Source of the DNA: Halomonas sp.
GTDB lineage: Bacteria; Pseudomonadota; Gammaproteobacteria; Pseudomonadales; Halomonadaceae
Assembly: GCF_029263665.1 (NCBI RefSeq)
Contig: NZ_JAJUFQ010000002.1
Location: forward strand, 271,510 to 335,509
DNA length: 64,000 nucleotides
Direction: 5' to 3'
The notes beneath the pieces were generated by a model. That model ran no database searches and was not told the origin of the DNA. It saw only the letters and a list, made by a program, of their open reading frames with translations. The position numbers were made by a program, and so were the translations under genes. This document shows, in pieces, positions 1 through 64,000 of the stretch; the first letter of the stretch is position 1, and each line of letters opens with the position of its first letter.

Positions 1-124
1 GGCAAGACCAAGACGCAACCGCGGCGTTACACGCGTAATACTGTTCATCATTCCCTTAAGTACTACATTCCTTATAAGTGCCATGGCTTAAATGCTATAG
101 CTCAAGTGCTACGGAGAGCCTGCA

Positions 125-1552
125 ATGCCCCCAACCCGGCCTAGTCTGACAGATGGATCGACTCTCTCCACTCTCATTCGCCTGGCCTTGCCTATCGTCC
201 TGGCCAATGTTCTGCAGACTGCCTACCAGTTGATTGATGCTTTCTGGGTCGGACGCCTCGGTGCCGAAGCAGTGGCCGCGGTATCACTGAGTTTTCCCTT
301 GATCTTCCTGCTGCTTTCGGTCGGCATCGGCCTGGCCGTAGCGGGAACAGTGCTGGCAGCCCAATATCATGGCAGTGGTAATAGAGACGCGGTTAATCGT
401 GTATCCGCCCAGGCCATGCTCGGCATGATCGTGCTGTCGCTCATTCTGGGAAGTACCGGATATGTACTCAGCCCAATCGCAGTCGACTTTCTTGGCGCTG
501 CCGATGATGTCCAACCATTGGCTGCTTTATACCTGAAAATCTCCTTCATTGGTCTGCCATTCATGTTCATCTACGCCATCTTCCAGTCACTGATGCGTGG
601 TGTAGGCGATGCTAAAACGCCTCTAGTTATCGTCTTTGTCACGGTGGTGCTGAATTTCATCCTCGACCCGTTGCTGATTCTAGGCTGGGGTCCTGTTCCA
701 GCTATGGGGGTCAGTGGCGCGGCAATAGCCACCGTCATCACCCAAGGACTATCTACCATCGCCGGTTTGTACATTCTGTTCTCGGGACGCTGGGGCATTC
801 AGTTGAAATTGAACCAGCTAAAACCTGATCACCACCTGTTATGGCGCTTGTTTGCTCTAGGCGGCCCTACAGCGGTAGAGCAGAGCACCCGAGCCTTGGG
901 CATGATGCTGATGACCACCTTAGTGGCAGGTTTCGGTACCGTAACCCTGGCAGCCTACGGTATTGGCACTCGCATATTCAGCTTCGTGATCATTCCCGCT
1001 CTTGGTCTATCCCAGGCAGCTTCGGCTCTGGTCGGCCAGAACATCGGGGCAGGCAAGACCGAGCGTGCCGAGAAAACCGCCTATGCCAGCGCTGCCATCG
1101 CCTTCGTCTCACTGACCGCTGTCGGCATCCTGTGCTTCTTTTTTGCTGATCCGCTGGTGACCATCTTCGTGCCAGATGCCCACAAAGTCATTGAAGAAGG
1201 TGCTCTCTTCGTGCGCATTACTGCCCTTACCTTTGGCCTGATGGGGGCCCAGATCGTCATCGCGGGAGCCTTTCGCGGTGCCGGTGATACCGTGATGGCC
1301 ATGGCCATTGCCCTGGTTTCACTATGGGTGCTGCAATTTCCCTTGGCCTGGATTCTGGCAGAACGCACATCCCTGCAGGAAATCGGTATCTACTGGGCTT
1401 ACCCGATCCAGAACATCATCACTGCCGTGGTGGCCTGGATGTGGTTTCGTAGTGGCCGCTGGAAGCACCATCGCCTGATAGATAGCGAGGCTTCATTGAA
1501 AACAGCGACCACACCCGTTCCTCCAATCGACAGTGCGAACAACCGTCCTTGA
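125..1552 (+). CDS. MATE family multidrug/Na+ efflux transporter
   Basis: A 475-residue polytopic membrane protein that fits the MATE family: two homologous halves of about six helices each. The first half opens with a segment around residues 15-60 rich in Leu, Ala and Val that contains the Q-T-A-Y-Q-x-I-D-A-F-W-V-G-R-L-G signature; the second begins near residue 240. MATE pumps export cationic drugs or metabolites in exchange for Na+ or H+; the substrate cannot be read from sequence. The start is ATG at 125 with a GGAGAG ribosome site 8-9 bases upstream. The gene stands alone and converges on the fimbrial operon. Family confident, substrate unknown. Confidence 0.9.
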   Translation: MPPTRPSLTDGSTLSTLIRLALPIVLANVLQTAYQLIDAFWVGRLGAEAVAAVSLSFPLIFLLLSVGIGLAVAGTVLAAQYHGSGNRDAVNRVSAQAMLGMIVLSLILGSTGYVLSPIAVDFLGAADDVQPLAALYLKISFIGLPFMFIYAIFQSLMRGVGDAKTPLVIVFVTVVLNFILDPLLILGWGPVPAMGVSGAAIATVITQGLSTIAGLYILFSGRWGIQLKLNQLKPDHHLLWRLFALGGPTAVEQSTRALGMMLMTTLVAGFGTVTLAAYGIGTRIFSFVIIPALGLSQAASALVGQNIGAGKTERAEKTAYASAAIAFVSLTAVGILCFFFADPLVTIFVPDAHKVIEEGALFVRITALTFGLMGAQIVIAGAFRGAGDTVMAMAIALVSLWVLQFPLAWILAERTSLQEIGIYWAYPIQNIITAVVAWMWFRSGRWKHHRLIDSEASLKTATTPVPPIDSANNRP

Positions 1553-1564
1553 ACTCCTGAAGAG

Positions 1565-1608
1565 AAAAAAGGCCAGCATATACACTTCAGAGAGAGCGTA
1601 TGCTGGCC
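1565..1608 (-). terminator. Terminator of the fimbrial operon
   Basis: The arms GGCCAGCATA (1571-1580) and TATGCTGGCC (1599-1608) pair. Read leftwards the hairpin is followed by a six-T run (the A-run at 1565-1570), as expected of a rho-independent terminator for the leftward fimbrial genes. It may also slow rightward transcripts from the MATE gene. Confidence 0.75.
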
Positions 1609-1703
1609 AGTCATGTTTCATAGTAGTTGCGTGTCAACCTGGAGGGGGTGTCTCGAGAGAATTACCCCCGCCAACCTGCAATGTTGCCTGGTCGACACGC
1701 ATT

Positions 1704-2768
1704 TCAGTCATAGGCAATGGTGACCATGGCCTGGGCTTCCAGTTTTCCCGCCGTCACGCTGTTGCCGCTCTGGATGTATTCGGCTTCAAGTGGAATCAAG
1801 ACATGCTCGCTGCCATCAACGGCATTTACATTGATGAAAGTCCCACTTGAGTTCGCCGCACCACCAGGCACCAGCATGACCGGCTCTCCTGCATGGCGCA
1901 TCTGAAAGGAGATCCCACCGGCAGTGGTATTCACCCCCGGAGCAAGAATGGAACTGCCATTGGGCAGATCGTTGACATCGGAGAAAAACACCTTCGCCCT
2001 TGCATCCTCCATGCAGTTCAACTTCAAGGCAAAGAGAGTGCTGCCCCCAGTATCCCCCACGGAACTGAACTGCCCGCTGCTGATGGTCGGCAAGGTGACC
2101 TGGATATCCGAGTTTTCCAGCTCACAAGTCTGGGTCACGGTGGTCAAGTGTGCATTGACGTAGATCTTGCTCTGGTCAATATCGATATTGGCATATTCAT
2201 TTCCCTCACAAGCCACCCTGAACTGAAACCGAAAGTCGCTGGTTAGAGGCGTTGAACCATCCAGTTTGACCAGACGAAAGGCCAGTGGAACCTGCTGATA
2301 CCCCTGCTGAATATGCACCCTGGTATCGTGCCGATCATGATTATCCCCCACCAGTGGCATGGGGTTACCGTTGAGATCCAACGCTTGATAGCCCACACCT
2401 GGCGGAAAGGTCGAGAAACGATAGGTATTGGGTATCGAGGTATTGCTCGGAAGGCCACCCTCAGGGATAAACGCCCACCCTTGAGTGGTGGTGCAGTAAT
2501 TACGGTCATCGTCATAATGCCCATTGCAACTGATGCCTAGAGTGGCCGACTGACGGGAACCTGGTATTTCCAGCCCGACACCTGCACTGCCAGTGATATT
2601 GGCCTGAAGGTTGAGCGTTGCCGGCAGCTGAGATGATGTGCAGTTGTCGGTTCTTCCCTGATACGCCATACAGACTGAGGACATAACCAGCTGGACACAG
2701 ACCAATATCAGCAGCATTCCCATCGCACCCCACCCGCCTCGCGTTTTCGTATGAATTACCCGGCTCAT
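1704..2768 (-). CDS. Two-domain fimbrial tip adhesin (FimH-like organisation)
   Basis: Last gene of the fimbrial operon. A hydrophobic signal segment lies around residues 12-33. The N-terminal half is a Cys-containing domain in the position of the receptor-binding domain of two-domain adhesins. The C-terminal half looks like a pilin domain: it begins near a C-E-L-E-N-S motif, contains a second Cys about 40 residues on, and ends V-T-I-A-Y-D, matching the alternating beta-strand with a penultimate aromatic that chaperones recognise. Start chosen at ATG 2768 behind GAGGA; an in-frame ATG at 2810 would add 14 residues. Ligand unknown. The role is inferred from domain layout and position after the usher. 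Confidence 0.75.
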   Translation of the reverse strand: MSRVIHTKTRGGWGAMGMLLILVCVQLVMSSVCMAYQGRTDNCTSSQLPATLNLQANITGSAGVGLEIPGSRQSATLGISCNGHYDDDRNYCTTTQGWAFIPEGGLPSNTSIPNTYRFSTFPPGVGYQALDLNGNPMPLVGDNHDRHDTRVHIQQGYQQVPLAFRLVKLDGSTPLTSDFRFQFRVACEGNEYANIDIDQSKIYVNAHLTTVTQTCELENSDIQVTLPTISSGQFSSVGDTGGSTLFALKLNCMEDARAKVFFSDVNDLPNGSSILAPGVNTTAGGISFQMRHAGEPVMLVPGGAANSSGTFINVNAVDGSEHVLIPLEAEYIQSGNSVTAGKLEAQAMVTIAYD

Positions 2769-2846
2769 ATCATTTCGTCCTCGTGGTCTTCCCGCACTAA
2801 CGCTGAACATGGTGGCACTGAATGGCTTCGATGCCGGCCAGATCCA

Positions 2847-5408
2847 CTACAGAGGGGTACATAACGCCTCAACCTGTTGATAACCTGCTGTGCTGACATC
2901 ATCATTCTTCTGGGGTGTCGGGAACTGCAGTCGGCAGAACTGATCGGAGCCTTCACCCCACACCACCCTCAAGTCATCATAGTCACCGCGCAGGAAGATC
3001 ATCCGCCCCTGCCCGACCAGTGAGACATGTTGACCACCACCATCAACGACTTCGGCACCGAAAGGCACGGCATCGTTGTCCACATGCACCAACACCGGGT
3101 GTCCGAGGCGAGTCTCATAGTCGATACGTACCACGGCACCACGACGCGGCGTCACTGTCTGCGAAGTGGACTTCAGTTCCACATCCAGCGGTAGCCCTTT
3201 GGGACTGATGGCAACAGTGTTGTGGCGATAGGGCGTCAGCCCTGCATCCAATGCATCTCCATCGCGATCCAGATGATTACCCATGCCGTTGCTCAATGAA
3301 GCTCCAGCAGCCCCATCGGCGTGTATCAACGCCATGGTCTCCGCCCGGTCGGGACTGAACACCACGCCACCTGGATAAGCAACAATGACGCCGGTCGCTG
3401 ACGCCGAATACTGCTCGAAACCTTCGCTATGACTGTAAGTCGTACCCAGTTGAGTGCCCGAGGTACGATAGTTGAGATCACCACCAAAGGTGGTGCTGGT
3501 ATCGATGTTATTGTCGGCACGCGATACATAGGCGTTGTAATTCAATTGACTCTCATCCCCCGCCGTACCCGACAGGTTGGTGCGCACGGTACTGCTGTGA
3601 TCATCGTCGAAGGTCGCCGTCGCACTCAGCGTTGGATGATTAGTACCATCACCCAATGGAATGCTGGCAGTCAGCATGTAGGTATTGGTCTCGTCGTCAT
3701 CCTCGATATCTCGAGTCGCCGACAGGCTCAGGCTCCCCCAATGGAAGCCCTTGCTGTAATCCAGTTGATAGGTGGTCTGATCCGGTCGACCGTTCCAGTA
3801 GTCATGGGTCAGCCCTGTGAGATTGAGATTGCCGAGTTCTCCCAGTGATTGACTGATGCTAAGTTGGAAACGATTGCGCTCACTCAGGCTGCTTGATGAG
3901 GCATCCCCATTCTTCAAGTACGCAAAGTCGGCGAAGGTAATGTATTCCTCACTGGAAAACCGGTAGGCGGCCAACGAGAAGTTGGTGCTGGTGGCATTGA
4001 GCATCTTGCTGTAACTCAACCGATAACTCTGCCCTTCCAGTTCACTATATGCGTAGGGGATTCCTTCGGTGCGGGTCAAAGTGGCATCAATGGCGACTGC
4101 TCCCAATGGCGTGCCGACGGCGGATCCCATCAGCAGAGAGTAGTAGTCCTCGGCAATCAGTCCTCCGCCATAGACGGTCAGGATATTGTTGATACCACGT
4201 CGCCAGGTGGCCTGAGCGAAACTAGGCTCATCGTGCAACTCGTCATCGCGGTAACGGCCGGCGACGACATTGAAACGAGATGAACCGGGCCGCAGCATCT
4301 GCACCACCGAGGCATAGGGGACAGTGAAAGATCTTTCACTGCCATCTGCTTCGGTGACCGTGACTTCCAGATCTCCGGCATATCCCGTTGCATATAGGTC
4401 ATCAATGACAAAGGCTCCGGCAGAGACGCTTGTCTCGTAAACCACATTACCGCCCTGACGTACCGTAACTTTGGCATTGGTGTTGGCGGAACCACGGATC
4501 ACCGGTGCATAACCACGCTCGCTTTCAGGCAACATGCTGTCATCGCTACCTAGCTGCACCCCCGTGAAAGGAAGACTTTCGAATTCACTGCCCGGAGTGA
4601 AATACTCACCAAAGGTGAGTTGTCCCCGCACAGCATCCACATCCGTCTGCACATAGGTGTTTTGTGCCTCATACTTCGGCCCGTCGATATCATCGCTGTA
4701 GTGATAGTTACCATTGTGCCTAAACCGCCAGCCAGCCAAGTTGACGCCGGCATTGAGGTTGGCGTTGTAGTCGGTGGAGCTATCGCCACTGTCCTGTTTG
4801 CTGTGGAAGGCATTAGCGTGGTACCCGAAAATCAATGCATTGATACCATCATCCCATTCCTCAGGATCAACATATCCGCGCTTGACGGTACCGGCATAGG
4901 CCTGAGGTATGCTCAGGTCAGCACGCAGATTGGCAGCGTCCATGCTGAACGATGCCTCGGGGATCAACGCATCGGCTTCAATACAGCCGCTTTCCAGCAT
5001 ACGTTGAGTATTCTGCTGATCGGGTAGTCGATCAATCATCACCCCCCATCGCTGTACGTCCGCCCTGGAGAAACAGAAATGTTGCTCTCCAGATGATTCG
5101 TCATCTTTGACATGCACTGTCTGACGCAGCATGTCCTTGCCGTTGATCAGTACATCCAGTTCATAATCACCGGCGATCACCATACCGGGCTGAGAATAAT
5201 GAGACAGATCGACATCCTGACCCAGACCACGCAGAAACTGATTATCGAATTCGCTGGAAACGGCATCATGGCTCGTCGCTGCCATGCTAGAACTACTAGC
5301 TAACAGAGCCATTACCATGCATTGGACTCTGGAACTGAATGCCAAGGGCCATCTTCGCTGGAGCGAAAGCCACCCTTCCATTATCTGGATGGAACCTGAA
5401 AGACACAT
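2847..5408 (-). CDS. Outer-membrane fimbrial usher (PapC/FimD family)
   Basis: An 853-residue usher, the usual family length. After an N-terminal leader (hydrophobic stretch around residues 20-45) comes the chaperone-binding domain beginning S-E-F-D-N-Q-F-L, then a large beta-barrel of alternating polar and hydrophobic strands interrupted by the plug region, and C-terminal plug-like domains ending near the Cys of Q-F-C-R-L. It should form the outer-membrane pore that receives chaperone-subunit complexes and secretes the polymerising fimbria. Start at 5408 has only a weak ribosome site; the internal ATG at 5381 is an alternative. It follows the chaperone after an unusual 195-base gap and precedes the adhesin gene. 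Confidence 0.93.
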   Translation of the reverse strand: MCLSGSIQIMEGWLSLQRRWPLAFSSRVQCMVMALLASSSSMAATSHDAVSSEFDNQFLRGLGQDVDLSHYSQPGMVIAGDYELDVLINGKDMLRQTVHVKDDESSGEQHFCFSRADVQRWGVMIDRLPDQQNTQRMLESGCIEADALIPEASFSMDAANLRADLSIPQAYAGTVKRGYVDPEEWDDGINALIFGYHANAFHSKQDSGDSSTDYNANLNAGVNLAGWRFRHNGNYHYSDDIDGPKYEAQNTYVQTDVDAVRGQLTFGEYFTPGSEFESLPFTGVQLGSDDSMLPESERGYAPVIRGSANTNAKVTVRQGGNVVYETSVSAGAFVIDDLYATGYAGDLEVTVTEADGSERSFTVPYASVVQMLRPGSSRFNVVAGRYRDDELHDEPSFAQATWRRGINNILTVYGGGLIAEDYYSLLMGSAVGTPLGAVAIDATLTRTEGIPYAYSELEGQSYRLSYSKMLNATSTNFSLAAYRFSSEEYITFADFAYLKNGDASSSSLSERNRFQLSISQSLGELGNLNLTGLTHDYWNGRPDQTTYQLDYSKGFHWGSLSLSATRDIEDDDETNTYMLTASIPLGDGTNHPTLSATATFDDDHSSTVRTNLSGTAGDESQLNYNAYVSRADNNIDTSTTFGGDLNYRTSGTQLGTTYSHSEGFEQYSASATGVIVAYPGGVVFSPDRAETMALIHADGAAGASLSNGMGNHLDRDGDALDAGLTPYRHNTVAISPKGLPLDVELKSTSQTVTPRRGAVVRIDYETRLGHPVLVHVDNDAVPFGAEVVDGGGQHVSLVGQGRMIFLRGDYDDLRVVWGEGSDQFCRLQFPTPQKNDDVSTAGYQQVEALCTPL

Positions 5409-5580
5409 AAATAAGGAAGCCTGAATGCTCTACAAGGGCATCTACTTGCAAGGAACCAACCTCGAGACCCTTGCCCTTATTGGTCAGCCGATCCAACAGG
5501 TTAGGTTGGTGCCATGACAACCAGCCCAGCGGCTGATCATCTCTACGATATACCGCCGGTATTGGCTCACCTGTCGACAT
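5296..5580 (-). CDS. Small uncharacterised ORF between chaperone and usher
   Basis: A 94-codon frame that fills the gap between the chaperone stop and the usher start and overlaps the first 113 bases of the usher in another frame. I do not recognise the product. It has no signal peptide and no obvious ribosome site, and it begins right after an 18-base duplication that carries the chaperone stop codon. It may be a chance frame, a decayed gene, or a translated spacer. Low confidence that it is expressed. Confidence 0.2.
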   Translation of the reverse strand: MSTGEPIPAVYRRDDQPLGWLSWHQPNLLDRLTNKGKGLEVGSLQVDALVEHSGFLIYVSFRFHPDNGRVAFAPAKMALGIQFQSPMHGNGSVS

Positions 5581-5583
5581 GGT

Positions 5584-5618
5584 ATCTATCGCATCAATGA
5601 CATCTATCGCATCAATGA
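5584..5618. repeat. 18-base tandem duplication over the chaperone stop codon
   Basis: ATCTATCGCATCAATGA occurs at 5584-5600 and again at 5602-5618, a period of 18. The right-hand copy encodes the chaperone's last residues and stop; the left-hand copy repeats them just after the stop. It looks like a simple slippage duplication. Confidence 0.9.
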
Positions 5619-6338
5619 ATAGTTTTGTTCGACACTGGCACCAAAATCATTGAGCCAATGCCCGACAATATCTCCAGAAACTACCGCAGATGTCAGACCT
5701 TTCAGCGGAAAGTCTGCTGTCGCATAGGGATCGACCATGCCACTGTCAATACTTGGGTAGGTGTGCCCACCAGATGTCAGTGCCAGGTCTCGAAAGCTGA
5801 CGTGATAGGGAGAGTCATTGGTTGCACGCAGTGCGTAGCCATTACCAACGGGCTGTAGGCTCCAGCTCATATGTTCTACTGCTTCTTCAAGGGATCCCTG
5901 AAGCCCACCAGGGCGGAAGAACATCTTGACACGAGTACGGAAGGCTAGACGCATGACGTTCTGTTCCTCACCGTCATTTGCCTGCGGTTTGGGAGGAACA
6001 TCCAGCACATTGAGCCAAAATACCGATTCCCGATCTTCGGGCAGACTCTGGCCGGTATAGGCAATACGCAGAGTTTGCCCGACCTGAGGCTCCACCCGGA
6101 CAAGCGGCGGTAGAACCACAAATGGTAATTGCTCGGCCCCTGGTTCCGAGGATGGATTACCACTGTCCAGCCAGGATTGCACCAAGGCAGCCCGATCTGC
6201 TTCATTGTGCAGATCCACCGTGATCTCACGAACATTACCAGGGTAGATAAAACGGGTTCCCTGCACCTGAATACTTGCTGACGCCAGCAGCGGTACCAGC
6301 AGAGCAACAAGCAGTGCACCACTTGCCAGTTTCTTCAT
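5604..6338 (-). CDS. Periplasmic fimbrial chaperone (PapD family)
   Basis: About 244 residues with a signal peptide ending near A-S-A, then the two immunoglobulin-like domains of PapD-type chaperones. The conserved elements are visible: the early Arg in G-T-R-F-I-Y-P, and the Lys in R-V-K-M-F-F-R-P that with the Arg anchors the pilin C-terminus in PapD. It should fold pilins by donor-strand complementation and deliver them to the usher. Starts are crowded: GTG 6350, ATG 6347 and ATG 6338 share one frame behind AAGG. I take 6338, which gives a typical M-K-K signal peptide. It sits between the pilin and usher genes in the same direction. Confidence 0.92.
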   Translation of the reverse strand: MKKLASGALLVALLVPLLASASIQVQGTRFIYPGNVREITVDLHNEADRAALVQSWLDSGNPSSEPGAEQLPFVVLPPLVRVEPQVGQTLRIAYTGQSLPEDRESVFWLNVLDVPPKPQANDGEEQNVMRLAFRTRVKMFFRPGGLQGSLEEAVEHMSWSLQPVGNGYALRATNDSPYHVSFRDLALTSGGHTYPSIDSGMVDPYATADFPLKGLTSAVVSGDIVGHWLNDFGASVEQNYSLMR

Positions 6339-6411
6339 CACCGTCATCACCTTGACTCTCTAGCCTACTGCGATTTGCAGAGGGAGGGCCCCTCTGCAAC
6401 AGAGTGATGCC

Positions 6412-6960
6412 TTACAGGTAGTCCAGGGTGTAGACCAGAGCTGTTTCGACGCCACCAGAAGATGCTGCACCGTTCACGGCGATGTATTGCGCTGCATAGT
6501 TCAGTGTCGCAGAGCCTGTCGTACCGCTTCCATCATCCACGAAATCGACAGAATTGTTGCCTTCGTTGTTGGCCAGGTTGATAGGCTTCCCATCAAAGCC
6601 ATTGATGATCTGAACCTGAACGTTATCAGCACCGGACTTGGCGTTGTTGACCAGGAAGCCAGTGGAGACATCCACATTCTGAGGTTCGAAGTAGGCACGT
6701 ACGTGTCCGGTGGAAGGGCAACCAGTCAAAGACATGACGATCGGCGTGGCACCTGCGACATCACCATCGGCAGCCAGTGAGCTGGTGGAGACAGTGGGTA
6801 GAATTACAGTGGTATCAGCATCACCGCCATTGACGGCAATCTGGCAAGCAGAATCCGTGACTAGGCCTTGGATGGTGATAGTGCCATCAGCAGCCAAAGC
6901 GCTTGAAGCGGTAAAAAGACTTGCGGCCAGAAGGACAGGCATCGTCAATACTTTCTTCAT
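6412..6960 (-). CDS. Major fimbrial subunit (type 1-like pilin)
   Basis: A 182-residue secreted pilin. The signal peptide begins M-K-K-V-L and ends S-A-L-A before A-D-G. The mature protein has the family pattern: an N-terminal donor strand (G-T-I-T-I-Q-G-L-V), two cysteines about 40 residues apart expected to form the pilin disulfide, and a C-terminus V-Y-T-L-D-Y-L with the penultimate Tyr recognised by the chaperone. It is the first gene of the operon, as expected for the most abundant subunit. Start taken at ATG 6960; an upstream ATG at 6972 would add M-D-N-I. Confidence 0.9.
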   Translation of the reverse strand: MKKVLTMPVLLAASLFTASSALAADGTITIQGLVTDSACQIAVNGGDADTTVILPTVSTSSLAADGDVAGATPIVMSLTGCPSTGHVRAYFEPQNVDVSTGFLVNNAKSGADNVQVQIINGFDGKPINLANNEGNNSVDFVDDGSGTTGSATLNYAAQYIAVNGAASSGGVETALVYTLDYL

Positions 6961-6972
6961 GATGTTATCCAT

Positions 6973-7360
6973 ATATCAATGCATAAATAAAAAGCATCTA
7001 GTCCTCTCCAACATTATTAGAGAGTTAGTCTGCTAACAAATATTATATGACATCTTGCCCCCTTCATATCAATGTCATATAGAACATATACATTGCTACT
7101 TAACATCACGATATTGAAAAATAACCCTTTATTTATATATCCTTTACCACCATTGGATATTTCATTTCCCTGTAAAATCATATCCATAAGAAATTATAAA
7201 ACATAAGACATTGTTATTTAACAATAAAAAATCTCAAAAAAGTCATAAAAAGCCGACTTAGAAAATATTGAAATCATTCGATGATAAATACAAACATATG
7301 ATCAAGATCACAAATATCGATAGAAAAAATCAGGAGAACTATCCAGCCAGACCATAACAA
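6973..7360 (-). promoter_or_regulatory. AT-rich upstream region of the fimbrial operon
   Basis: About 390 bases without a gene between glmS and the pilin. The composition is strikingly AT-rich, with many A/T tracts, against a GC-rich background. The fimbrial promoter must lie here; I cannot place -10 and -35 boxes uniquely because the sequence offers many. Such regions are typical targets of xenogeneic silencers (H-NS or MvaT type), which is inference. I saw no inverted repeats of the kind used by invertible fimbrial switches. Confidence 0.6.
7297..7312 (-). promoter_or_regulatory. Candidate CRP/Vfr-type operator
   Basis: TATGATCAAGATCACA differs at two positions from the palindromic core TGTGATCTAGATCACA of the CRP consensus. 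It lies about 340 bases upstream of the pilin start, within the AT-rich region. A cAMP-receptor protein acting on fimbrial expression would be in line with other bacteria, but this is a motif match only. Confidence 0.35.
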
Positions 7361-7362
7361 CA

Positions 7363-7382
7363 GCGCCCGCATTTGCGGGCGC
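7363..7382 (-). terminator. Terminator downstream of glmS
   Basis: A perfect eight-base stem GCGCCCGC (7363-7370) and GCGGGCGC (7375-7382) with an ATTT loop, about 30 bases past the glmS stop. Read leftwards the hairpin is followed by TGTTGTTATG, a weak T-rich tail. It separates the glmS transcript from the fimbrial promoter. Confidence 0.7.
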
Positions 7383-7410
7383 TCCACAGTCCAGCCGAGA
7401 TGAATTCTGA

Positions 7411-9249
7411 CTACTCTACAGTGACTGATTTGGCAAGATTACGAGGCTGATCCACATCAGTGCCCTTGAGCACGGCAACATGGTAGGACAGTAGCTGTAA
7501 CGGCAAGGTATAAAGAATTGGTGCCAAGGCTTCATGAATATGTGGCAAATGTAACACCTGAATACCTTCTGCTGGCACCAGCCCCACATTCTCATCAGCA
7601 AACACGAATAGCTCGCCACCTCGTGCACGCACTTCCTGCAGGTTGGATTTGAGCTTATCCAGCAACTCATCGTTAGGTGCAACCGAAATGACCGGCATCT
7701 CGGCATCCACCAGCGCCAGAGGGCCATGCTTGAGCTCTCCAGCCGGATAGGCCTCGGCATGGATATAGGAAATTTCCTTGAGCTTGAGAGCGCCTTCCTG
7801 AGCGATAGGGAAGTGCGCGCCGCGGCCCAGGAACAAGGCATGCTGCTTCTCGGCAAAAGCCGTAGACAACACCTCGATGGCATCATCCAGCTTCAGCACT
7901 TCAGCACATTGCCCAGGCAATATTCGCAATGCCTCGACCAGTTCGGACTGCTCAGACTCAGGCATCCCTTTGACCCGCCCCAATGCCAGAGTAAACAGCA
8001 TCAGTGCCGTCAACTGAGTAGTGAAGGCCTTGGTCGAGGCCACTCCAATCTCCGGACCGGCCTGGGTCATCAAGGTCAAATCAGCTTCACGTACCAGAGA
8101 ACTGCCGGGAACATTGCAGATACCCAGGCTACCAAGGTAATTACCTTGTTCCATGGCAAAGCGCAGTGCTGCCAGGGTGTCAGCAGTTTCACCGGATTGT
8201 GAGAGCGTGACGAACAGGGTGTCCTCAGGAACCACCACCTGGCGATAACGATATTCCGAGGCCACTTCAACCTGCACTGGCACACCGGTATAACGCTCGA
8301 GCCAGTAACGGGCCACCATACCAGCGTGATAGCTGGTACCACAGGCCACGATATGGATATTGCGCACCCGCTGGAACAGCCCTTCCGCCGACGGTCCGAA
8401 GCTTTCCACCAGTACTGCATACTCTGCCAAGCGGCCTTCCAGGGCAGCGGCAATTACCGCAGGCTGCTCGTGGATCTCCTTGAGCATGTAGTGACGATAC
8501 TGGCCCTTGCTGGAAGCCCCGTCGCCATGCTCGAACGTCTGCATCGGACGCTCAGCAACAGTACCACTTGAGTCGAAGATTTCGATTCGGCCACCCTCGG
8601 AAAGGCGCACCACATCGCCTTCCAGCAGATAGATGAAACGATCGGTAACTTGCAGCAGCGCCAGTGGGTCCGATGCCAGGAAAGCTTCATCAATGCCGAC
8701 ACCCACGACCAGAGGACTCCCTTTGCGTGCGCCGACCACCACATTGGGTTCATCTACCGCCATTGCCGCAAGTGCATAGGCGCCATCCAGCCCAGCCACC
8801 ACCTGCTTGAAGGCAGTCAACAAATCGCCTGTCTTACGAGATTCACGCTCCAGAAGATGAGCAATGACTTCCGTATCCGTTTCGGACTCGAAATCATACC
8901 CTTCAGCTGACAGTTCCTGACGCAACGCCTCGTAGTTCTCGATGATGCCGTTATGTACCACCGCCAGGCGATTACGAGATTGGTGAGGGTGCGCATTAGG
9001 CTCGCTAGGACGTCCATGTGTGGCCCAACGGGTATGAGCAATGCCACTGGCACCGACCAGTGATTCGCCTTGCAGCCGCTCGGCCAATGCAGCTACCTTG
9101 CCCACGGCACGCTGTCGCTTGAGCTGCCCCTTGCCATCACGGACAGCCATGCCAGCAGAGTCATAGCCGCGATACTCGAGACGCCTCAGGCCCTCAAGCA
9201 GGATATTCTGAACATTACGCTGGGCCACAGCGGCAACAATGCCACACAT
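7411..9249 (-). CDS. glmS: Glutamine-fructose-6-phosphate aminotransferase (isomerizing)
   Basis: Converts fructose-6-phosphate and glutamine to glucosamine-6-phosphate, the entry step to UDP-GlcNAc for peptidoglycan and LPS. At 612 residues it has the normal length. The N-terminal glutaminase starts M-C-G-I-V, where Cys2 is the nucleophile, with the R-L-E-Y-R-G-Y-D-S-A-G motif. Two SIS domains follow, with A-C-G-T-S-Y-H-A-G and S-Q-S-G-E-T-A-D-T marking the sugar-phosphate site, and the C-terminus ends N-L-A-K-S-V-T-V-E. Start ATG 9249 behind AGGAGC. It lies 87 bases after glmU in the same direction, separated by a heptamer repeat tract. Confidence 0.98.
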   Translation of the reverse strand: MCGIVAAVAQRNVQNILLEGLRRLEYRGYDSAGMAVRDGKGQLKRQRAVGKVAALAERLQGESLVGASGIAHTRWATHGRPSEPNAHPHQSRNRLAVVHNGIIENYEALRQELSAEGYDFESETDTEVIAHLLERESRKTGDLLTAFKQVVAGLDGAYALAAMAVDEPNVVVGARKGSPLVVGVGIDEAFLASDPLALLQVTDRFIYLLEGDVVRLSEGGRIEIFDSSGTVAERPMQTFEHGDGASSKGQYRHYMLKEIHEQPAVIAAALEGRLAEYAVLVESFGPSAEGLFQRVRNIHIVACGTSYHAGMVARYWLERYTGVPVQVEVASEYRYRQVVVPEDTLFVTLSQSGETADTLAALRFAMEQGNYLGSLGICNVPGSSLVREADLTLMTQAGPEIGVASTKAFTTQLTALMLFTLALGRVKGMPESEQSELVEALRILPGQCAEVLKLDDAIEVLSTAFAEKQHALFLGRGAHFPIAQEGALKLKEISYIHAEAYPAGELKHGPLALVDAEMPVISVAPNDELLDKLKSNLQEVRARGGELFVFADENVGLVPAEGIQVLHLPHIHEALAPILYTLPLQLLSYHVAVLKGTDVDQPRNLAKSVTVE

Positions 9250-9274
9250 ACACTAGCTCCTGAAAAATACATTG

Positions 9275-9330
9275 GCTCGTAGCTCGTAGCTCGTAGCTCG
9301 TAGCTCGTAGCTCGTAGCTCGTAGCTCGTA
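9275..9330. repeat. Heptanucleotide tandem repeat, eight copies of GCTCGTA
   Basis: Eight uninterrupted perfect copies of GCTCGTA fill the glmU-glmS gap. The tract is bounded by GGCTCG (9274-9279) on the left and CGAGCC (9332-9337) on the right, which are complementary and could close the tract into a hairpin. It ends about 26 bases before the glmS start. Perfect seven-base units suggest recent slippage and probable copy-number variation between strains. Confidence 0.97.
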
Positions 9331-9336
9331 GCGAGC

Positions 9337-10704
9337 CTAATTGTCCTTGGTAGGACGTGGCCAATTATCCTTGCCAATCTGGCGTGAGCGACTTACCGCC
9401 AGGCTGTGATCGGCAACATCACGACTGATGGTGGAGCCAGCGCCTACCGTTGCTCCCTTGCCCACACTGACAGGGGCAACAAGAGCACTGTTGGAGCCAA
9501 TGAAGGCCTCATCTCCGATTTCTGTGCGGTGCTTGTTGGCACCGTCGTAGTTACAGGTGATGGTACCTGCACCGATATTCACATCGCGGCCCAGACGCGC
9601 ATCACCGATATAACTCAAGTGATTGATCTTGGTACCTTCACCCACCTCGGCATTCTTGGTCTCGACGAAGTTTCCAACCCTGACACGTACTGCCAGCCGA
9701 GAGCCAGGACGCAGACGAGCGAAGGGGCCAATATGGTTGAGCCCGGCAAGCACAGCACCATCGACCACACTATGGGCATCAATGACACTTTCGGCACCAA
9801 TACGGCTGTTGCGCACAATACAATAGGGGCCAATACGCACCCCTTCTCCCAGTTCAACATCGCCTTCGAACACACAACCCACATCGATATGGACATCGTG
9901 TCCGCAGATCAGGCTGCCACGTACATCGATCCTCGTCGGATCCGCCAGTGCCACCCCCTGAGTCATCAGATGTTCGGCGATATCCCGCTGATAGGTGCGT
10001 TCCAGCCAGGCCATCTGCTGTCGGTTGTTGACCCCCTCGACTTCCATGGCCCGAGCCGGTTGAGCTGTCGAGATGGTGATACCTTCGGCAGCAGCCATGG
10101 CGATGATATCCGTCAAGTAGTACTCGCCCTGGGCATTGTCGGCAGACAATTGTGGTAGCCAGCGCCTCAGTTGGTTGGCTGTCATGGCCATGATGCCGGT
10201 ATTGCATTCCTTGATCAGCAATTGTTCAGGGCTGGCATCCTTCTGCTCAATGATCGCGACCGCCTGGCCTCCTTCGTCCCGCACAATACGCCCATAGCCA
10301 CCTGGATCGTCCAGCGTCACGGTTAACAACCCCATGTGCTTTTCGTCGACCTGGGCCAGCAGCGCCTCCAGGGTAGCCCGGCGGATTAATGGAACATCAC
10401 CATACAACACCAGCACCTTTCCCTGCCCCAAGCCATCAAGTGCCTGTGCCACGGCATGGCCAGTCCCCATCTGTTCAGCCTGAACAGCAAAGTGCAAAGG
10501 GCGGTTACAATCAGCCAACGCCTCGCGAACCATGTCACCACCATGGCCGATGACGACATGAATACGATCCGCATCAAGACCACTGGCAGTATCGATGACG
10601 TGGCGTACCATAGATTTACCGGCCAGCTCGTGCAGCACCTTGGGCAGACGCGAGCGCATACGAGTACCTTGTCCGGCAGCGAGTATCACCACATCCAGGC
10701 TCAT
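9337..10704 (-). CDS. glmU: Bifunctional UDP-GlcNAc pyrophosphorylase / GlcN-1-P acetyltransferase
   Basis: Makes UDP-N-acetylglucosamine from glucosamine-1-phosphate, acetyl-CoA and UTP. The N-terminal uridyltransferase opens with L-A-A-G-Q-G-T-R-M-R-S. The C-terminal half is a left-handed beta-helix of hexapeptide repeats (for example I-G-A-G-T-I-T-C-N-Y-D-G) that carries acetyltransferase activity. At 455 residues it matches E. coli GlmU closely. Start chosen at ATG 10704 behind AAGGA rather than the longer frame from 10752. The stop sits at the edge of the heptamer repeat. With glmS downstream it covers most of the UDP-GlcNAc pathway; glmM is not in the window. Confidence 0.97.
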   Translation of the reverse strand: MSLDVVILAAGQGTRMRSRLPKVLHELAGKSMVRHVIDTASGLDADRIHVVIGHGGDMVREALADCNRPLHFAVQAEQMGTGHAVAQALDGLGQGKVLVLYGDVPLIRRATLEALLAQVDEKHMGLLTVTLDDPGGYGRIVRDEGGQAVAIIEQKDASPEQLLIKECNTGIMAMTANQLRRWLPQLSADNAQGEYYLTDIIAMAAAEGITISTAQPARAMEVEGVNNRQQMAWLERTYQRDIAEHLMTQGVALADPTRIDVRGSLICGHDVHIDVGCVFEGDVELGEGVRIGPYCIVRNSRIGAESVIDAHSVVDGAVLAGLNHIGPFARLRPGSRLAVRVRVGNFVETKNAEVGEGTKINHLSYIGDARLGRDVNIGAGTITCNYDGANKHRTEIGDEAFIGSNSALVAPVSVGKGATVGAGSTISRDVADHSLAVSRSRQIGKDNWPRPTKDN

Positions 10705-10774
10705 CGTAATTCCTTGTCGTTCAAAAAATTCATGGGCTCTATTGTAGGCCATTCAGGTAAACACCTACTCGCGC

Positions 10775-11860
10775 CTACTCGGTAACGACTTTCAGCCCCA
10801 AAGCATCGACCATTTCTTCACCAAAACGTTCGACGAAGGCCGGGCTCACCCAACTCTCCCAGCCATCACCATTCCGTACCAACAACATCACAGCCAGGTT
10901 TTCCTCAATGGCCAGGGTCATGCCTTCCTTTTCCCCCAGTACATTGATAGCCGTCGCCCATGCATCCGCCCACCCATTCGACGAGTGGAAAACCGTCACG
11001 GAAGCCAGGCGATGCGTGATCGGGCGGCCAGTGCGAGGATCGATAGTGTGGGAATAACGCTTGCCGTCCTGCTCGAAGTAATGGCGATAGTCACCCGAGG
11101 TGGCAACTGTCACATCACTCAATCCAACAATATGCTGAGCCTTGGGAGTGTTATCTTGCGGTACTTCGATGCCTATGCGCCAAAGGCCAGACTCTCCGTT
11201 ACGATGCCCCTTGGCCTTGATCTCTCCCCCCAGATTGACCATGTAGTCGCTGATGCCCTGGCTCTCCAAGTATTCGGCCACTTTATCAGTGGCATATCCC
11301 TTGGCGACACCAGACAGGTCCACATAGACATCACGCAAGCGGCGTGCCTCAAGCTTATCCATATCCAGCTCCACAGCATCCATGCCGACCTCGGAAAGAC
11401 GCTGCTCCAACGTTGCCTCATCGGGGATTTCCTTGGGCCGCGCTTCCGGGCCAAAGCTCCACAGGTTGACCAGGTCGCCAACCGTGACATCGAAGGCACC
11501 ACCACTTTTTTGATACACCGAACGGCTGATGTCCAGAACCTCCATCAGTTCAGCGGAAAGCGGCTGCCATTCTCCTATAGGGGAGCGATTGAAGGCCGAC
11601 AGCTCCGAGTCTTCTTTCCAGGTGGACATGGACATGTCGATGCCATGCAGCACATCGAGCATGCCCTGCTCGATTTCTTCAACCTTTCCGGCATCGACAG
11701 GATCCGCAATGGTGACCTGATAGAAAGTACCAAATATGTCACCTTCCAGCGTCACATTCTTGTGGGTTTCCTCATCACTGCAACCAGCAAGCGACACAAC
11801 CAGCAAAAATAGTAATAAATATAGGGGAAACAATAGATTGCGATGATATGCCACAGGCAT
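10775..11860 (-). CDS. apbE: ApbE-family FAD:protein FMN transferase lipoprotein
   Basis: A periplasmic flavin transferase that attaches FMN covalently to threonines of partner proteins such as NqrB/NqrC or RnfG/RnfD. The 361-residue product has a lipoprotein signal with lipobox L-A-G-C near residue 27, then the ApbE fold with G-T-F-Y-Q-V-T, D-V-T-V-G-D-L-V-N-L-W, Y-S-H-T-I-D-P-R-T-G-R-P and the metal-binding N-G-W-A-D-A-W-A-T-A. Start chosen at ATG 11860 behind GAGGAGA; the longer frame from 11902 would overlap uppP. No flavoprotein partner is encoded nearby. Confidence 0.92.
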   Translation of the reverse strand: MPVAYHRNLLFPLYLLLFLLVVSLAGCSDEETHKNVTLEGDIFGTFYQVTIADPVDAGKVEEIEQGMLDVLHGIDMSMSTWKEDSELSAFNRSPIGEWQPLSAELMEVLDISRSVYQKSGGAFDVTVGDLVNLWSFGPEARPKEIPDEATLEQRLSEVGMDAVELDMDKLEARRLRDVYVDLSGVAKGYATDKVAEYLESQGISDYMVNLGGEIKAKGHRNGESGLWRIGIEVPQDNTPKAQHIVGLSDVTVATSGDYRHYFEQDGKRYSHTIDPRTGRPITHRLASVTVFHSSNGWADAWATAINVLGEKEGMTLAIEENLAVMLLVRNGDGWESWVSPAFVERFGEEMVDALGLKVVTE

Positions 11861-11886
11861 GAAACGTCTCCTCAAGAAAGTTTCAG

Positions 11887-12684
11887 TCAAGCGAACAGCC
11901 ATAGCAGGGCAATGCCGAGCAGGATGCGATAGATCACGAAAGGCTGCATGCCAATGCGCTTGATGAATGACAGGAAGAAATGAATACAGAGAAAGGCGCT
12001 GACGCCAGACAGTACGGTGCCCAGTGCCAGGTCGCTCCAGTTCACATCAATGCCGGATTCCACCAGGTCCAGGGTTTCCAGCCCACCGGCAAGAACAATG
12101 ACCGGAATCGACAGCAGAAAGGAAAAGCGCGCTGAAGCTTCACGGCTCAATCCCAGCATCAACGCCATGGTCATGGTGATACCTGAGCGAGACGTGCCAG
12201 GAATCAGCGCCAAGGCCTGAGACAGCCCAATCAGCAAGGCATCGCGCCAGCTCATCTGATACTCGCTGCGCGAACCACGAAAGCGCCAATCAACCACGCC
12301 AAGCACAATTCCGAACACAATCAGGCCAAAAGCCAGTAATACAGGAGAGCGGGCATATTGTTCGATCAAATCCTTGCATGCCAGCCCCACCACTCCCACA
12401 GGAATAGTGGCCAGGATCACCCACCAGGCCAGCCGCGCATCCTCATCGGTACCTTTGCCGGTTGCACTCTTGAACCAACTGCCGATCATGCGTAGCAGCT
12501 CTTCACGGAAATAGATGATCACGGCAGCAAGACTGCCGACGTGCAAGGCGACATCGAAAGCCAGCCCTTGATCAGGCCAGTCACTGAATACGGGAACCAG
12601 AATCAAGTGTGCTGAACTGGAAACTGGAAGGAACTCAGTCACTCCTTGAATCAATGAGAGAACAACAATCTGAAGCCAATCCAT
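11887..12684 (-). CDS. uppP: Undecaprenyl-diphosphate phosphatase
   Basis: A BacA/UppP-type integral membrane phosphatase of 265 residues that dephosphorylates undecaprenyl pyrophosphate to recycle the lipid carrier for peptidoglycan and O-antigen. The two signature loops are present: G-V-T-E-F-L-P-V-S-S-S-A-H near residues 14-26, and P-G-T-S-R-S-G-I-T near residue 160. Several further hydrophobic segments follow. Start ATG 12684 has only a weak ribosome site. It lies just upstream of apbE in the same direction. Confidence 0.96.
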   Translation of the reverse strand: MDWLQIVVLSLIQGVTEFLPVSSSAHLILVPVFSDWPDQGLAFDVALHVGSLAAVIIYFREELLRMIGSWFKSATGKGTDEDARLAWWVILATIPVGVVGLACKDLIEQYARSPVLLAFGLIVFGIVLGVVDWRFRGSRSEYQMSWRDALLIGLSQALALIPGTSRSGITMTMALMLGLSREASARFSFLLSIPVIVLAGGLETLDLVESGIDVNWSDLALGTVLSGVSAFLCIHFFLSFIKRIGMQPFVIYRILLGIALLWLFA

Positions 12685-12805
12685 GGTGTAACCCGTAGTA
12701 GAAGCAGAAAATAAGCGTCCGTTGAACTAAACAAAGCGCCCCCGTGGCGTGCAAAATCATACATGCCACAGGAAAAATTGTCCGCTGCCGACAGTTAGAG
12801 GAAGC

Positions 12806-14176
12806 TTAAATCCCGGCAAGAATGGCAGTCGCGATGGAGAAATAGATGATGACCCCGGAAGCATCGATCAACGTCGTTACCAAGGGTGCCGATGCAGTGG
12901 CCGGATCCCATCCCAGCCGATTGAGGACAAAAGGCAAGCACATCCCCAACAGACTGCCAAACAGCACGATACTGACCATGCTGATGGCAACCACAATCGC
13001 GATAGCATCGCCGCCCCGCATGACACCAATGGGCGCCACTGCCAGCGCCATGGTCAGACCAAGCGAACCAGCGACCAGAAGTTCACGCCCAAGCAACTTG
13101 CCCCAGTCCTTTACTCCGACATCACCAGTGGCCATACCGCGGACCATCAAAGTAGCCGCCTGGGCACCTGCATTCCCACCACTGCCGATCAGCAAAGGCA
13201 GAAAGAACACCAGACTCACCTGGGCAGCAATGGTGTCTTCGAAATAGGCGATTCCTGCCCCCGAAAACAGGTTGCCGAACACCAGCAGAACCAGCCAGGT
13301 CACTCTCTTGCGGTACAGGCTCCATAACGGTACCCGGGAAACCCCATCTTCCAACTGACCAATCGACATCCCCTTGTGGATATCTTCAGTTGCCTCGGTC
13401 TCCACGACGTCCATGGCATCGTCGTGTGTCACGATGCCAATCAGTCTTTGTTCAGCATCAATCACCGGCAAGGCCAGGAGATCATAACGGGCTACGACCC
13501 TGGCGACTTCCTCCTGTTCGGCTTCCACGCCAATCTTGATGACATCATGGATCATCAGATCGTCAATCAACGCTTGAGGACGTGCCACCATCAGCTGTCG
13601 CAAAGACATGGTGCCAATCAGACAACCTTGGTTGTCGATGACATAGATCTGGTAGACAGTTTCTGCATCCGGTGCTGTCTGGCGAACTCTCATGATCGCC
13701 TGAGCCACAGTGAGTCCAGAGGGAATCGCAACATAATCCGAGGTCATCAAGGCCCCAGCCGTCCCTTCCTCATAGCTGGCCAGGCGCTTCAATGCCTCGC
13801 GTTCACGGTGTGCCATACGCCGCAACAGAGCTTCCTTGCGATCATCATCGAACAGCTTGAAGACATCGGCACGCTCATCCGAGCCCATGCGATCCAGGAT
13901 ACGAACCAGGTCGCCATCGCCAATGGAAGCACTGAGCCTTTCCTGACCATCACTGGGGATATGGCCAAACACGCTGGCCTTCCGCTCAATCGGCAAGCAC
14001 GCAAACAATGCCAGGGCGGTGTCCAGATCATCATCCTCGATCAGTTGATCGAGAATTTCCGCCAGGTCCGCTGAACGTATTTCAGGCAAGCGTTCATCCA
14101 GCAATGCCTGGTCCTTCACGGCCAGCGCTCGAATCAACACGTGCTTATGGGTTTCCAGTGTCGGTGAAAGGTTCAT
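12806..14176 (-). CDS. mgtE: Magnesium transporter MgtE
   Basis: A 456-residue MgtE-type Mg2+ channel. In order: an N-terminal helical MgtE_N domain (to about residue 130), a pair of CBS domains (about 135-255) that sense cytosolic Mg2+, a connecting helix, and a five-helix pore domain with the S-G-G-N-A-G-A-Q-A-A-T-L-M-V-R-G motif near residue 330. Start ATG 14176 is preferred: it has AGGAG six bases upstream, whereas the ATG at 14182 abuts that site. It is monocistronic in appearance, 120 bases upstream of uppP. Confidence 0.95.
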   Translation of the reverse strand: MNLSPTLETHKHVLIRALAVKDQALLDERLPEIRSADLAEILDQLIEDDDLDTALALFACLPIERKASVFGHIPSDGQERLSASIGDGDLVRILDRMGSDERADVFKLFDDDRKEALLRRMAHREREALKRLASYEEGTAGALMTSDYVAIPSGLTVAQAIMRVRQTAPDAETVYQIYVIDNQGCLIGTMSLRQLMVARPQALIDDLMIHDVIKIGVEAEQEEVARVVARYDLLALPVIDAEQRLIGIVTHDDAMDVVETEATEDIHKGMSIGQLEDGVSRVPLWSLYRKRVTWLVLLVFGNLFSGAGIAYFEDTIAAQVSLVFFLPLLIGSGGNAGAQAATLMVRGMATGDVGVKDWGKLLGRELLVAGSLGLTMALAVAPIGVMRGGDAIAIVVAISMVSIVLFGSLLGMCLPFVLNRLGWDPATASAPLVTTLIDASGVIIYFSIATAILAGI

Positions 14177-14315
14177 CGACATCTCCTGATTCTGCCGCGG
14201 TTCCTACGGCATGGAAGGGCTGTCAGAGAAGATTTGCCCAGGATTGGGCACATCAATGGTAAGCAATGATGCCATGCTGGCAACAGGCAACGAAATTACC
14301 CATGAAAAGCCAGAT

Positions 14316-14352
14316 AAAAAAACGCCCCCGAATAGCGTATTCGGGGGCGTTT
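14316..14352 (-). terminator. Rho-independent terminator of the atp operon
   Basis: A 15-base perfect stem AAACGCCCCCGAATA (14320-14334) and TATTCGGGGGCGTTT (14338-14352) with a GCG loop. In the leftward direction it is followed by a run of T (A-run 14316-14322). It lies 35 bases past the atpC stop. Confidence 0.92.
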
Positions 14353-14387
14353 GTCCTCATGGAGGATCTGCTCTTGGTAATACAAGA

Positions 14388-14816
14388 TCAGCTCTTGCTA
14401 CGAGCCTTGCGACGCAGTTGATTGATGGTACGCAACTGAGCCGTGGCTTCGGCAAGCTCGGCAGTAGCACGGGAATAATCCAGCTCCGCCGATTTTTCTT
14501 CCATATTCTTGAGGGCATGCTGACGAGCTTCCTCGGCAGCGGCTTCATCCAGATCTGCTGCACGTACCGCAGCATCGGCGAGCACAATCACTTTGTCGGG
14601 CTGCACTTCAATGAAGCCGCCAGAGACATAGAAATGTTCTTCACCTTGCTCGGTAAGCACCCGGACAGGGCCAGGAGCCAGCTCGGTAAGCAGCGGCGTA
14701 TGGCCAGCCAGGATGCCGAGATCCCCCATGATGCCAGCCGCCACTACCTGCTCAGCGCTACCGGAGTAGACGGAGCTTTCAGCACTGACGATCTCGCATT
14801 GAATGGTCTTCGTCAT
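14388..14816 (-). CDS. atpC: F1Fo ATP synthase epsilon subunit
   Basis: Last gene of the ATP synthase operon. The 142-residue product has the N-terminal beta-sandwich (M-T-K-T-I-Q-C-E-I-V-S-A, then G-D-L-G-I-L-A-G-H-T-P-L-L-T) and a C-terminal two-helix domain from about residue 90 that in E. coli inhibits rotation. It belongs to the central stalk with gamma. Start ATG 14816 with GGGAGA upstream; 66 bases follow the atpD stop. Confidence 0.97.
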   Translation of the reverse strand: MTKTIQCEIVSAESSVYSGSAEQVVAAGIMGDLGILAGHTPLLTELAPGPVRVLTEQGEEHFYVSGGFIEVQPDKVIVLADAAVRAADLDEAAAEEARQHALKNMEEKSAELDYSRATAELAEATAQLRTINQLRRKARSKS

Positions 14817-14882
14817 TGAGACGTCTCCCAGTAAGAAGGAAACACCGATGTGACTCGATCACATCCGGCATTTCCTAAGGGA

Positions 14883-16334
<1,452 letters not shown>

Positions 16335-16350
16335 TCAGAACCAACCGACG

Positions 16351-17226
16351 CTATACCGCTGCAGCACCACCAACGATCTCGGAGATTTCCTGGGTAATGG
16401 CCGCCTGACGGGCCTTGTTGTACACCAGCTCCAATTCATCGATGAGGTTGCCAGCATTGTCGGTGGCGCTCTTCATCGCGATCATGCGTGCCGCCTGCTC
16501 GCAGGCCGCATTCTCGACCACAGCCTGATACACCTGCGCTTCCACATAGCGCACGAGCAGGCTATCGAGCAGCGCCTTGGCATCCGGTTCATACAGGTAG
16601 TCCCAACTGCTGGGACGCTTGTTCTCGTCATCATCCGCAGCGGAGTCCATGGTCAGCGGTAACAGCTGACGGACGACCGGCGTCTGCGTCATGGTATTGA
16701 CGAATTCGTTGTACACCACGTAGAGACGATCGATGGAGCCTGAGTCATAGGCATCCAGCATCACCTTCACGTTACCGATCAGATCATCAAGTCTAGGCGC
16801 TTCACCCAGGCCACTCTTGGAGGCGACCAGGTTTCCACCGTACTTACGGAAAAAACCGCCGGCCTTGCTGCCAAGGGCACAGAAATCGAGCTCAGCGCCC
16901 TTGTTGTGCCATGCCTGGGCGTCGTTGACCACAGCCTTGAACAGGTTGACGTTCAGGCCGCCGCACAGACCACGGTCAGTGGAAACGACGATGTAGCCAA
17001 CACGCTTGACCTCACGCTCTTCCAGCCACGGATGCTTGTACTCCGGGGTAGCCTGGGAGAGGTGACCAACGACGGCACGGATCTGCTGGGCGTAAGGCTG
17101 GGTAGCCTTCATCCGATCCTGGGTCTTGCGCATCTTCGACGCCGCCACCATCTGCATCGCATTGGTGATCTTCTGCGTGTTCTTGATGCTCCCGATCTGG
17201 GTGCGAATCTCTTTTCCGACTGCCAT
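16351..17226 (-). CDS. atpG: F1Fo ATP synthase gamma subunit
   Basis: Rotor shaft of F1, 291 residues. The N-terminal coiled-coil helix carries [20 protein letters not shown] and the C-terminal helix carries [17 protein letters not shown], both of which insert into the alpha3-beta3 ring. The middle domain includes [11 protein letters not shown]. Start ATG 17226. A short GC-rich hairpin separates it from atpA. Confidence 0.98.
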
Positions 17227-17269
17227 GGCGATCTACCTTTGTTCGTGACCCTCAGAATGTTGTCCACAC

Positions 17270-17289
17270 GGCCCGCCCGAAGGCGGGCC
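17270..17289 (-). other. Intercistronic hairpin between atpA and atpG
   Basis: GGCCCGCC (17270-17277) pairs with GGCGGGCC (17282-17289) around a CGAA tetraloop, starting eight bases past the atpA stop and about 45 bases before atpG. It has no T-run, so it is more likely an mRNA-stability or processing element than a terminator. Confidence 0.6.
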
Positions 17290-17297
17290 CGAGGGGA

Positions 17298-18842
17298 TTA
17301 CCAGCTCTGAGTGGCCTTGAACTTGTCGAGACCCTGCTTCAGACCGTCCTGGATCTCGCTGCTGTAGTCGCCGGACTCGTTGATCTTGTCGATCAGCGCG
17401 CCATACTCGGACTTCATGAACTCATGCAGAGCATGTTCGAAGTCGAGTACCTTCTTGACTTCGACATCGTCCAGGTAGCCTTCGTTAGCGGCGTACAGGG
17501 AGATAGCCATTTCGGCCACGGACATGGGCGCATACTGAGCTTGTTTCATCAGCTCGGTGACACGCTGACCATGCTCCAGCTGCTTGCGGGTAGCTTCATC
17601 CAGATCGGAAGCAAACTGGGAGAAAGCTGCCAGTTCGCGGTACTGGGCCAGGGCCAGACGCACGCTACCACCAAGCTTCTTGATGATCTTGGTCTGAGCA
17701 GCACCACCCACACGAGATACCGACAGACCAGCATTGATGGCCGGGCGGATACCTGCGTTGAACAGGTCGGTCTCGAGGAAGATCTGACCATCGGTGATGG
17801 AGATCACGTTGGTCGGAACGAAAGCGGAAACGTCCCCAGCCTGAGTCTCGATGATCGGCAGAGCAGTCAGAGAGCCGGTCTTGCCTTTCACTTCACCGTT
17901 GGTGAACTTCTCGACATAGTCAGCATTGACGCGGGCTGCACGCTCGAGCAGACGAGAGTGGAGATAGAAGACGTCACCCGGATAGGCTTCGCGGCCCGGC
18001 GGACGACGCAGCAGCAAGGACACCTGACGATACGCCACAGCCTGCTTGGACAGGTCATCGTAAACGATCAGGGCATCTTCACCACGGTCACGGAAGTACT
18101 CGCCCATGGTGCAGCCGGAATAGGCAGCAAGGAACTGCATCGGAGCCGGATCAGCGGCACCAGCAGCAACCACGATAGTGTGATCCATGGCGCCATGCTC
18201 TTCGAGCTTGCGCACCACGTTGGCAATGGTCGACTGCTTCTGGCCGATGGCCACATAGACGCAGGTGACGTCCTTGCCTTTCTGGTTGATGATGGTGTCG
18301 ATGGCGATGGCCGACTTACCAATCTGACGGTCACCGATGATCAGCTCACGCTGACCACGGCCGATCGGCACCATGGCATCGATGGACTTGAAGCCTGTCT
18401 GGATCGGCTCGTCGACCGACTGACGGGTGATAACGCCCGGAGCAACCTTCTCGACTGCATCAGTCAGGGAAGTGCCCAGATCGCCCTTGCCATCGATCGG
18501 GTTACCGAGGGCATCAACTACGCGGCCGCGCAGCTCAGGACCCACCGGCACTTCAAGGATACGGCCAGTACACTGGGCAGTCATGCCCTCTTCCAGCTGC
18601 AGGTAGTCTCCCAGGACCACGGCGCCGACACTGTCGCGCTCGAGGTTCAGGGCCATACCAAAGACGCCGCCGGGAAATTCAATCATCTCACCGAACATTG
18701 CGTCGGCGAGGCCGTGAATCTGCACGATACCGTCAGACACGCTGACGACCGTGCCCTGATTACGGGCTTCAGAAGCGACATCCAGCTTTTCGATACGCTG
18801 CTTGATGATGTCGCTAATCTCGGAAGGATTCAGTTGCTGCAT
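17298..18842 (-). CDS. atpA: F1Fo ATP synthase alpha subunit
   Basis: Non-catalytic nucleotide-binding F1 subunit, 514 residues, the family's normal length. The P-loop G-D-R-Q-I-G-K-S-A is near residue 170, followed by the V-Y-V-A-I-G-Q-K and Y-D-D-L-S-K-Q-A motifs, and [10 protein letters not shown] near residue 370 carrying the arginine that reaches the catalytic site. The N-terminal Q-Q-L-N-P-S-E-I-S contacts delta. Start ATG 18842, 16 bases after atpH. Confidence 0.99.
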
Positions 18843-18858
18843 GCCATGTCCCTCAGAC

Positions 18859-19398
18859 TCAGGCGGAAAGGACGTCCTGGAGACGGCTCAATCGACCACG
18901 CACCGAACCGTCAATGACGGTATCACCGGCACGCAGGATCACGCCGCCCAGAAGCGATGGGTCCACCTGAGTGGTAATGGAGATTTCGCGGTCCAGACGC
19001 TTGGCCAGTGCACTCGCGAGCGATTGTTCCTGTGCCTCGGAAAGCGCGAAGGCGGACAGGATCTCCACCTCCATGCGCTTCTCCTGCTGAGCCTTCAACG
19101 CCTCGAACTGCTCGGCGATGACGTCGAGCGCTGTCAGGCGACCTTTCTGGCCTACCAGACGGATGAAGTTCTTGAGATCGTCATTGACGGCTTCACCACA
19201 AACGTCGACGACAACATCAGCCTTCTGTGCGCTGGACAGCTTGGGATTATCGAGCACTCGGGAACGCAGTTCGTCATCACTGACGACCTGCGCCACAAGG
19301 GCCAACATGCCGGACCAGTCGTCGAGCGCGCCTTTCGCCAGGGCGTACTCGAAAGCAGCCTTGGCGTAGGGGCGAGCGATAGTTGACGCTTCCGCCAT
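18859..19398 (-). CDS. atpH: F1Fo ATP synthase delta subunit
   Basis: Peripheral-stalk subunit joining b to the alpha crown, 179 residues. It has the OSCP/delta pattern: an N-terminal helical bundle beginning [12 protein letters not shown] and a C-terminal part with [22 protein letters not shown]. Start set at ATG 19398 because a strong site, GAGGAGGTGA, lies just upstream; the frame stays open to 19536 but that extension overlaps atpF. Confidence 0.97.
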
Positions 19399-19408
19399 GG
19401 TCACCTCC

Positions 19409-19879
19409 TCAGAGCTCTTTGGCGAGTTTGTCGACGATGGAAGCATGCTGCTTCTCGTCGATGGAGGACTCCAGGATTCGCTCAGCACCGAGGACCGCAA
19501 GGCGTGACACTTGTCCGCGCAGGTCTTCCTTCGCACGGGTCACTTCCTGCTCGATCTCGGCCTTGGCCTTGGCGATCATGCGCTCGCCTTCAAGGCGGGC
19601 ATCCTCGCGAGCCTGCTCAAGCTTCTGGTTAGCTTGCTTCTGGGCCTGCTCCAGAATCGCAGCCGCCTCTTCCTTGCACTTGCGCAGTGTCTCGCTGGCC
19701 TCTTGCTCGGCCACTTCAAGATCACGCGCCGCACGGCTGGCAGCATCCAGACCATCGGCGATCTTCTTCTGACGTTCCTGCAGAGCTTGCATGACCGGCG
19801 GCCAAATAAACTTCATGCAGAACCAGACGAAGAACGCAAAGGCGATAGCCTGGCCGACTAGGGTAAGGTTCAGGTTCAC
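19409..19879 (-). CDS. atpF: F1Fo ATP synthase b subunit
   Basis: Peripheral stalk, 156 residues. One N-terminal membrane helix (about residues 6-26, with [13 protein letters not shown]) is followed by a long charged amphipathic helix that dimerises. The start codon is GTG at 19879, giving M-N-L-N-L-T-L, with GAGAGGTG upstream. It lies ten bases before atpH. Confidence 0.98.
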
Positions 19880-19942
19880 GCCAGCACCTCTCGCGTTACG
19901 GGTTTGGGGTTAACGGGTCGATGGCTCTCTCGAGCCAGCGCA

Positions 19943-20221
<279 letters not shown>

Positions 20222-20279
20222 TTAGTGGGTTAAGGGTTGATTAAGGGTTAGTGGTTAGGGTGTTCTAAGGGTGAAGCGG

Positions 20280-21152
<873 letters not shown>

Positions 21153-21156
21153 TTAT

Positions 21157-21543
21157 TTATGTGTGCGACGGACGTTTCACCAGCCAGGGACCCAGCCAAT
21201 GAACGAACAACGTCACCACGTAAGCGCCAAAGAAAAAAGTTGGGTTTGAAGGAGGCACTGCGATGAACACCAGGGTGAACAGCGCCGCCGTCAAACCGAA
21301 CTTGCCGGCTTCCGCACGATAGAAACTATTGACGATGGCTCGGGAGTATCGCGCTCCCTGATAGCGAAATACGCGCCAGGCAAAGAAAGCATTGGGCAAA
21401 AAGGCAACCAGCCCTCCCGTTGCAGCCGAAGCGGCACCGGATACGCCAAAACCAATCCCTGCAAGTGCACTCAGCAGTGCCACCACGGCCAATTGCACTT
21501 GCAGCAGTCGTTTTACCTGGGGTCGTTGAATACTGGCCGCCAA
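21157..21543 (-). CDS. atpI: ATP synthase protein I (Fo assembly factor)
   Basis: First gene of the operon; a small membrane protein with four hydrophobic segments thought to assist c-ring assembly. I assign the start to TTG at 21543 (A-A-S-I-Q-R-P-Q-V follows), because AGGAGA lies six bases upstream and the resulting 128 residues fit the family. The frame is open to another TTG at 21669, which would add 42 residues with no family resemblance. Start confidence is lower than function. Confidence 0.88.
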   Translation of the reverse strand: MAASIQRPQVKRLLQVQLAVVALLSALAGIGFGVSGAASAATGGLVAFLPNAFFAWRVFRYQGARYSRAIVNSFYRAEAGKFGLTAALFTLVFIAVPPSNPTFFFGAYVVTLFVHWLGPWLVKRPSHT

Positions 21544-21879
21544 GGGTCTCTCCTGCTGCGCCGCGTGGTCTGTGCAACTTCGTATCACCAGTAACTCACT
21601 GATCAACCTACCGGTGATGCCTTTTCGTGCAAGCGTGTTTTCCATCGTCTTGCTGCCAGTGGATGCCAAACCACTGACAGACTTCGGCGCGATTATAGGG
21701 AAGGGAACTTACTGCTTCAACCGAAGTAGCATGTATTTGCGCGTACTTGTCGCAAGTTTTCGACTAAATGCGCAGAACTTGCCGTTATATTAATTAGCAA
21801 GCAAATAGAATAATACGCCGATTTACTACTTCATCTTTTCATCATAAAAACGGTAGAACACTCCACATTCCCGCTCTTT

Positions 21880-22791
21880 TCAGCGAATATGCGCGAGGAT
21901 TCCATCAAGTTCGTCAAGACTGGAGTACTGAATCATCACTTTTCCCTTGCCAGCCTTTCCATGCTGAATTTTCACCGGCGCCCCCAACACTTCGGCCAGG
22001 CGTGTTTCCAAGCGCGCGACATCCTGGCTTGGCGGAGAAAGTTTAGTGGCCTTGGGTTTATCGCTGGTCAGTTGCTTGACCAAGGCTTCAGTGGCCCTCA
22101 CGGTAAGATCCTTGTTGACCACTTCATGGGCTGCCTTGCGTTGCTTGAGTGCAGGCAAGGTAAGCAGCGCACGAGCATGTCCCATGTCCAGATCACCTCG
22201 CTCAAGCAAGGTCTGAACTTCAGGATCCAGAGATAACAGACGTAACAGGTTGGCCACCTGGGCCCGGGAGCGTCCGACAGCATCGGCAACCTGCTGCTGA
22301 GTCAACTCGAACTCATCGATCAGACGCTTGAGCGCCAGTGCCTCTTCAACTGGATTGAGATTTTCACGCTGAATGTTTTCGATCAGGGCCAGAGCCAGGG
22401 CAACTTCATCGGTAACGTCACGCACCACTGCTGGAATAACATCCAGCTCGGCGAGTTGGGATGCGCGCCAGCGTCGCTCACCTGCGATGATTTCATAACG
22501 ATCGGGCCCGATGGGACGGACCACAATCGGCTGCATGACCCCCTGAGCACGGATGGAGTCCGCAAGCTCTTCCAGAGCTTCAGGACGGATGTCACGACGC
22601 GGCTGGTACTTTCCCCGACTCAACTGGCCAAGAGGCAGGCGTTCAAGACGATCCTGAACGCCAAGTGCGGCATCGACTGCGCCTTCGTTGCCATCAAGTC
22701 CGCTTTCGGGCAAGTCCAGGCTTTCGCGACGGCGAGCTCCAGCACCGATCAGAGCATCCAGGCCACGTCCCAAGGCGCGTTTACGGGTCAT
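21880..22791 (-). CDS. parB: Chromosome partitioning protein ParB (CTPase)
   Basis: Binds parS and spreads as a CTP-dependent clamp to segregate origins. The 303-residue protein begins with the A-L-G-R-G-L-D-A-L-I-G box that contacts ParA. The N-terminal domain follows, with Y-Q-P-R-R-D and the CTP-binding G-E-R-R-W-R-A-S near residue 105. The helix-turn-helix (Q-Q-V-A-D-A-V-G-R-S-R-A-Q-V-A-N-L-L-R-L-L) is near residue 165, and a C-terminal dimerisation domain ends the protein. Start ATG 22791 behind GAGGGGA, 50 bases after parA. Six matching parS palindromes lie at 50.4-56.9 kb. Confidence 0.97.
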   Translation of the reverse strand: MTRKRALGRGLDALIGAGARRRESLDLPESGLDGNEGAVDAALGVQDRLERLPLGQLSRGKYQPRRDIRPEALEELADSIRAQGVMQPIVVRPIGPDRYEIIAGERRWRASQLAELDVIPAVVRDVTDEVALALALIENIQRENLNPVEEALALKRLIDEFELTQQQVADAVGRSRAQVANLLRLLSLDPEVQTLLERGDLDMGHARALLTLPALKQRKAAHEVVNKDLTVRATEALVKQLTSDKPKATKLSPPSQDVARLETRLAEVLGAPVKIQHGKAGKGKVMIQYSSLDELDGILAHIR

Positions 22792-22840
22792 CGACTTCCC
22801 CTCATCTCACAAAGCAGACACTGCATCAAAAAAACGCTTA

Positions 22841-23611
22841 CTACAGAGACAGCCGGCGAATCAGTTCCTTGGCCAGCACTCGATGAGCCTGACTGCCCCG
22901 CGAGAAACGTGCGTACTTGGTCACTGGAAGACCATGGCTGGGCGCTTCAGCGACTCGCACATTGCGTGGAATCGTGGTCTTGAGCAGTGCGTCACCGAAA
23001 TAATCTCGCAGCTGCTTGCTGACATCGCGCGTAAGGCTGTTACGAGAATCGAACATGGTGCGCAGGATACCGTAGATCTCCAGAGAAGGGTTCACGCTAT
23101 CCTTGATCTGTTCGACGGTATCAAGCAACGCGGACAGGCCCTCGAGGGCATAGAACTCACACTGCAGGGGAATCAGTACGCCATTGGCGGCAGTCAGGGC
23201 ATTGACGGTCAACATATTGAGTGACGGCGGGCAATCGATCAATACGACGTCATACTCATTGGAGACCTCACCAAGCGCCTGAGCCAGACTGCGTTCTCGG
23301 CCATCTTCGCGCTCGAGCAGTTCGACTTCGGCTGCAGTAAGGTCACCATTGCCAGGCATCAAGGCATAACCGGCCTCAGGACAGTCGAGAATCACCTCGA
23401 CAGGACGTTTCTCACCGAGAATCACGTCAAGCACGCTACCATCCAGGCTATGCTTGTCGACCCCACTCCCCATGGTGGCATGGCCTTGAGGGTCAAGATC
23501 GACCATCAGCACTCGACGATCCAATGCCGCGAGACTCGCAGCCAAGTTGACGGCAGAAGTGGTCTTTCCGACTCCGCCCTTCTGGTTGGTCACGGCGATG
23601 ATTTTGGTCAC
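22841..23611 (-). CDS. parA: Chromosome partitioning ATPase ParA
   Basis: Deviant Walker-A ATPase (K-G-G-V-G-K-T-T) of 256 residues, with the Walker B region V-L-I-D-C-P-P-S-L and the A-K and D-x-D-P-Q-G-H-A-T motifs of chromosomal ParA/Soj. It forms the nucleoid-bound gradient that pulls ParB-parS. Start placed at GTG 23611 with AAGGA upstream (protein V/M-T-K-I-I-A-V-T-N-Q-K); the frame extends to 23677 without family similarity. It is cotranscribed with parB. Confidence 0.97.
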   Translation of the reverse strand: MTKIIAVTNQKGGVGKTTSAVNLAASLAALDRRVLMVDLDPQGHATMGSGVDKHSLDGSVLDVILGEKRPVEVILDCPEAGYALMPGNGDLTAAEVELLEREDGRERSLAQALGEVSNEYDVVLIDCPPSLNMLTVNALTAANGVLIPLQCEFYALEGLSALLDTVEQIKDSVNPSLEIYGILRTMFDSRNSLTRDVSKQLRDYFGDALLKTTIPRNVRVAEAPSHGLPVTKYARFSRGSQAHRVLAKELIRRLSL

Positions 23612-23791
23612 GTCGTCATCCTTGTTCGGTGTTCTCGGGCGACAGATGGCCGAACAGCTCGGCCTCTGGCCAGGCATTGTACGAAAATTGTCTGCTCTCG
23701 CTGAGACCTTTCATGCCAAACCTGGAACTTGGGGATAGAGACTAGCGGCCTGAGGCGTCAGGTTCCAGCGCTAGATGTTTCTTCCCTGTTT

Positions 23792-24451
23792 CTAAACTGA
23801 TGGTTCCAAAATGACCAATTCACGATTGCCGGGCTCGAAAGGGACTTTCAGCGAATGACGCGATACCTGATGAACATTGGTGGCCAGCCCCGCCAGTTCA
23901 TCATCCACGGCCGGCCCTTTCATCGCCAGCCATTGACCATCGTCAGCCACAAGATTCCGGGTCAGTTCAATAAAATCTGACAGGTTGGCAAAAGCCCGGG
24001 AGACAATCTGATCGAAACCACCAGGAGGCGCCTCGAAGGATTCGACCCGGGCTTGAACAGGCGAGGCATTGGTCAATCCCAGTTCCATGACTGCCTGACG
24101 CTGGAAGCGTACTTTCTTGCCATTGCTGTCAAGCAGGGTGACCTGCAGAGACGGCTCCAGAATGGCCAGTACCAATCCCGGAAGGCCAGGCCCCGCACCA
24201 ACATCGAGAACTCCCGGCCCCTTGACCCAGGGCAGGATGGAAGCACTATCGAGCAAATGCCGCGACACCATGTCCAACGGATCTCGAACAGCAGTGAGGT
24301 TATAAGCGCGATTCCACTTGTGTAACAACCCCACCAACGCCACCAGCTTGTCCTGTTGGCCGGCATCACAGGCAACCTCCAGCTCCCCGAGCCCCTGAGC
24401 GAGGCGATCAGCGATCTGTTGTTCCAGTGCAGAAGTCAAAGCTGGCGTCAT
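23792..24451 (-). CDS. rsmG: 16S rRNA (guanine527-N7)-methyltransferase
   Basis: SAM-dependent methyltransferase (GidB), 219 residues, that modifies G527 in the 530 loop of 16S rRNA. The cofactor motif [12 protein letters not shown] is near residue 80, and [11 protein letters not shown] precedes it. Its ATG overlaps the mnmG stop by four bases (ATGA), showing translational coupling. Confidence 0.97.
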
Positions 24452-26361
24452 CCGGTCACCTGCTCATTGTTCGGTGTTGTTGCCACTTCCTTGATCAGAT
24501 GACGTTTCTTCAAATAAATCAAAAGAATGGAAACAGCAGCAGGTGTCACACCAGAAATGCGTCCAGCCTGAGCCAACGTTGCAGGACGGGCATCGTTGAG
24601 CTTCTGGCGAATTTCATGTGACAACCCTTCGATCGCGTTGTAATCCAGATCCCCGGGCAAGGCCATTGATTCATGGCGCTTGAGTTTGTCGATTTCGTCC
24701 TGCTGACGATCGATATAGCCCTGATACTTGGCCTGGATCTGCACTTGCTCGGCAACTTGCTCGTCAGCGACAGCTTCTCCTACCAGACCAGCTACATCGT
24801 AGTAGGCCAGTTCCGGTCGCTTGAGCAGGTCCATCAGGTTGTATTCCCGAGACAAAGGCTTTCCTGTACTTGCTTCAACCTTGGCTGCCGCTGCCGTTCC
24901 CGGTTGAACCCAGGAAGCCTTGAGACGTGCGCTCTCGCTTTCAACCGCTTCGCGTTTGGCAGAAAAACTGGCCCACCGTTCATCATCGATCAAGCCCAGT
25001 TTGCGACCCTGTTCCGTCAGTCGCATGTCGGCATTGTCCTCACGCAGCAACAAGCGGTATTCCGCACGTGACGTGAACATGCGGTAAGGCTCTTTGGTGC
25101 CGAGAGTGATCAGGTCATCCACCAGCACGCCGAGATAAGCTTCGTCACGACGTGGACACCAGGCATCCTGCTCCTTGGCACGCAAGGCGGCATTGAGACC
25201 AGCAAGCAGGCCTTGAGCTCCTGCTTCCTCGTATCCTGTAGTGCCATTGATCTGCCCTGCGAAAAACAGGTTGTGGATAAATCTGGTTTCCAGTGAATGC
25301 TTCAGATCACGGGGATCGAAGAAGTCGTACTCGATGGCATAACCCGGTCGGGTAATGTGCGCATTTTCCAGCCCCACCATAGAACGTACCACCTTGAGCT
25401 GCACATCAAATGGCAATGACGTAGAGATACCATTTGGGTATAGCTCATGTGTATCAAGGCCTTCAGGTTCGATGAACACCTGATGGCTGGCCTTGTCGGC
25501 AAAACGATGCACCTTGTCCTCGATGGATGGGCAATAGCGCGGACCGACACCTTCGATGACACCGGAAAACATCGGTGAACGATCGAGGTTATCGAAGATG
25601 ATCTGGTGAGTCTGCTCATTGGTGTGAGCAATATGGCAACTGACCTGACGTGGATGCATCTCCCGCGAGCCGATATAGGACATCACCGGAGTCGGAGTAT
25701 CCCCTGGCTGCTCCTCGAGCCTGGAGAAATCCACGCTCTTGGCATCAATACGAGGAGGAGTCCCTGTCTTCAGACGATCGACCCGGAACGGCAGTGCGCG
25801 CAGACGCTCAGCCAAGGCATTGGAAGGCGGGTCACCAGCACGGCCTCCCCGACTCTGCTGCAGGCCGATGTGGATAATCCCGCCGAGAAAGGTCCCTGTG
25901 CATAACACGACGGTTTCACTCATGAAACGGATGCCGGTTTCAGTGACTACGCCCCGCACAGTGTCATTTTCAACGACCAGGTCTCCAGCCGCCTGCTGGA
26001 ACAGCGTCAGGTTGGGCTGGTTTTCCAGGATGTGGCGAATGGCTGCCTTGTAGCGAATGCGATCGGCTTGAGCCCGAGTAGCACGTACAGCAGGTCCTTT
26101 GCGCGCATTGAGCACACGAAACTGAATGCCCCCGAGGTCCGTTGCCAGACCCATGGCACCACCAAGCGCATCGATCTCCTTGACCAGGTGACTCTTGCCA
26201 ATCCCGCCAATGGCAGGATTACAGGACATTTGGCCCAGGGTTTCGATGTTGTGTGTCAGCAGCAGGGTCTGGCAACCCATGCGGGCAGAGGCCAGGGCAG
26301 CTTCCGTTCCAGCATGGCCACCGCCGATGACGATGACGTCAAAGCGGTCGGGATACTCCAA
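24448..26361 (-). CDS. mnmG: tRNA uridine-34 carboxymethylaminomethyl synthesis protein MnmG
   Basis: FAD-dependent partner of MnmE in wobble-uridine modification (formerly gidA), 637 residues. The N-terminal dinucleotide fold is [24 protein letters not shown] and the helical C-terminal domain are also present. The start is TTG at 26361 behind GAGGTGA, giving the expected [10 protein letters not shown]. The coding strand contains two perfect DnaA boxes (25272-25280 and 25869-25877). Its partner mnmE is 16 kb away here. Confidence 0.98.
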
Positions 26362-26439
26362 GGTTCACCTCGTTTGGCGCTCAGGCGCCAGCGCAAAAAT
26401 TAATAGTACATCAGGGATGTTCTGAAGATCAGCCGGCCA

Positions 26440-26833
26440 GTATACGCCCCTTGTGGGTAAACGTCAGGGTTTTCCACACCCAGGTTAGCCAGTTCCTCTC
26501 CTCTCTAATTAAACAATACGTATAAAAAGAAAGAAGTTCTGTTATGGTAGTTACTACTGTTGTGGGTAATTTCTGTGGAAAATCTAGTTTTTCCATTTAA
26601 AAACATAAAGATGAATTGTTTACAAAATTCTGGAGAAGAGGCCTATGAGCTGCGGACTCCCTGTCTTGATGCTGTGGATGAAACCCTTGGTTACCCACAT
26701 CCGATAGGGTCCACCAGTTATCCACCGACCTCATGAGGACTTGTCACCGCAGAGGTGAACAAGAGACGAATTTGCCTGAAACCCGCATGATAACTGGGAT
26801 GGAGGAATAATCCCGGTTTTCTTATCCACAGGC
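26440..26833. other. oriC: Candidate origin: DnaA-box cluster upstream of mnmG
   Basis: Part of a 562-base gene-free stretch between mnmG and the amino-acid transporter. I count seven DnaA-box-like sites. TTATCCACA is at 26822-26830. TTTTCCACA is at 26469-26477 and, reversed, 26574-26582. The one-mismatch forms are TTACCCACA at 26691-26699 and reversed at 26452-26460 and 26561-26569, and TTATCCACC at 26718-26726. An AT-rich segment at about 26505-26635 could be the unwinding element. The position next to mnmG is that of E. coli oriC. Whether this site is active, or the one beside dnaA, cannot be decided by eye. Confidence 0.55.
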
Positions 26834-26868
26834 AAAAAAATCCCCTGTCGATAATCTCGCCAGGGGAT
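26834..26868 (-). terminator. Terminator of the amino-acid transporter operon
   Basis: ATCCCCTG (26840-26847) pairs with CAGGGGAT (26861-26868), and in the leftward direction a seven-T run follows (A-run 26834-26840). It lies about 55 bases beyond the stop of the ATP-binding protein and would keep its transcript out of the DnaA-box cluster. Confidence 0.8.
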
Positions 26869-26923
26869 CGAGGGGCTGCAGAGGTGGGTTTCACGTTCAA
26901 TCCAGAGTGGGCCGACACTTCAT

Positions 26924-27712
26924 CTAATGTTTCAATACCCGGGAAAGAAAGGATTGTGTTCTTTCATTCTGGGGGTTGTCGAAGACTTCATCAGGGCGCC
27001 CCTGCTCGACAATTTCACCCTGGTGGATATAGATCACTCTGTCGGCGACTTCCCGGGCAAACCCCATCTCATGGGTAACGATTATCATGGTCATGCCATC
27101 CCGAGCCAGCTCGCGCATGGCATCAAGCACTTCCCCTATCATCTCTGGATCCAGCGCCGAGGTTGGTTCATCAAACAACATCAGCCGCGGTTCCATGGCC
27201 AAGGCCCGGGCCAGGGCGACGCGTTGCTGCTGGCCTCCTGAAAGCTGAGAGGGGTACTTGTCCGCCTGGTCGCGAATGCCAACCCTATCCAGAAGCCGTT
27301 CGGCAATTTCCATTGCCTGCGGCATAGCCATGCCTTTCACCTTGGTAGGAGCCAGGGTGATGTTGTCGCGCACGTTAAGGTGAGGAAAAAGGTTGAACTG
27401 CTGGAACACCATGCCAACTTCCGTGCGAATGGTCTGCAGAGCACGGCTGGCCTTGCCATAGGGCCGCAGGTCGTGGCCATCGACACGCAACTGGCCTTGC
27501 TGGAACTCTTCCAGGCCATTGATGCAGCGGATCAGAGTGGATTTACCGGAGCCACTGGCGCCGATGATGACGACAACTTCACCGTGGCTGACGTCGAGAT
27601 CGATATTCTTCAATACATGGTGGGCACCATAGTACTTGTTCAATTTGCGCAGTCTGACGATGGATTCACCGTCTCTGTGAGCTGTTGCGCTAGTGCTGAG
27701 TGCATGACTCAT
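26924..27712 (-). CDS. Polar amino-acid ABC transporter, ATP-binding subunit
   Basis: A 262-residue ABC ATPase of the GlnQ/HisP/ArtP class. Walker A is G-A-S-G-S-G-K-S-T near residue 53, the Q-loop is Q-Q-F-N-L-F-P-H, the signature is L-S-G-G-Q-Q-Q-R near 155, Walker B is [13 protein letters not shown], and the switch His is in V-T-H-E-M-G-F. It powers the permease and binding protein encoded just upstream. Start ATG 27712. Substrate not determinable beyond polar amino acid. Confidence 0.95.
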
Positions 27713-27761
27713 GTCGTGTTGTCCTGTCGTTGAGACCGTTGAAGTAGTGAGGTCCAGTGGG

Positions 27762-28430
27762 TTATTGGCCGACTAATCCCCTGCGTTCCAGCAAACGCAG
27801 GAGCAAGGACAGGGTTAAGGTGATGGCCAGGTACATCAGAGCCACCATCAGGTATACCTCCAGAGCAGTGAAGGTGGTGGCAATATAGATCTGGCCTTGG
27901 CGAACCAGCTCCCCTACGCCTATGACGGCGAACAGAGAGGTGTCCTTGATGCTGATGATGCCTTGGTTTCCCAATGCGGGAATCATGCGTCGGAAAGCCT
28001 GGGGCCAGATGATGTAACGGAAGGTATTCAAGCGCGACAGGCCCAGAGACAGGCCCGCCTCACGTTGACCTCGTTCGATGGATTGGATGCCTCCACGCAC
28101 GACTTCAGAGATATAGGCTCCGGAATTGACGGCAATGGCAGCAATACCGGCTGTAAGCGGGCCAATGTGACCGATCACGTCGGAAAGGCCGTAGAAGATG
28201 AACAGGACCTGGACCAGCACCGGAGTGCCACGGAATATTTCGATATAGACGATGGCGGGAACACGTAGCCAGCGACTGGGAGATATTCGCAACAGGCCAA
28301 AGAAGATGCCGATGAAGAAGCCGATGGCCAGACCGACGATGGAGATCAGCAGTGTATAGGGAATGCCTGTCAGCAGATGGGGAATGGAGGACAATGCTGC
28401 CGACCAGTCGAATGTAAAGTTGGAGTTCAC
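27762..28430 (-). CDS. Polar amino-acid ABC transporter, permease
   Basis: A 222-residue HisM/GlnP-type inner-membrane permease with about five helices. The family's ATPase-coupling loop is [18 protein letters not shown] near residue 110, and F-R-G-T-P-V-L-V-Q is present. Only one permease gene is found, so it probably works as a homodimer. The start is GTG at 28430 preceded by GAGGGAG. It lies between the ATPase and binding-protein genes. Confidence 0.94.
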
Positions 28431-28472
28431 TCAGGATCTCCCTCGAGCAGTAGAGTCAGGGAAAATGCAAAG

Positions 28473-28496
28473 AGGGCCGGATGATGATCCGGCCCT
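28473..28496 (-). terminator. Hairpin between binding-protein and permease genes
   Basis: A perfect ten-base stem AGGGCCGGAT (28473-28482) and ATCCGGCCCT (28487-28496) with a four-base loop, without a good T-run. It sits in the gap downstream of the binding-protein gene and is likely a partial terminator or RNA-stabilising structure that keeps binding protein in excess over the membrane subunits. Confidence 0.6.
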
Positions 28497-28548
28497 TTCG
28501 CTTCTTTCACAGGTATCACGTTAGAACCTCGATGTGACGAGAGTGGAA

Positions 28549-29304
28549 TCACTCGTCGCCAGAGGAACCAAACCACTTGGCGTGTATGCTGTCGTAGGTA
28601 CCGTCTTCCTTCATGGACGCCAGGGCCTCGTTGACAGGCTTGACCCATTCGCTGTCCTTGGTGAAGACGATGCCGTATTGCTGCCCCTCGTAGAGAGGGC
28701 CTACGACCTTGACCTTGTCCTTGCCTCGTGTCTGGGAGAAGTAGCCGACATTGGGAGCATCATAGAAGACGGCATCGACACTGCCGCCAAGCAAGGCCAT
28801 GTACATGTCAGCAGAGCCTGGGTAAGGCGTGATGGTCGATGTTTCTCCGAGCGTTTCCTGCAGGTAGTCGAAGCTGGTGGAGCCAATCTTGGTGCCCACG
28901 CGCATGCCTGACAGGTCATCTATGCTGGTGACATCCTCCTGGTCGGCCTTGACCAGGATTTGTAGACCACTGTCGTAATAAGGATCGGAGAAGTCGACGA
29001 TCTTGGCTCGTTCATCGGTGATCGTGATACCGGCAATGGCAATGTCCACGTTACCGGTTTGAACTGCGGGAATGATGCCATTGAAATCCATGGTGCGGAC
29101 TTCGTAGTCGAAACCGGCCCGTTCGCTCAATTCCGCAATGATATCCATGTCAAATCCAACCATTTCGCCGGATTCCTGGTCCATCATCTCGAAGGGGACG
29201 AAGCTGGGATCAGTGGCGACGGTCAGGGTTTCGGAATGTGCAAGGCCAGCGCCCGCGATCATCATCACTGCTGCGAGAGCCGTGGAAGTCAGTGCGGTTT
29301 TCAT
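28549..29304 (-). CDS. Polar amino-acid ABC transporter, periplasmic binding protein
   Basis: A 251-residue SBP_bac_3-family protein. A signal peptide (M-K-T-A-L-T-S to A-L-A-H-S-E) precedes the ligand domain. Family motifs are V-A-T-D-P-S-F-V-P-F-E, V-G-F-D-M-D-I-I-A, G-I-T-I-T-D-E-R-A-K-I-V-D-F-S-D-P-Y-Y and the closing H-A-K-W-F-G. It captures an amino acid in the periplasm for the downstream permease and ATPase. Start at ATG 29304 behind AGGGGA; an upstream GTG frame to 29349 lacks a signal-like start. Confidence 0.94.
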   Translation of the reverse strand: MKTALTSTALAAVMMIAGAGLAHSETLTVATDPSFVPFEMMDQESGEMVGFDMDIIAELSERAGFDYEVRTMDFNGIIPAVQTGNVDIAIAGITITDERAKIVDFSDPYYDSGLQILVKADQEDVTSIDDLSGMRVGTKIGSTSFDYLQETLGETSTITPYPGSADMYMALLGGSVDAVFYDAPNVGYFSQTRGKDKVKVVGPLYEGQQYGIVFTKDSEWVKPVNEALASMKEDGTYDSIHAKWFGSSGDE

Positions 29305-29446
29305 GGGGGGTCCCCTGTTGGAGTTATTGTCGAATACCCCAACTACCATGGCTGACTTGAGATAAAAGGGTCAAGTTACATAAATTTTCAATAGGGCGAA
29401 AATCGTGGCCATTTCAAGGCCAGAAAGCCAGCAAGTAAGTACTCGC

Positions 29447-29800
29447 TTACACCATGAAAGAGGCGCCGCAGCCACAAGTGCTGGTGGCATTGGGGTTCTG
29501 AACCAGGAAGCGTGCGCCTGCGAGGCCTTCTTCATAGTCTATGGTGGAGCCGACAAGATACTGGTAGGAAAGGGGATCGATCACCAGTGACACATCGCCA
29601 AAAGGGATTTCGGTATCATCGTCATTGATGGCATCGGCTACGTCGAAGCCATACTGAAAACCAGAACACCCCCCTCCTGTGACGTAGACACGCAGGGAAA
29701 GACGGTCGTTGCCTTCATCGGCCTTGAGGGCCTGCAGGCGGCGACGTGCGTTGTCTGACAGCATCAGAGGCGTGGGAATGAAGGATTCGGCACCGCTCAT
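29447..29800 (-). CDS. erpA: Iron-sulfur cluster insertion protein ErpA
   Basis: An A-type Fe-S carrier of 117 residues. The three cluster-ligand cysteines are visible in [10 protein letters not shown] and S-T-C-G-C-G-A-S-F. ErpA passes clusters to apoproteins such as isoprenoid enzymes IspG and IspH. Start ATG 29800 with CGGAG upstream. The next gene upstream, in the same direction, is argC, 135 bases away. Confidence 0.96.
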
Positions 29801-29885
29801 GGTCGAGCTCCGGAAATCGGTGAATGGCGATCAACACCGTATTATCCGGAATTCCCACTAATTTGGTCAACTTTATCCTGCTGAT

Positions 29886-29911
29886 CGCCTCCTATCAGAC
29901 GACAGGAGGCG
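29886..29911 (-). other. Hairpin downstream of argC
   Basis: CGCCTCCT (29886-29893) pairs with AGGAGGCG (29904-29911) about 25 bases past the argC stop. The sequence beyond it is not T-rich, so termination is uncertain. Confidence 0.4.
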
Positions 29912-29935
29912 GCCAGGCCCGGCGTGATCGCTTGA

Positions 29936-30970
29936 TCAGGGCATGATGGCCGGAGCATCGAGACCTGCAGTCTCATCGAAGCCAAACATCAAGTTCAAGT
30001 TATGCACAGCCTGACCTGAAGCTCCCTTGACCAGATTGTCGATCACTGAAAGCACGATCACGGTATCGCCGTCGCCAGGGCGGTGAATGGCCAGGCGGCA
30101 CATGTTGGCACCCTTGACGCTACGCGTTTCCGGGTGACTGCCGGGAGGCATCACGTCGACAAAGGGTTCATTGGCATAGCGTTCTTCGAAGTGTTTCTGC
30201 AAGTCTTCGGGTTCACTGGTCAGACGCCCATACAGCGTCGCGTGAATACCGCGGATCATCGGCGTCAGGTGAGGCACAAAGGTCAGACCGACTTCATTGC
30301 CAGCCGCATCTCCCAGGCCTTGACGAATTTCCGGTAGATGCCGGTGCCCCGATGCACCATAGGCCTTGAGGGACTCACTGGCTTCAGCCAACAGAGATGG
30401 TACCTTGGCACCTCGCCCGGCACCTGTGACGCCGGACTTGCAGTCGGCGATCAGGTGTTGTGGGTCGATCAAGCCGGCCTCGAGCAATGGCAGGAAGCCG
30501 AGCTGCACGGCAGTGGGATAACAGCCGGGAACCGCGATCAGGCGTGAAGAGCGGATACGTTCACGATTGACTTCAGGCAGGCCATAGACAGCTTCCCCAA
30601 GCAACTCAGGAGCGCCATGAGGCTGGCCGTACCACTCAGCCCAAAGCTTCGCATCGCGTATACGGAAGTCGGCTGACAAGTCGATGATACGAGTGCCCTG
30701 CTCCAGCAGTTCTCCAGCCAGAGCATGAGCAACGCCATGAGGCGTGGCAAAGAACACGGCATCGCACTTGCCCAGGCGTACCGGGTCGGGCTCAGAGAAG
30801 CGCAGTTCATCGTAGTGACCACGCAGGTTGGGATACAGATCGCAGACCCCCAGGCCCGACTCGCTTCGGGAGGTGATGGCCTCGACTTCGACATGGGGGT
30901 GACGTGCCAGAAGCCTGAGCAGTTCGACGCCGGTATAGCCAGTACCGCCGACAATTCCAACCTTGATCAC
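29936..30970 (-). CDS. argC: N-acetyl-gamma-glutamyl-phosphate reductase
   Basis: Third step of arginine synthesis: NADPH reduction of N-acetylglutamyl phosphate to the semialdehyde. The 344-residue protein has the NADP fold [16 protein letters not shown] and the catalytic Cys in V-P-G-C-Y-P-T-A-V. Start set at GTG 30970, with AGGAG seven bases upstream; the frame continues to 31117 but the extra 49 residues have no family counterpart. Divergent from the ClC gene, with a shared 96-base promoter region. Confidence 0.96.
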
Positions 30971-31066
30971 TTGGGTGCTCCTGTATATGGGGACATCATT
31001 CGCTCTATGATACACAAGGGTAACACCGCTTAAGGAAACTCTTGTTCTTAGATCAAGGAAAGTTCT

Positions 31067-33010
31067 GTGCCACGTATCCGTCTGTCGGGCTTCAGTCTTG
31101 ATACCTTCCGTCGACAATTGGCAAATGTCGACGCGCTTCCGCAGCTATGCGTTCTAGGCGTATTGAGTGGATTGATCACTGGTAGCTTCATGGTGTTGTT
31201 TCGTTCCTTGCTGATGCTGGGAGCTGTCGTTTTCATGCCCCATGGCGATCCGGAAGCCTTCGAGCAACTGTCAAGAACGGTACGTGTGCTGCTGCCGATC
31301 CTGGCGGTCTTCGTGATCGGTATACTGCTCTGGCGGCAACCTGCTGCTGCTCGCAAGGTGGGAGTAGGCCATGTCATCGAGCGATTGACCGACCATCAGG
31401 GACGCTTTCCCATGCGTAACTGGATCAACCAATGGTGGATCGGTGCCTTGTCAGTGATGGGGGGACTTTCCGCGGGGCGAGAGGGACCGGCGATTCATCT
31501 TGGTGCAGCGGCTTCCAGCGGCATGGGGGAACTGCTCAGGCTACCGCATAACAGTCTTCGGGTCTTGGTGGCCTGTGGCACTGCGGCAGGCATTTCGGCC
31601 TCCTTCAATACCCCGATTGCCGGGGTCATCTTCGCCATGGAAGTGGTGATGATGGAATACACCATCGTCGGTTTCATGCCTGTCATTCTGGCCGCTTGCA
31701 TGGCCGCAGTGATATCTCAGCTGGTCTATGGTTCTGAGCCAGCCTTCGCTGTACCCGAATTGGCGATGGGGTCGCTGTTCAATTTCTACTGGATCGTCAT
31801 CATGGCCTTTGGCATAGGCCTCCTGGCAGGATTGTTCCTGCATGTCGCGCGCAGTGCGCGCGTTGCCAGCTTGCCCATGTGGTTGCGCTTTGCCCTGGTG
31901 GCAGCGATGGCTGCTGCATTGGCCTGGAGTTATCCCCAGGTACAGGGGATTGGCTATGACAGCCTTTCTGATGCCTTGTTTGGCAAATTGACCGTGGATG
32001 TATTGGTAGCCTTGGCGTTAGGCAAGCTGTTGCTCACGGCCTTCTCTGTGGCTTGTGGTGTACCGGTGAGCATCATAGGGCCAGTACTAGTGATAGGCGC
32101 TGCTGCCGGGGCACTGATGGGGCTGTTTGGCGTCTGGCTATGGCCGGGTAAAGCTGCCGATCCCGGGCTCTTCGCCATGATCGGCATGGCGGCGATGATG
32201 GGAGCCGTATTGCAGGCACCTTTGGCAGCACTGATGGCGTTGCTTGAATTGACACACCATCCGCATATTCTCTTGCCTGGCATGTTGGCTGTGGTGGTTT
32301 CTGGGCTTACGACACGTCAACTGTGTCGTTGTGATGGGATATTTATCAACATCAAGCGCAAGGGCATGCATCCGTTGCAACACCCTTTGATGCAGGCTTT
32401 GTCTCGAGTATCGGTGCCTGCGGTCATGGAACGCAGCATTGTGCGCACCCGGCGTCGGATCGACAGGGGGCAGGCCAAGTCTTTGCTTGAAAGCAATCCC
32501 ATGTGGATCCTGATCGAGCGTTCCACTGATGACAAGCCTACCTTGGCACTGAAAGCGGCAGATCTGGCGCTATGGTTGATGGAGCTGGAAAACAAGCATG
32601 CCATCCCTTCTTCTGAGCAGGGACATGGGCAGAAGAAGGATTCCAGAGAAAAGGCCAGGCCGCCCCTGACATCTGCGGAGGATGAGGAGATCATGGACAT
32701 TGTCTCTCACGATGAGAGCGAAGATAGGAGTGGGAATCAGGAGCGTGCCGAAGATGGGGAAGGCGACGAGAGCAAGGACAGCGAGGCCGAGACGTTGGAT
32801 CTGCTGGAAATCCCTGGGCACCGTATGGACCTGGCAGCCATCTCTCTGCAGGCAACACTGTCGGAGGCTTTGATTGTACTCAATGAACGCAAGGTAGATG
32901 GGCTATACGTAGAGCACGGTTATCATGCTAGGCAGAAGAGAATTTCCGGTATCATCACTCGAGAGGCAATCGAGGCGTACTATCGCATTTCTGATTCATC
33001 CACAGCCTGA
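31067..33010 (+). CDS. ClC-family chloride channel/antiporter with C-terminal CBS region
   Basis: A 647-residue ClC protein. Residues to about 430 form the membrane domain with the gating motif [10 protein letters not shown] (its Glu is the E. coli Glu148 equivalent) and the [13 protein letters not shown] segment. The first anion-site motif, normally G-S-G-I-P, reads G-V-G-H-V, and the G-x-F-x-P motif reads S-I-I-G-P, so selectivity may differ from the model exchangers. The cytoplasmic part resembles two CBS halves split by a very acidic, Glu/Asp/Ser-rich linker around residues 510-585. Start is GTG 31067 behind AAGGA. hemJ follows after nine bases. Confidence 0.88.
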
Positions 33011-33019
33011 GGAGCCAGT

Positions 33020-33451
33020 ATGTACCTGTGGATAAAAGCTTTTCACCTGATGGCCGTGGTAGCTTGGTTTGCTGCCCTGTTCTATCTGCCCCGTCTGTTC
33101 GTGTATCACGCCATGGCTCGGGACAAAGGCGAATACACCAGCATGGACACTTTCAAGGTCATGGAGCGCAAGCTCTATCGCGGCATCATGACGCCCTCCA
33201 TGGTGGTGTCTCTGCTCCTTGGGATCGCTCTACTATGGCTCAATCCGGCATGGCTACATATGGGCTGGTTGCATGCCAAGCTTTTCGCTGTCCTGCTGCT
33301 GATTGCCTATCATCACGTCTGCTTGATCTACATGAAGCAACTAGCGGAAGATCGCTGCCAGCGAAGCCACAAGTTTTTTCGTATATTCAATGAGTTACCG
33401 GTTTTAATGCTGGTGGCTATTGTCATCCTTGTTGTGGTGAAGCCGTTTTGA
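33020..33451 (+). CDS. hemJ: HemJ-type protoporphyrinogen IX oxidase
   Basis: A 143-residue, four-helix membrane protein of the HemJ family, which oxidises protoporphyrinogen IX to protoporphyrin IX in bacteria lacking HemG or HemY. The conserved N-terminus Y-L-W-I-K-A-F-H-L-M-A-V-V-A-W-F-A-A-L-F-Y-L-P-R-L carries the invariant His, and M-G-W-L-H-A-K-L holds the conserved Lys. Start ATG 33020 behind GAGGAG. hemL and hemW lie within 6 kb, a loose haem grouping. Confidence 0.92.
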   Translation: MYLWIKAFHLMAVVAWFAALFYLPRLFVYHAMARDKGEYTSMDTFKVMERKLYRGIMTPSMVVSLLLGIALLWLNPAWLHMGWLHAKLFAVLLLIAYHHVCLIYMKQLAEDRCQRSHKFFRIFNELPVLMLVAIVILVVVKPF

Positions 33452-34299
33452 CTGCTCTTAACATGAACTGGCAACCCAACCTACCCGGGGTCCTGGTATT
33501 GGCCGGACATGATCCCACGGGAGGAGCAGGGATTATTGCAGACTCCGAAAGCGTCTCTGCTTGCGGTGGTTGGGCCTTGACGATTCCGACCGCTCTGACC
33601 GTACAGGACTGCGATAATGTATTGGCGGTTTCGCCGGTACCCGCAGAAGGTATTCTGCAGGCTGCTGCGGCACTGGAGGCCATTCCGGTGTCTGCCATCA
33701 AGATAGGATTGATTGCTGATATTGACGTGCTGGATGCGGTGGTCGATGTCGTACGTACTCGCCCGGGCATTCCTGTCGTGGCAGACCCGGTATTGCGCGC
33801 TGGAGGTGGCTGCGATCTGGCAACTCAGGAACTGATCGATGCTTATTGCGAGCGCTTGTTGCCTTGGGTCGACATCCTGACACCCAATCGGCACGAATTG
33901 GCGCGTCTGGCTGGAAAGGATTATCACGACGATACCGAGCGTGCGGTGAGCTTGATGCGCCAAGGCTGTCAGGCCCTGTTGGTGACGGGGACCGATGAGC
34001 CTCTGGAGCAGGTGGCGAAGGACAAGGTAGCCCACACGCTGCATGCACCTGATGTGGATCGTCAATGGACCTGGCCGCGTCTCGATGGCCGCTACCATGG
34101 CTCTGGTTGTACCCTGGCGTCTGCGCTGGCTACACGCTTGGCCGCGGGTGAATCCCTGATTCGGGCCTGTGAACAGGCCCAGGTGTTTACCTGGCAAGCG
34201 TTGGCCCACGGCTGGCAGGCTGGCAGCGGGCAATACCTGCCTCGTCGTTTGTGGCAGATGCCTGCTCCATGCTTTTCCATGGACGAGGTCGGGTTATGA
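33448..34299 (+). CDS. thiD: Hydroxymethylpyrimidine/phosphomethylpyrimidine kinase
   Basis: Thiamine-pathway kinase phosphorylating HMP and HMP-P. Up to 283 residues of ribokinase-like fold. The N-terminal [13 protein letters not shown], the adenine region and the C-terminal G-S-G-C-T-L-A-S-A, which supplies the anion hole and catalytic region, are all present. The start is uncertain: TTG 33448 overlaps the hemJ stop, while ATG 33463 gives 278 residues; neither has a clear ribosome site, so translation may be coupled to hemJ. No other thi genes are nearby. Confidence 0.9.
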
Positions 34300-34334
34300 T
34301 GAGGCCAAAGAATTATCCCGTGCTTTTCACAGAG

Positions 34335-34343
34335 TTATCCACA
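34335..34343 (+). promoter_or_regulatory. DnaA box immediately upstream of hemL
   Basis: Perfect TTATCCACA in the 55-base thiD-hemL gap, overlapping the likely 5' leader of hemL. One of ten perfect copies lying between 25 and 47.3 kb. Confidence 0.6.
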
Positions 34344-34354
34344 AAGAGGTTTTC

Positions 34355-35641
34355 ATGACCACATCTGCTGAGCTCTTCGAACAGGCTTGTCGGCATATTC
34401 CAGGGGGGGTCAATTCACCGGTACGAGCCTTCAAGGGGATGCACCGCCCTCCCGTGTTCATGGAGCATGCCAAGGGAGCCTACCTGTATGATGTGGAGGG
34501 CAAGCGCTATGTCGACTATGTCGGCTCCTGGGGGCCGATGATTACCGGTCATGCTGATCCCGAAGTACTTGCCGCCGTGCGTGAAAGCCTCGACAAGGGG
34601 CTATCCTTCGGTACTCCGACGGCCGTGGAAACCACCATGGCGGACCTCATCTGCGAGATCATGCCCAACATCGAAATGGTACGCATGGTCAACTCCGGTA
34701 CTGAAGCCACCATGTCAGCGATTCGACTGGCCAGGGGGTATACCGGTCGCGACAAGATCGTGAAGTTCGAAGGTTGCTACCATGGCCATAGTGACTCGCT
34801 GCTGGTGAAAGCCGGCTCTGGAGCGCTTACCCATGGTGAGCCAAGCTCGCCTGGGGTGCCTGCTTCTCTGGCAGACCACACCATCACACTCTCTTTCAAT
34901 GATATCGATGCTGTCGAGCAGTGTTTCGAGGAAGTTGGCAGCCAGATCGCATGCATTATCGTTGAGCCTGTGGCGGGCAACATGAATTGTATTCCCCCTC
35001 AGCCAGGATTCCTGCAAACCCTGCGCAAGGTCTGTGATCGCTATGAAAGCATACTGATCTTTGATGAGGTAATGACGGGCTTTCGGGTAGCTCTCGGGGG
35101 AGCTCAGACCTATTTCGGCGTCGATCCTGACCTGACTTGCCTGGGCAAGATCGTTGGCGGTGGTATGCCGGTCGGCGCCTTCGGCGGCCGTCGCGAGATC
35201 ATGTCTGAACTGTCGCCGCTGGGGCCGGTATACCAAGCGGGTACCCTGTCCGGTAATCCCCTGGCCATGGCCGCTGGTGTCGCGTTATTGAACAAGGTGA
35301 GACAGCCTGGTTTCCATGATGCGCTGGCACAGCGGGTCGATACCTTGTGTAATGGTCTAGAGGCGCGAGCTCAGGCAGCCGGTATCGATATGATCACTCA
35401 GCGTGCCGGAGGCATGTTTGGTGTGTTCTTCACTGCCCAGAGTCGGGTCGACAATTTTGCTCAGGCCATTGCCTGTGATGATGAAGCGTTCCGCCGCTTC
35501 TTCACTGCCATGCTTGATCGTGGAGTATATCTGGCGCCGTCTGCCTATGAGGCAGGCTTCATGTCCAGCGCCCATACTCCAGAAGACATTCAGGTGACGC
35601 TGGATGCTGCTGAGCATGCCTTTGCTCAAATGACGTCTTAG
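34355..35641 (+). CDS. hemL: Glutamate-1-semialdehyde 2,1-aminomutase
   Basis: PLP enzyme that forms 5-aminolevulinate in the C5 haem pathway, 428 residues. N-terminal [19 protein letters not shown], the cofactor phosphate site [21 protein letters not shown] and the Schiff-base Lys in [10 protein letters not shown] all fit. Start ATG 34355 with GAGG upstream; the frame runs back to 34169 inside thiD. A perfect DnaA box (34335-34343) ends 11 bases before the start codon. Confidence 0.97.
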
Positions 35642-35659
35642 GTCTGACAGGAGCCCACC

Positions 35660-36901
35660 ATGACTGGCAATGACGCCTCAGTGAAGGAAACCATTCTGGA
35701 CCCCTTCACCCTTGATGAACTGCTGGATGCGGTGGCCGGGTTCCATGCCGAACCCATGGAGCCAGATGCAGAACTGCCCGATCCCATGGAGGTTCTGCAG
35801 CAGCGTATCGAGTCCGAATATGCTGTGTGCAGTGCCCTGCTCACGACTGAGGATGATGTGCAGCGCTTGGCTGCCTTGAAACAATGGCTCGACCAGGACC
35901 TTCAGCGCTTGGCGCCGATTATCGAGGCCCGTCGCGATCGTTTGCGTCCCAGCCGTTGGTACATGGAATATGCCGATGTGAGGTTGACCGACAATGGTCG
36001 CCTGGTCATCACTCAGAGTGCCGCTCAGGATCCTGAGCCTTTTGACTATCCTGTCCTGGCCGATCCAGGACATGATTTGGCCAGCCTGCGTGTCGAGCTG
36101 GAATTGAGAAATGAGATGAGCTTGTCTCATCAGGCGCTGGATGGCTATCTGCGGCGCAGTGGCGATTATGAACTGGCACGAGTGCTGACAGTTCTTCAAG
36201 TGGTGGAAGCCATGGCCGGAATGCGTCGTGCGCTGCAACGGCGTCAGGCTGGCGGCAATGAGCGCCCGTCCCTGGCGGCAGAAACCATGAAGACGTTTCG
36301 CCGTTACCTTGGGTTGGCCGAGCGACACGCAGAATTCCGTTTTCCTCCCTTGATCATCGGTGTGGGAGTATCCGGTAGCGGTAAGAGTCGGTTCACGAAA
36401 GCCATTGTCGGGCGTCTTGGGGCTGTGCGCTTGAGTTCCGACTCGCAGCGTCTTGCCTTGCATGGACTGAATCCACTGGAGCGTGATTCGCATACGTCTG
36501 TGGATATCTATAGTCGTGAAGCTACCGAAAAGACATACCAGCGCCTGGCCGCCTGTGCCGGTATCCTGCTGGATGCAGGGTTCATGGTGTGTGTCGATGG
36601 GACTTTCCTTGAACGCAAGCAGCGTGATCTGCTGCGCTGGCAGGCGGAAGCCAGGGGCCTGCCAGTATTGATTGTCAGTTTCGAGGCTGATGAAGAGACG
36701 CTACGTCAGCGTATCAGCAAGCGTGCCCGCCGCAATCAGAAGAATGAATCGTTGAGTCTTGCAGTACTTGCTGCTCAGCAGGATTCCTTCGAAGCTTTCA
36801 CTGAAGAAGAGCGTCTGCATCTGGTGCATCTCGACAGTACGGCCAATAATGCGGCCGAAACACTGGCCAGTCTGATCGAAGAGCACATTCGTATGCTGTG
36901 A
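35660..36901 (+). CDS. P-loop kinase-like ATP-binding protein, uncharacterised
   Basis: A 413-residue protein whose C-terminal part (from about residue 230) is an AAA_33/zeta-toxin-like P-loop NTPase: Walker A G-V-G-V-S-G-S-G-K-S near 240, the D-S-Q-R motif after strand 2, and a LID region with R-Q-R-I-S-K-R-A-R-R. Such domains are often fused to an aminoglycoside-phosphotransferase-like kinase. Here the N-terminal 230 residues, acidic at first and then helical, do not show the H-x-D kinase motif, so I cannot assign that half. Start ATG 35660 behind AGGAGC. It follows hemL by 18 bases, probably in one operon. Substrate unknown. Confidence 0.7.
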   Translation: MTGNDASVKETILDPFTLDELLDAVAGFHAEPMEPDAELPDPMEVLQQRIESEYAVCSALLTTEDDVQRLAALKQWLDQDLQRLAPIIEARRDRLRPSRWYMEYADVRLTDNGRLVITQSAAQDPEPFDYPVLADPGHDLASLRVELELRNEMSLSHQALDGYLRRSGDYELARVLTVLQVVEAMAGMRRALQRRQAGGNERPSLAAETMKTFRRYLGLAERHAEFRFPPLIIGVGVSGSGKSRFTKAIVGRLGAVRLSSDSQRLALHGLNPLERDSHTSVDIYSREATEKTYQRLAACAGILLDAGFMVCVDGTFLERKQRDLLRWQAEARGLPVLIVSFEADEETLRQRISKRARRNQKNESLSLAVLAAQQDSFEAFTEEERLHLVHLDSTANNAAETLASLIEEHIRML

Positions 36902-36927
36902 TCGCATGACGTTGACGTGCACACAAG

Positions 36928-36956
36928 AAACCGGGATCTGGGATCCCGGTTTTCTT
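36928..36956 (+). terminator. Terminator after the P-loop kinase gene
   Basis: An 11-base perfect stem AAACCGGGATC (36928-36938) and GATCCCGGTTT (36942-36952) with a TGG loop, followed by TCTTA. It closes the hemL transcription unit. A perfect DnaA box (36962-36970, reverse) follows directly. Confidence 0.85.
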
Positions 36957-37045
36957 ATGCCTGTGGATAAGTCATTGTTCCAAGAACACTGTCGTCATCC
37001 ATACTCGAACCATCGATGAGATGGAGATGGTTCAAGCCCTATCCG

Positions 37046-37720
37046 TCAACTGCCAGTGCTGGTGTGGTGGCGCGGAGGTGGTGTTCCCAGGTTTTGGCGG
37101 GCCCAGTTGACGGCTTGAAGCCGGTTGCTGACACGGATTTTCTTGAACACATTGTAAAGATGAGACTTCACGGTGTGTTCGCTGACACACAGGCGTTCGG
37201 CGATTTCCATGTTGGAGGCTCCCGAGCCAAGCAGCCCGATGATCTCCATCTCCCGCTGCGTCAGGCCACAGGCAGGACGATAGGCATTCAACTGCTGGCG
37301 CCGGGAGAACTCGATCAGACGGGTCATCAGTGGCCGGGACATCCACAGCTCATCGCTTTCGAACAGTCGGGAAATTCCCTTGCAGATACGCTCCAGGCTG
37401 TCCTGACGATAGAAAACACCGCGCAGATGCATGAAGGAGAGAACCTCCAGAGCATGTTCCTCATCACGCAGGTTGAAGGCCGTGAGAATCAATTCAATGC
37501 TCTGGGCCACCTGGTCCTGCCAATGCTGCATGGCATTGTCATCAACATGATCAGCATCCATCAGTACCAGTGTCCTGGTGGCCGCATTGGCATCAAGAAC
37601 ATCTATAGGTGCTGCGATGGATACAGGGCAGTGGAACTGCTCCTGAATGTAGTTGATGAACAGCAGTGACTGGGGATTGTGGTCCGTTACCAGTACGATC
37701 TGCGCAGTAGTGTCATTCAT
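37046..37720 (-). CDS. CsgD-like LuxR-family transcriptional regulator
   Basis: A 224-residue regulator with a C-terminal LuxR/FixJ helix-turn-helix: L-T-Q-R-E-M-E-I-I-G-L-L, then S-N-M-E-I-A-E-R-L and S-E-H-T-V-K-S-H-L-Y-N-V-F-K-K-I. The N-terminal half resembles CsgD, the curli/biofilm regulator, in segments such as L-V-L-M-D-A-D, Q-H-W-Q-D and G-V-F-Y-R-Q-D-S-L-E-R, and lacks a full receiver phosphorylation pocket. Start ATG 37720 with a strong AAGGAGG. No curli genes are in the window; the fimbrial operon at 2-7 kb is a possible but unproven target. Confidence 0.8.
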   Translation of the reverse strand: MNDTTAQIVLVTDHNPQSLLFINYIQEQFHCPVSIAAPIDVLDANAATRTLVLMDADHVDDNAMQHWQDQVAQSIELILTAFNLRDEEHALEVLSFMHLRGVFYRQDSLERICKGISRLFESDELWMSRPLMTRLIEFSRRQQLNAYRPACGLTQREMEIIGLLGSGASNMEIAERLCVSEHTVKSHLYNVFKKIRVSNRLQAVNWARQNLGTPPPRHHTSTGS

Positions 37721-38060
37721 CTCAGCCGCCTCCTTACCATCCTACGATCTCCGCCTGTCAGGGATGGTCTGACACAGGGGGAAGAGAGGATCATTCTGGA
37801 CCTTCCTTGGTCATTGTGTAAGATTATGTAACCAATTCACAGTGCCATTAGGAAAAATCTATCCTTAATGATGAATATTCTAGTTCTTATGCTTTGATTC
37901 TAAAGAATTAGCATGCTGATGAATCTCTCCTCTATTCAAGTCATGAGGGAATGTCAATATCGAGACTTGCGCGGGACAACGGAGAGGCATGCTAAAGTAT
38001 CGCCAGCCGAGGCGTTCTGCCGTCGGCATCATCCACCGGTCATTCCAAGAAAGCGCTCTC
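37721..38060. promoter_or_regulatory. Divergent regulatory region between csgD-like gene and rdgB
   Basis: A 340-base gene-free stretch separating divergent genes. The central part, about 37800-37930, is AT-rich with repeated TAATGATGAATATT-like tracts, plausible promoter DNA for the CsgD-like gene, whose relatives in enteric bacteria also have long AT-rich leaders. I see no confident -10/-35 pair and no clear operator. Confidence 0.4.
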
Positions 38061-38684
38061 ATGTCCCAATCCTTTCCCTCTTCCACAGAACTTGTCCTGG
38101 CCAGCGGCAATGCGGGCAAGCTGAAAGAACTCTCGGCCCTGCTCCGCCCTCTGGGTATAGATGTTCGAGCTCAGTCTGAATTCAATGTTCCCGAAGTCGA
38201 TGAAACCGGGGCCACTTTCGTCGAGAATGCCTTGCTCAAGGCTCGTGAAGCCTGCCGTATCAGTGGGCGCCCCGCATTGGCAGATGACTCTGGTCTGGCG
38301 GTAGACGCATTGGGGGGCCAGCCAGGTATCTATTCCGCGCGTTATGCCGGCGAACCGAAGAGCGATGAGCGCAACAATGCCAAGTTGCTCGATGCACTGC
38401 GTGATGTGCCGGAGGGGCAACGTGGTGCCAGTTACTGGTGTGTGCTGGTATTGCTGCGCCACGCCGAGGATCCTGTTCCGCTGATTGTTCAGGAACATTG
38501 GCATGGCGAAATTCTTGCTCACCCGCGTGGTGATGGTGGTTTTGGCTATGATCCCTTGTTCTGGATACCGGAGAGTGGCATGACAGCGGCTGAGCTCAGC
38601 GGTGAAGAAAAAAATCGTCTCAGTCATCGAGGGCGTGCAATGGCGACACTACTGTCGCGCCTCGAAGGTATCTCCGCTCTGTGA
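38061..38684 (+). CDS. rdgB: XTP/dITP diphosphatase (non-canonical purine NTP pyrophosphatase)
   Basis: House-cleaning enzyme that hydrolyses XTP and dITP to monophosphates, 207 residues. Family motifs: [11 protein letters not shown] at the N-terminus, [27 protein letters not shown] with catalytic acids, G-G-F-G-Y-D-P-L-F and the C-terminal S-H-R-G-R-A. Start at ATG 38061; the frame runs back to 37989 without similarity. hemW follows after a short gap, an order common in gammaproteobacteria. Confidence 0.97.
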
Positions 38685-38712
38685 TGGCCGGATAATGTGC
38701 GATGATCAGGCA

Positions 38713-39900
38713 ATGAACGCTACCCTCCCCCCTCTGGCTTTGTATGTTCACGTACCTTGGTGCGTGCGCAAGTGCCCTTATTGTGATTTCAATTCCCATG
38801 GTATCGGGCGTTCTGACGGCAAGGGCCGGGAGGCGTTACCGGAGCAGGACTATCTGGCCGCACTGATTGCTGATCTCGAGGCCGACATGGCGTTGGCAGG
38901 CAATCGCCACTTGCGCAGCATCTTTATCGGTGGAGGGACGCCGAGCCTGATGTCGGGGGATTTCTATCGTCGATTATTGGCGGCAGTCGCGCAGCGGATC
39001 CCCTTTAGCGACGATATCGAGATTACCCTGGAAGCCAACCCCGGGACTTTGGAGCGCGGACGCTTTGCGGCCTATCGCGAGGCGGGTATCAATCGTCTGT
39101 CGTTGGGAGTGCAGAGCTTTCAGGATGCTCAACTGAAAGCGCTTGGACGCATTCATGATGGGGATGATGCATTGCTGGCAGTGGCCGAGGCGCGCGAGGC
39201 CGGTTTCGATAATATCAACCTGGACCTGATGCATGGTTTGCCAGGGCAGACGCCAGAGTCTGCCCTGGCCGATCTTGACCAGGCTCTGGAACTGGCACCA
39301 GAGCACCTGTCCTGGTATCAACTGACGGTGGAGCCCAACACCGAGTTCCATTCCCATCCGCCAGTATTACCCGATGATGAGATTTTGTGGGATATACAGG
39401 ACCTGGGACATGCCCGCCTGGAGCAGGCAGGTCTGCGTCGTTATGAGATTTCCGCTTATACCCGGCCCGGGCGGCATGCCCGGCATAATCTCAATTACTG
39501 GAATTTTGGCGACTACCTAGGCATCGGCGCTGGAGCCCATGCCAAGCTGAGCCGATGGGATGCCGACAGACTGTACATCGAGCGGCGCTGGAAGACCCGC
39601 CAGCCTGATGCCTACCTGCGCCGTCTGCAGGACCCTCGTGGTTTCGTTGCCGGGGCTCGAACCATCGGTGACGATGACATCTTGATCGAGTTCGCCATGA
39701 ATGCCTTGCGTCTGGTCGATGGAGTGGCACTGTCCACTTGGCAGGCACATACCGGCCGGCCGCAGGGTGAGCTGGAAAAGTGTCTCCATGTAGCGAGAGA
39801 AAAAGGACTTCTTGTGCAAGACCGCGAGAGACTGCAAGCTACGCCTCAAGGTCTATTATTCTTGAACGACCTTCTTGCGCTGCTCTCTGAGGATGAATAA
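38713..39900 (+). CDS. hemW: Radical SAM haem chaperone HemW
   Basis: A 395-residue radical SAM protein, formerly annotated as a coproporphyrinogen dehydrogenase homologue. The cluster motif is C-V-R-K-C-P-Y-C-D-F near residue 16, followed by I-F-I-G-G-G-T-P-S-L and A-N-P-G-T-L. HemW proteins bind haem and lack the Cys needed for HemN activity. Start chosen at ATG 38713, adjoining the conserved L-A-L-Y-V-H-V-P-W-C; ATG 38695 is also possible and the frame extends into rdgB. Ribosome site weak. Confidence 0.93.
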   Translation: MNATLPPLALYVHVPWCVRKCPYCDFNSHGIGRSDGKGREALPEQDYLAALIADLEADMALAGNRHLRSIFIGGGTPSLMSGDFYRRLLAAVAQRIPFSDDIEITLEANPGTLERGRFAAYREAGINRLSLGVQSFQDAQLKALGRIHDGDDALLAVAEAREAGFDNINLDLMHGLPGQTPESALADLDQALELAPEHLSWYQLTVEPNTEFHSHPPVLPDDEILWDIQDLGHARLEQAGLRRYEISAYTRPGRHARHNLNYWNFGDYLGIGAGAHAKLSRWDADRLYIERRWKTRQPDAYLRRLQDPRGFVAGARTIGDDDILIEFAMNALRLVDGVALSTWQAHTGRPQGELEKCLHVAREKGLLVQDRERLQATPQGLLFLNDLLALLSEDE

Positions 39901-39977
39901 TCGAGCAGCTTCACTATCGAGCTAACATCATCGCGTTTAATACCATCGCGTTTAATAAAGTCAGGAGACGTTGACGC

Positions 39978-40676
39978 ATGAGCCGTACCACCCGACTGAT
40001 TGCCCCCCTGGCCGCCGCTGCCCTTCTTGCTGGTTGTGCTTCATCATCCCCCTATTCTGGACAGCAGACTGATCGCAACAATACCGGTATTGGCGCTGCT
40101 GTAGGTGCTGTTGTAGGTGCTGCCGCTGGAGCCATCAGTGGTGATGGCAGCACCAGCAAGCGTGACCGTGCCCTGATCGGTGCTGCTGCCGGCGCTGCCG
40201 TAGGCGGTGGTATCGGCGCTTACATGGACAAGCAGGAACGCGAGTTGCGCCAAAGCATGCAAGGCACCGGTATCGAGGTTGATCGTCAGGGCGATAATAT
40301 CGTGCTCAACATGCCGAGCAGCGTCACCTTCGGCTTCGACTCATCCGATCTTACCGGTAATGCCACCACGGCATTGAATGATGTGGCCAACGTTCTGACC
40401 CAGTATCCGGAAACCACCATCAACATTGCAGGTCATACCGATTCCACAGGGGATGCCGGCTACAATCAGAAATTGTCCGAGCGTCGTGCCCAAGCTGTAG
40501 GCGGCTACCTGCAGGGACGTGGTGTGGCTGCCAACCGTCTGGCCATGATGGGGTATGGCGAGAACCAACCCATTGCCAGCAATGACACGGAAGAAGGGCG
40601 AGCTCAGAATCGTCGCGTCGAAATCACCCTGACCCCGACTGGTCAGCAGCCGCAACAGCAAACCACCACTGGCTGA
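39978..40676 (+). CDS. OmpA-domain outer-membrane lipoprotein
   Basis: A 232-residue lipoprotein: signal peptide with lipobox L-L-A-G-C-A-S, a glycine-zipper segment at about residues 36-85 (repeated G-A-x-x-G), then an OmpA_C peptidoglycan-binding domain from about 110, with I-A-G-H-T-D-S-T-G and the closing N-R-R-V-E-I. It resembles YiaD/YfiB proteins that tether the outer membrane to peptidoglycan. Start ATG 39978 behind AGGAGA. Tail is Gln/Thr-rich. Confidence 0.92.
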   Translation: MSRTTRLIAPLAAAALLAGCASSSPYSGQQTDRNNTGIGAAVGAVVGAAAGAISGDGSTSKRDRALIGAAAGAAVGGGIGAYMDKQERELRQSMQGTGIEVDRQGDNIVLNMPSSVTFGFDSSDLTGNATTALNDVANVLTQYPETTINIAGHTDSTGDAGYNQKLSERRAQAVGGYLQGRGVAANRLAMMGYGENQPIASNDTEEGRAQNRRVEITLTPTGQQPQQQTTTG

Positions 40677-40720
40677 TGCCTGGTTGCCAGGATCTCCTGG
40701 CGCTGTGTTGAACGCTCTCC

Positions 40721-40749
40721 GCCCGTCACTTACCGGTGACGGGCTTTTT
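40721..40749 (+). terminator. Terminator after the OmpA-like gene
   Basis: GCCCGTCAC (40721-40729) pairs with GTGACGGGC (40736-40744), followed by TTTTT. A textbook rho-independent terminator. Confidence 0.9.
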
Positions 40750-40895
40750 CATTTCACAGCCTTGGCGTTGCTGTTTCTGCCCGCGGTATTGATGTAGCTC
40801 CCAGGGGCGAGTTTTTCTGTCATCCACACGGGACGAACCTCCTGAAACCCGCTATCTTTTCGTAATCCCGTCATTATTGAATTATCACGGCCGAC

Positions 40896-40901
40896 TATAA
40901 T
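40896..40901 (+). promoter_or_regulatory. Candidate -10 element just before rlmJ
   Basis: A perfect TATAAT ends five bases before the rlmJ ATG. If used, transcription would begin at or about the start codon. The -35 region is weak (TTATTG at 40874-40879). Confidence 0.35.
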
Positions 40902-40906
40902 CCCCC

Positions 40907-41764
40907 ATGCTTTCATATCAACATGCCTATCATGCCGGCAACTTCGCCGACGTTCACAAGCATATCTGCGTTTATTCTGTATCTGATTATCTGTTACGTA
41001 AAAAATCGTCCATTACGTTTGTTGATACTCACGCAGGTCGTGGCAGTTATCCTCTTGATGCAGCTGAAACAGAGAGGCTGCAGGAGTATCGAGAAGGGAT
41101 CGAGCGGTTATGGATGACGCGAGGTCAGCTGAACAATCCATTATTGATGGAATGGCTGGATGCCATTGCTAGCTTGCAGAGAGGCGTGAAGCTTGAGCGC
41201 TACCCAGGATCGCCCTGGTGGTTGGGGCATCGACTCAGGGAGCAGGATTACCTGACAGTGTTTGAGCTGCACCCTGGCGAACATCGTCATCTCAGTGAGG
41301 AAAGTGTGGTTCCGAAAGGGCGAGAAAAAGCGTTACACAGGGTATATGGAGATGGTCTGGCAGGGTTGGTCAAATCATTGCCGGTGACTACGCCACGGGT
41401 CTGCGCGTTGATCGATCCTTCATTCGAGCGCAAGGACGAATACCAGGAGGTCGTTGAAGCGATCATTCAGGCCATGCGCAAAGCACGCCACGCGGTGGTC
41501 ATGCTGTGGTATCCATTACTGCCGGCAGGGCGTCATCATGCCATGCTGGAGACGCTTGGAGACAGCGGTATCCGCAAGATCTGGCGTAGTGAAATCCTGC
41601 GTGAGCCAGTGGGGGAGTCCGCCCATGGCATGTACGGCAGTGGCATGCTGGTGATAAATCCACCGTGGGGGCTCGATGAGCGCCTTGGCCAGGCCTATGA
41701 ACACTGGTTGCCGCTACTGGGGGATCAGGCGCAGCACCGAGCCGAATGGCTGGTGGAAGAATGA
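40907..41764 (+). CDS. rlmJ: 23S rRNA (adenine2030-N6)-methyltransferase
   Basis: An RlmJ/YhiR-family protein of 285 residues. N-terminal M-L-S-Y-Q-H-A-Y-H-A-G-N-F-A-D-V-H-K-H and F-V-D-T-H-A-G-R-G-S-Y fit well. The catalytic D-P-P-Y motif of the family reads D-P-S-F here (L-I-D-P-S-F-E-R-K-D-E-Y), a notable substitution at the target-base pocket. The ATG at 40907 has no ribosome site but a TATAAT just upstream, so the message might be leaderless. Confidence 0.92.
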   Translation: MLSYQHAYHAGNFADVHKHICVYSVSDYLLRKKSSITFVDTHAGRGSYPLDAAETERLQEYREGIERLWMTRGQLNNPLLMEWLDAIASLQRGVKLERYPGSPWWLGHRLREQDYLTVFELHPGEHRHLSEESVVPKGREKALHRVYGDGLAGLVKSLPVTTPRVCALIDPSFERKDEYQEVVEAIIQAMRKARHAVVMLWYPLLPAGRHHAMLETLGDSGIRKIWRSEILREPVGESAHGMYGSGMLVINPPWGLDERLGQAYEHWLPLLGDQAQHRAEWLVEE

Positions 41765-41854
41765 ACAGCGATCACGATGATCCTCATGGATGTGGGAACG
41801 GCGATGGTTCGTCTGCAACGAGCATCGCCATTCATGAGGTGTTTCCCTGGATGT

Positions 41855-42208
41855 TCAAACATCCAGAATGGTTTCGAATCCACCGAAAATCATGCGTTTT
41901 CCATCGAACGGCATTTCGTCCATGAAGTCGTCCATTGCATTCTCGGCTTCCATGCGGGCAAAAGTATCGTCTCTGGCTTGCTTCGATGGAAACTCGATCC
42001 AACTGAACACTACCACTTCTCCGGGCTCGCTCTGTACAGCACGGGGAAAGTCGGTGATCTTGCCCTCGGGAACGTCGGTTCCCCAGGCCTCCACTATCCG
42101 TGTTGCTCCGTAACGCTTGAATACCTCCGCGGCACGAGCGGCAAGATCCCGGTAGGCCTCCCGGTTTTCTTCGGGTACTGCAACCACGAAACCTTCTACA
42201 TAGGCCAT
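41855..42208 (-). CDS. DUF1428 family protein (YbaA-like)
   Basis: A 117-residue protein of the DUF1428 family, small alpha/beta-barrel proteins of unknown function. M-A-Y-V-E-G-F-V-V-A-V-P, the A-W-G-T-D-V-P-E-G-K segment and the C-terminal F-D-G-K-R-M-I-F-G-G-F are family-like. Start ATG 42208 with a GGGGGG-rich ribosome site; the frame runs five codons further to 42223. Monocistronic and convergent with rlmJ. Confidence 0.85.
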   Translation of the reverse strand: MAYVEGFVVAVPEENREAYRDLAARAAEVFKRYGATRIVEAWGTDVPEGKITDFPRAVQSEPGEVVVFSWIEFPSKQARDDTFARMEAENAMDDFMDEMPFDGKRMIFGGFETILDV

Positions 42209-42269
42209 GACAAGGCCCCCCATGGAATGTGAATTTGGACGCTACAGAGAGTGTAGTTGCTATTGGCCT

Positions 42270-42459
42270 CTAGGCTCTGTCTGAAAAGTGTCTGTGCTCA
42301 GTCATGCGGCGTTGAGCCAACAGCCGAAGGCTGGCCAGAAGGGCGAGCGAAGCGAGTCAATCGGCCTCAAAATGCTCATTTACGATCAGTAAACTGCGCT
42401 TTTTCACCCGATTCTGCCTTGCCTGATCATCGCTCGCCGACTTTTGAGACAAGCCCTAG
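42270..42459. mobile_element. 190-bp MITE-like element flanked by CTAG
   Basis: CTAGGCTCTGTCTGAAAAGT (42270-42289) and, at the other end, ACTTTTGAGACAAGCCCTAG (42440-42459) form imperfect terminal inverted repeats, matching at 16 of 20 positions. Both ends carry CTAG, consistent with a four-base target duplication of the type made by IS5-group transposases. The interior has no convincing gene. I interpret it as a non-autonomous element mobilised in trans. Confidence 0.65.
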
Positions 42460-42768
42460 TACCTTGGCGTCTGGCTGGTTGCTTCATTCCTGAAAGGGGA
42501 TGACTGGCCATTCTTGTCACTGGTAGCCATCACCCTGGCCATGATCATGTTGTCTGGAGGGGCAGGGGGAGGAGCCATACGAGCAGAATACGCAGCAGTT
42601 GCCAGGTTTTGGGCTCAGCGTCTGACAACTGCTGGGGGCCGCAATCATCCTGGCTGGCGTATGGCTAGGCCAGAGAGCAGGGCGATATGCCCTATCCAGA
42701 AACAGCCGGGGAGAGGCTGCATGATGCACTTTGCTCCTCACGGCAGGATGGGCCTGAGTCGGGCATGA
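42460..42768 (+). pseudogene. Gene remnant abutting the MITE
   Basis: An open frame runs from the right edge of the element to 42768. Its first 50 codons read like a membrane protein (Y-L-G-V-W-L-V-A-S-F-L-K-G-D-D-W-P-F, then V-A-I-T-L-A-M-I-M-L), but it has no start codon or ribosome site, and the later part loses protein character. It may be the stump of a gene cut by the insertion. Parent family not recognised. Confidence 0.3.
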
Positions 42769-42779
42769 GCTTCTATCGG

Positions 42780-44150
42780 TCACTTGCCGATGCAGAAGCT
42801 ACCGAAGATTTCGCCCAACAGATCGTCTGCACTGAATTCCCCGGTGATTTCACCGAGGGCATGCTGAGCATCGCGCAGATCCTCTGCGAGCAACTCCCCA
42901 GCACCGTAGCCATGTAATTGAGCTTCGCCATTGTCCAGCGCTACTCGGGCGCGGTCGAGTGCATCGAGGTGGCGTCGACGGGCAGAGAAACGACCTTCTG
43001 TGGTGGACTGAAAGCCCATCACGGCCTTGAGATGCTCCTTGAGACTATCCACACCCTCTCCTGTATGCGCGGAGAGACGTACCGTTGGAGAGGTTGTGGA
43101 TAAGTCAATTCCAGAGGACTCTCCACTTTGGTCCACCTTGTTGCGCACTAGGGTCAAGCGTTCTGGCGCGGGGAGGCGTTCGACGAACTCCGGCCAGATG
43201 GCCATGGGATCGGAGGAGGAGGTGGTGTTGGCATCGACCAGCAGCAGCACCCGGTCAGCCTTTTCGATCTCGGCCCAGGCGCGGGCGACACCGATGCGCT
43301 CGACTTCATCAGGCGTGTCACGCAGGCCAGCGGTATCGATGATATGCAGGGGCATGCCATCGATATGGATATGCTCGCGCAGTACATCCCGGGTGGTGCC
43401 TTCAATATCGGTGACGATGGCGGTCTCCTGCTCGGTCAGCGCATTGAGCAGGCTCGACTTGCCGGCATTGGGGCGGCCGGCAATGACCACGCTCATCCCT
43501 TCCCGCATCAAGGCTCCCTGTCCGGCACTGGCACGAACTTCAGCCAGCTCCGCCATCAGGGCTGCGAGTTTGGCAGCGACGTGGCCATCGGCGAGAAAGT
43601 CGATTTCTTCTTCGGGAAAATCAATGGCCGCTTCCACATACATGCGCAGCTCGATCAGCCCTTGAACCAGGTGATGAACACGGGTGGAGAATTCACCCTG
43701 CAGTGAGCGCAAGGCGTTTTCTGCGGCTGTTCGTGAGCTGGCATCGATCAAGTCCGCAATGGCTTCGGCTTGGGCCAGGTCGAGCTTGTCATTGAGAAAG
43801 GCGCGCTCGGAGAACTCGCCAGGGCGTGCCAGGCGGGCTCCTAGCTCGATGCAGCGTTCCAGCAGCATGTCCATGATCACAGGGCCGCCATGTCCCTGAA
43901 GTTCAAGTACATCTTCGCCGGTGAAAGAATGAGGGCCCTCGAAGAACAGGGCAATACCCTCGTCGATGACGCCCTCTGCGCCCAGGAAAGGTCCGTAATA
44001 GGCTCTGCGTGGCTGGAGGGAATACCCCAGCATGGCGTTGGCAATCGTCGCGCAGGCGGGCCCTGAGACGCGAATGATGCCGACCCCGCCGCGTCCGGGA
44101 GGCGTAGCCAGGGCGGTGATGCTGTCCTGAGTGTAGAGAGGCTGGGGCAT
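42780..44150 (-). CDS. mnmE: tRNA modification GTPase MnmE
   Basis: Partners MnmG in forming cmnm5U34 in tRNA. The 456-residue protein has an N-terminal folate-binding domain ([19 protein letters not shown]), a helical domain with an inserted G domain, Walker [11 protein letters not shown] near residue 225 and D-T-A-G-L-R-D-T, and the invariant C-terminal C-I-G-K. Start ATG 44150. It is downstream of yidC in the usual order, but mnmG does not follow. A DnaA box (43095-43103, reverse) lies within the gene. Confidence 0.98.
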
Positions 44151-44227
44151 GGAAGAGGATTCCTTGAATACTGTGCCTATTTTCCTGGGGGAGGGGATTT
44201 TTTGCCAGTCCGGAGTGGCCTAGAAAC

Positions 44228-44251
44228 GAAAACCCCCCGCTAGGCGGGGGG
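44228..44251 (-). terminator. Terminator downstream of yidC
   Basis: CCCCCCGC (44233-44240) pairs with GCGGGGGG (44244-44251) around a TAG loop; leftwards a TTTT run follows. It separates yidC from mnmE, so mnmE probably has its own promoter. Confidence 0.85.
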
Positions 44252-44271
44252 CTGGAGCGTGCGGGGAAGGG

Positions 44272-45948
44272 TTACTTGGCTACCCCTTTGCCGACACTCG
44301 GGTCACTCTCGATCTTGCGGGTGATCAAGTACTGCTGAATGATCGAAATGCAGTTGTTGCATACCCAGTAGATCACCAGACCTGCGGGGAACCACAGGAA
44401 GAAGAAGGTGAAGACGATGGGCAGCAGCTTCATGATTTTCGCCTGCATGGGATCAGGAGGCGTCGGGTTGAGCAGTTGCTGAACGTACATTGAGACGCCC
44501 ATCAGGATCGGCAGGATGAAGTAAGGGTCCTTCACCGACAGGTCCTGAATCCACAGCATGAAGGGAGCATGGCGCAGCTCGACGGATTCCAGCAGCATCC
44601 AGTAGAGAGCGATGAACACTGGCATCTGTACCACGATCGGCAGGCAGCCACCCAGGGGGTTGATCTTTTCCTTCTGGTAGAACTTCATCATCTCCTGGGA
44701 CATCTTCTGGCGATCATCGCCGAAGCGTTCCTTGAGACGCTGCATTTCCGGGCCCAGTTTGCGCATGCGCGCCATGGAGCGGTAGGCCTTGGCCGACAGT
44801 GGCCACAGTGCCGTCTTGACCATGATGGTCAGGATGACGATGGACCAGCCCCAGTTACCGATCAGGCTGTGGATATGATCAAGCAGCCAGAACAATGGGT
44901 TGGCGATGAACCATAACCAACCGAAGTCGACCGTCAGCTCCAGGTTCGGGGCAATGGCTTCAAGGCGCTCCTGGACCTTGGGGCCCATGTAAAGCGTTGC
45001 GCCGAGAGTAGTATCTGCACCTGGTGCGACGGTTTCTGTCTGACCGGCGAAGGCGGCGACGTTACGATTCTGAGAATCGGTGGTCGCGTAGAACAGGTTC
45101 TGCTGTTTCTGGGAAGGAACCCAGGCAGAGGTGAAGTAGTGCTGGATGATGGCTACCCAGCCTCCTTCGGCTTCACGATTGCTGAACTTGTGCGCCTGGA
45201 TATCTTCGAAGCTGACCTTCTCGTAACGGTTATCCGGTGAAGAATAGGCTGCTCCGAGGAAGGACTTCATCCCCATCTTCGGACCAACGGATGGATCCGG
45301 CTGGCTGTCACGCACCAACTGGCCGATGAAGCGGGCCGTCACTGGCTTGTCACTGCCATTGTCCAACAGGTAAGAGACCTTCACCGCATAGTCATCACGA
45401 TTGAAGGTAAAGCGCTTGATGACGTCGACGCCATTGACCGTGGCCTTCATGTCCACGTTCATGGTGTCCTGGCCGTCAACAAGGCGGTATTCCGTCTTCT
45501 CGGGCGTGAAGGCGATACGGCCTGAGTGACCATCAATCTGCAAGCCGGAGCGCGCTACATAGTTGAGCGTATTGGTGCTGGCCAGCAGGACATAAGGTCG
45601 GTCACCATCCTGGCTCATCAGGTGCTCGGGCAGAGCGGCATAAACAACATCACCCCCCTGGGGGTCGATGCGCAGATCAAGCACATCAGTGACGACGGCG
45701 ACAAGATTACGCCCGTTGCTGACTGCTGCGTTGTCGGTAGTTGGGAGTTCTGCTGCGACGTCCTTATCGGCGCTTGGTGCGGCCAAGCCTTCGCCCGCAT
45801 TATCTGAGCCATCCTGGGAGGCATTGCTGGTGATCGCTGGAGCCTCCGGCGAACTGGGAGTCTGACCATAATCCTGGTTCCACTGCACCATGATCAGGTA
45901 AGCAAGCACCGCCAGGGGGATCAGTAGGAGTAGTCGTTTTACGTCCAT
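44272..45948 (-). CDS. yidC: Membrane protein insertase YidC
   Basis: A 558-residue Gram-negative-type YidC/Oxa1 insertase. It has an N-terminal membrane anchor (L-L-L-L-I-P-L-A-V-L-A-Y-L), a large periplasmic beta-sandwich domain (about residues 60-340), and the conserved five-helix insertase core from about 350 with G-N-W-G-W-S-I-V-I-L-T and G-G-C-L-P-I-V-V-Q-M-P-V-F-I-A-L-Y. It inserts Fo subunit c among others. Start ATG 45948. yidD, usually between rnpA and yidC, is not seen. Confidence 0.98.
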   Translation of the reverse strand: MDVKRLLLLIPLAVLAYLIMVQWNQDYGQTPSSPEAPAITSNASQDGSDNAGEGLAAPSADKDVAAELPTTDNAAVSNGRNLVAVVTDVLDLRIDPQGGDVVYAALPEHLMSQDGDRPYVLLASTNTLNYVARSGLQIDGHSGRIAFTPEKTEYRLVDGQDTMNVDMKATVNGVDVIKRFTFNRDDYAVKVSYLLDNGSDKPVTARFIGQLVRDSQPDPSVGPKMGMKSFLGAAYSSPDNRYEKVSFEDIQAHKFSNREAEGGWVAIIQHYFTSAWVPSQKQQNLFYATTDSQNRNVAAFAGQTETVAPGADTTLGATLYMGPKVQERLEAIAPNLELTVDFGWLWFIANPLFWLLDHIHSLIGNWGWSIVILTIMVKTALWPLSAKAYRSMARMRKLGPEMQRLKERFGDDRQKMSQEMMKFYQKEKINPLGGCLPIVVQMPVFIALYWMLLESVELRHAPFMLWIQDLSVKDPYFILPILMGVSMYVQQLLNPTPPDPMQAKIMKLLPIVFTFFFLWFPAGLVIYWVCNNCISIIQQYLITRKIESDPSVGKGVAK

Positions 45949-46018
45949 GAGGGGTCTGCCCGATGGGAAGTGAACAATCCAGTGGCGTCATGCGGGACGC
46001 CTACGTGAGATATGCGAA

Positions 46019-46037
46019 AGCCTGCCGGAGGCAGGCT
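46019..46037 (-). terminator. Hairpin between rnpA and yidC
   Basis: AGCCTGCC (46019-46026) pairs with GGCAGGCT (46030-46037) with a GGA loop. Only TT follows in the leftward direction, so it is a weak terminator or processing site in the 228-base rnpA-yidC gap. I see no gene in that gap. Confidence 0.5.
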
Positions 46038-46176
46038 GAATTCCGTACGCAGACATTCCGCGATAAAAGGTGAGACGTCAATGCTTGAAGCATCAGGCCC
46101 AATCATGCGCATTCAGATCACCAATGGCATCGAAGGAGCCCGGCAAGATCTACCCGCAATGCTATCTACCCCGATA

Positions 46177-46587
46177 CTAGGAGGCTGCGGGTGAGCGGGG
46201 AGCCGTCGAGGGGCGAGAGGGTCGGGTCGACTTCTCGGCCTCGCGCTCGAGGCGGCGCCACATGCCGAACAGCTGACGATGCAGAGTGTCGTTATCGACC
46301 TCGTTAACACCACGTCTGGCCAACAAGACGATATCCACAGCGGGTAGTCGATGCTGAGCATGGCGTACGGATTCGCGAGCCAGCCGTTTCAGGCGATTAC
46401 GATCAACGGCGCGGCGTACGTTCTTCTTGCTGAAAACAAGGCCCAGGCGCGGGTGACCCACTTCATTGGGGGTCGCCAACGCCATCAGGCCTTTGCCGTG
46501 GACCTTGTAGACCGCCTTATCAAAGACACGGCGATACTCCCCGGCAGTCAGCAAGCGGTAATGCCGGGGAAAGGCCAGACAGGTCAC
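46177..46587 (-). CDS. rnpA: Ribonuclease P protein component
   Basis: Protein subunit of RNase P, 136 residues. The RNR signature is R-R-A-V-D-R-N-R-L-K-R-L-A-R-E-S near residue 60, preceded by G-L-V-F-S-K-K. The C-terminal 15-20 residues are Ser/Pro/Arg-rich and longer than in E. coli (119 residues). Start is GTG at 46587 with AGGT upstream, 14 bases beyond the rpmH stop. Confidence 0.96.
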   Translation of the reverse strand: MTCLAFPRHYRLLTAGEYRRVFDKAVYKVHGKGLMALATPNEVGHPRLGLVFSKKNVRRAVDRNRLKRLARESVRHAQHRLPAVDIVLLARRGVNEVDNDTLHRQLFGMWRRLEREAEKSTRPSRPSTAPRSPAAS

Positions 46588-46601
46588 AGATGACCTGCTG
46601 A

Positions 46602-46736
46602 TCAGGCGCTCAGGCGCTTGCGGCCCTTGGCACGACGGCGTGCAAGAACGGCACGGCCGTTCTTAGTGGCCATACGGGCACGGAAGCCGTGCGTACGCTT
46701 ACGCTTGAGAACGCTCGGTTGGAAAGTGCGCTTCAT
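46602..46736 (-). CDS. rpmH: 50S ribosomal protein L34
   Basis: A 44-codon gene. It begins [19 protein letters not shown] and ends [10 protein letters not shown], an almost canonical L34. Start ATG 46736, stop TGA at 46602-46604. First gene of the rpmH-rnpA unit that diverges from dnaA across the origin region. Confidence 0.98.
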
Positions 46737-46869
46737 AACTCATTAATCCCACAGTGGTTTTTTGGAACGGATAGATATCCAGATATGCCCGGAATCCGCT
46801 CAGGCCTCCGGGGGTATTCGGCTCAAGACCGGACATTCTAGTGATTTCAAACCATCCGCGCAATTGTCG

Positions 46870-47315
46870 AAAGCACTTTTTCCACAGGAGGTTTGAATCG
46901 GCGGGTTGTCTTGGTCGGGGCCGCTGCAAATGATCAGGAGAGGACAGTTGAAGAAACGAGGCCTGAAAGGATCGCTTTGGTGGCGTGTGGTACTGACGTT
47001 CATTTTGAGAAATGACCGGTCTCTTCAATAACTATTACTTAAAAGCTTTTCAAATAAACCTGTTATTATTACTGGGGATAATGATTGTGGATAAGTTGTT
47101 TTTCACTATTTCTTTCAACTCATTATAGAAATATTAAAAGTGTGGAGAACAGGTAGATCAATGGTGGAAGCAGCGTGGACGGCTTGTGTACAGTAAGCTT
47201 TTTTATCCACATCCGTTGGAGTGTCCTGGTTTTGTCCTCATGTTTCCAGGCCATCGAACAAGAAGTTGTCCACAGTAGTGAAAAGGTACCTTGGTCATGT
47301 GGATAACCCGGGCCT
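46870..47315. other. oriC: Origin of replication candidate between rpmH and dnaA
   Basis: Part of a 624-base gene-free stretch. Perfect DnaA boxes are at 47086-47094 (reverse), 47203-47211 (forward) and 47298-47306 (reverse). TTTTCCACA is at 46878-46886, and a one-mismatch TTGTCCACA at 47266-47274. An AT-rich segment at about 47020-47150 is a plausible unwinding element. The location between rpmH and dnaA is that of the pseudomonad origin. The box nearest dnaA may also serve dnaA autoregulation. Confidence 0.65.
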
Positions 47316-47360
47316 TGGGCGCTACAATGTGCGGTCGTTCTTCCAATCAAGGTAGCTCGT

Positions 47361-48836
47361 GTGTCGCTCGCTCTCTGGCAACAATGTCTGGAAACCCTTC
47401 AGGACGAATTGAATTCTCAGCAATTCAATACCTGGATCCGTCCGCTGCAAGCGGAAGAAGGTGATGCCAACCAGCTTCGGCTCTTGGCCCCCAACCGTTT
47501 TGTACGTGACTGGGTCAGTGACAAGTACGCCAAGCGCATCAGCGAATTAATGCGTGAGCTGTCTCCAGCCAAGCCGCCCAAGGTCATGCTGAGCGTTGGT
47601 AGCCGCCGAACGATGGCTCCTCAGCCTCAGACACGAGAGCTGGGCAATCCTGTTTCTGCGGGTGCAAACCGTGCTCCTGCCGTACGTACCTCTCCACGTG
47701 GCAATGACCTGGCGGATGAGCAGGAAATCGAGCAATTGCGTGAAGAGGCGGGTGAAACGCTGCGCTCACCAGCGGGCAGTGAGCGCCAGGTTCAGGTGGA
47801 GGGCAGTCTCAAGCACTCCAGTGGTCTGAATCCCAGTTTCACGTTCGAAACTTTTGTCGAGGGTAAGTCCAACCAACTGGCTCGTGCGGCTTCTCGTCAG
47901 GTGTCAGAGAATCCTGGCGGAGCCTATAACCCACTGTTCCTCTATGGTGGTGTTGGTCTGGGCAAGACGCACTTGATGCATGCGGTAGGCAATGCCCTGG
48001 CGGGAAGGCGGGAAAATGCCCGAGTGGTATACCTGCACTCGGAACGCTTTGTGGCAGACATGGTCAAGGCGTTGCAGCTCAATGCAATCAATGACTTCAA
48101 GCGTTTCTACCGTAGTGTCGATGCATTGCTGATCGACGATATTCAGTTTTTCGCCGGCAAGGAGCGCTCTCAGGAAGAGTTCTTCCATACATTCAATGCG
48201 TTGCTTGAAGGCGGTCAGCAGATGATATTGACCTCCGACCGCTATCCAAAGGAGATCAGCGGGGTGGAGGAGCGTCTCAAGTCCCGCTTTGGCTGGGGGC
48301 TGACTGTCGCCATCGAGCCGCCCGAGCTTGAAACTCGGGTCGCTATCCTGATGAAGAAAGCGGATCAGGCCAAGGTCGATTTGCCTCATGACGCTGCCTT
48401 CTTCATTGCCCAGAAGATCCGCTCCAATGTGCGGGAGTTGGAGGGTGCCCTGAAGAAGGTCATTGCCGATTCCCATTTCATGGGGAGGCCGATTACTCAG
48501 GACTTCATTCGTGAGTCGCTGAAGGATCTGCTGGCATTGCAGGATAAGCAGGTGGGGGTGGATAACATCCAGCGCACCGTAGCGGAATACTACAAGATCA
48601 AGCTGGCTGATTTGCTGTCCAAGCGGCGTTCGCGCTCTGTGGCAAGACCGCGTCAGGTTGCGATGGCTCTGGCCAAGGAACTCACCAACCACAGTCTTCC
48701 CGAGATTGGTGATGCTTTTGGTGGTCGTGATCACACCACCGTGCTGCATGCTTGCCGCAAGGTTCAGGCCCTGCAGGAAGAAAGCGCCGATATTCGTGAG
48801 GATTACAAGAACTTGCTGCGGCTGTTGACCAGCTGA
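47361..48836 (+). CDS. dnaA: Chromosomal replication initiator protein DnaA
   Basis: Origin-binding AAA+ initiator, 491 residues. Domain I begins [17 protein letters not shown] variable linker of about 80 residues follows. Domain III has Walker [10 protein letters not shown] and Walker [10 protein letters not shown], and domain IV has the DnaA-box-binding signature [12 protein letters not shown]. Start is GTG 47361 with AAGG upstream. dnaN follows after 63 bases. Confidence 0.99.
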
Positions 48837-48899
48837 GCCTCACTCTGAGAGCAACAGGTCAAAGGTCTCAATCACTCCAGGACAAGAAGTGGAGCCGAC

Positions 48900-50003
48900 A
48901 TGAAATTTTCCATCTCCCGCGAAGCCTTGCTGCGCCCACTGACACTGGTCGCCGGCGTGGTGGAACGTCGCCAGACGCTGCCGGTGCTCTCCAATGTATT
49001 GATCAAGGTTGAGCAGGACGAAGTGGCCTTGACCGGCACCGATCTGGAAGTCGAACTGATTGGTCGCACGGTGGCCAGCCAGGTTGACGAGGCCGGAACG
49101 ATCACTGTTCCGGCGCGCAAGCTGATGGATATCTGTAAATCGTTGCCCGATCAGTCCGAGCTGCAGATCGCACTGGAAGGGGATCGTGCTGTGTTGCGCA
49201 GTGGACGCTCACGCTTCACGTTGTCCACGCTGCCAGCAGCAGAATTTCCCAATATTGAGGATAACCAGGGGAGTGTCGAGCTTGCCCTGCCGCGCGGCAC
49301 CCTCAAGCACCTGATTGATGCCACTTCCTTTGCCATGGCTCAGCAAGATGTGCGCTATTACTTGAATGGCTTGTTGCTGGAGTTTGCCCCGAACCTGGTT
49401 CGCACAGTGGCGACCGATGGTCACCGTCTGGCGGTTTGTTCGCGTTCAACGGAAGTCAGCCTGGATACAGCGCAGAAGTTGATTGTGCCGCGTAAGGGTG
49501 TGCTTGAACTGGTACGCCTACTGGATGATTCCGATGAGCCGGTCAGCCTGACCCTGGGCTCTACCCATATTCGTGCCCATACCGGTGACTTCACCTTTAC
49601 TTCCAAGCTGGTTGATGGAAAGTTCCCGGACTATGAGCGGGTGGTGCCTCGCAATGGCGACAAGGTGTTCATCGCCGAACGTTCTGAGTTGCGTCAGGTG
49701 CTTTCTCGAACCGCCATTTTGTCCAATGAGAAGTACCGAGGTGTACGCCTGAACCTGGAAGAGGGCAACCTCAAGGTCATGGCCAATAACCCGGAGCAGG
49801 AAGAAGCGGAAGAGAACATCTCCATCGAGTACAGCGGTGCTGCCATGGAAATTGGCTTCAATGTAGGTTACTTGATTGACGTGCTTAATGTGCTGGGGCA
49901 GGAGCGTGTACAGATGACGCTGGGTGATGCCAACAGTAGTGCGTTGATGGAGGAGCCGGGTGGCGGAGATGCGCTTTATGTGGTCATGCCGATGCGTCTG
50001 TAA
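48900..50003 (+). CDS. dnaN: DNA polymerase III beta sliding clamp
   Basis: Processivity clamp, 367 residues in the usual three-domain fold (E. coli 366). N-terminal M-K-F-S-I-S-R-E-A-L-L and V-V-E-R-R-Q-T-L-P-V-L-S-N-V-L, and C-terminal Y-V-V-M-P-M-R-L, are canonical. Start ATG 48900. It lies between dnaA and recF in one operon. Confidence 0.99.
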   Translation: MKFSISREALLRPLTLVAGVVERRQTLPVLSNVLIKVEQDEVALTGTDLEVELIGRTVASQVDEAGTITVPARKLMDICKSLPDQSELQIALEGDRAVLRSGRSRFTLSTLPAAEFPNIEDNQGSVELALPRGTLKHLIDATSFAMAQQDVRYYLNGLLLEFAPNLVRTVATDGHRLAVCSRSTEVSLDTAQKLIVPRKGVLELVRLLDDSDEPVSLTLGSTHIRAHTGDFTFTSKLVDGKFPDYERVVPRNGDKVFIAERSELRQVLSRTAILSNEKYRGVRLNLEEGNLKVMANNPEQEEAEENISIEYSGAAMEIGFNVGYLIDVLNVLGQERVQMTLGDANSSALMEEPGGGDALYVVMPMRL

Positions 50004-50036
50004 GGCGCATTTCATCAAGGGCCATTGAGTCTATTC

Positions 50037-53584
<3,548 letters not shown>

Positions 53585-53601
53585 TGGTCTGCCAAGCAAG
53601 A

Positions 53602-53617
53602 TGTTTCACGTGAAACA
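53602..53617. other. parS: parS site 3
   Basis: Perfect TGTTTCACGTGAAACA, 18 bases after the gyrB stop codon. Confidence 0.95.
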
Positions 53618-53730
53618 CTCGCGTTGGTGACTAAGTCCATTGAATCCAGGAGTATGGGCTCTAAAACATGAGTTCTTGAATATGAACGCAAAAAATAGTT
53701 GAAGCGTTGAATATCTGATGCTCAAGCAAG

Positions 53731-53760
53731 AAAAAGCCTGACGGCAACGTCAGGCTTTTT
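53731..53760. terminator. Bidirectional terminator between gyrB and gmhB
   Basis: AAAAAGCCTGACG (53731-53743) pairs with CGTCAGGCTTTTT (53748-53760) around GCAA. T-runs occur on both strands, fitting the convergent gyrB and gmhB genes. Confidence 0.95.
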
Positions 53761-53804
53761 CCTTATGTAGATCAGTTGCCTAGTGGGCATGAACAACTTG
53801 CTGT

Positions 53805-54371
53805 TTAAGCGGTGTTCTCTCCAAGCAACCAATCCACAAAGGCTGCCAGATCATCAAGTATCAACGTCGGGTCAATTTCTTCTTCCAGTTCAGGATGTTT
53901 GATCAAGGTGCGTTCTCCCTTGCCCGTGCGCACCAGCACGGGGCGGCAACCAGCTACATTACCTGCTTGCAGGTCACGCAGACTATCGCCGACCATCCAA
54001 CTGCCTTCCAGACTATCGAGACCAAGAGTATCGCGAATCTCTTCGAGCAATCCTGGTAGTGGCTTGCGGCAATGGCAGCCATCCTCGCTGACATGAGGAC
54101 AGTAAGCGATATGATCAATATGCCCACCCGCATCTTCAACCAGTGACAGCATTCGCTGATGCATGGCGGAGAGAGTGGCTTCGTCGTAATAGCCTCGGGC
54201 AATGCCAGACTGATTGGTAGCCACCGCTACCTGCCAACCGTTCTGGCTGAGCCTTGCAATAGCCGCAATGGAGGAAGGGTAGGGGATCCATTCATCGAGA
54301 GACTTTACATAGTCATCCGAGTCCTGGTTGATCACGCCGTCGCGATCAAGAATGACGAGTTTAGGGGCCAT
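53805..54371 (-). CDS. gmhB: D-glycero-beta-D-manno-heptose-1,7-bisphosphate 7-phosphatase
   Basis: HAD-superfamily phosphatase in ADP-heptose synthesis for LPS inner core, 188 residues. The nucleophile motif is L-D-R-D-G-V-I-N, A-T-N-Q-S-G-I-A-R-G-Y-Y is family-typical, and the zinc-binding loop is C-P-H-V-S-E-D-G-C-H-C-R-K-P. Start ATG 54371. hldD and waaF, which act later in the same pathway, lie 6-8 kb to the right. Confidence 0.95.
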   Translation of the reverse strand: MAPKLVILDRDGVINQDSDDYVKSLDEWIPYPSSIAAIARLSQNGWQVAVATNQSGIARGYYDEATLSAMHQRMLSLVEDAGGHIDHIAYCPHVSEDGCHCRKPLPGLLEEIRDTLGLDSLEGSWMVGDSLRDLQAGNVAGCRPVLVRTGKGERTLIKHPELEEEIDPTLILDDLAAFVDWLLGENTA

Positions 54372-54440
54372 GTTCGTTGCCGGAGTAAATTCTTGGATGG
54401 CCCAGTGTAGAGCAAGTTTTCACATAATTCAGTGTCACCA

Positions 54441-54456
54441 TGTTTCACGTGGAACA
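54441..54456. other. parS: parS site 4 (one mismatch)
   Basis: TGTTTCACGTGGAACA differs from the palindrome at one base (G for A at position 12). It is in the gap upstream of gmhB. Confidence 0.85.
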
Positions 54457-54497
54457 TCACACAGGCAACGAGCAATGGTCATTTTTCCAGGTTCACG

Positions 54498-54513
54498 TGT
54501 TTCACGTGAAACA
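54498..54513. other. parS: parS site 5
   Basis: Perfect TGTTTCACGTGAAACA, 57 bases from site 4, between gmhB and the LysR gene. Confidence 0.95.
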
Positions 54514-54573
54514 CTCTTAAGGTTGGGAAGGAGGGCGAGAGCCAAGAAGGAGTGATGACCTCCATATTTATTC

Positions 54574-55485
54574 TCATGCATCGGGTAGGCGCTGTGAAAG
54601 AAAATCGATCAATACCTGTACTCGTAAGGGCATGCCGTTGCGGGATGGAGTGACCGCATAGACACCGATCTCGGGTAATACCCAGTCGGTAAGGATTTCA
54701 CATAGATTTCCTGCTTTCAGCGCATCGAAGATAATGGCACGAGAGCTCTGAACGATCCCTAAACCTTGTTCTGCGGCTAGTGTCAGTGCATGGCCATAGT
54801 TGGCTCTGAACCTTCCATTGATGGGAATGGAGAGTTGCTCACCGTCCTTGCGGAATATCCAGCGCTGAGAGCCACGAAAATGGGTGTAATGCAGGCAGTC
54901 GTGGTGCAGCAAGTCCGTCGGGTGGCGGGGGATACCGTGCACGTCCAGATACTCTGGAGAGGCAGCGATGATACGTTGGTCCGTGGCGATGCGCCGTGCC
55001 ACCAGACGTGAGTCTTCGAGATGACCTATGCGGATGGCAAGATCGAAGCCGTCGCCTACGATATCGCTGAAGCTGTCATTGAATACGGCGTCCAGGCTGA
55101 CGTTCGGATGCAGGTTCAAGAATTCCGGGAGACAAGGCGCGATATGCAGACGTCCATAATTAACGGGCAGAGAGATTCTGATCTCCCCTGAGAGAGCTCC
55201 TTCGTGTTCGGATAGCCGCTGACTGGCGATGCTGATTGCCTCAACAGCTGGCAAGACGTCTGCCAGGTATTCACTACCCGCAGTAGTGAGTGATACGGAG
55301 CGGGTGGTGCGATGCAGCAGGCGAACACCGAGGCGTTGCTCAAGGGCATCCAGGCGACGGCTTACCGCGCCAGTGGTGAGATGGAGGCGCTCACCTGCCT
55401 GACGCAGGGAACCTCGGCGAGCGACTTCTGCAAAGGTGACAATGTCATCCAGGCTGGTGCCTGGGCTGGGGTAGTTTGAGGACAC
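54574..55485 (-). CDS. LysR-family transcriptional regulator
   Basis: A 303-residue LysR regulator with an N-terminal winged helix (F-A-E-V-A-R-R-G-S-L-R-Q-A-G-E-R-L, then T-T-G-A-V-S-R-R-L-D-A-L-E-Q-R-L-G-V-R-L-L-H-R-T-T-R) and a C-terminal substrate-binding domain. It diverges from the dehydrogenase gene at 55630 across about 145 bases, the classical arrangement for a LysR protein and its target. Effector unknown. Confidence 0.93.
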   Translation of the reverse strand: MSSNYPSPGTSLDDIVTFAEVARRGSLRQAGERLHLTTGAVSRRLDALEQRLGVRLLHRTTRSVSLTTAGSEYLADVLPAVEAISIASQRLSEHEGALSGEIRISLPVNYGRLHIAPCLPEFLNLHPNVSLDAVFNDSFSDIVGDGFDLAIRIGHLEDSRLVARRIATDQRIIAASPEYLDVHGIPRHPTDLLHHDCLHYTHFRGSQRWIFRKDGEQLSIPINGRFRANYGHALTLAAEQGLGIVQSSRAIIFDALKAGNLCEILTDWVLPEIGVYAVTPSRNGMPLRVQVLIDFLSQRLPDA

Positions 55486-55629
55486 AGCCGCTCTCCGTTT
55501 GAGGTGGGCATTACCCTTTACTGTTGCATAAGTCTCAAGACTGTTTCGATATCTTTTCGATGGCTCCTGAGGATGGCAAGAGAGGAGGATGTTGAAAACG
55601 CATTCGGTCTATCTACAGGAGAAGTGTCA

Positions 55630-56730
55630 ATGCAACAGCCGTCATTCGAGAAGCAAGCAGGAGAAGTCGAGACGTTCTGGGCGTATCAATCGACAGGACT
55701 TGGAATGGACCGCCTGACAAGGACTGAGATAAAGCGGCGACCACTGGCCGAGGATGAAGTCCGTATCAGGGTTGCAGCAGCGGCCACGAACTATCGTGAT
55801 CTGGCGTTGGCCAAGGGTGAGTACTTGCCGCACATGAAACGACCCTTTGTCCCACTTTCAGAGGGAGCCGGTATTGTCACAGAAGTCGGCGGCAAGATAA
55901 CCGATCTCAAGGTAGGGGATGCTGTGCTGGGTCACTACACTCGCGATTGGCTGGAAGGTGAGTTTCACGCTCGTTATCACGATAGCAAGGTGGGTGGCCC
56001 TGTCGATGGCTGGCTGGCACAGGAAGTCATCATGCCCCGCAGGGCCTTGCTCGAAGTGCCAGAAGGCTGGACATTGGAACAGGCTGCGAGCCTGGCGATT
56101 TCCGGAGTGACGGCATGGAGAGCTCTGGGAGGCAGCATGGACTCGCTTGCGCAGCTCGCTGGCCAATATGTTCTGATTGAAGGTACTGGCAATGTCTCGT
56201 TGCAGGCATTGGACATTGCGGCTAAAGCCGGTGCATTCCCTGTTGTTCTGACATCACGACCCCAGTACCAGCAGGCATTGCTTGGAATGGGGGCTTGCGC
56301 TGTTATCGGGCCTGGCAGTCTGGAGCAACGGCGTCAATGGATCATGGATGCAACTCAGGATCAGGGGGTGAGTCTGGCCATTGATGTCATCGGTGGGGAT
56401 ACCCTGCTGTCCTTGATACTGCCTCTGATGCGTGAAGAGGGCAGGGTGGCCATTGTCGGCTTTCTTGACAGCCCGAAGGTGAGTGGAGACCTGATTGGCC
56501 CCATGCTGAAGGGAATGCTACGACTGGAGGGCATCAGTGTCGGTAGCCGCCAGAATTTCGCAGACCTTCTGGAATTCATGCAGCACCACAACCTACGACC
56601 CAAAATTGCCGCAAGGTATTCTCCCGATGAAATACAACAGGCATTGACGCAGCGTGTTGATGGGTTGGGCAAGGTCGTTATCGTTGTTGATCCTTCCATT
56701 GCGGGCAGCGTGGTGGGAGAGAATGCATGA
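55630..56730 (+). CDS. MDR-superfamily NAD(P)-dependent alcohol dehydrogenase-like protein
   Basis: A 366-residue medium-chain dehydrogenase/reductase. The GroES-like domain has A-A-A-A-T-N-Y-R-D-L-A-L-A-K-G and V-P-L-S-E-G-A-G-I-V-T-E-V-G. A Rossmann domain follows from about residue 185 (V-L-I-E-G-T-G-N-V-S-L-Q-A-L). The four-Cys structural zinc cluster and the usual catalytic Cys are missing, so it is probably a zinc-independent reductase. Start at ATG 55630 behind AGGAG; the frame extends back to 55504. Likely controlled by the divergent LysR protein. Confidence 0.88.
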   Translation: MQQPSFEKQAGEVETFWAYQSTGLGMDRLTRTEIKRRPLAEDEVRIRVAAAATNYRDLALAKGEYLPHMKRPFVPLSEGAGIVTEVGGKITDLKVGDAVLGHYTRDWLEGEFHARYHDSKVGGPVDGWLAQEVIMPRRALLEVPEGWTLEQAASLAISGVTAWRALGGSMDSLAQLAGQYVLIEGTGNVSLQALDIAAKAGAFPVVLTSRPQYQQALLGMGACAVIGPGSLEQRRQWIMDATQDQGVSLAIDVIGGDTLLSLILPLMREEGRVAIVGFLDSPKVSGDLIGPMLKGMLRLEGISVGSRQNFADLLEFMQHHNLRPKIAARYSPDEIQQALTQRVDGLGKVVIVVDPSIAGSVVGENA

Positions 56731-56772
56731 TGATGTTCCGGCTGTTGTTGAGGCCTGTTGTTGAAACTTAGT

Positions 56773-56798
56773 GTTGAGAGTGGAAGTTGAGAGTGGAA
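56773..56798. repeat. Tandem repeat of GTTGAGAGTGGAA
   Basis: Two perfect 13-base copies followed by a degenerate continuation (GTTGGAAGCC), in the gap between the dehydrogenase gene and parS site 6. The purine-rich stretch reaches about 56830. Confidence 0.85.
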
Positions 56799-56893
56799 GT
56801 TGGAAGCCGGTGTTAGAGTCAAGGTTGAGAAGCGTATCGAGGAATGAAAGGAAGTTGGAACAACACCGAGGCGAGTGTACGACGAAGCGAAGG

Positions 56894-56909
56894 TGTTTCA
56901 CGTGAAACA
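56894..56909. other. parS: parS site 6
   Basis: Perfect TGTTTCACGTGAAACA between the dehydrogenase gene and the glyS terminator; the most distal site seen, about 9.5 kb from the dnaA start. Confidence 0.95.
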
Positions 56910-56930
56910 TCATCGCTGAATATCCCAAAG

Positions 56931-56960
56931 CAAAGGGCCGATCCCAGGATCGGCCCTTTG
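56931..56960 (-). terminator. Terminator downstream of glyS
   Basis: A 14-base perfect stem CAAAGGGCCGATCC (56931-56944) and GGATCGGCCCTTTG (56947-56960). The two central bases (CA) cannot form a loop alone, so the innermost pairs open. It lies about 28 bases past the glyS stop. Confidence 0.8.
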
Positions 56961-56987
56961 TTCAGGCGATAAACCGTAGAAGGCTGC

Positions 56988-59054
56988 TTATTGCTGCAGT
57001 TCTGCGATATCCGCGACTTCCAGGAACAGAGCCTGGAGACTGGCCAGCAATGCCAGGCGGTTGTTGCGAACGGCAGTGTCATCCGCCATGACCATGACCT
57101 GGTCAAAGAAGGCATCAACAGGTGCGCGCAAGCTGGCGAGAACGTCCAGAGCGTCGCTGTAGCGAGCGTTCTGGAACAAAGGCGTCACTTGGTCACGGCA
57201 ACGGGTGACGGCCTCGTACAGCGCTTTCTCGGCATCTTCCGAGAGCAGGCTGGCATCAACGCTGATGCTGCCATCGTGTTCCTGTTTGGACAGGATGTTG
57301 GAAACGCGCTTGTTGGCAGCCGCCAGAGCCGCCGCTTCTTCGCGAGACGCGAAGAGATGCACGGCGCGTAGACGACGAGCGAAGTCCAGTGGCGTAGTGA
57401 CTGGACGGGCACGTACCGCGAGATAGACTTCTGCGCCGATACCTTCGTCGTGAGACCAGGCACGGAAGCGTTCCAGCATGTAGTCGAGCACTTCCTGTAC
57501 CAGGCCTTCAGCCTTGGGTAGCTCCTTATGCTGAGCTACTGCCAGCTCAAGCAGTTGGCGCAGATCCAGGTCCAGTTCACCCTTGATCATGATGTTCAGC
57601 GTACCGATGGCAGCACGGCGCAGAGCGAAGGGGTCTTTGGTGCCACTTGGACGCTGGCCGATGCCGAAGATACCAGTCAGCGTGTCCAGGCGGTCGGCGA
57701 TGGCCAGTGCCTGACCAGTACGAGTCGCAGGGATCTCGTCGGCAGCGAAGCGTGGCAGGTACTGCTCTTCCAGGGCCTTGGCGACTTCGGCGTCCTCGCC
57801 ATCGTGCTCGGCGTAATAGCGTCCCATGATGCCCTGCAGTTCAGGGAACTCCAGCACCATCTCGGTAACCAGGTCGCACTTGGCCAATTGTGTGGCACGG
57901 CGGGCCTTGTCCTCGTCACCACCAATCTTCCTGGCGATGTGGGCGGCGATATTGGCACTACGGGCGGCTTTATCGGCAAGAGTCCCCAGCTTCTGCTGAA
58001 AGACGACATTGGCCAGGCCGGAAAAGCGGTCAGCGAGCTTGTGCTTGCGGTCGGTCTCGTAGAAGAAGGCGGCATCGGCCAGGCGGGGGCGAATCACTTT
58101 CTCGTTACCGGCAATGACCTTTTCCGGCTCGCTGCTGTCGATATTCGAGATGGTAATGAAGGCCGGCTTGAGCTGGCCTTCGCTATCCAGCAGGTGGAAG
58201 TATTTCTGGTTGGCCTTCATGGATGAGACCAGGCATTCCGCCGGCACTTCCAGGAAGCGCTCATCGAAGTTACCTGTCAGTGCCACGGGCCACTCCACCA
58301 GGCCGTTGACCTCATCGAGCAGGTCTTCGTCGATCACGGCAGTGGCGTCGAGCAGTTCAGCTTCTGCCAGCACCTGCTCAAGAATGCGACTACGGCGCTC
58401 TGCGCGGTCGGCGATGACCCAGGCATCGGCCAGGCTCTTGAGATAGTCATCGGCATGTGCGAGCTCAATGGCCTGCGGCGCGTGGAAGCGATGACCGAAG
58501 GTGGTGCGGCCGGAGTCCAGGTCAAGCACGCTGGCAGGTACGACCTTGTCTCCGTATAGCACGACAAGCCAGTGTGCCGGGCGGGAAAACTCGGTACGTG
58601 AAGCCCCCCAGCGCATGTTCTTGGGCACCGGCAGGGAGGCCACAGCCTTCTCCAGGATGGCGGGCAGCAGGGAAGTCGTTGCTTCCCCCTGCTGTTGCTC
58701 GCGGAAGCCGAGCCAGGTGCCCTTGTCGGTTTCCAGATGGATCAGTTGATCCACGCTGACACCGCAGGAACGGGCAAAGCCTTCGGCGGCCTTGGTCGGT
58801 TGACCGTCCTTGAAGGCGGCTGCCAGCGCGGGGCCTCGTTTCTCGACTTCGCGATCGGGCTGCTTGTCGCTCAGGCCTTCCACGCGAACTGCGAGGCGAC
58901 GCGGTGTGGAATAGGCGGTGGTGCCTTCGAAAGCTACGCCTGCTTCATCCAGGCCACGGCGAATACCATCAGCGAGGCTGTCGGACAGGGCATTGATGGC
59001 GCCCGGCGGAAGCTCTTCTACGCCGAGTTCGACCAATAGGGTTTGGGCTGCCAT
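56988..59054 (-). CDS. glyS: Glycine-tRNA ligase beta subunit
   Basis: Large subunit of the heterotetrameric bacterial glycyl-tRNA synthetase, 688 residues (E. coli 689). N-terminal L-L-V-E-L-G-V-E-E-L-P-P-G and R-R-L-A-V-R-V, the HD-like central region, and a C-terminal anticodon-binding-like domain with P-V-D-A-F-F-D-Q-V-M-V-M are characteristic. Start ATG 59054, two bases from the glyQ stop. Confidence 0.98.
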   Translation of the reverse strand: MAAQTLLVELGVEELPPGAINALSDSLADGIRRGLDEAGVAFEGTTAYSTPRRLAVRVEGLSDKQPDREVEKRGPALAAAFKDGQPTKAAEGFARSCGVSVDQLIHLETDKGTWLGFREQQQGEATTSLLPAILEKAVASLPVPKNMRWGASRTEFSRPAHWLVVLYGDKVVPASVLDLDSGRTTFGHRFHAPQAIELAHADDYLKSLADAWVIADRAERRSRILEQVLAEAELLDATAVIDEDLLDEVNGLVEWPVALTGNFDERFLEVPAECLVSSMKANQKYFHLLDSEGQLKPAFITISNIDSSEPEKVIAGNEKVIRPRLADAAFFYETDRKHKLADRFSGLANVVFQQKLGTLADKAARSANIAAHIARKIGGDEDKARRATQLAKCDLVTEMVLEFPELQGIMGRYYAEHDGEDAEVAKALEEQYLPRFAADEIPATRTGQALAIADRLDTLTGIFGIGQRPSGTKDPFALRRAAIGTLNIMIKGELDLDLRQLLELAVAQHKELPKAEGLVQEVLDYMLERFRAWSHDEGIGAEVYLAVRARPVTTPLDFARRLRAVHLFASREEAAALAAANKRVSNILSKQEHDGSISVDASLLSEDAEKALYEAVTRCRDQVTPLFQNARYSDALDVLASLRAPVDAFFDQVMVMADDTAVRNNRLALLASLQALFLEVADIAELQQ

Positions 59055-59056
59055 GC

Positions 59057-60055
59057 TTATGCGTCTCCCTGTTCTGTCTGCGTTTCGTTATCGAGAAGTT
59101 CACGCCGTAATGCCTCGGGGGCCAGCGGGAAGCCGGCAGCCTTGCGTGATTCGTAATAGGCGTGAGCTACGTCCCGGGCCATGGTACGTACGCGCAGGAT
59201 ATAGCGCTGGCGTTCGGTAACCGAAATGGCATGACGGGCGTCGAGAAGGTTGAAAGTGTGGGAAGCCTTGAGTACCTGCTCATAGGCGGGCAACGGCAGT
59301 GTTGCTGCCAACAGTTTCTGGCACTCGGATTCCTGATGGTCGAAGTTGCGGAACAGGGCGTCGACGTCGGCGTACTCGAAGTTGTAGGTGGACTGTTCGC
59401 GCTCGTTCTGCAGGTAGACATCGCCGTAGGTGACGATGCTGCCATCGGGTGCCTTGGTCCATACCAGGTCGTAGACACTGTCCACATCCTGCAGGTACAT
59501 GGCAATGCGCTCCAGGCCATAGGTCAGCTCACCGGTGACCGGGAAGCACTCGATGCCGCCGGCTTGCTGGAAGTAGGTGAACTGAGTCACTTCCATGCCG
59601 TTGAGCCAGATCTCCCAGCCAAGGCCCCAGGCACCGAGGGTAGGGGATTCCCAGTTGTCCTCGACAAAGCGAATGTCGTGAACCAGCGGGTCAAGGCCGA
59701 GGCGCTTCAGAGAACCGAGGTACAGCTCCTGAAGATTATCCGGTGATGGCTTCATCACCACCTGAAATTGGTAATAGTGCTGTAGGCGGTTGGGGTTCTC
59801 ACCGTAACGGCCATCGGTGGGGCGACGAGAAGGTTGCACGTAGGCCGAATTCCAGGTCTCGGGGCCGATGGAGCGCAGGAAGGTTGCCGGGTGAAAGGTA
59901 CCTGCGCCCACCTCCATGTCCAGCGGCTGCATGATCACGCAGCCTTGTTCTGCCCAGTACTGTTGCAGAGCGAGGATCAGGCCCTGGAAGGTTGTCACGT
60001 CGGGTGTCGACGGAGATGTCGATGACGTCGTCGACTGGGTTGCTGAATGAGTCAT
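59057..60055 (-). CDS. glyQ: Glycine-tRNA ligase alpha subunit
   Basis: Catalytic alpha subunit, 332 residues. [32 protein letters not shown] and [15 protein letters not shown] are invariant family segments. The first 18 residues are a Ser/Thr-rich extension. Start taken at ATG 60055; ATG 60076 is an alternative and the frame runs to 60112. It diverges from hldD. Confidence 0.97.
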
Positions 60056-60163
60056 TGGATGAGCACCGTTGGCCATGAATTCACAAGCCGTCAAGTATAC
60101 AATCAGTGGCAATTAGGTTATAGGCGCAGGCTTCACGCTGCTGCCAAAGTAAAGGGGATTCCC

Positions 60164-61120
60164 ATGATCGTAGTTACAGGCGGAGCCGGCTTCATCGGCT
60201 CGAATCTGGTCAAGGCGCTCAATGAGCGCGGCCGTACCGATGTGCTGGTGGTGGATGACCTGAGTGATGGCACCAAGTTCATCAACCTGGCGGATCTGAC
60301 GCTGGGCGATTACATGGACAAGGATGAGTTCCTGGCTCGGGTCAAGGCCCACATGCGAGGTGAACTCAACCAGTTGCCACCCATCGAGGCGATCTTCCAT
60401 GAAGGCGCCTGCTCGGATACCACCGAGTGGGATGGCAAGTTCATGCTCGAGAACAACTTCACCTATTCCAAGGAGCTGTTGCACTTCTGCGAGCAGGAAG
60501 GCATTCCATTCCTGTATGCGTCATCGGCAGCGACCTATGGCGGTAGTGAAGTGTTCGTCGAATCTCCCGAGCATGAGAAGCCGCTCAATGTCTATGGCTA
60601 TTCCAAGCTGTTGTTCGACCAGTATGTACGCTCTCTGGAGGGCAAGCTGACGACTCAGGTGGCGGGGTTCCGTTACTTCAACGTCTATGGCCCCCGTGAG
60701 CAGCACAAGGGCAAGATGGCCAGCGTGGCCTTCCATAACCATACCCAGGTGCGGGCAGGTGACAATCTGCGCCTGTTCGGCGCTTACGACGGCTATGAAG
60801 CGGGCATGCAGAGCCGTGACTTCGTCTACGTGGGAGACGTCGTCAAGGTCAACCTGTGGTTCCTTGATAACCCCCAGGCTCGCGGTATCTATAATCTGGG
60901 AACTGGCCGTGCCGAGCCGTTCAAGGCCATTGGCGAGGCTGTGATCGACTATTACGGCACAGGCAAGATCGACTACATCGACTTCCCCGATGAACTCAAG
61001 GGGCGCTATCAGAGCTACACCCGGGCGGATATTTCCCGCTTGCGTGAAGTTGGCTACGACGAGGAATTCCGCACCGTGGCTCAAGGGGTGCGAGAGTACC
61101 TGGAGTGGTTGAATGCCTGA
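60164..61120 (+). CDS. hldD: ADP-L-glycero-D-manno-heptose 6-epimerase
   Basis: Final step of ADP-heptose synthesis for LPS core. A 318-residue short-chain dehydrogenase-type epimerase with [25 protein letters not shown] and catalytic Tyr/Lys in Y-G-Y-S-K, as well as [14 protein letters not shown]. Start ATG 60164 behind AAAGGGGA; the frame extends back to 60047. Its end overlaps waaF by eight bases. Confidence 0.97.
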
Positions 61121-62168
61121 GGCAGCCATGGCTGAAGTCAGCAAGCTTCAGAAAGAACGTCTTGCTGGTCAGCGCATGTTGGTGATTGGCCCCAGCTGGG
61201 TGGGTGACATGGTCATGGCCCAGAGCCTGTTCAAGACGCTCAAGGGTCAGGGGGCTGGCTATCTTGCCGTGGTAGCTCCTGCCTGGTCTCGGCCTATCAT
61301 CGAGCGTATGCCGGAAGTTGACGAAGTGGTCGAGTTGCCGGTGGGGCACGGTCAGTTCGGCTTTTCTTCCCGTCGGGCACTGGCCAGAGGGCTGCGTGGG
61401 CGTTTCGATCAGGCTGTGGTACTGCCGCGTTCCTGGAAATCTGCCCTGGTGCCGTTCCTGGCCAGGGTGCCTCATCGGGTGGGCTTTACCGGCGAGCAGC
61501 GCTATGTGCTGCTCAACGAGCGCCGTATCCTGGACAGGACGGTGCTTGACCAGACCGTGAAGCGTTTCGTCTCGCTTGGGTTGCCCGACGTCCAGGCCAG
61601 GCTCGGCGGTTTCTTCATTCCGCAACCCAGCCTGCGGCACGATGAGCAGAACCTTGCCCGTCTGCTGGCCAGCCATGGGCTTGGTGAACGTCCAGCCATT
61701 GGCATGATGCCAGGAGCGGAATATGGCCCTGCCAAACAGTGGCCTCTGGCGTATTTCCATCAACTGGCAGCGGCCCTGGTCGAACGCGGCTTTGAGATTC
61801 GCGTCTTCGGCGGCCCAAAGGACAAGCCAGCAGGCGAGGAAATTGTCTCCGGCCTTGAGCACGCCTATAACCTGTGTGGGGAAACGCGTCTGGAAGATGC
61901 AGTGGACCTGCTCGGCGATTGCCAGCAAGTCGTCACCAATGATTCTGGTCTGATGCATGTGGCGGCAGCCGTAGGCACCCGGATTCAGGCCATCTATGGA
62001 TCCTCCAGCCCATCCTATACGCCTCCTTTGACGGATAATGCCCAAGTGCACTATCTGGCACTGGAGTGCTCCCCTTGTTTCGAGCGCAACTGCCCTCTGG
62101 GCCATACCAACTGCCTCAAGCAGATCACGCCCGAGCGTCTTCTGGCAGCCATCATCGATGGTGCTTGA
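61113..62168 (+). CDS. waaF: LPS heptosyltransferase II
   Basis: GT9-family transferase that adds the second L,D-heptose to the inner core, 351 residues. [15 protein letters not shown] and [11 protein letters not shown] are WaaF hallmarks; the sugar-nucleotide site includes [12 protein letters not shown]. Start ATG 61113 has GGAG seven bases upstream; ATG 61128, behind GAGG, is nearly as good. Coupled to hldD by overlap. Confidence 0.95.
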
Positions 62169-62861
62169 ATGTCTCGCACCACTCGCTTGTTTGTCCTGAT
62201 GCAGACACTGCGCCGCCATCGTTATCCGGTGAGTGGGCAGGCCTTGGCCGAAGAATTGGGTGTCTCGTTACGGACGCTGTATCGTGATATTGCCGAGCTC
62301 AAGGTACTGGGCGCCGATATCGAAGGTGAACCCGGCATGGGCTATGTGCTCAAGCCGGGTTTCCTGCTCCCCCCGCTGATGTTTTCCAACAGTGAGATCG
62401 AAGCGTTGGCCCTGGGACTGGACTGGGTGGCCCGACGAAGTGGCGACGACCGATTGGCAGTATCTGCCAGTGAAGTACTGACCAAGGTTGCCGCGGTGCT
62501 TCCGGGAGAACTGCGCCATCAGTTGGAAGACTCTGCCATGTTGGTGGCGCCTGCTGCCAAGCCTCCCCAGACAATAGAGCTGAGCGTGTTGCACCGTGCC
62601 ATACGTGAGGAACGCAAGCTCACGATTATCTATCGCGATGCAGAGAAACGCGCGACGACTAGGACCATCTGGCCTTTTATCATTGCTTTCTTCGAGTCTG
62701 TCTGCATCGTTGCTGCCTGGTGTGAGCTGAGGCAATCCTTTCGCCATTTCCGGGTCGATCGAATGACCCACGCAACGGTACTGGAACAGCGTTATCCTAG
62801 GCGCAGGCAAGCGTTACATGCTGCCTGGCGCAAGACACTTCACACTGCTGACAAGAACTGA
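62169..62861 (+). CDS. YafY-type HTH/WYL-domain transcriptional regulator
   Basis: A 230-residue regulator beginning directly after the waaF stop. The N-terminal HTH_11 has L-R-R-H-R-Y-P-V-S-G-Q-A-L-A-E-E-L-G-V-S and R-T-L-Y-R-D-I-A-E-L. A WYL-like domain runs from about residue 135 (I-R-E-E-R-K-L-T-I-I-Y), with a degenerate W-C-E-L-R and F-R-V-D-R-M. Target and ligand unknown; the abutting position suggests cotranscription with waaF or an internal promoter. Confidence 0.88.
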   Translation: MSRTTRLFVLMQTLRRHRYPVSGQALAEELGVSLRTLYRDIAELKVLGADIEGEPGMGYVLKPGFLLPPLMFSNSEIEALALGLDWVARRSGDDRLAVSASEVLTKVAAVLPGELRHQLEDSAMLVAPAAKPPQTIELSVLHRAIREERKLTIIYRDAEKRATTRTIWPFIIAFFESVCIVAAWCELRQSFRHFRVDRMTHATVLEQRYPRRRQALHAAWRKTLHTADKN

Positions 62862-62916
62862 CAGCATTCCGGACTATGCTGCATGAGTGATTACCTAGTC
62901 ATGCAGGAGAAACCCG

Positions 62917-63549
62917 ATGCAAGAACCGCTCGTTTTCTATACCAACCCCTTGTCACGCAGCAGCATTGTCCATTGGATGCTGGAAGAGGTTGGCGCTCCC
63001 TACAGCATGGAAATCATTGAATTCGGTGATGCCATGAAATCGCCGGAATACCTGGCCATCAATCCCATGGGTAAGGTACCGGCGCTGCGCCATGGCGATG
63101 TCGTGGTGACCGAAGCGGCAGCTATTTGTGCCTATCTGGCCGACGCCTTTCCCGAAGCTGGACTCGCACCCCCCCCAGCCGAACGGGGAGACTACTATCG
63201 CTGGCTGTTTTTCTCCGCAGGGCCGGTAGAAATGGCCGCTTCACTCAAGAACACGGGGTTTCAGCCCACCCCGGAACAGCAAGTTGCCCTCGGCTATGGC
63301 TGCTATGAACACGTAATAGAGGCCCTGGTCTCCGCTGTGAAGGGCAAGCGCTACATTGCTGGCGATAACTTCTCGGCAGCGGATGTCTATGTTGGTTCTC
63401 ACCTGCGCTGGGGCATGCAGTTTGGTTCTCTGGAAAAGCGTCCAGAGTTCGAAGCCTATTGTGAAGGCCTGGCTCAACGCCCTGCGCAGCAAAAGGTCAT
63501 GGCTTTCATTCAGCAGGCCATGGCGGAAAAGGAAAGCGGCGCGAACTGA
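62917..63549 (+). CDS. Glutathione S-transferase family protein
   Basis: A 210-residue cytosolic GST. The N-terminal thioredoxin-like domain begins L-V-F-Y-T-N-P-L-S-R-S-S, with the glutathione-binding N-P-M-G-K-V-P-A-L and E-A-A-A-I-C-A-Y-L-A; the helical domain contains F-S-A-A-D-V-Y-V-G. Start ATG 62917 behind CAGGAG. Substrate unknown. It converges on the VOC gene with eight bases between them. Confidence 0.92.
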   Translation: MQEPLVFYTNPLSRSSIVHWMLEEVGAPYSMEIIEFGDAMKSPEYLAINPMGKVPALRHGDVVVTEAAAICAYLADAFPEAGLAPPPAERGDYYRWLFFSAGPVEMAASLKNTGFQPTPEQQVALGYGCYEHVIEALVSAVKGKRYIAGDNFSAADVYVGSHLRWGMQFGSLEKRPEFEAYCEGLAQRPAQQKVMAFIQQAMAEKESGAN

Positions 63550-63557
63550 AGGTCAGC

Positions 63558-63941
63558 CTAGGGGCACCCCGCCTGTTCGTCGACTTGGAATAGACCAAAG
63601 GTATTGCCTTCGGTATCGATGAAATAGCCCTGCCAGCAGGTTTCTGGAACCGGAAAAATTGGTAGGGCTATCTGTCCTCCCAGGCTGACGATGAGCTCGG
63701 CGCTGGCCTTGATATCCTCGACCTCGAAGGAGCAGGTGAAGGCGTTGGTGCCACAGGCCTCGGGAGGCCTGGCTGCAGGACGCTGCAGCAAGCCTCCTGT
63801 TATACCGTCGCCATCAATGCGCCAGTAGGCCAGTGGTAGACCGTCAACGTGAGTGAAGGTCCAACCGAATAACCGGGAATAGAAGTCTCGTGCACGTTCC
63901 GTGTCATCGGCCTGAATTTCGAAATAGATACCGGTAGTCAT
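63558..63941 (-). CDS. VOC superfamily (glyoxalase/bleomycin-resistance-like) protein
   Basis: A 127-residue single vicinal-oxygen-chelate domain pair: Y-F-E-I-Q-A-D-D-T-E-R-A-R-D-F-Y-S-R-L-F-G-W, and near the end G-Y-F-I-D-T-E-G-N-T-F-G-L-F-Q. Such proteins include lyases, dioxygenases and resistance proteins; the specific role cannot be told. Start ATG 63941. Confidence 0.88.
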   Translation of the reverse strand: MTTGIYFEIQADDTERARDFYSRLFGWTFTHVDGLPLAYWRIDGDGITGGLLQRPAARPPEACGTNAFTCSFEVEDIKASAELIVSLGGQIALPIFPVPETCWQGYFIDTEGNTFGLFQVDEQAGCP

Positions 63942-64000
63942 GACAGCGGATGTCCGTGATGGGCTTACCTGCAGGTATAGCCTAAAACTCGGCGCAGGGC

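Follow-up and report, generated by a model that had tools for sequence, protein, structure and literature searches.

A likely single replication origin beside mnmG and a second conserved DnaA-box cluster at dnaA in Halomonas

In Escherichia coli the chromosome origin, oriC, lies beside mnmG (gidA), and a separate cluster of DnaA boxes at the dnaA promoter is found about 42 kb away, as described in PMC12000880. In Pseudomonas aeruginosa oriC sits at dnaA, according to the account in PMC3642087, and a pair of autonomously replicating fragments is known of which only one is essential (PMC4403523). Here we analysed a window of 64,000 nucleotides from Halomonas sp. that carries a cluster of DnaA boxes at each of these places, one in the gap beside mnmG and one in the gap between rpmH and dnaA (Table 1). 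The mnmG gap is likely the single origin of the chromosome, because strand bias switches within about 1 kb of it and not at dnaA, and the predicted main purpose of DnaA binding at the rpmH-dnaA cluster is control of the dnaA promoter; we put the probability of this reading at roughly 0.86.

DnaA boxes were counted at no more than one mismatch to TTATCCACA. The whole 335,509-base contig has 77 (0.23 per kb), and the two gaps are its densest places, with 9 and 7 boxes per 450 bp at mnmG and dnaA, respectively, against a Poisson expectation of 0.10 (P(>=8) 3e-13 and P(>=6) 1.5e-9, uncorrected for scanning). One of the nine boxes in the mnmG gap (562 bp) is perfect, as are three of the seven in the rpmH-dnaA gap. 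The first-pass annotation had given seven and five sites, each beside an AT-rich segment; the clusters and the AT-rich DNA were confirmed at both places, and the counts were too low. When 60-bp stretches of the window are ordered from the least stable upwards, second place falls to the dnaA gap and fourth to the mnmG gap. Both clusters are genuine, and both are retained in 20 of 20 Halomonadaceae relatives, across which the gaps are 17-36 kb apart; here the distance is 21 kb, with 15 ORFs of at least 150 aa in between.

Table 1. Features of the window and of the adjoining DUF72 gene (window positions unless marked as contig C8)
Feature	Position	Strand	Remarks
DUF72 gene	C8:270679-271593; 5' end in window at 1..84	-	gene body left of window
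DnaA-box pair inside DUF72 gene	C8:270831 and C8:271053 (window -678 and -456)		two boxes conserved
mnmG (gidA)	24448..26361	-	TIGR00136, 924 bits
mnmG gap, predicted chromosome origin (oriC)	26362..26923	.	9 DnaA boxes, nearby skew switch, box columns kept in relatives
Box pair nearest mnmG	26452..26478	26452 minus, 26470 plus	kept in 20/21 and 21/21 Halomonadaceae, window included
Two boxes 13 bp apart, then trio-like stretch	26537..26582	-	candidate unwinding module beside AT-rich run
Perfect box TTATCCACA, far side of mnmG gap	26822..26830	+	box in 18/21, perfect in 9
ABC transporter (amino-acid-type) genes, erpA, argC	26924..31117	-	NCBIfam (ABC transporter genes score below curated cut-offs of named equivalogs); right neighbours of predicted origin
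mnmE, yidC, rnpA	42780..46587	-	NCBIfam
rpmH-dnaA gap, 7 boxes	46737..47360	.	predicted to control dnaA; may also be a remnant or reserve origin
Two boxes 13 bp apart, then GTAATAATAACA (three trio-like repeats)	47061..47094	-	pair in 12/21 Halomonadaceae, one at another place
Perfect box TGTGGATAA-N16-TACAAT	47298..47328	+	box over -35 of predicted dnaA promoter
dnaA	47361..48836	+	TIGR00362, 613 bits
Six parS-like sites	50455..56909		all right of dnaA; <=2 mismatches to consensus

The parS-like sites were scanned for with a parS consensus; on one strand of this near-palindrome, the contig has none beyond the six. Rfam and tRNA searches of the window gave no matches. ORF directions (mechanical calls, at least 150 aa) are 18 leftward and 3 rightward left of the mnmG gap, 8 and 7 between the gaps, and 5 and 7 right of the dnaA start. 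The leftward excess previously noted left of 26 kb and the mixed directions between the gaps are therefore upheld, and the rightward excess claimed past 47 kb is not, except for dnaA-gyrB.

The best switch point of GC skew on the contig, in an analysis also run after separating gene strand, is at 27341. Relative to this point the log-likelihood is 2.2-2.9 units lower at the mnmG gap and 54-57 units lower at the dnaA gap. In a closed relative (G059, 397 kb) the best switch lies 955 bases inside mnmG, with the mnmG gap at -3.1 and the dnaA gap at -60.6. As a skew switch the mnmG gap outscores the dnaA gap in 20 of 20 other Halomonadaceae, the smallest margins being 2.0-2.8 units in three of them (G005, G007, G011).

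The DNA between the two sites and that to the right of dnaA have the same strand bias, the pattern that rightward copying from mnmG in nearly every generation would leave. At 4-fold sites the skew of leftward genes is +0.03 left of mnmG versus +0.31 between the sites, while that of rightward genes is -0.05 between the sites versus -0.03 right of dnaA. The plus-strand value is +0.32 at the genes bordering the mnmG gap on the right (26924..31117) and +0.29 at mnmE, yidC and rnpA. The share of the dnaA site in replication direction between the sites is 0.07 when pooled (95% -0.04 to 0.17, over genomes) and -0.21 (-0.60 to 0.10) in G059; for this contig alone it is 0.04 (-0.76 to 0.60), an interval too wide to fix the share, and the values of individual relatives range from -0.94 to 0.69. 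A comparison of orthologs (mnmE and yidC versus parB, parA, rsmG and mnmG), limited to these six genes, gave a clade difference of 0.12 (0.09-0.15, bootstrap over genomes).

For 11 of the 20 relatives the best switch point lies to the left of the mnmG start by 6.0-8.8 kb, for the other 9 it is within 2.2 kb of that start, and the plain cumulative-skew minimum is 24-28 kb to the left in three (G007, G011, G018); thus, the switch site is not mapped to the base. Raw minima, which in the relatives also fall inside mnmG or near the atp operon, were rejected as base-resolution mapping. The skew-minimum check proposed in the first-pass annotation hence came out divided: there is a sharp switch at one site, near mnmG and to within a few kb, and conserved boxes persist at the other, in the dnaA gap. 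A spot 8.5 kb to the left of mnmG, among the relatives' switch points, corresponds in this window to atpA, a strongly expressed gene. A third origin at that spot was considered and rejected, as in none of 21 contexts did the list of the three densest other places include a box cluster near it. Pseudomonas, taken as a positive control for the skew test, did not separate the two gaps: in two genomes they scored alike (-6.9 vs -8.8 and -12.3 vs -12.5), and the best switch lay to the left of mnmG by 25 and 29 kb.

In the proposed mechanism, DnaA would bind the boxes of the mnmG gap and open the AT-rich stretch beside the 13-bp-spaced pair, and forks would leave the gap in both directions, the rightward one copying the 20 kb as far as dnaA. 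This pair (each box with no more than two mismatches) occurs in 18 of 21 Halomonadaceae. DnaA trios were rejected as proof of origin function, since a run of three trios is present in just 1 of the 18 modules at mnmG and 2 of the 12 at dnaA.

The rpmH-dnaA gap is best read, from its predicted elements, as a control region of dnaA and possibly a remnant or reserve origin. All 21 Halomonadaceae and 46 of 47 Pseudomonas-group loci have a box followed at N16 by TACNNT upstream of dnaA, as against 0 of 21 mnmG gaps; the promoter itself is a prediction for which a promoter scan gave one match against 1.1 expected in shuffles. Bound to the box that covers the -35, DnaA would repress dnaA or tune its expression. 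This self-control step is weakened by P. putida, where the experiments described in PMC8203912 found no repression of dnaA by extra DnaA of its own. A Pseudomonas-type origin on the dnaA side may have left the other boxes and the trio-like stretch behind, or may be kept in reserve in them.

The two gaps are not two equal origins. It was suggested earlier that the chromosome might keep a bipartite or dual origin, with both gaps firing alternately or together, and several features would fit: each gap combines a box cluster with an AT-rich stretch and, in the genome studied here, has a box pair accompanied by trio-like repeats, both clusters are retained throughout the relatives, and in rnhAB mutants of E. 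coli UV induces a DnaA-dependent zone of initiation that borders dnaA, as reported in PMC12000880. The proposal is nevertheless unsupported, and we consider it improbable, because skew does not differ between the intervening DNA and the DNA right of dnaA, with an upper bound of about 17% on the pooled dnaA share, and because the bipartite origins described in PMC4285127 span no more than about 2 kb, usually with dnaA as the spacer gene. The other suggestion, that one cluster is a relic, came nearest, although the dnaA cluster is more than a relic: its boxes close to the promoter rank with the best conserved overall. The converse, a present origin in the dnaA gap and a recent relic with lagging skew at mnmG, would agree with the position of oriC in P. 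aeruginosa. Moreover, 55 of 56 Pseudomonas and related loci have 3-9 boxes within 600 bp upstream of mnmG, so boxes are possible there without a known origin, and skew reflects past use, which a recent origin switch could escape. The boxes of the mnmG gap are not decaying, however (26470 in 21 of 21, 26452 in 20, 26574 in 19), and the skew pattern is common to the whole family, which makes this converse very improbable.

Compatible with an origin at mnmG, and given somewhat less than even odds, is a dnaA gap that serves purely to regulate dnaA (and rpmH), without any origin history. The two boxes nearest dnaA, 47266 (20 of 21 Halomonadaceae) and 47298 (21 of 21), are two of the gap's three best-kept, as would suit such a role, and the promoter cluster of E. 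coli likewise lies apart from its oriC. By contrast, 18 of 21 retain box 47086, which adjoins the trio-like stretch about 240 bp upstream of the predicted -10, and P. aeruginosa has its origin in the corresponding gap.

A further pair of boxes lies 222 bp apart inside a DUF72 gene, in a pattern present in 168 of 201 family genomes searched, usually on the left arm near oriC and joined to a GGGGAAAACCCC block. Retention by itself counts for little: of 60 shuffled 9-mer motifs, which gave a mean of 0.25 coding-gene hits kept in 80% of relatives, the largest reached 3, as did the real box. The claim is carried by a codon test, in which the pair is under codon constraint; the rare ATA accounts for 33 of 33 of its Ile codons, versus 8 of 100 elsewhere in the gene. 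In one species the DUF72 gene has lost its front half and acquired a stop, yet the pair is retained. We lean slightly towards a model in which initiation in Halomonadaceae would involve three DnaA-binding places, namely oriC beside mnmG, the promoter of dnaA and, within DUF72, a control site embedded in the gene, the last a putative coding-sequence counterpart of datA/DARS selected as DNA. Should the pair bind DnaA, it would be a control site of the datA/DARS kind beyond the enterobacteria, embedded in a coding gene. The pair shares with E. coli datA/DARS the presence of DnaA boxes away from oriC. Minimal datA, as described in PMC10950094, has three essential boxes and an IHF site, whereas here there are two conserved boxes in a protein gene and, between them, no clear IHF site; the IHF-like matches have one mismatch and overlap one box.

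A DnaA-box cluster adjoining dnaA thus need not be an origin. With an origin likely at mnmG, as opposed to dnaA in P. aeruginosa and P. putida, the Halomonadaceae offer a tractable example of origin relocation in which both sites can still be seen, in a group that includes Halomonas, which is used in biotechnology. Bipartite origins such as those of Bacillus subtilis and Helicobacter pylori have clusters split by a spacer gene, within about 2 kb; here 21 kb and 15 ORFs intervene. The layout is that of E. coli in having the origin, by skew, beside mnmG and a box cluster at dnaA tens of kb away. Like an mnmG-type oriC, the gap has boxes, AT-rich DNA and, within a few kb, the skew switch. It differs in sequestration, as SeqA had no match in the genome (the E. 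coli control was positive) and GATC is not enriched (2 found vs 3.3 expected), and on its other side an ABC transporter gene takes the place of mioC. With the oriC of P. putida and P. aeruginosa the locus shares the rpmH-dnaA gap, a box cluster with perfect boxes in it and TGTGGATAA-N16-TACAAT upstream of dnaA; it differs in that, judged by skew only, replication direction does not change there, and in the distance between mnmE and mnmG, 16 kb versus about 0.5-6 kb in Pseudomonas-group loci. As expected of a DnaA-controlled dnaA promoter, a box covers the predicted -35 in all 21 Halomonadaceae. As with the fragment pair of P. aeruginosa, there are two origin-like places per chromosome, here recognised from sequence, of which one is apparently enough.

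The window lies at the right-hand end of a contig of 335,509 bases in a genome of 4.69 Mb (50 contigs), and among 80 named loci the nearest to its mnmG locus is that of Halomonas cupida, at 90% identity. The genome is assigned to the Halomonadaceae. The two densest DnaA-box clusters on this contig are those of the mnmG gap, at 26362-26923, and the rpmH-dnaA gap. Where the first-pass annotation had counted seven and five sites, 9 and 7 were found, respectively, with at most one mismatch (3 of the latter 7 being perfect), and the AT-rich segment it had placed in each is also borne out, both gaps including some of the window's least stable DNA. Comparison was made with 20 named Halomonadaceae, a subset of 24 genomes searched for dnaA, over ~82 kb each (in one case 65 kb) surrounding mnmG and dnaA, and with 397 kb of a closed relative, G059. 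In the 20 relatives the two genes are 17-36 kb apart; the mnmG gap holds 4-8 boxes, the dnaA gap 3-6.

Cumulative GC skew declines over ~299 kb of the contig, reaches a minimum at window 27341, and then rises. In a switch-point fit the mnmG gap is 2.2-2.9 log-likelihood units under this best place, and the dnaA gap 54-57 units. All 20 relatives favor the mnmG gap over the dnaA gap as switch point, by 2 to 80 units. Of their best points, 9 are within 2.2 kb of where mnmG starts and 11 are 6.0-8.8 kb left of there; in 3 relatives the plain skew minimum is 24-28 kb to the left, and none of the 20 has a best point or minimum displaced toward dnaA. In G059, the fit peaks 955 bases inside mnmG, and the dnaA gap scores 60.6 units worse. 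An E. coli-like layout is predicted for Halomonadaceae, with the origin at mnmG and a dnaA control cluster 20 kb off.

A dual or bipartite origin, with both gaps active, had been left as an option by the first-pass annotation. Gene direction was parted from replication direction using 4-fold degenerate sites. Plus-strand skew at these sites in leftward genes is +0.03 left of mnmG versus +0.31 between the two gaps (+0.32 in the ABC-argC block, +0.29 in mnmE-rnpA), and in rightward genes it is -0.05 between the gaps and -0.03 right of dnaA; the intervening DNA therefore behaves like the right arm. The fraction of replication direction attributed to the dnaA site was estimated by regression on mechanically called ORFs, with terms for gene strand and side. 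Estimates from single genomes scatter from -0.94 to 0.69, that from the window's own contig alone is 0.04 (-0.76 to 0.60), and that from G059 is -0.21 (-0.60 to 0.10). The pooled share is 0.07 (-0.04 to 0.17, bootstrap over genomes), which, together with the right-arm behavior, makes two active origins unlikely.

The anatomy of the mnmG gap, the predicted origin, was compared across the 20 relatives and the window. Box 26470 is present in all 21, 26452 in 20, 26574 in 19 and 26822 in 18, and the five remaining columns in 6 to 11. In 18 of 21, two boxes spaced 13 bp apart precede a TAG/TAA-rich stretch, an arrangement similar to the basal unwinding system described in PMC8287927; just one of these 18 has a run of three trios after the pair. 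Of 21 relatives, 18 retain the perfect box within mnmG; because the protein sequence at that point is the same in 17, protein constraint may explain its retention. In many relatives a small group of 2-4 boxes recurs ~7.2 to 7.9 kb to the right of where mnmG begins.

In the dnaA gap, the best-kept boxes are those nearest dnaA: 47298 (21/21, always perfect) and 47266 (20/21). Retention of the others is 18 for box 47086, 11 for 47141, 5 each for 47073 and 47203, and fewer than 4 for 46878. In all 21, a TACAAT hexamer (TACACT in Kushneria) stands 16 bases past box 47298. With TACAAT, the arrangement is also seen in 46 of the 47 Pseudomonas-group loci with a recognised dnaA start, and it is in none of the 21 mnmG gaps; elsewhere the exact pattern is rare, occurring in 5 of 274 class-wide gammaproteobacterial genomes, this one counted. 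It is consistent with a sigma-70 promoter whose -35 is covered by the box, although about one promoter match of this kind is expected there by chance. Farther upstream, a box pair accompanied by trio-like repeats is present in 12 of 21, in one at a different place. The dnaA gap is read as a putative dnaA control region plus a fading or reserve origin module. The parA and parB genes lie left of mnmG, and no parS-like sites were found near mnmG.

Features and their coordinates on contig C8 and in the window (negative positions lie left of the window)
Feature	Contig C8	Window	Remarks
DUF72 gene (PF01904)	270679-271593	84, leftward	boxes at -678 and -456
Third-densest box cluster of the contig	270788-271100	-721 to -409	4 boxes, within DUF72 gene
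GGGGTTTTCCCC	270815-270826		GGGGAAAACCCC on coding strand
TTATCCACA	270831	-678	DnaA box
TTATCAACA	271053	-456	DnaA box
Perfect DnaA box		25272	within mnmG coding sequence
Box group		vicinity of 32996-33035	2-4 boxes; near ClC-type channel gene end / next gene start
Six parS-like sites		50455-56909	all 3-10 kb beyond dnaA start

The unexpected part is a box pair embedded in a DUF72 gene, beyond the interval singled out by the first-pass annotation, which we regard as a putative DnaA site. The gene, sought in the stretches of the 20 relatives and in G059, is present in 15 and in G059, giving 17 copies with the contig's own, all located without use of boxes. It is on the left arm, 17.5-31.4 kb from the mnmG start in the 15 relatives and ~27 kb here; in V. 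maris the pair is ~79 kb distant. TTATCCACA is kept in 16 and TTATCAACA in 17 of the 17 copies, the remaining two boxes in fewer; like all DUF72 counts these ignore shared ancestry, and significance is therefore overstated. The spacing is exactly 222 bp. A family-wide draw gave TGTTGATAA-N(210-216)-TGTGGATAA in 168 of 201 genomes, covering 20 of 24 genera; among the matches listed, at least 3 of the 168 genomes rest solely on a match of another length that looks like chance. The reversed control of this pattern gave 0 matches in the 201. The pattern was also found in 7 of 9 further named relatives and, in an order-wide draw, in 9 of 12 family genomes versus 3 of 281 others; the sequence displayed for those 3 does not resemble DUF72.

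Isoleucine codons in the boxes are ATA in 33 of 33 cases, against 8 of 100 in the rest of the gene, and box codons are the top three of 235 DUF72 positions by codon constraint. Codons of the adjoining GGGGAAAACCCC block rank fifth, sixth and tenth; GGGGTTTTCCCC, nearly invariant beside the perfect box, might be a binding site or hairpin. In Halomonas sp. NO4 (G018) the DUF72 match starts at residue 165 of 304 and includes a stop, yet this broken copy has lost neither of the boxes, nor their 222-bp spacing, nor the GGGGAAAACCCC block. A second genome, G036, has the same sequence at this locus, and the copy of a third, G367, has a stop in the alignment.

In two Halomonas genome papers, origin and terminus are marked by a GC-skew plot for H. 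elongata (PMC3187862), and GC skew places the origin of H. beimenensis at the 65-kb point of the record (PMC5638851); words beginning dnaA, oriC or gidA occur in neither text. P. aeruginosa oriC adjoins dnaA (PMC3642087) and P. putida dnaA is not repressed by extra native DnaA (PMC8203912). P. aeruginosa has two autonomously replicating fragments, only one of them essential (PMC4403523). Among loci from Pseudomonas and others, 55 of 56 keep 3-9 boxes within 600 bp upstream of mnmG, though P. aeruginosa oriC is at dnaA. Unlike E. coli, the present genome has no SeqA match and its mnmG gap no GATC enrichment; E. coli-type sequestration is therefore not expected. In E. coli, according to PMC12000880, oriC is ~42 kb from dnaA, a separate box cluster is found at the dnaA promoter, and in rnhAB mutants UV induces an initiation zone that borders dnaA and depends on DnaA. 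Halomonadaceae resemble E. coli in their predicted origin at mnmG and in a distant dnaA box cluster.
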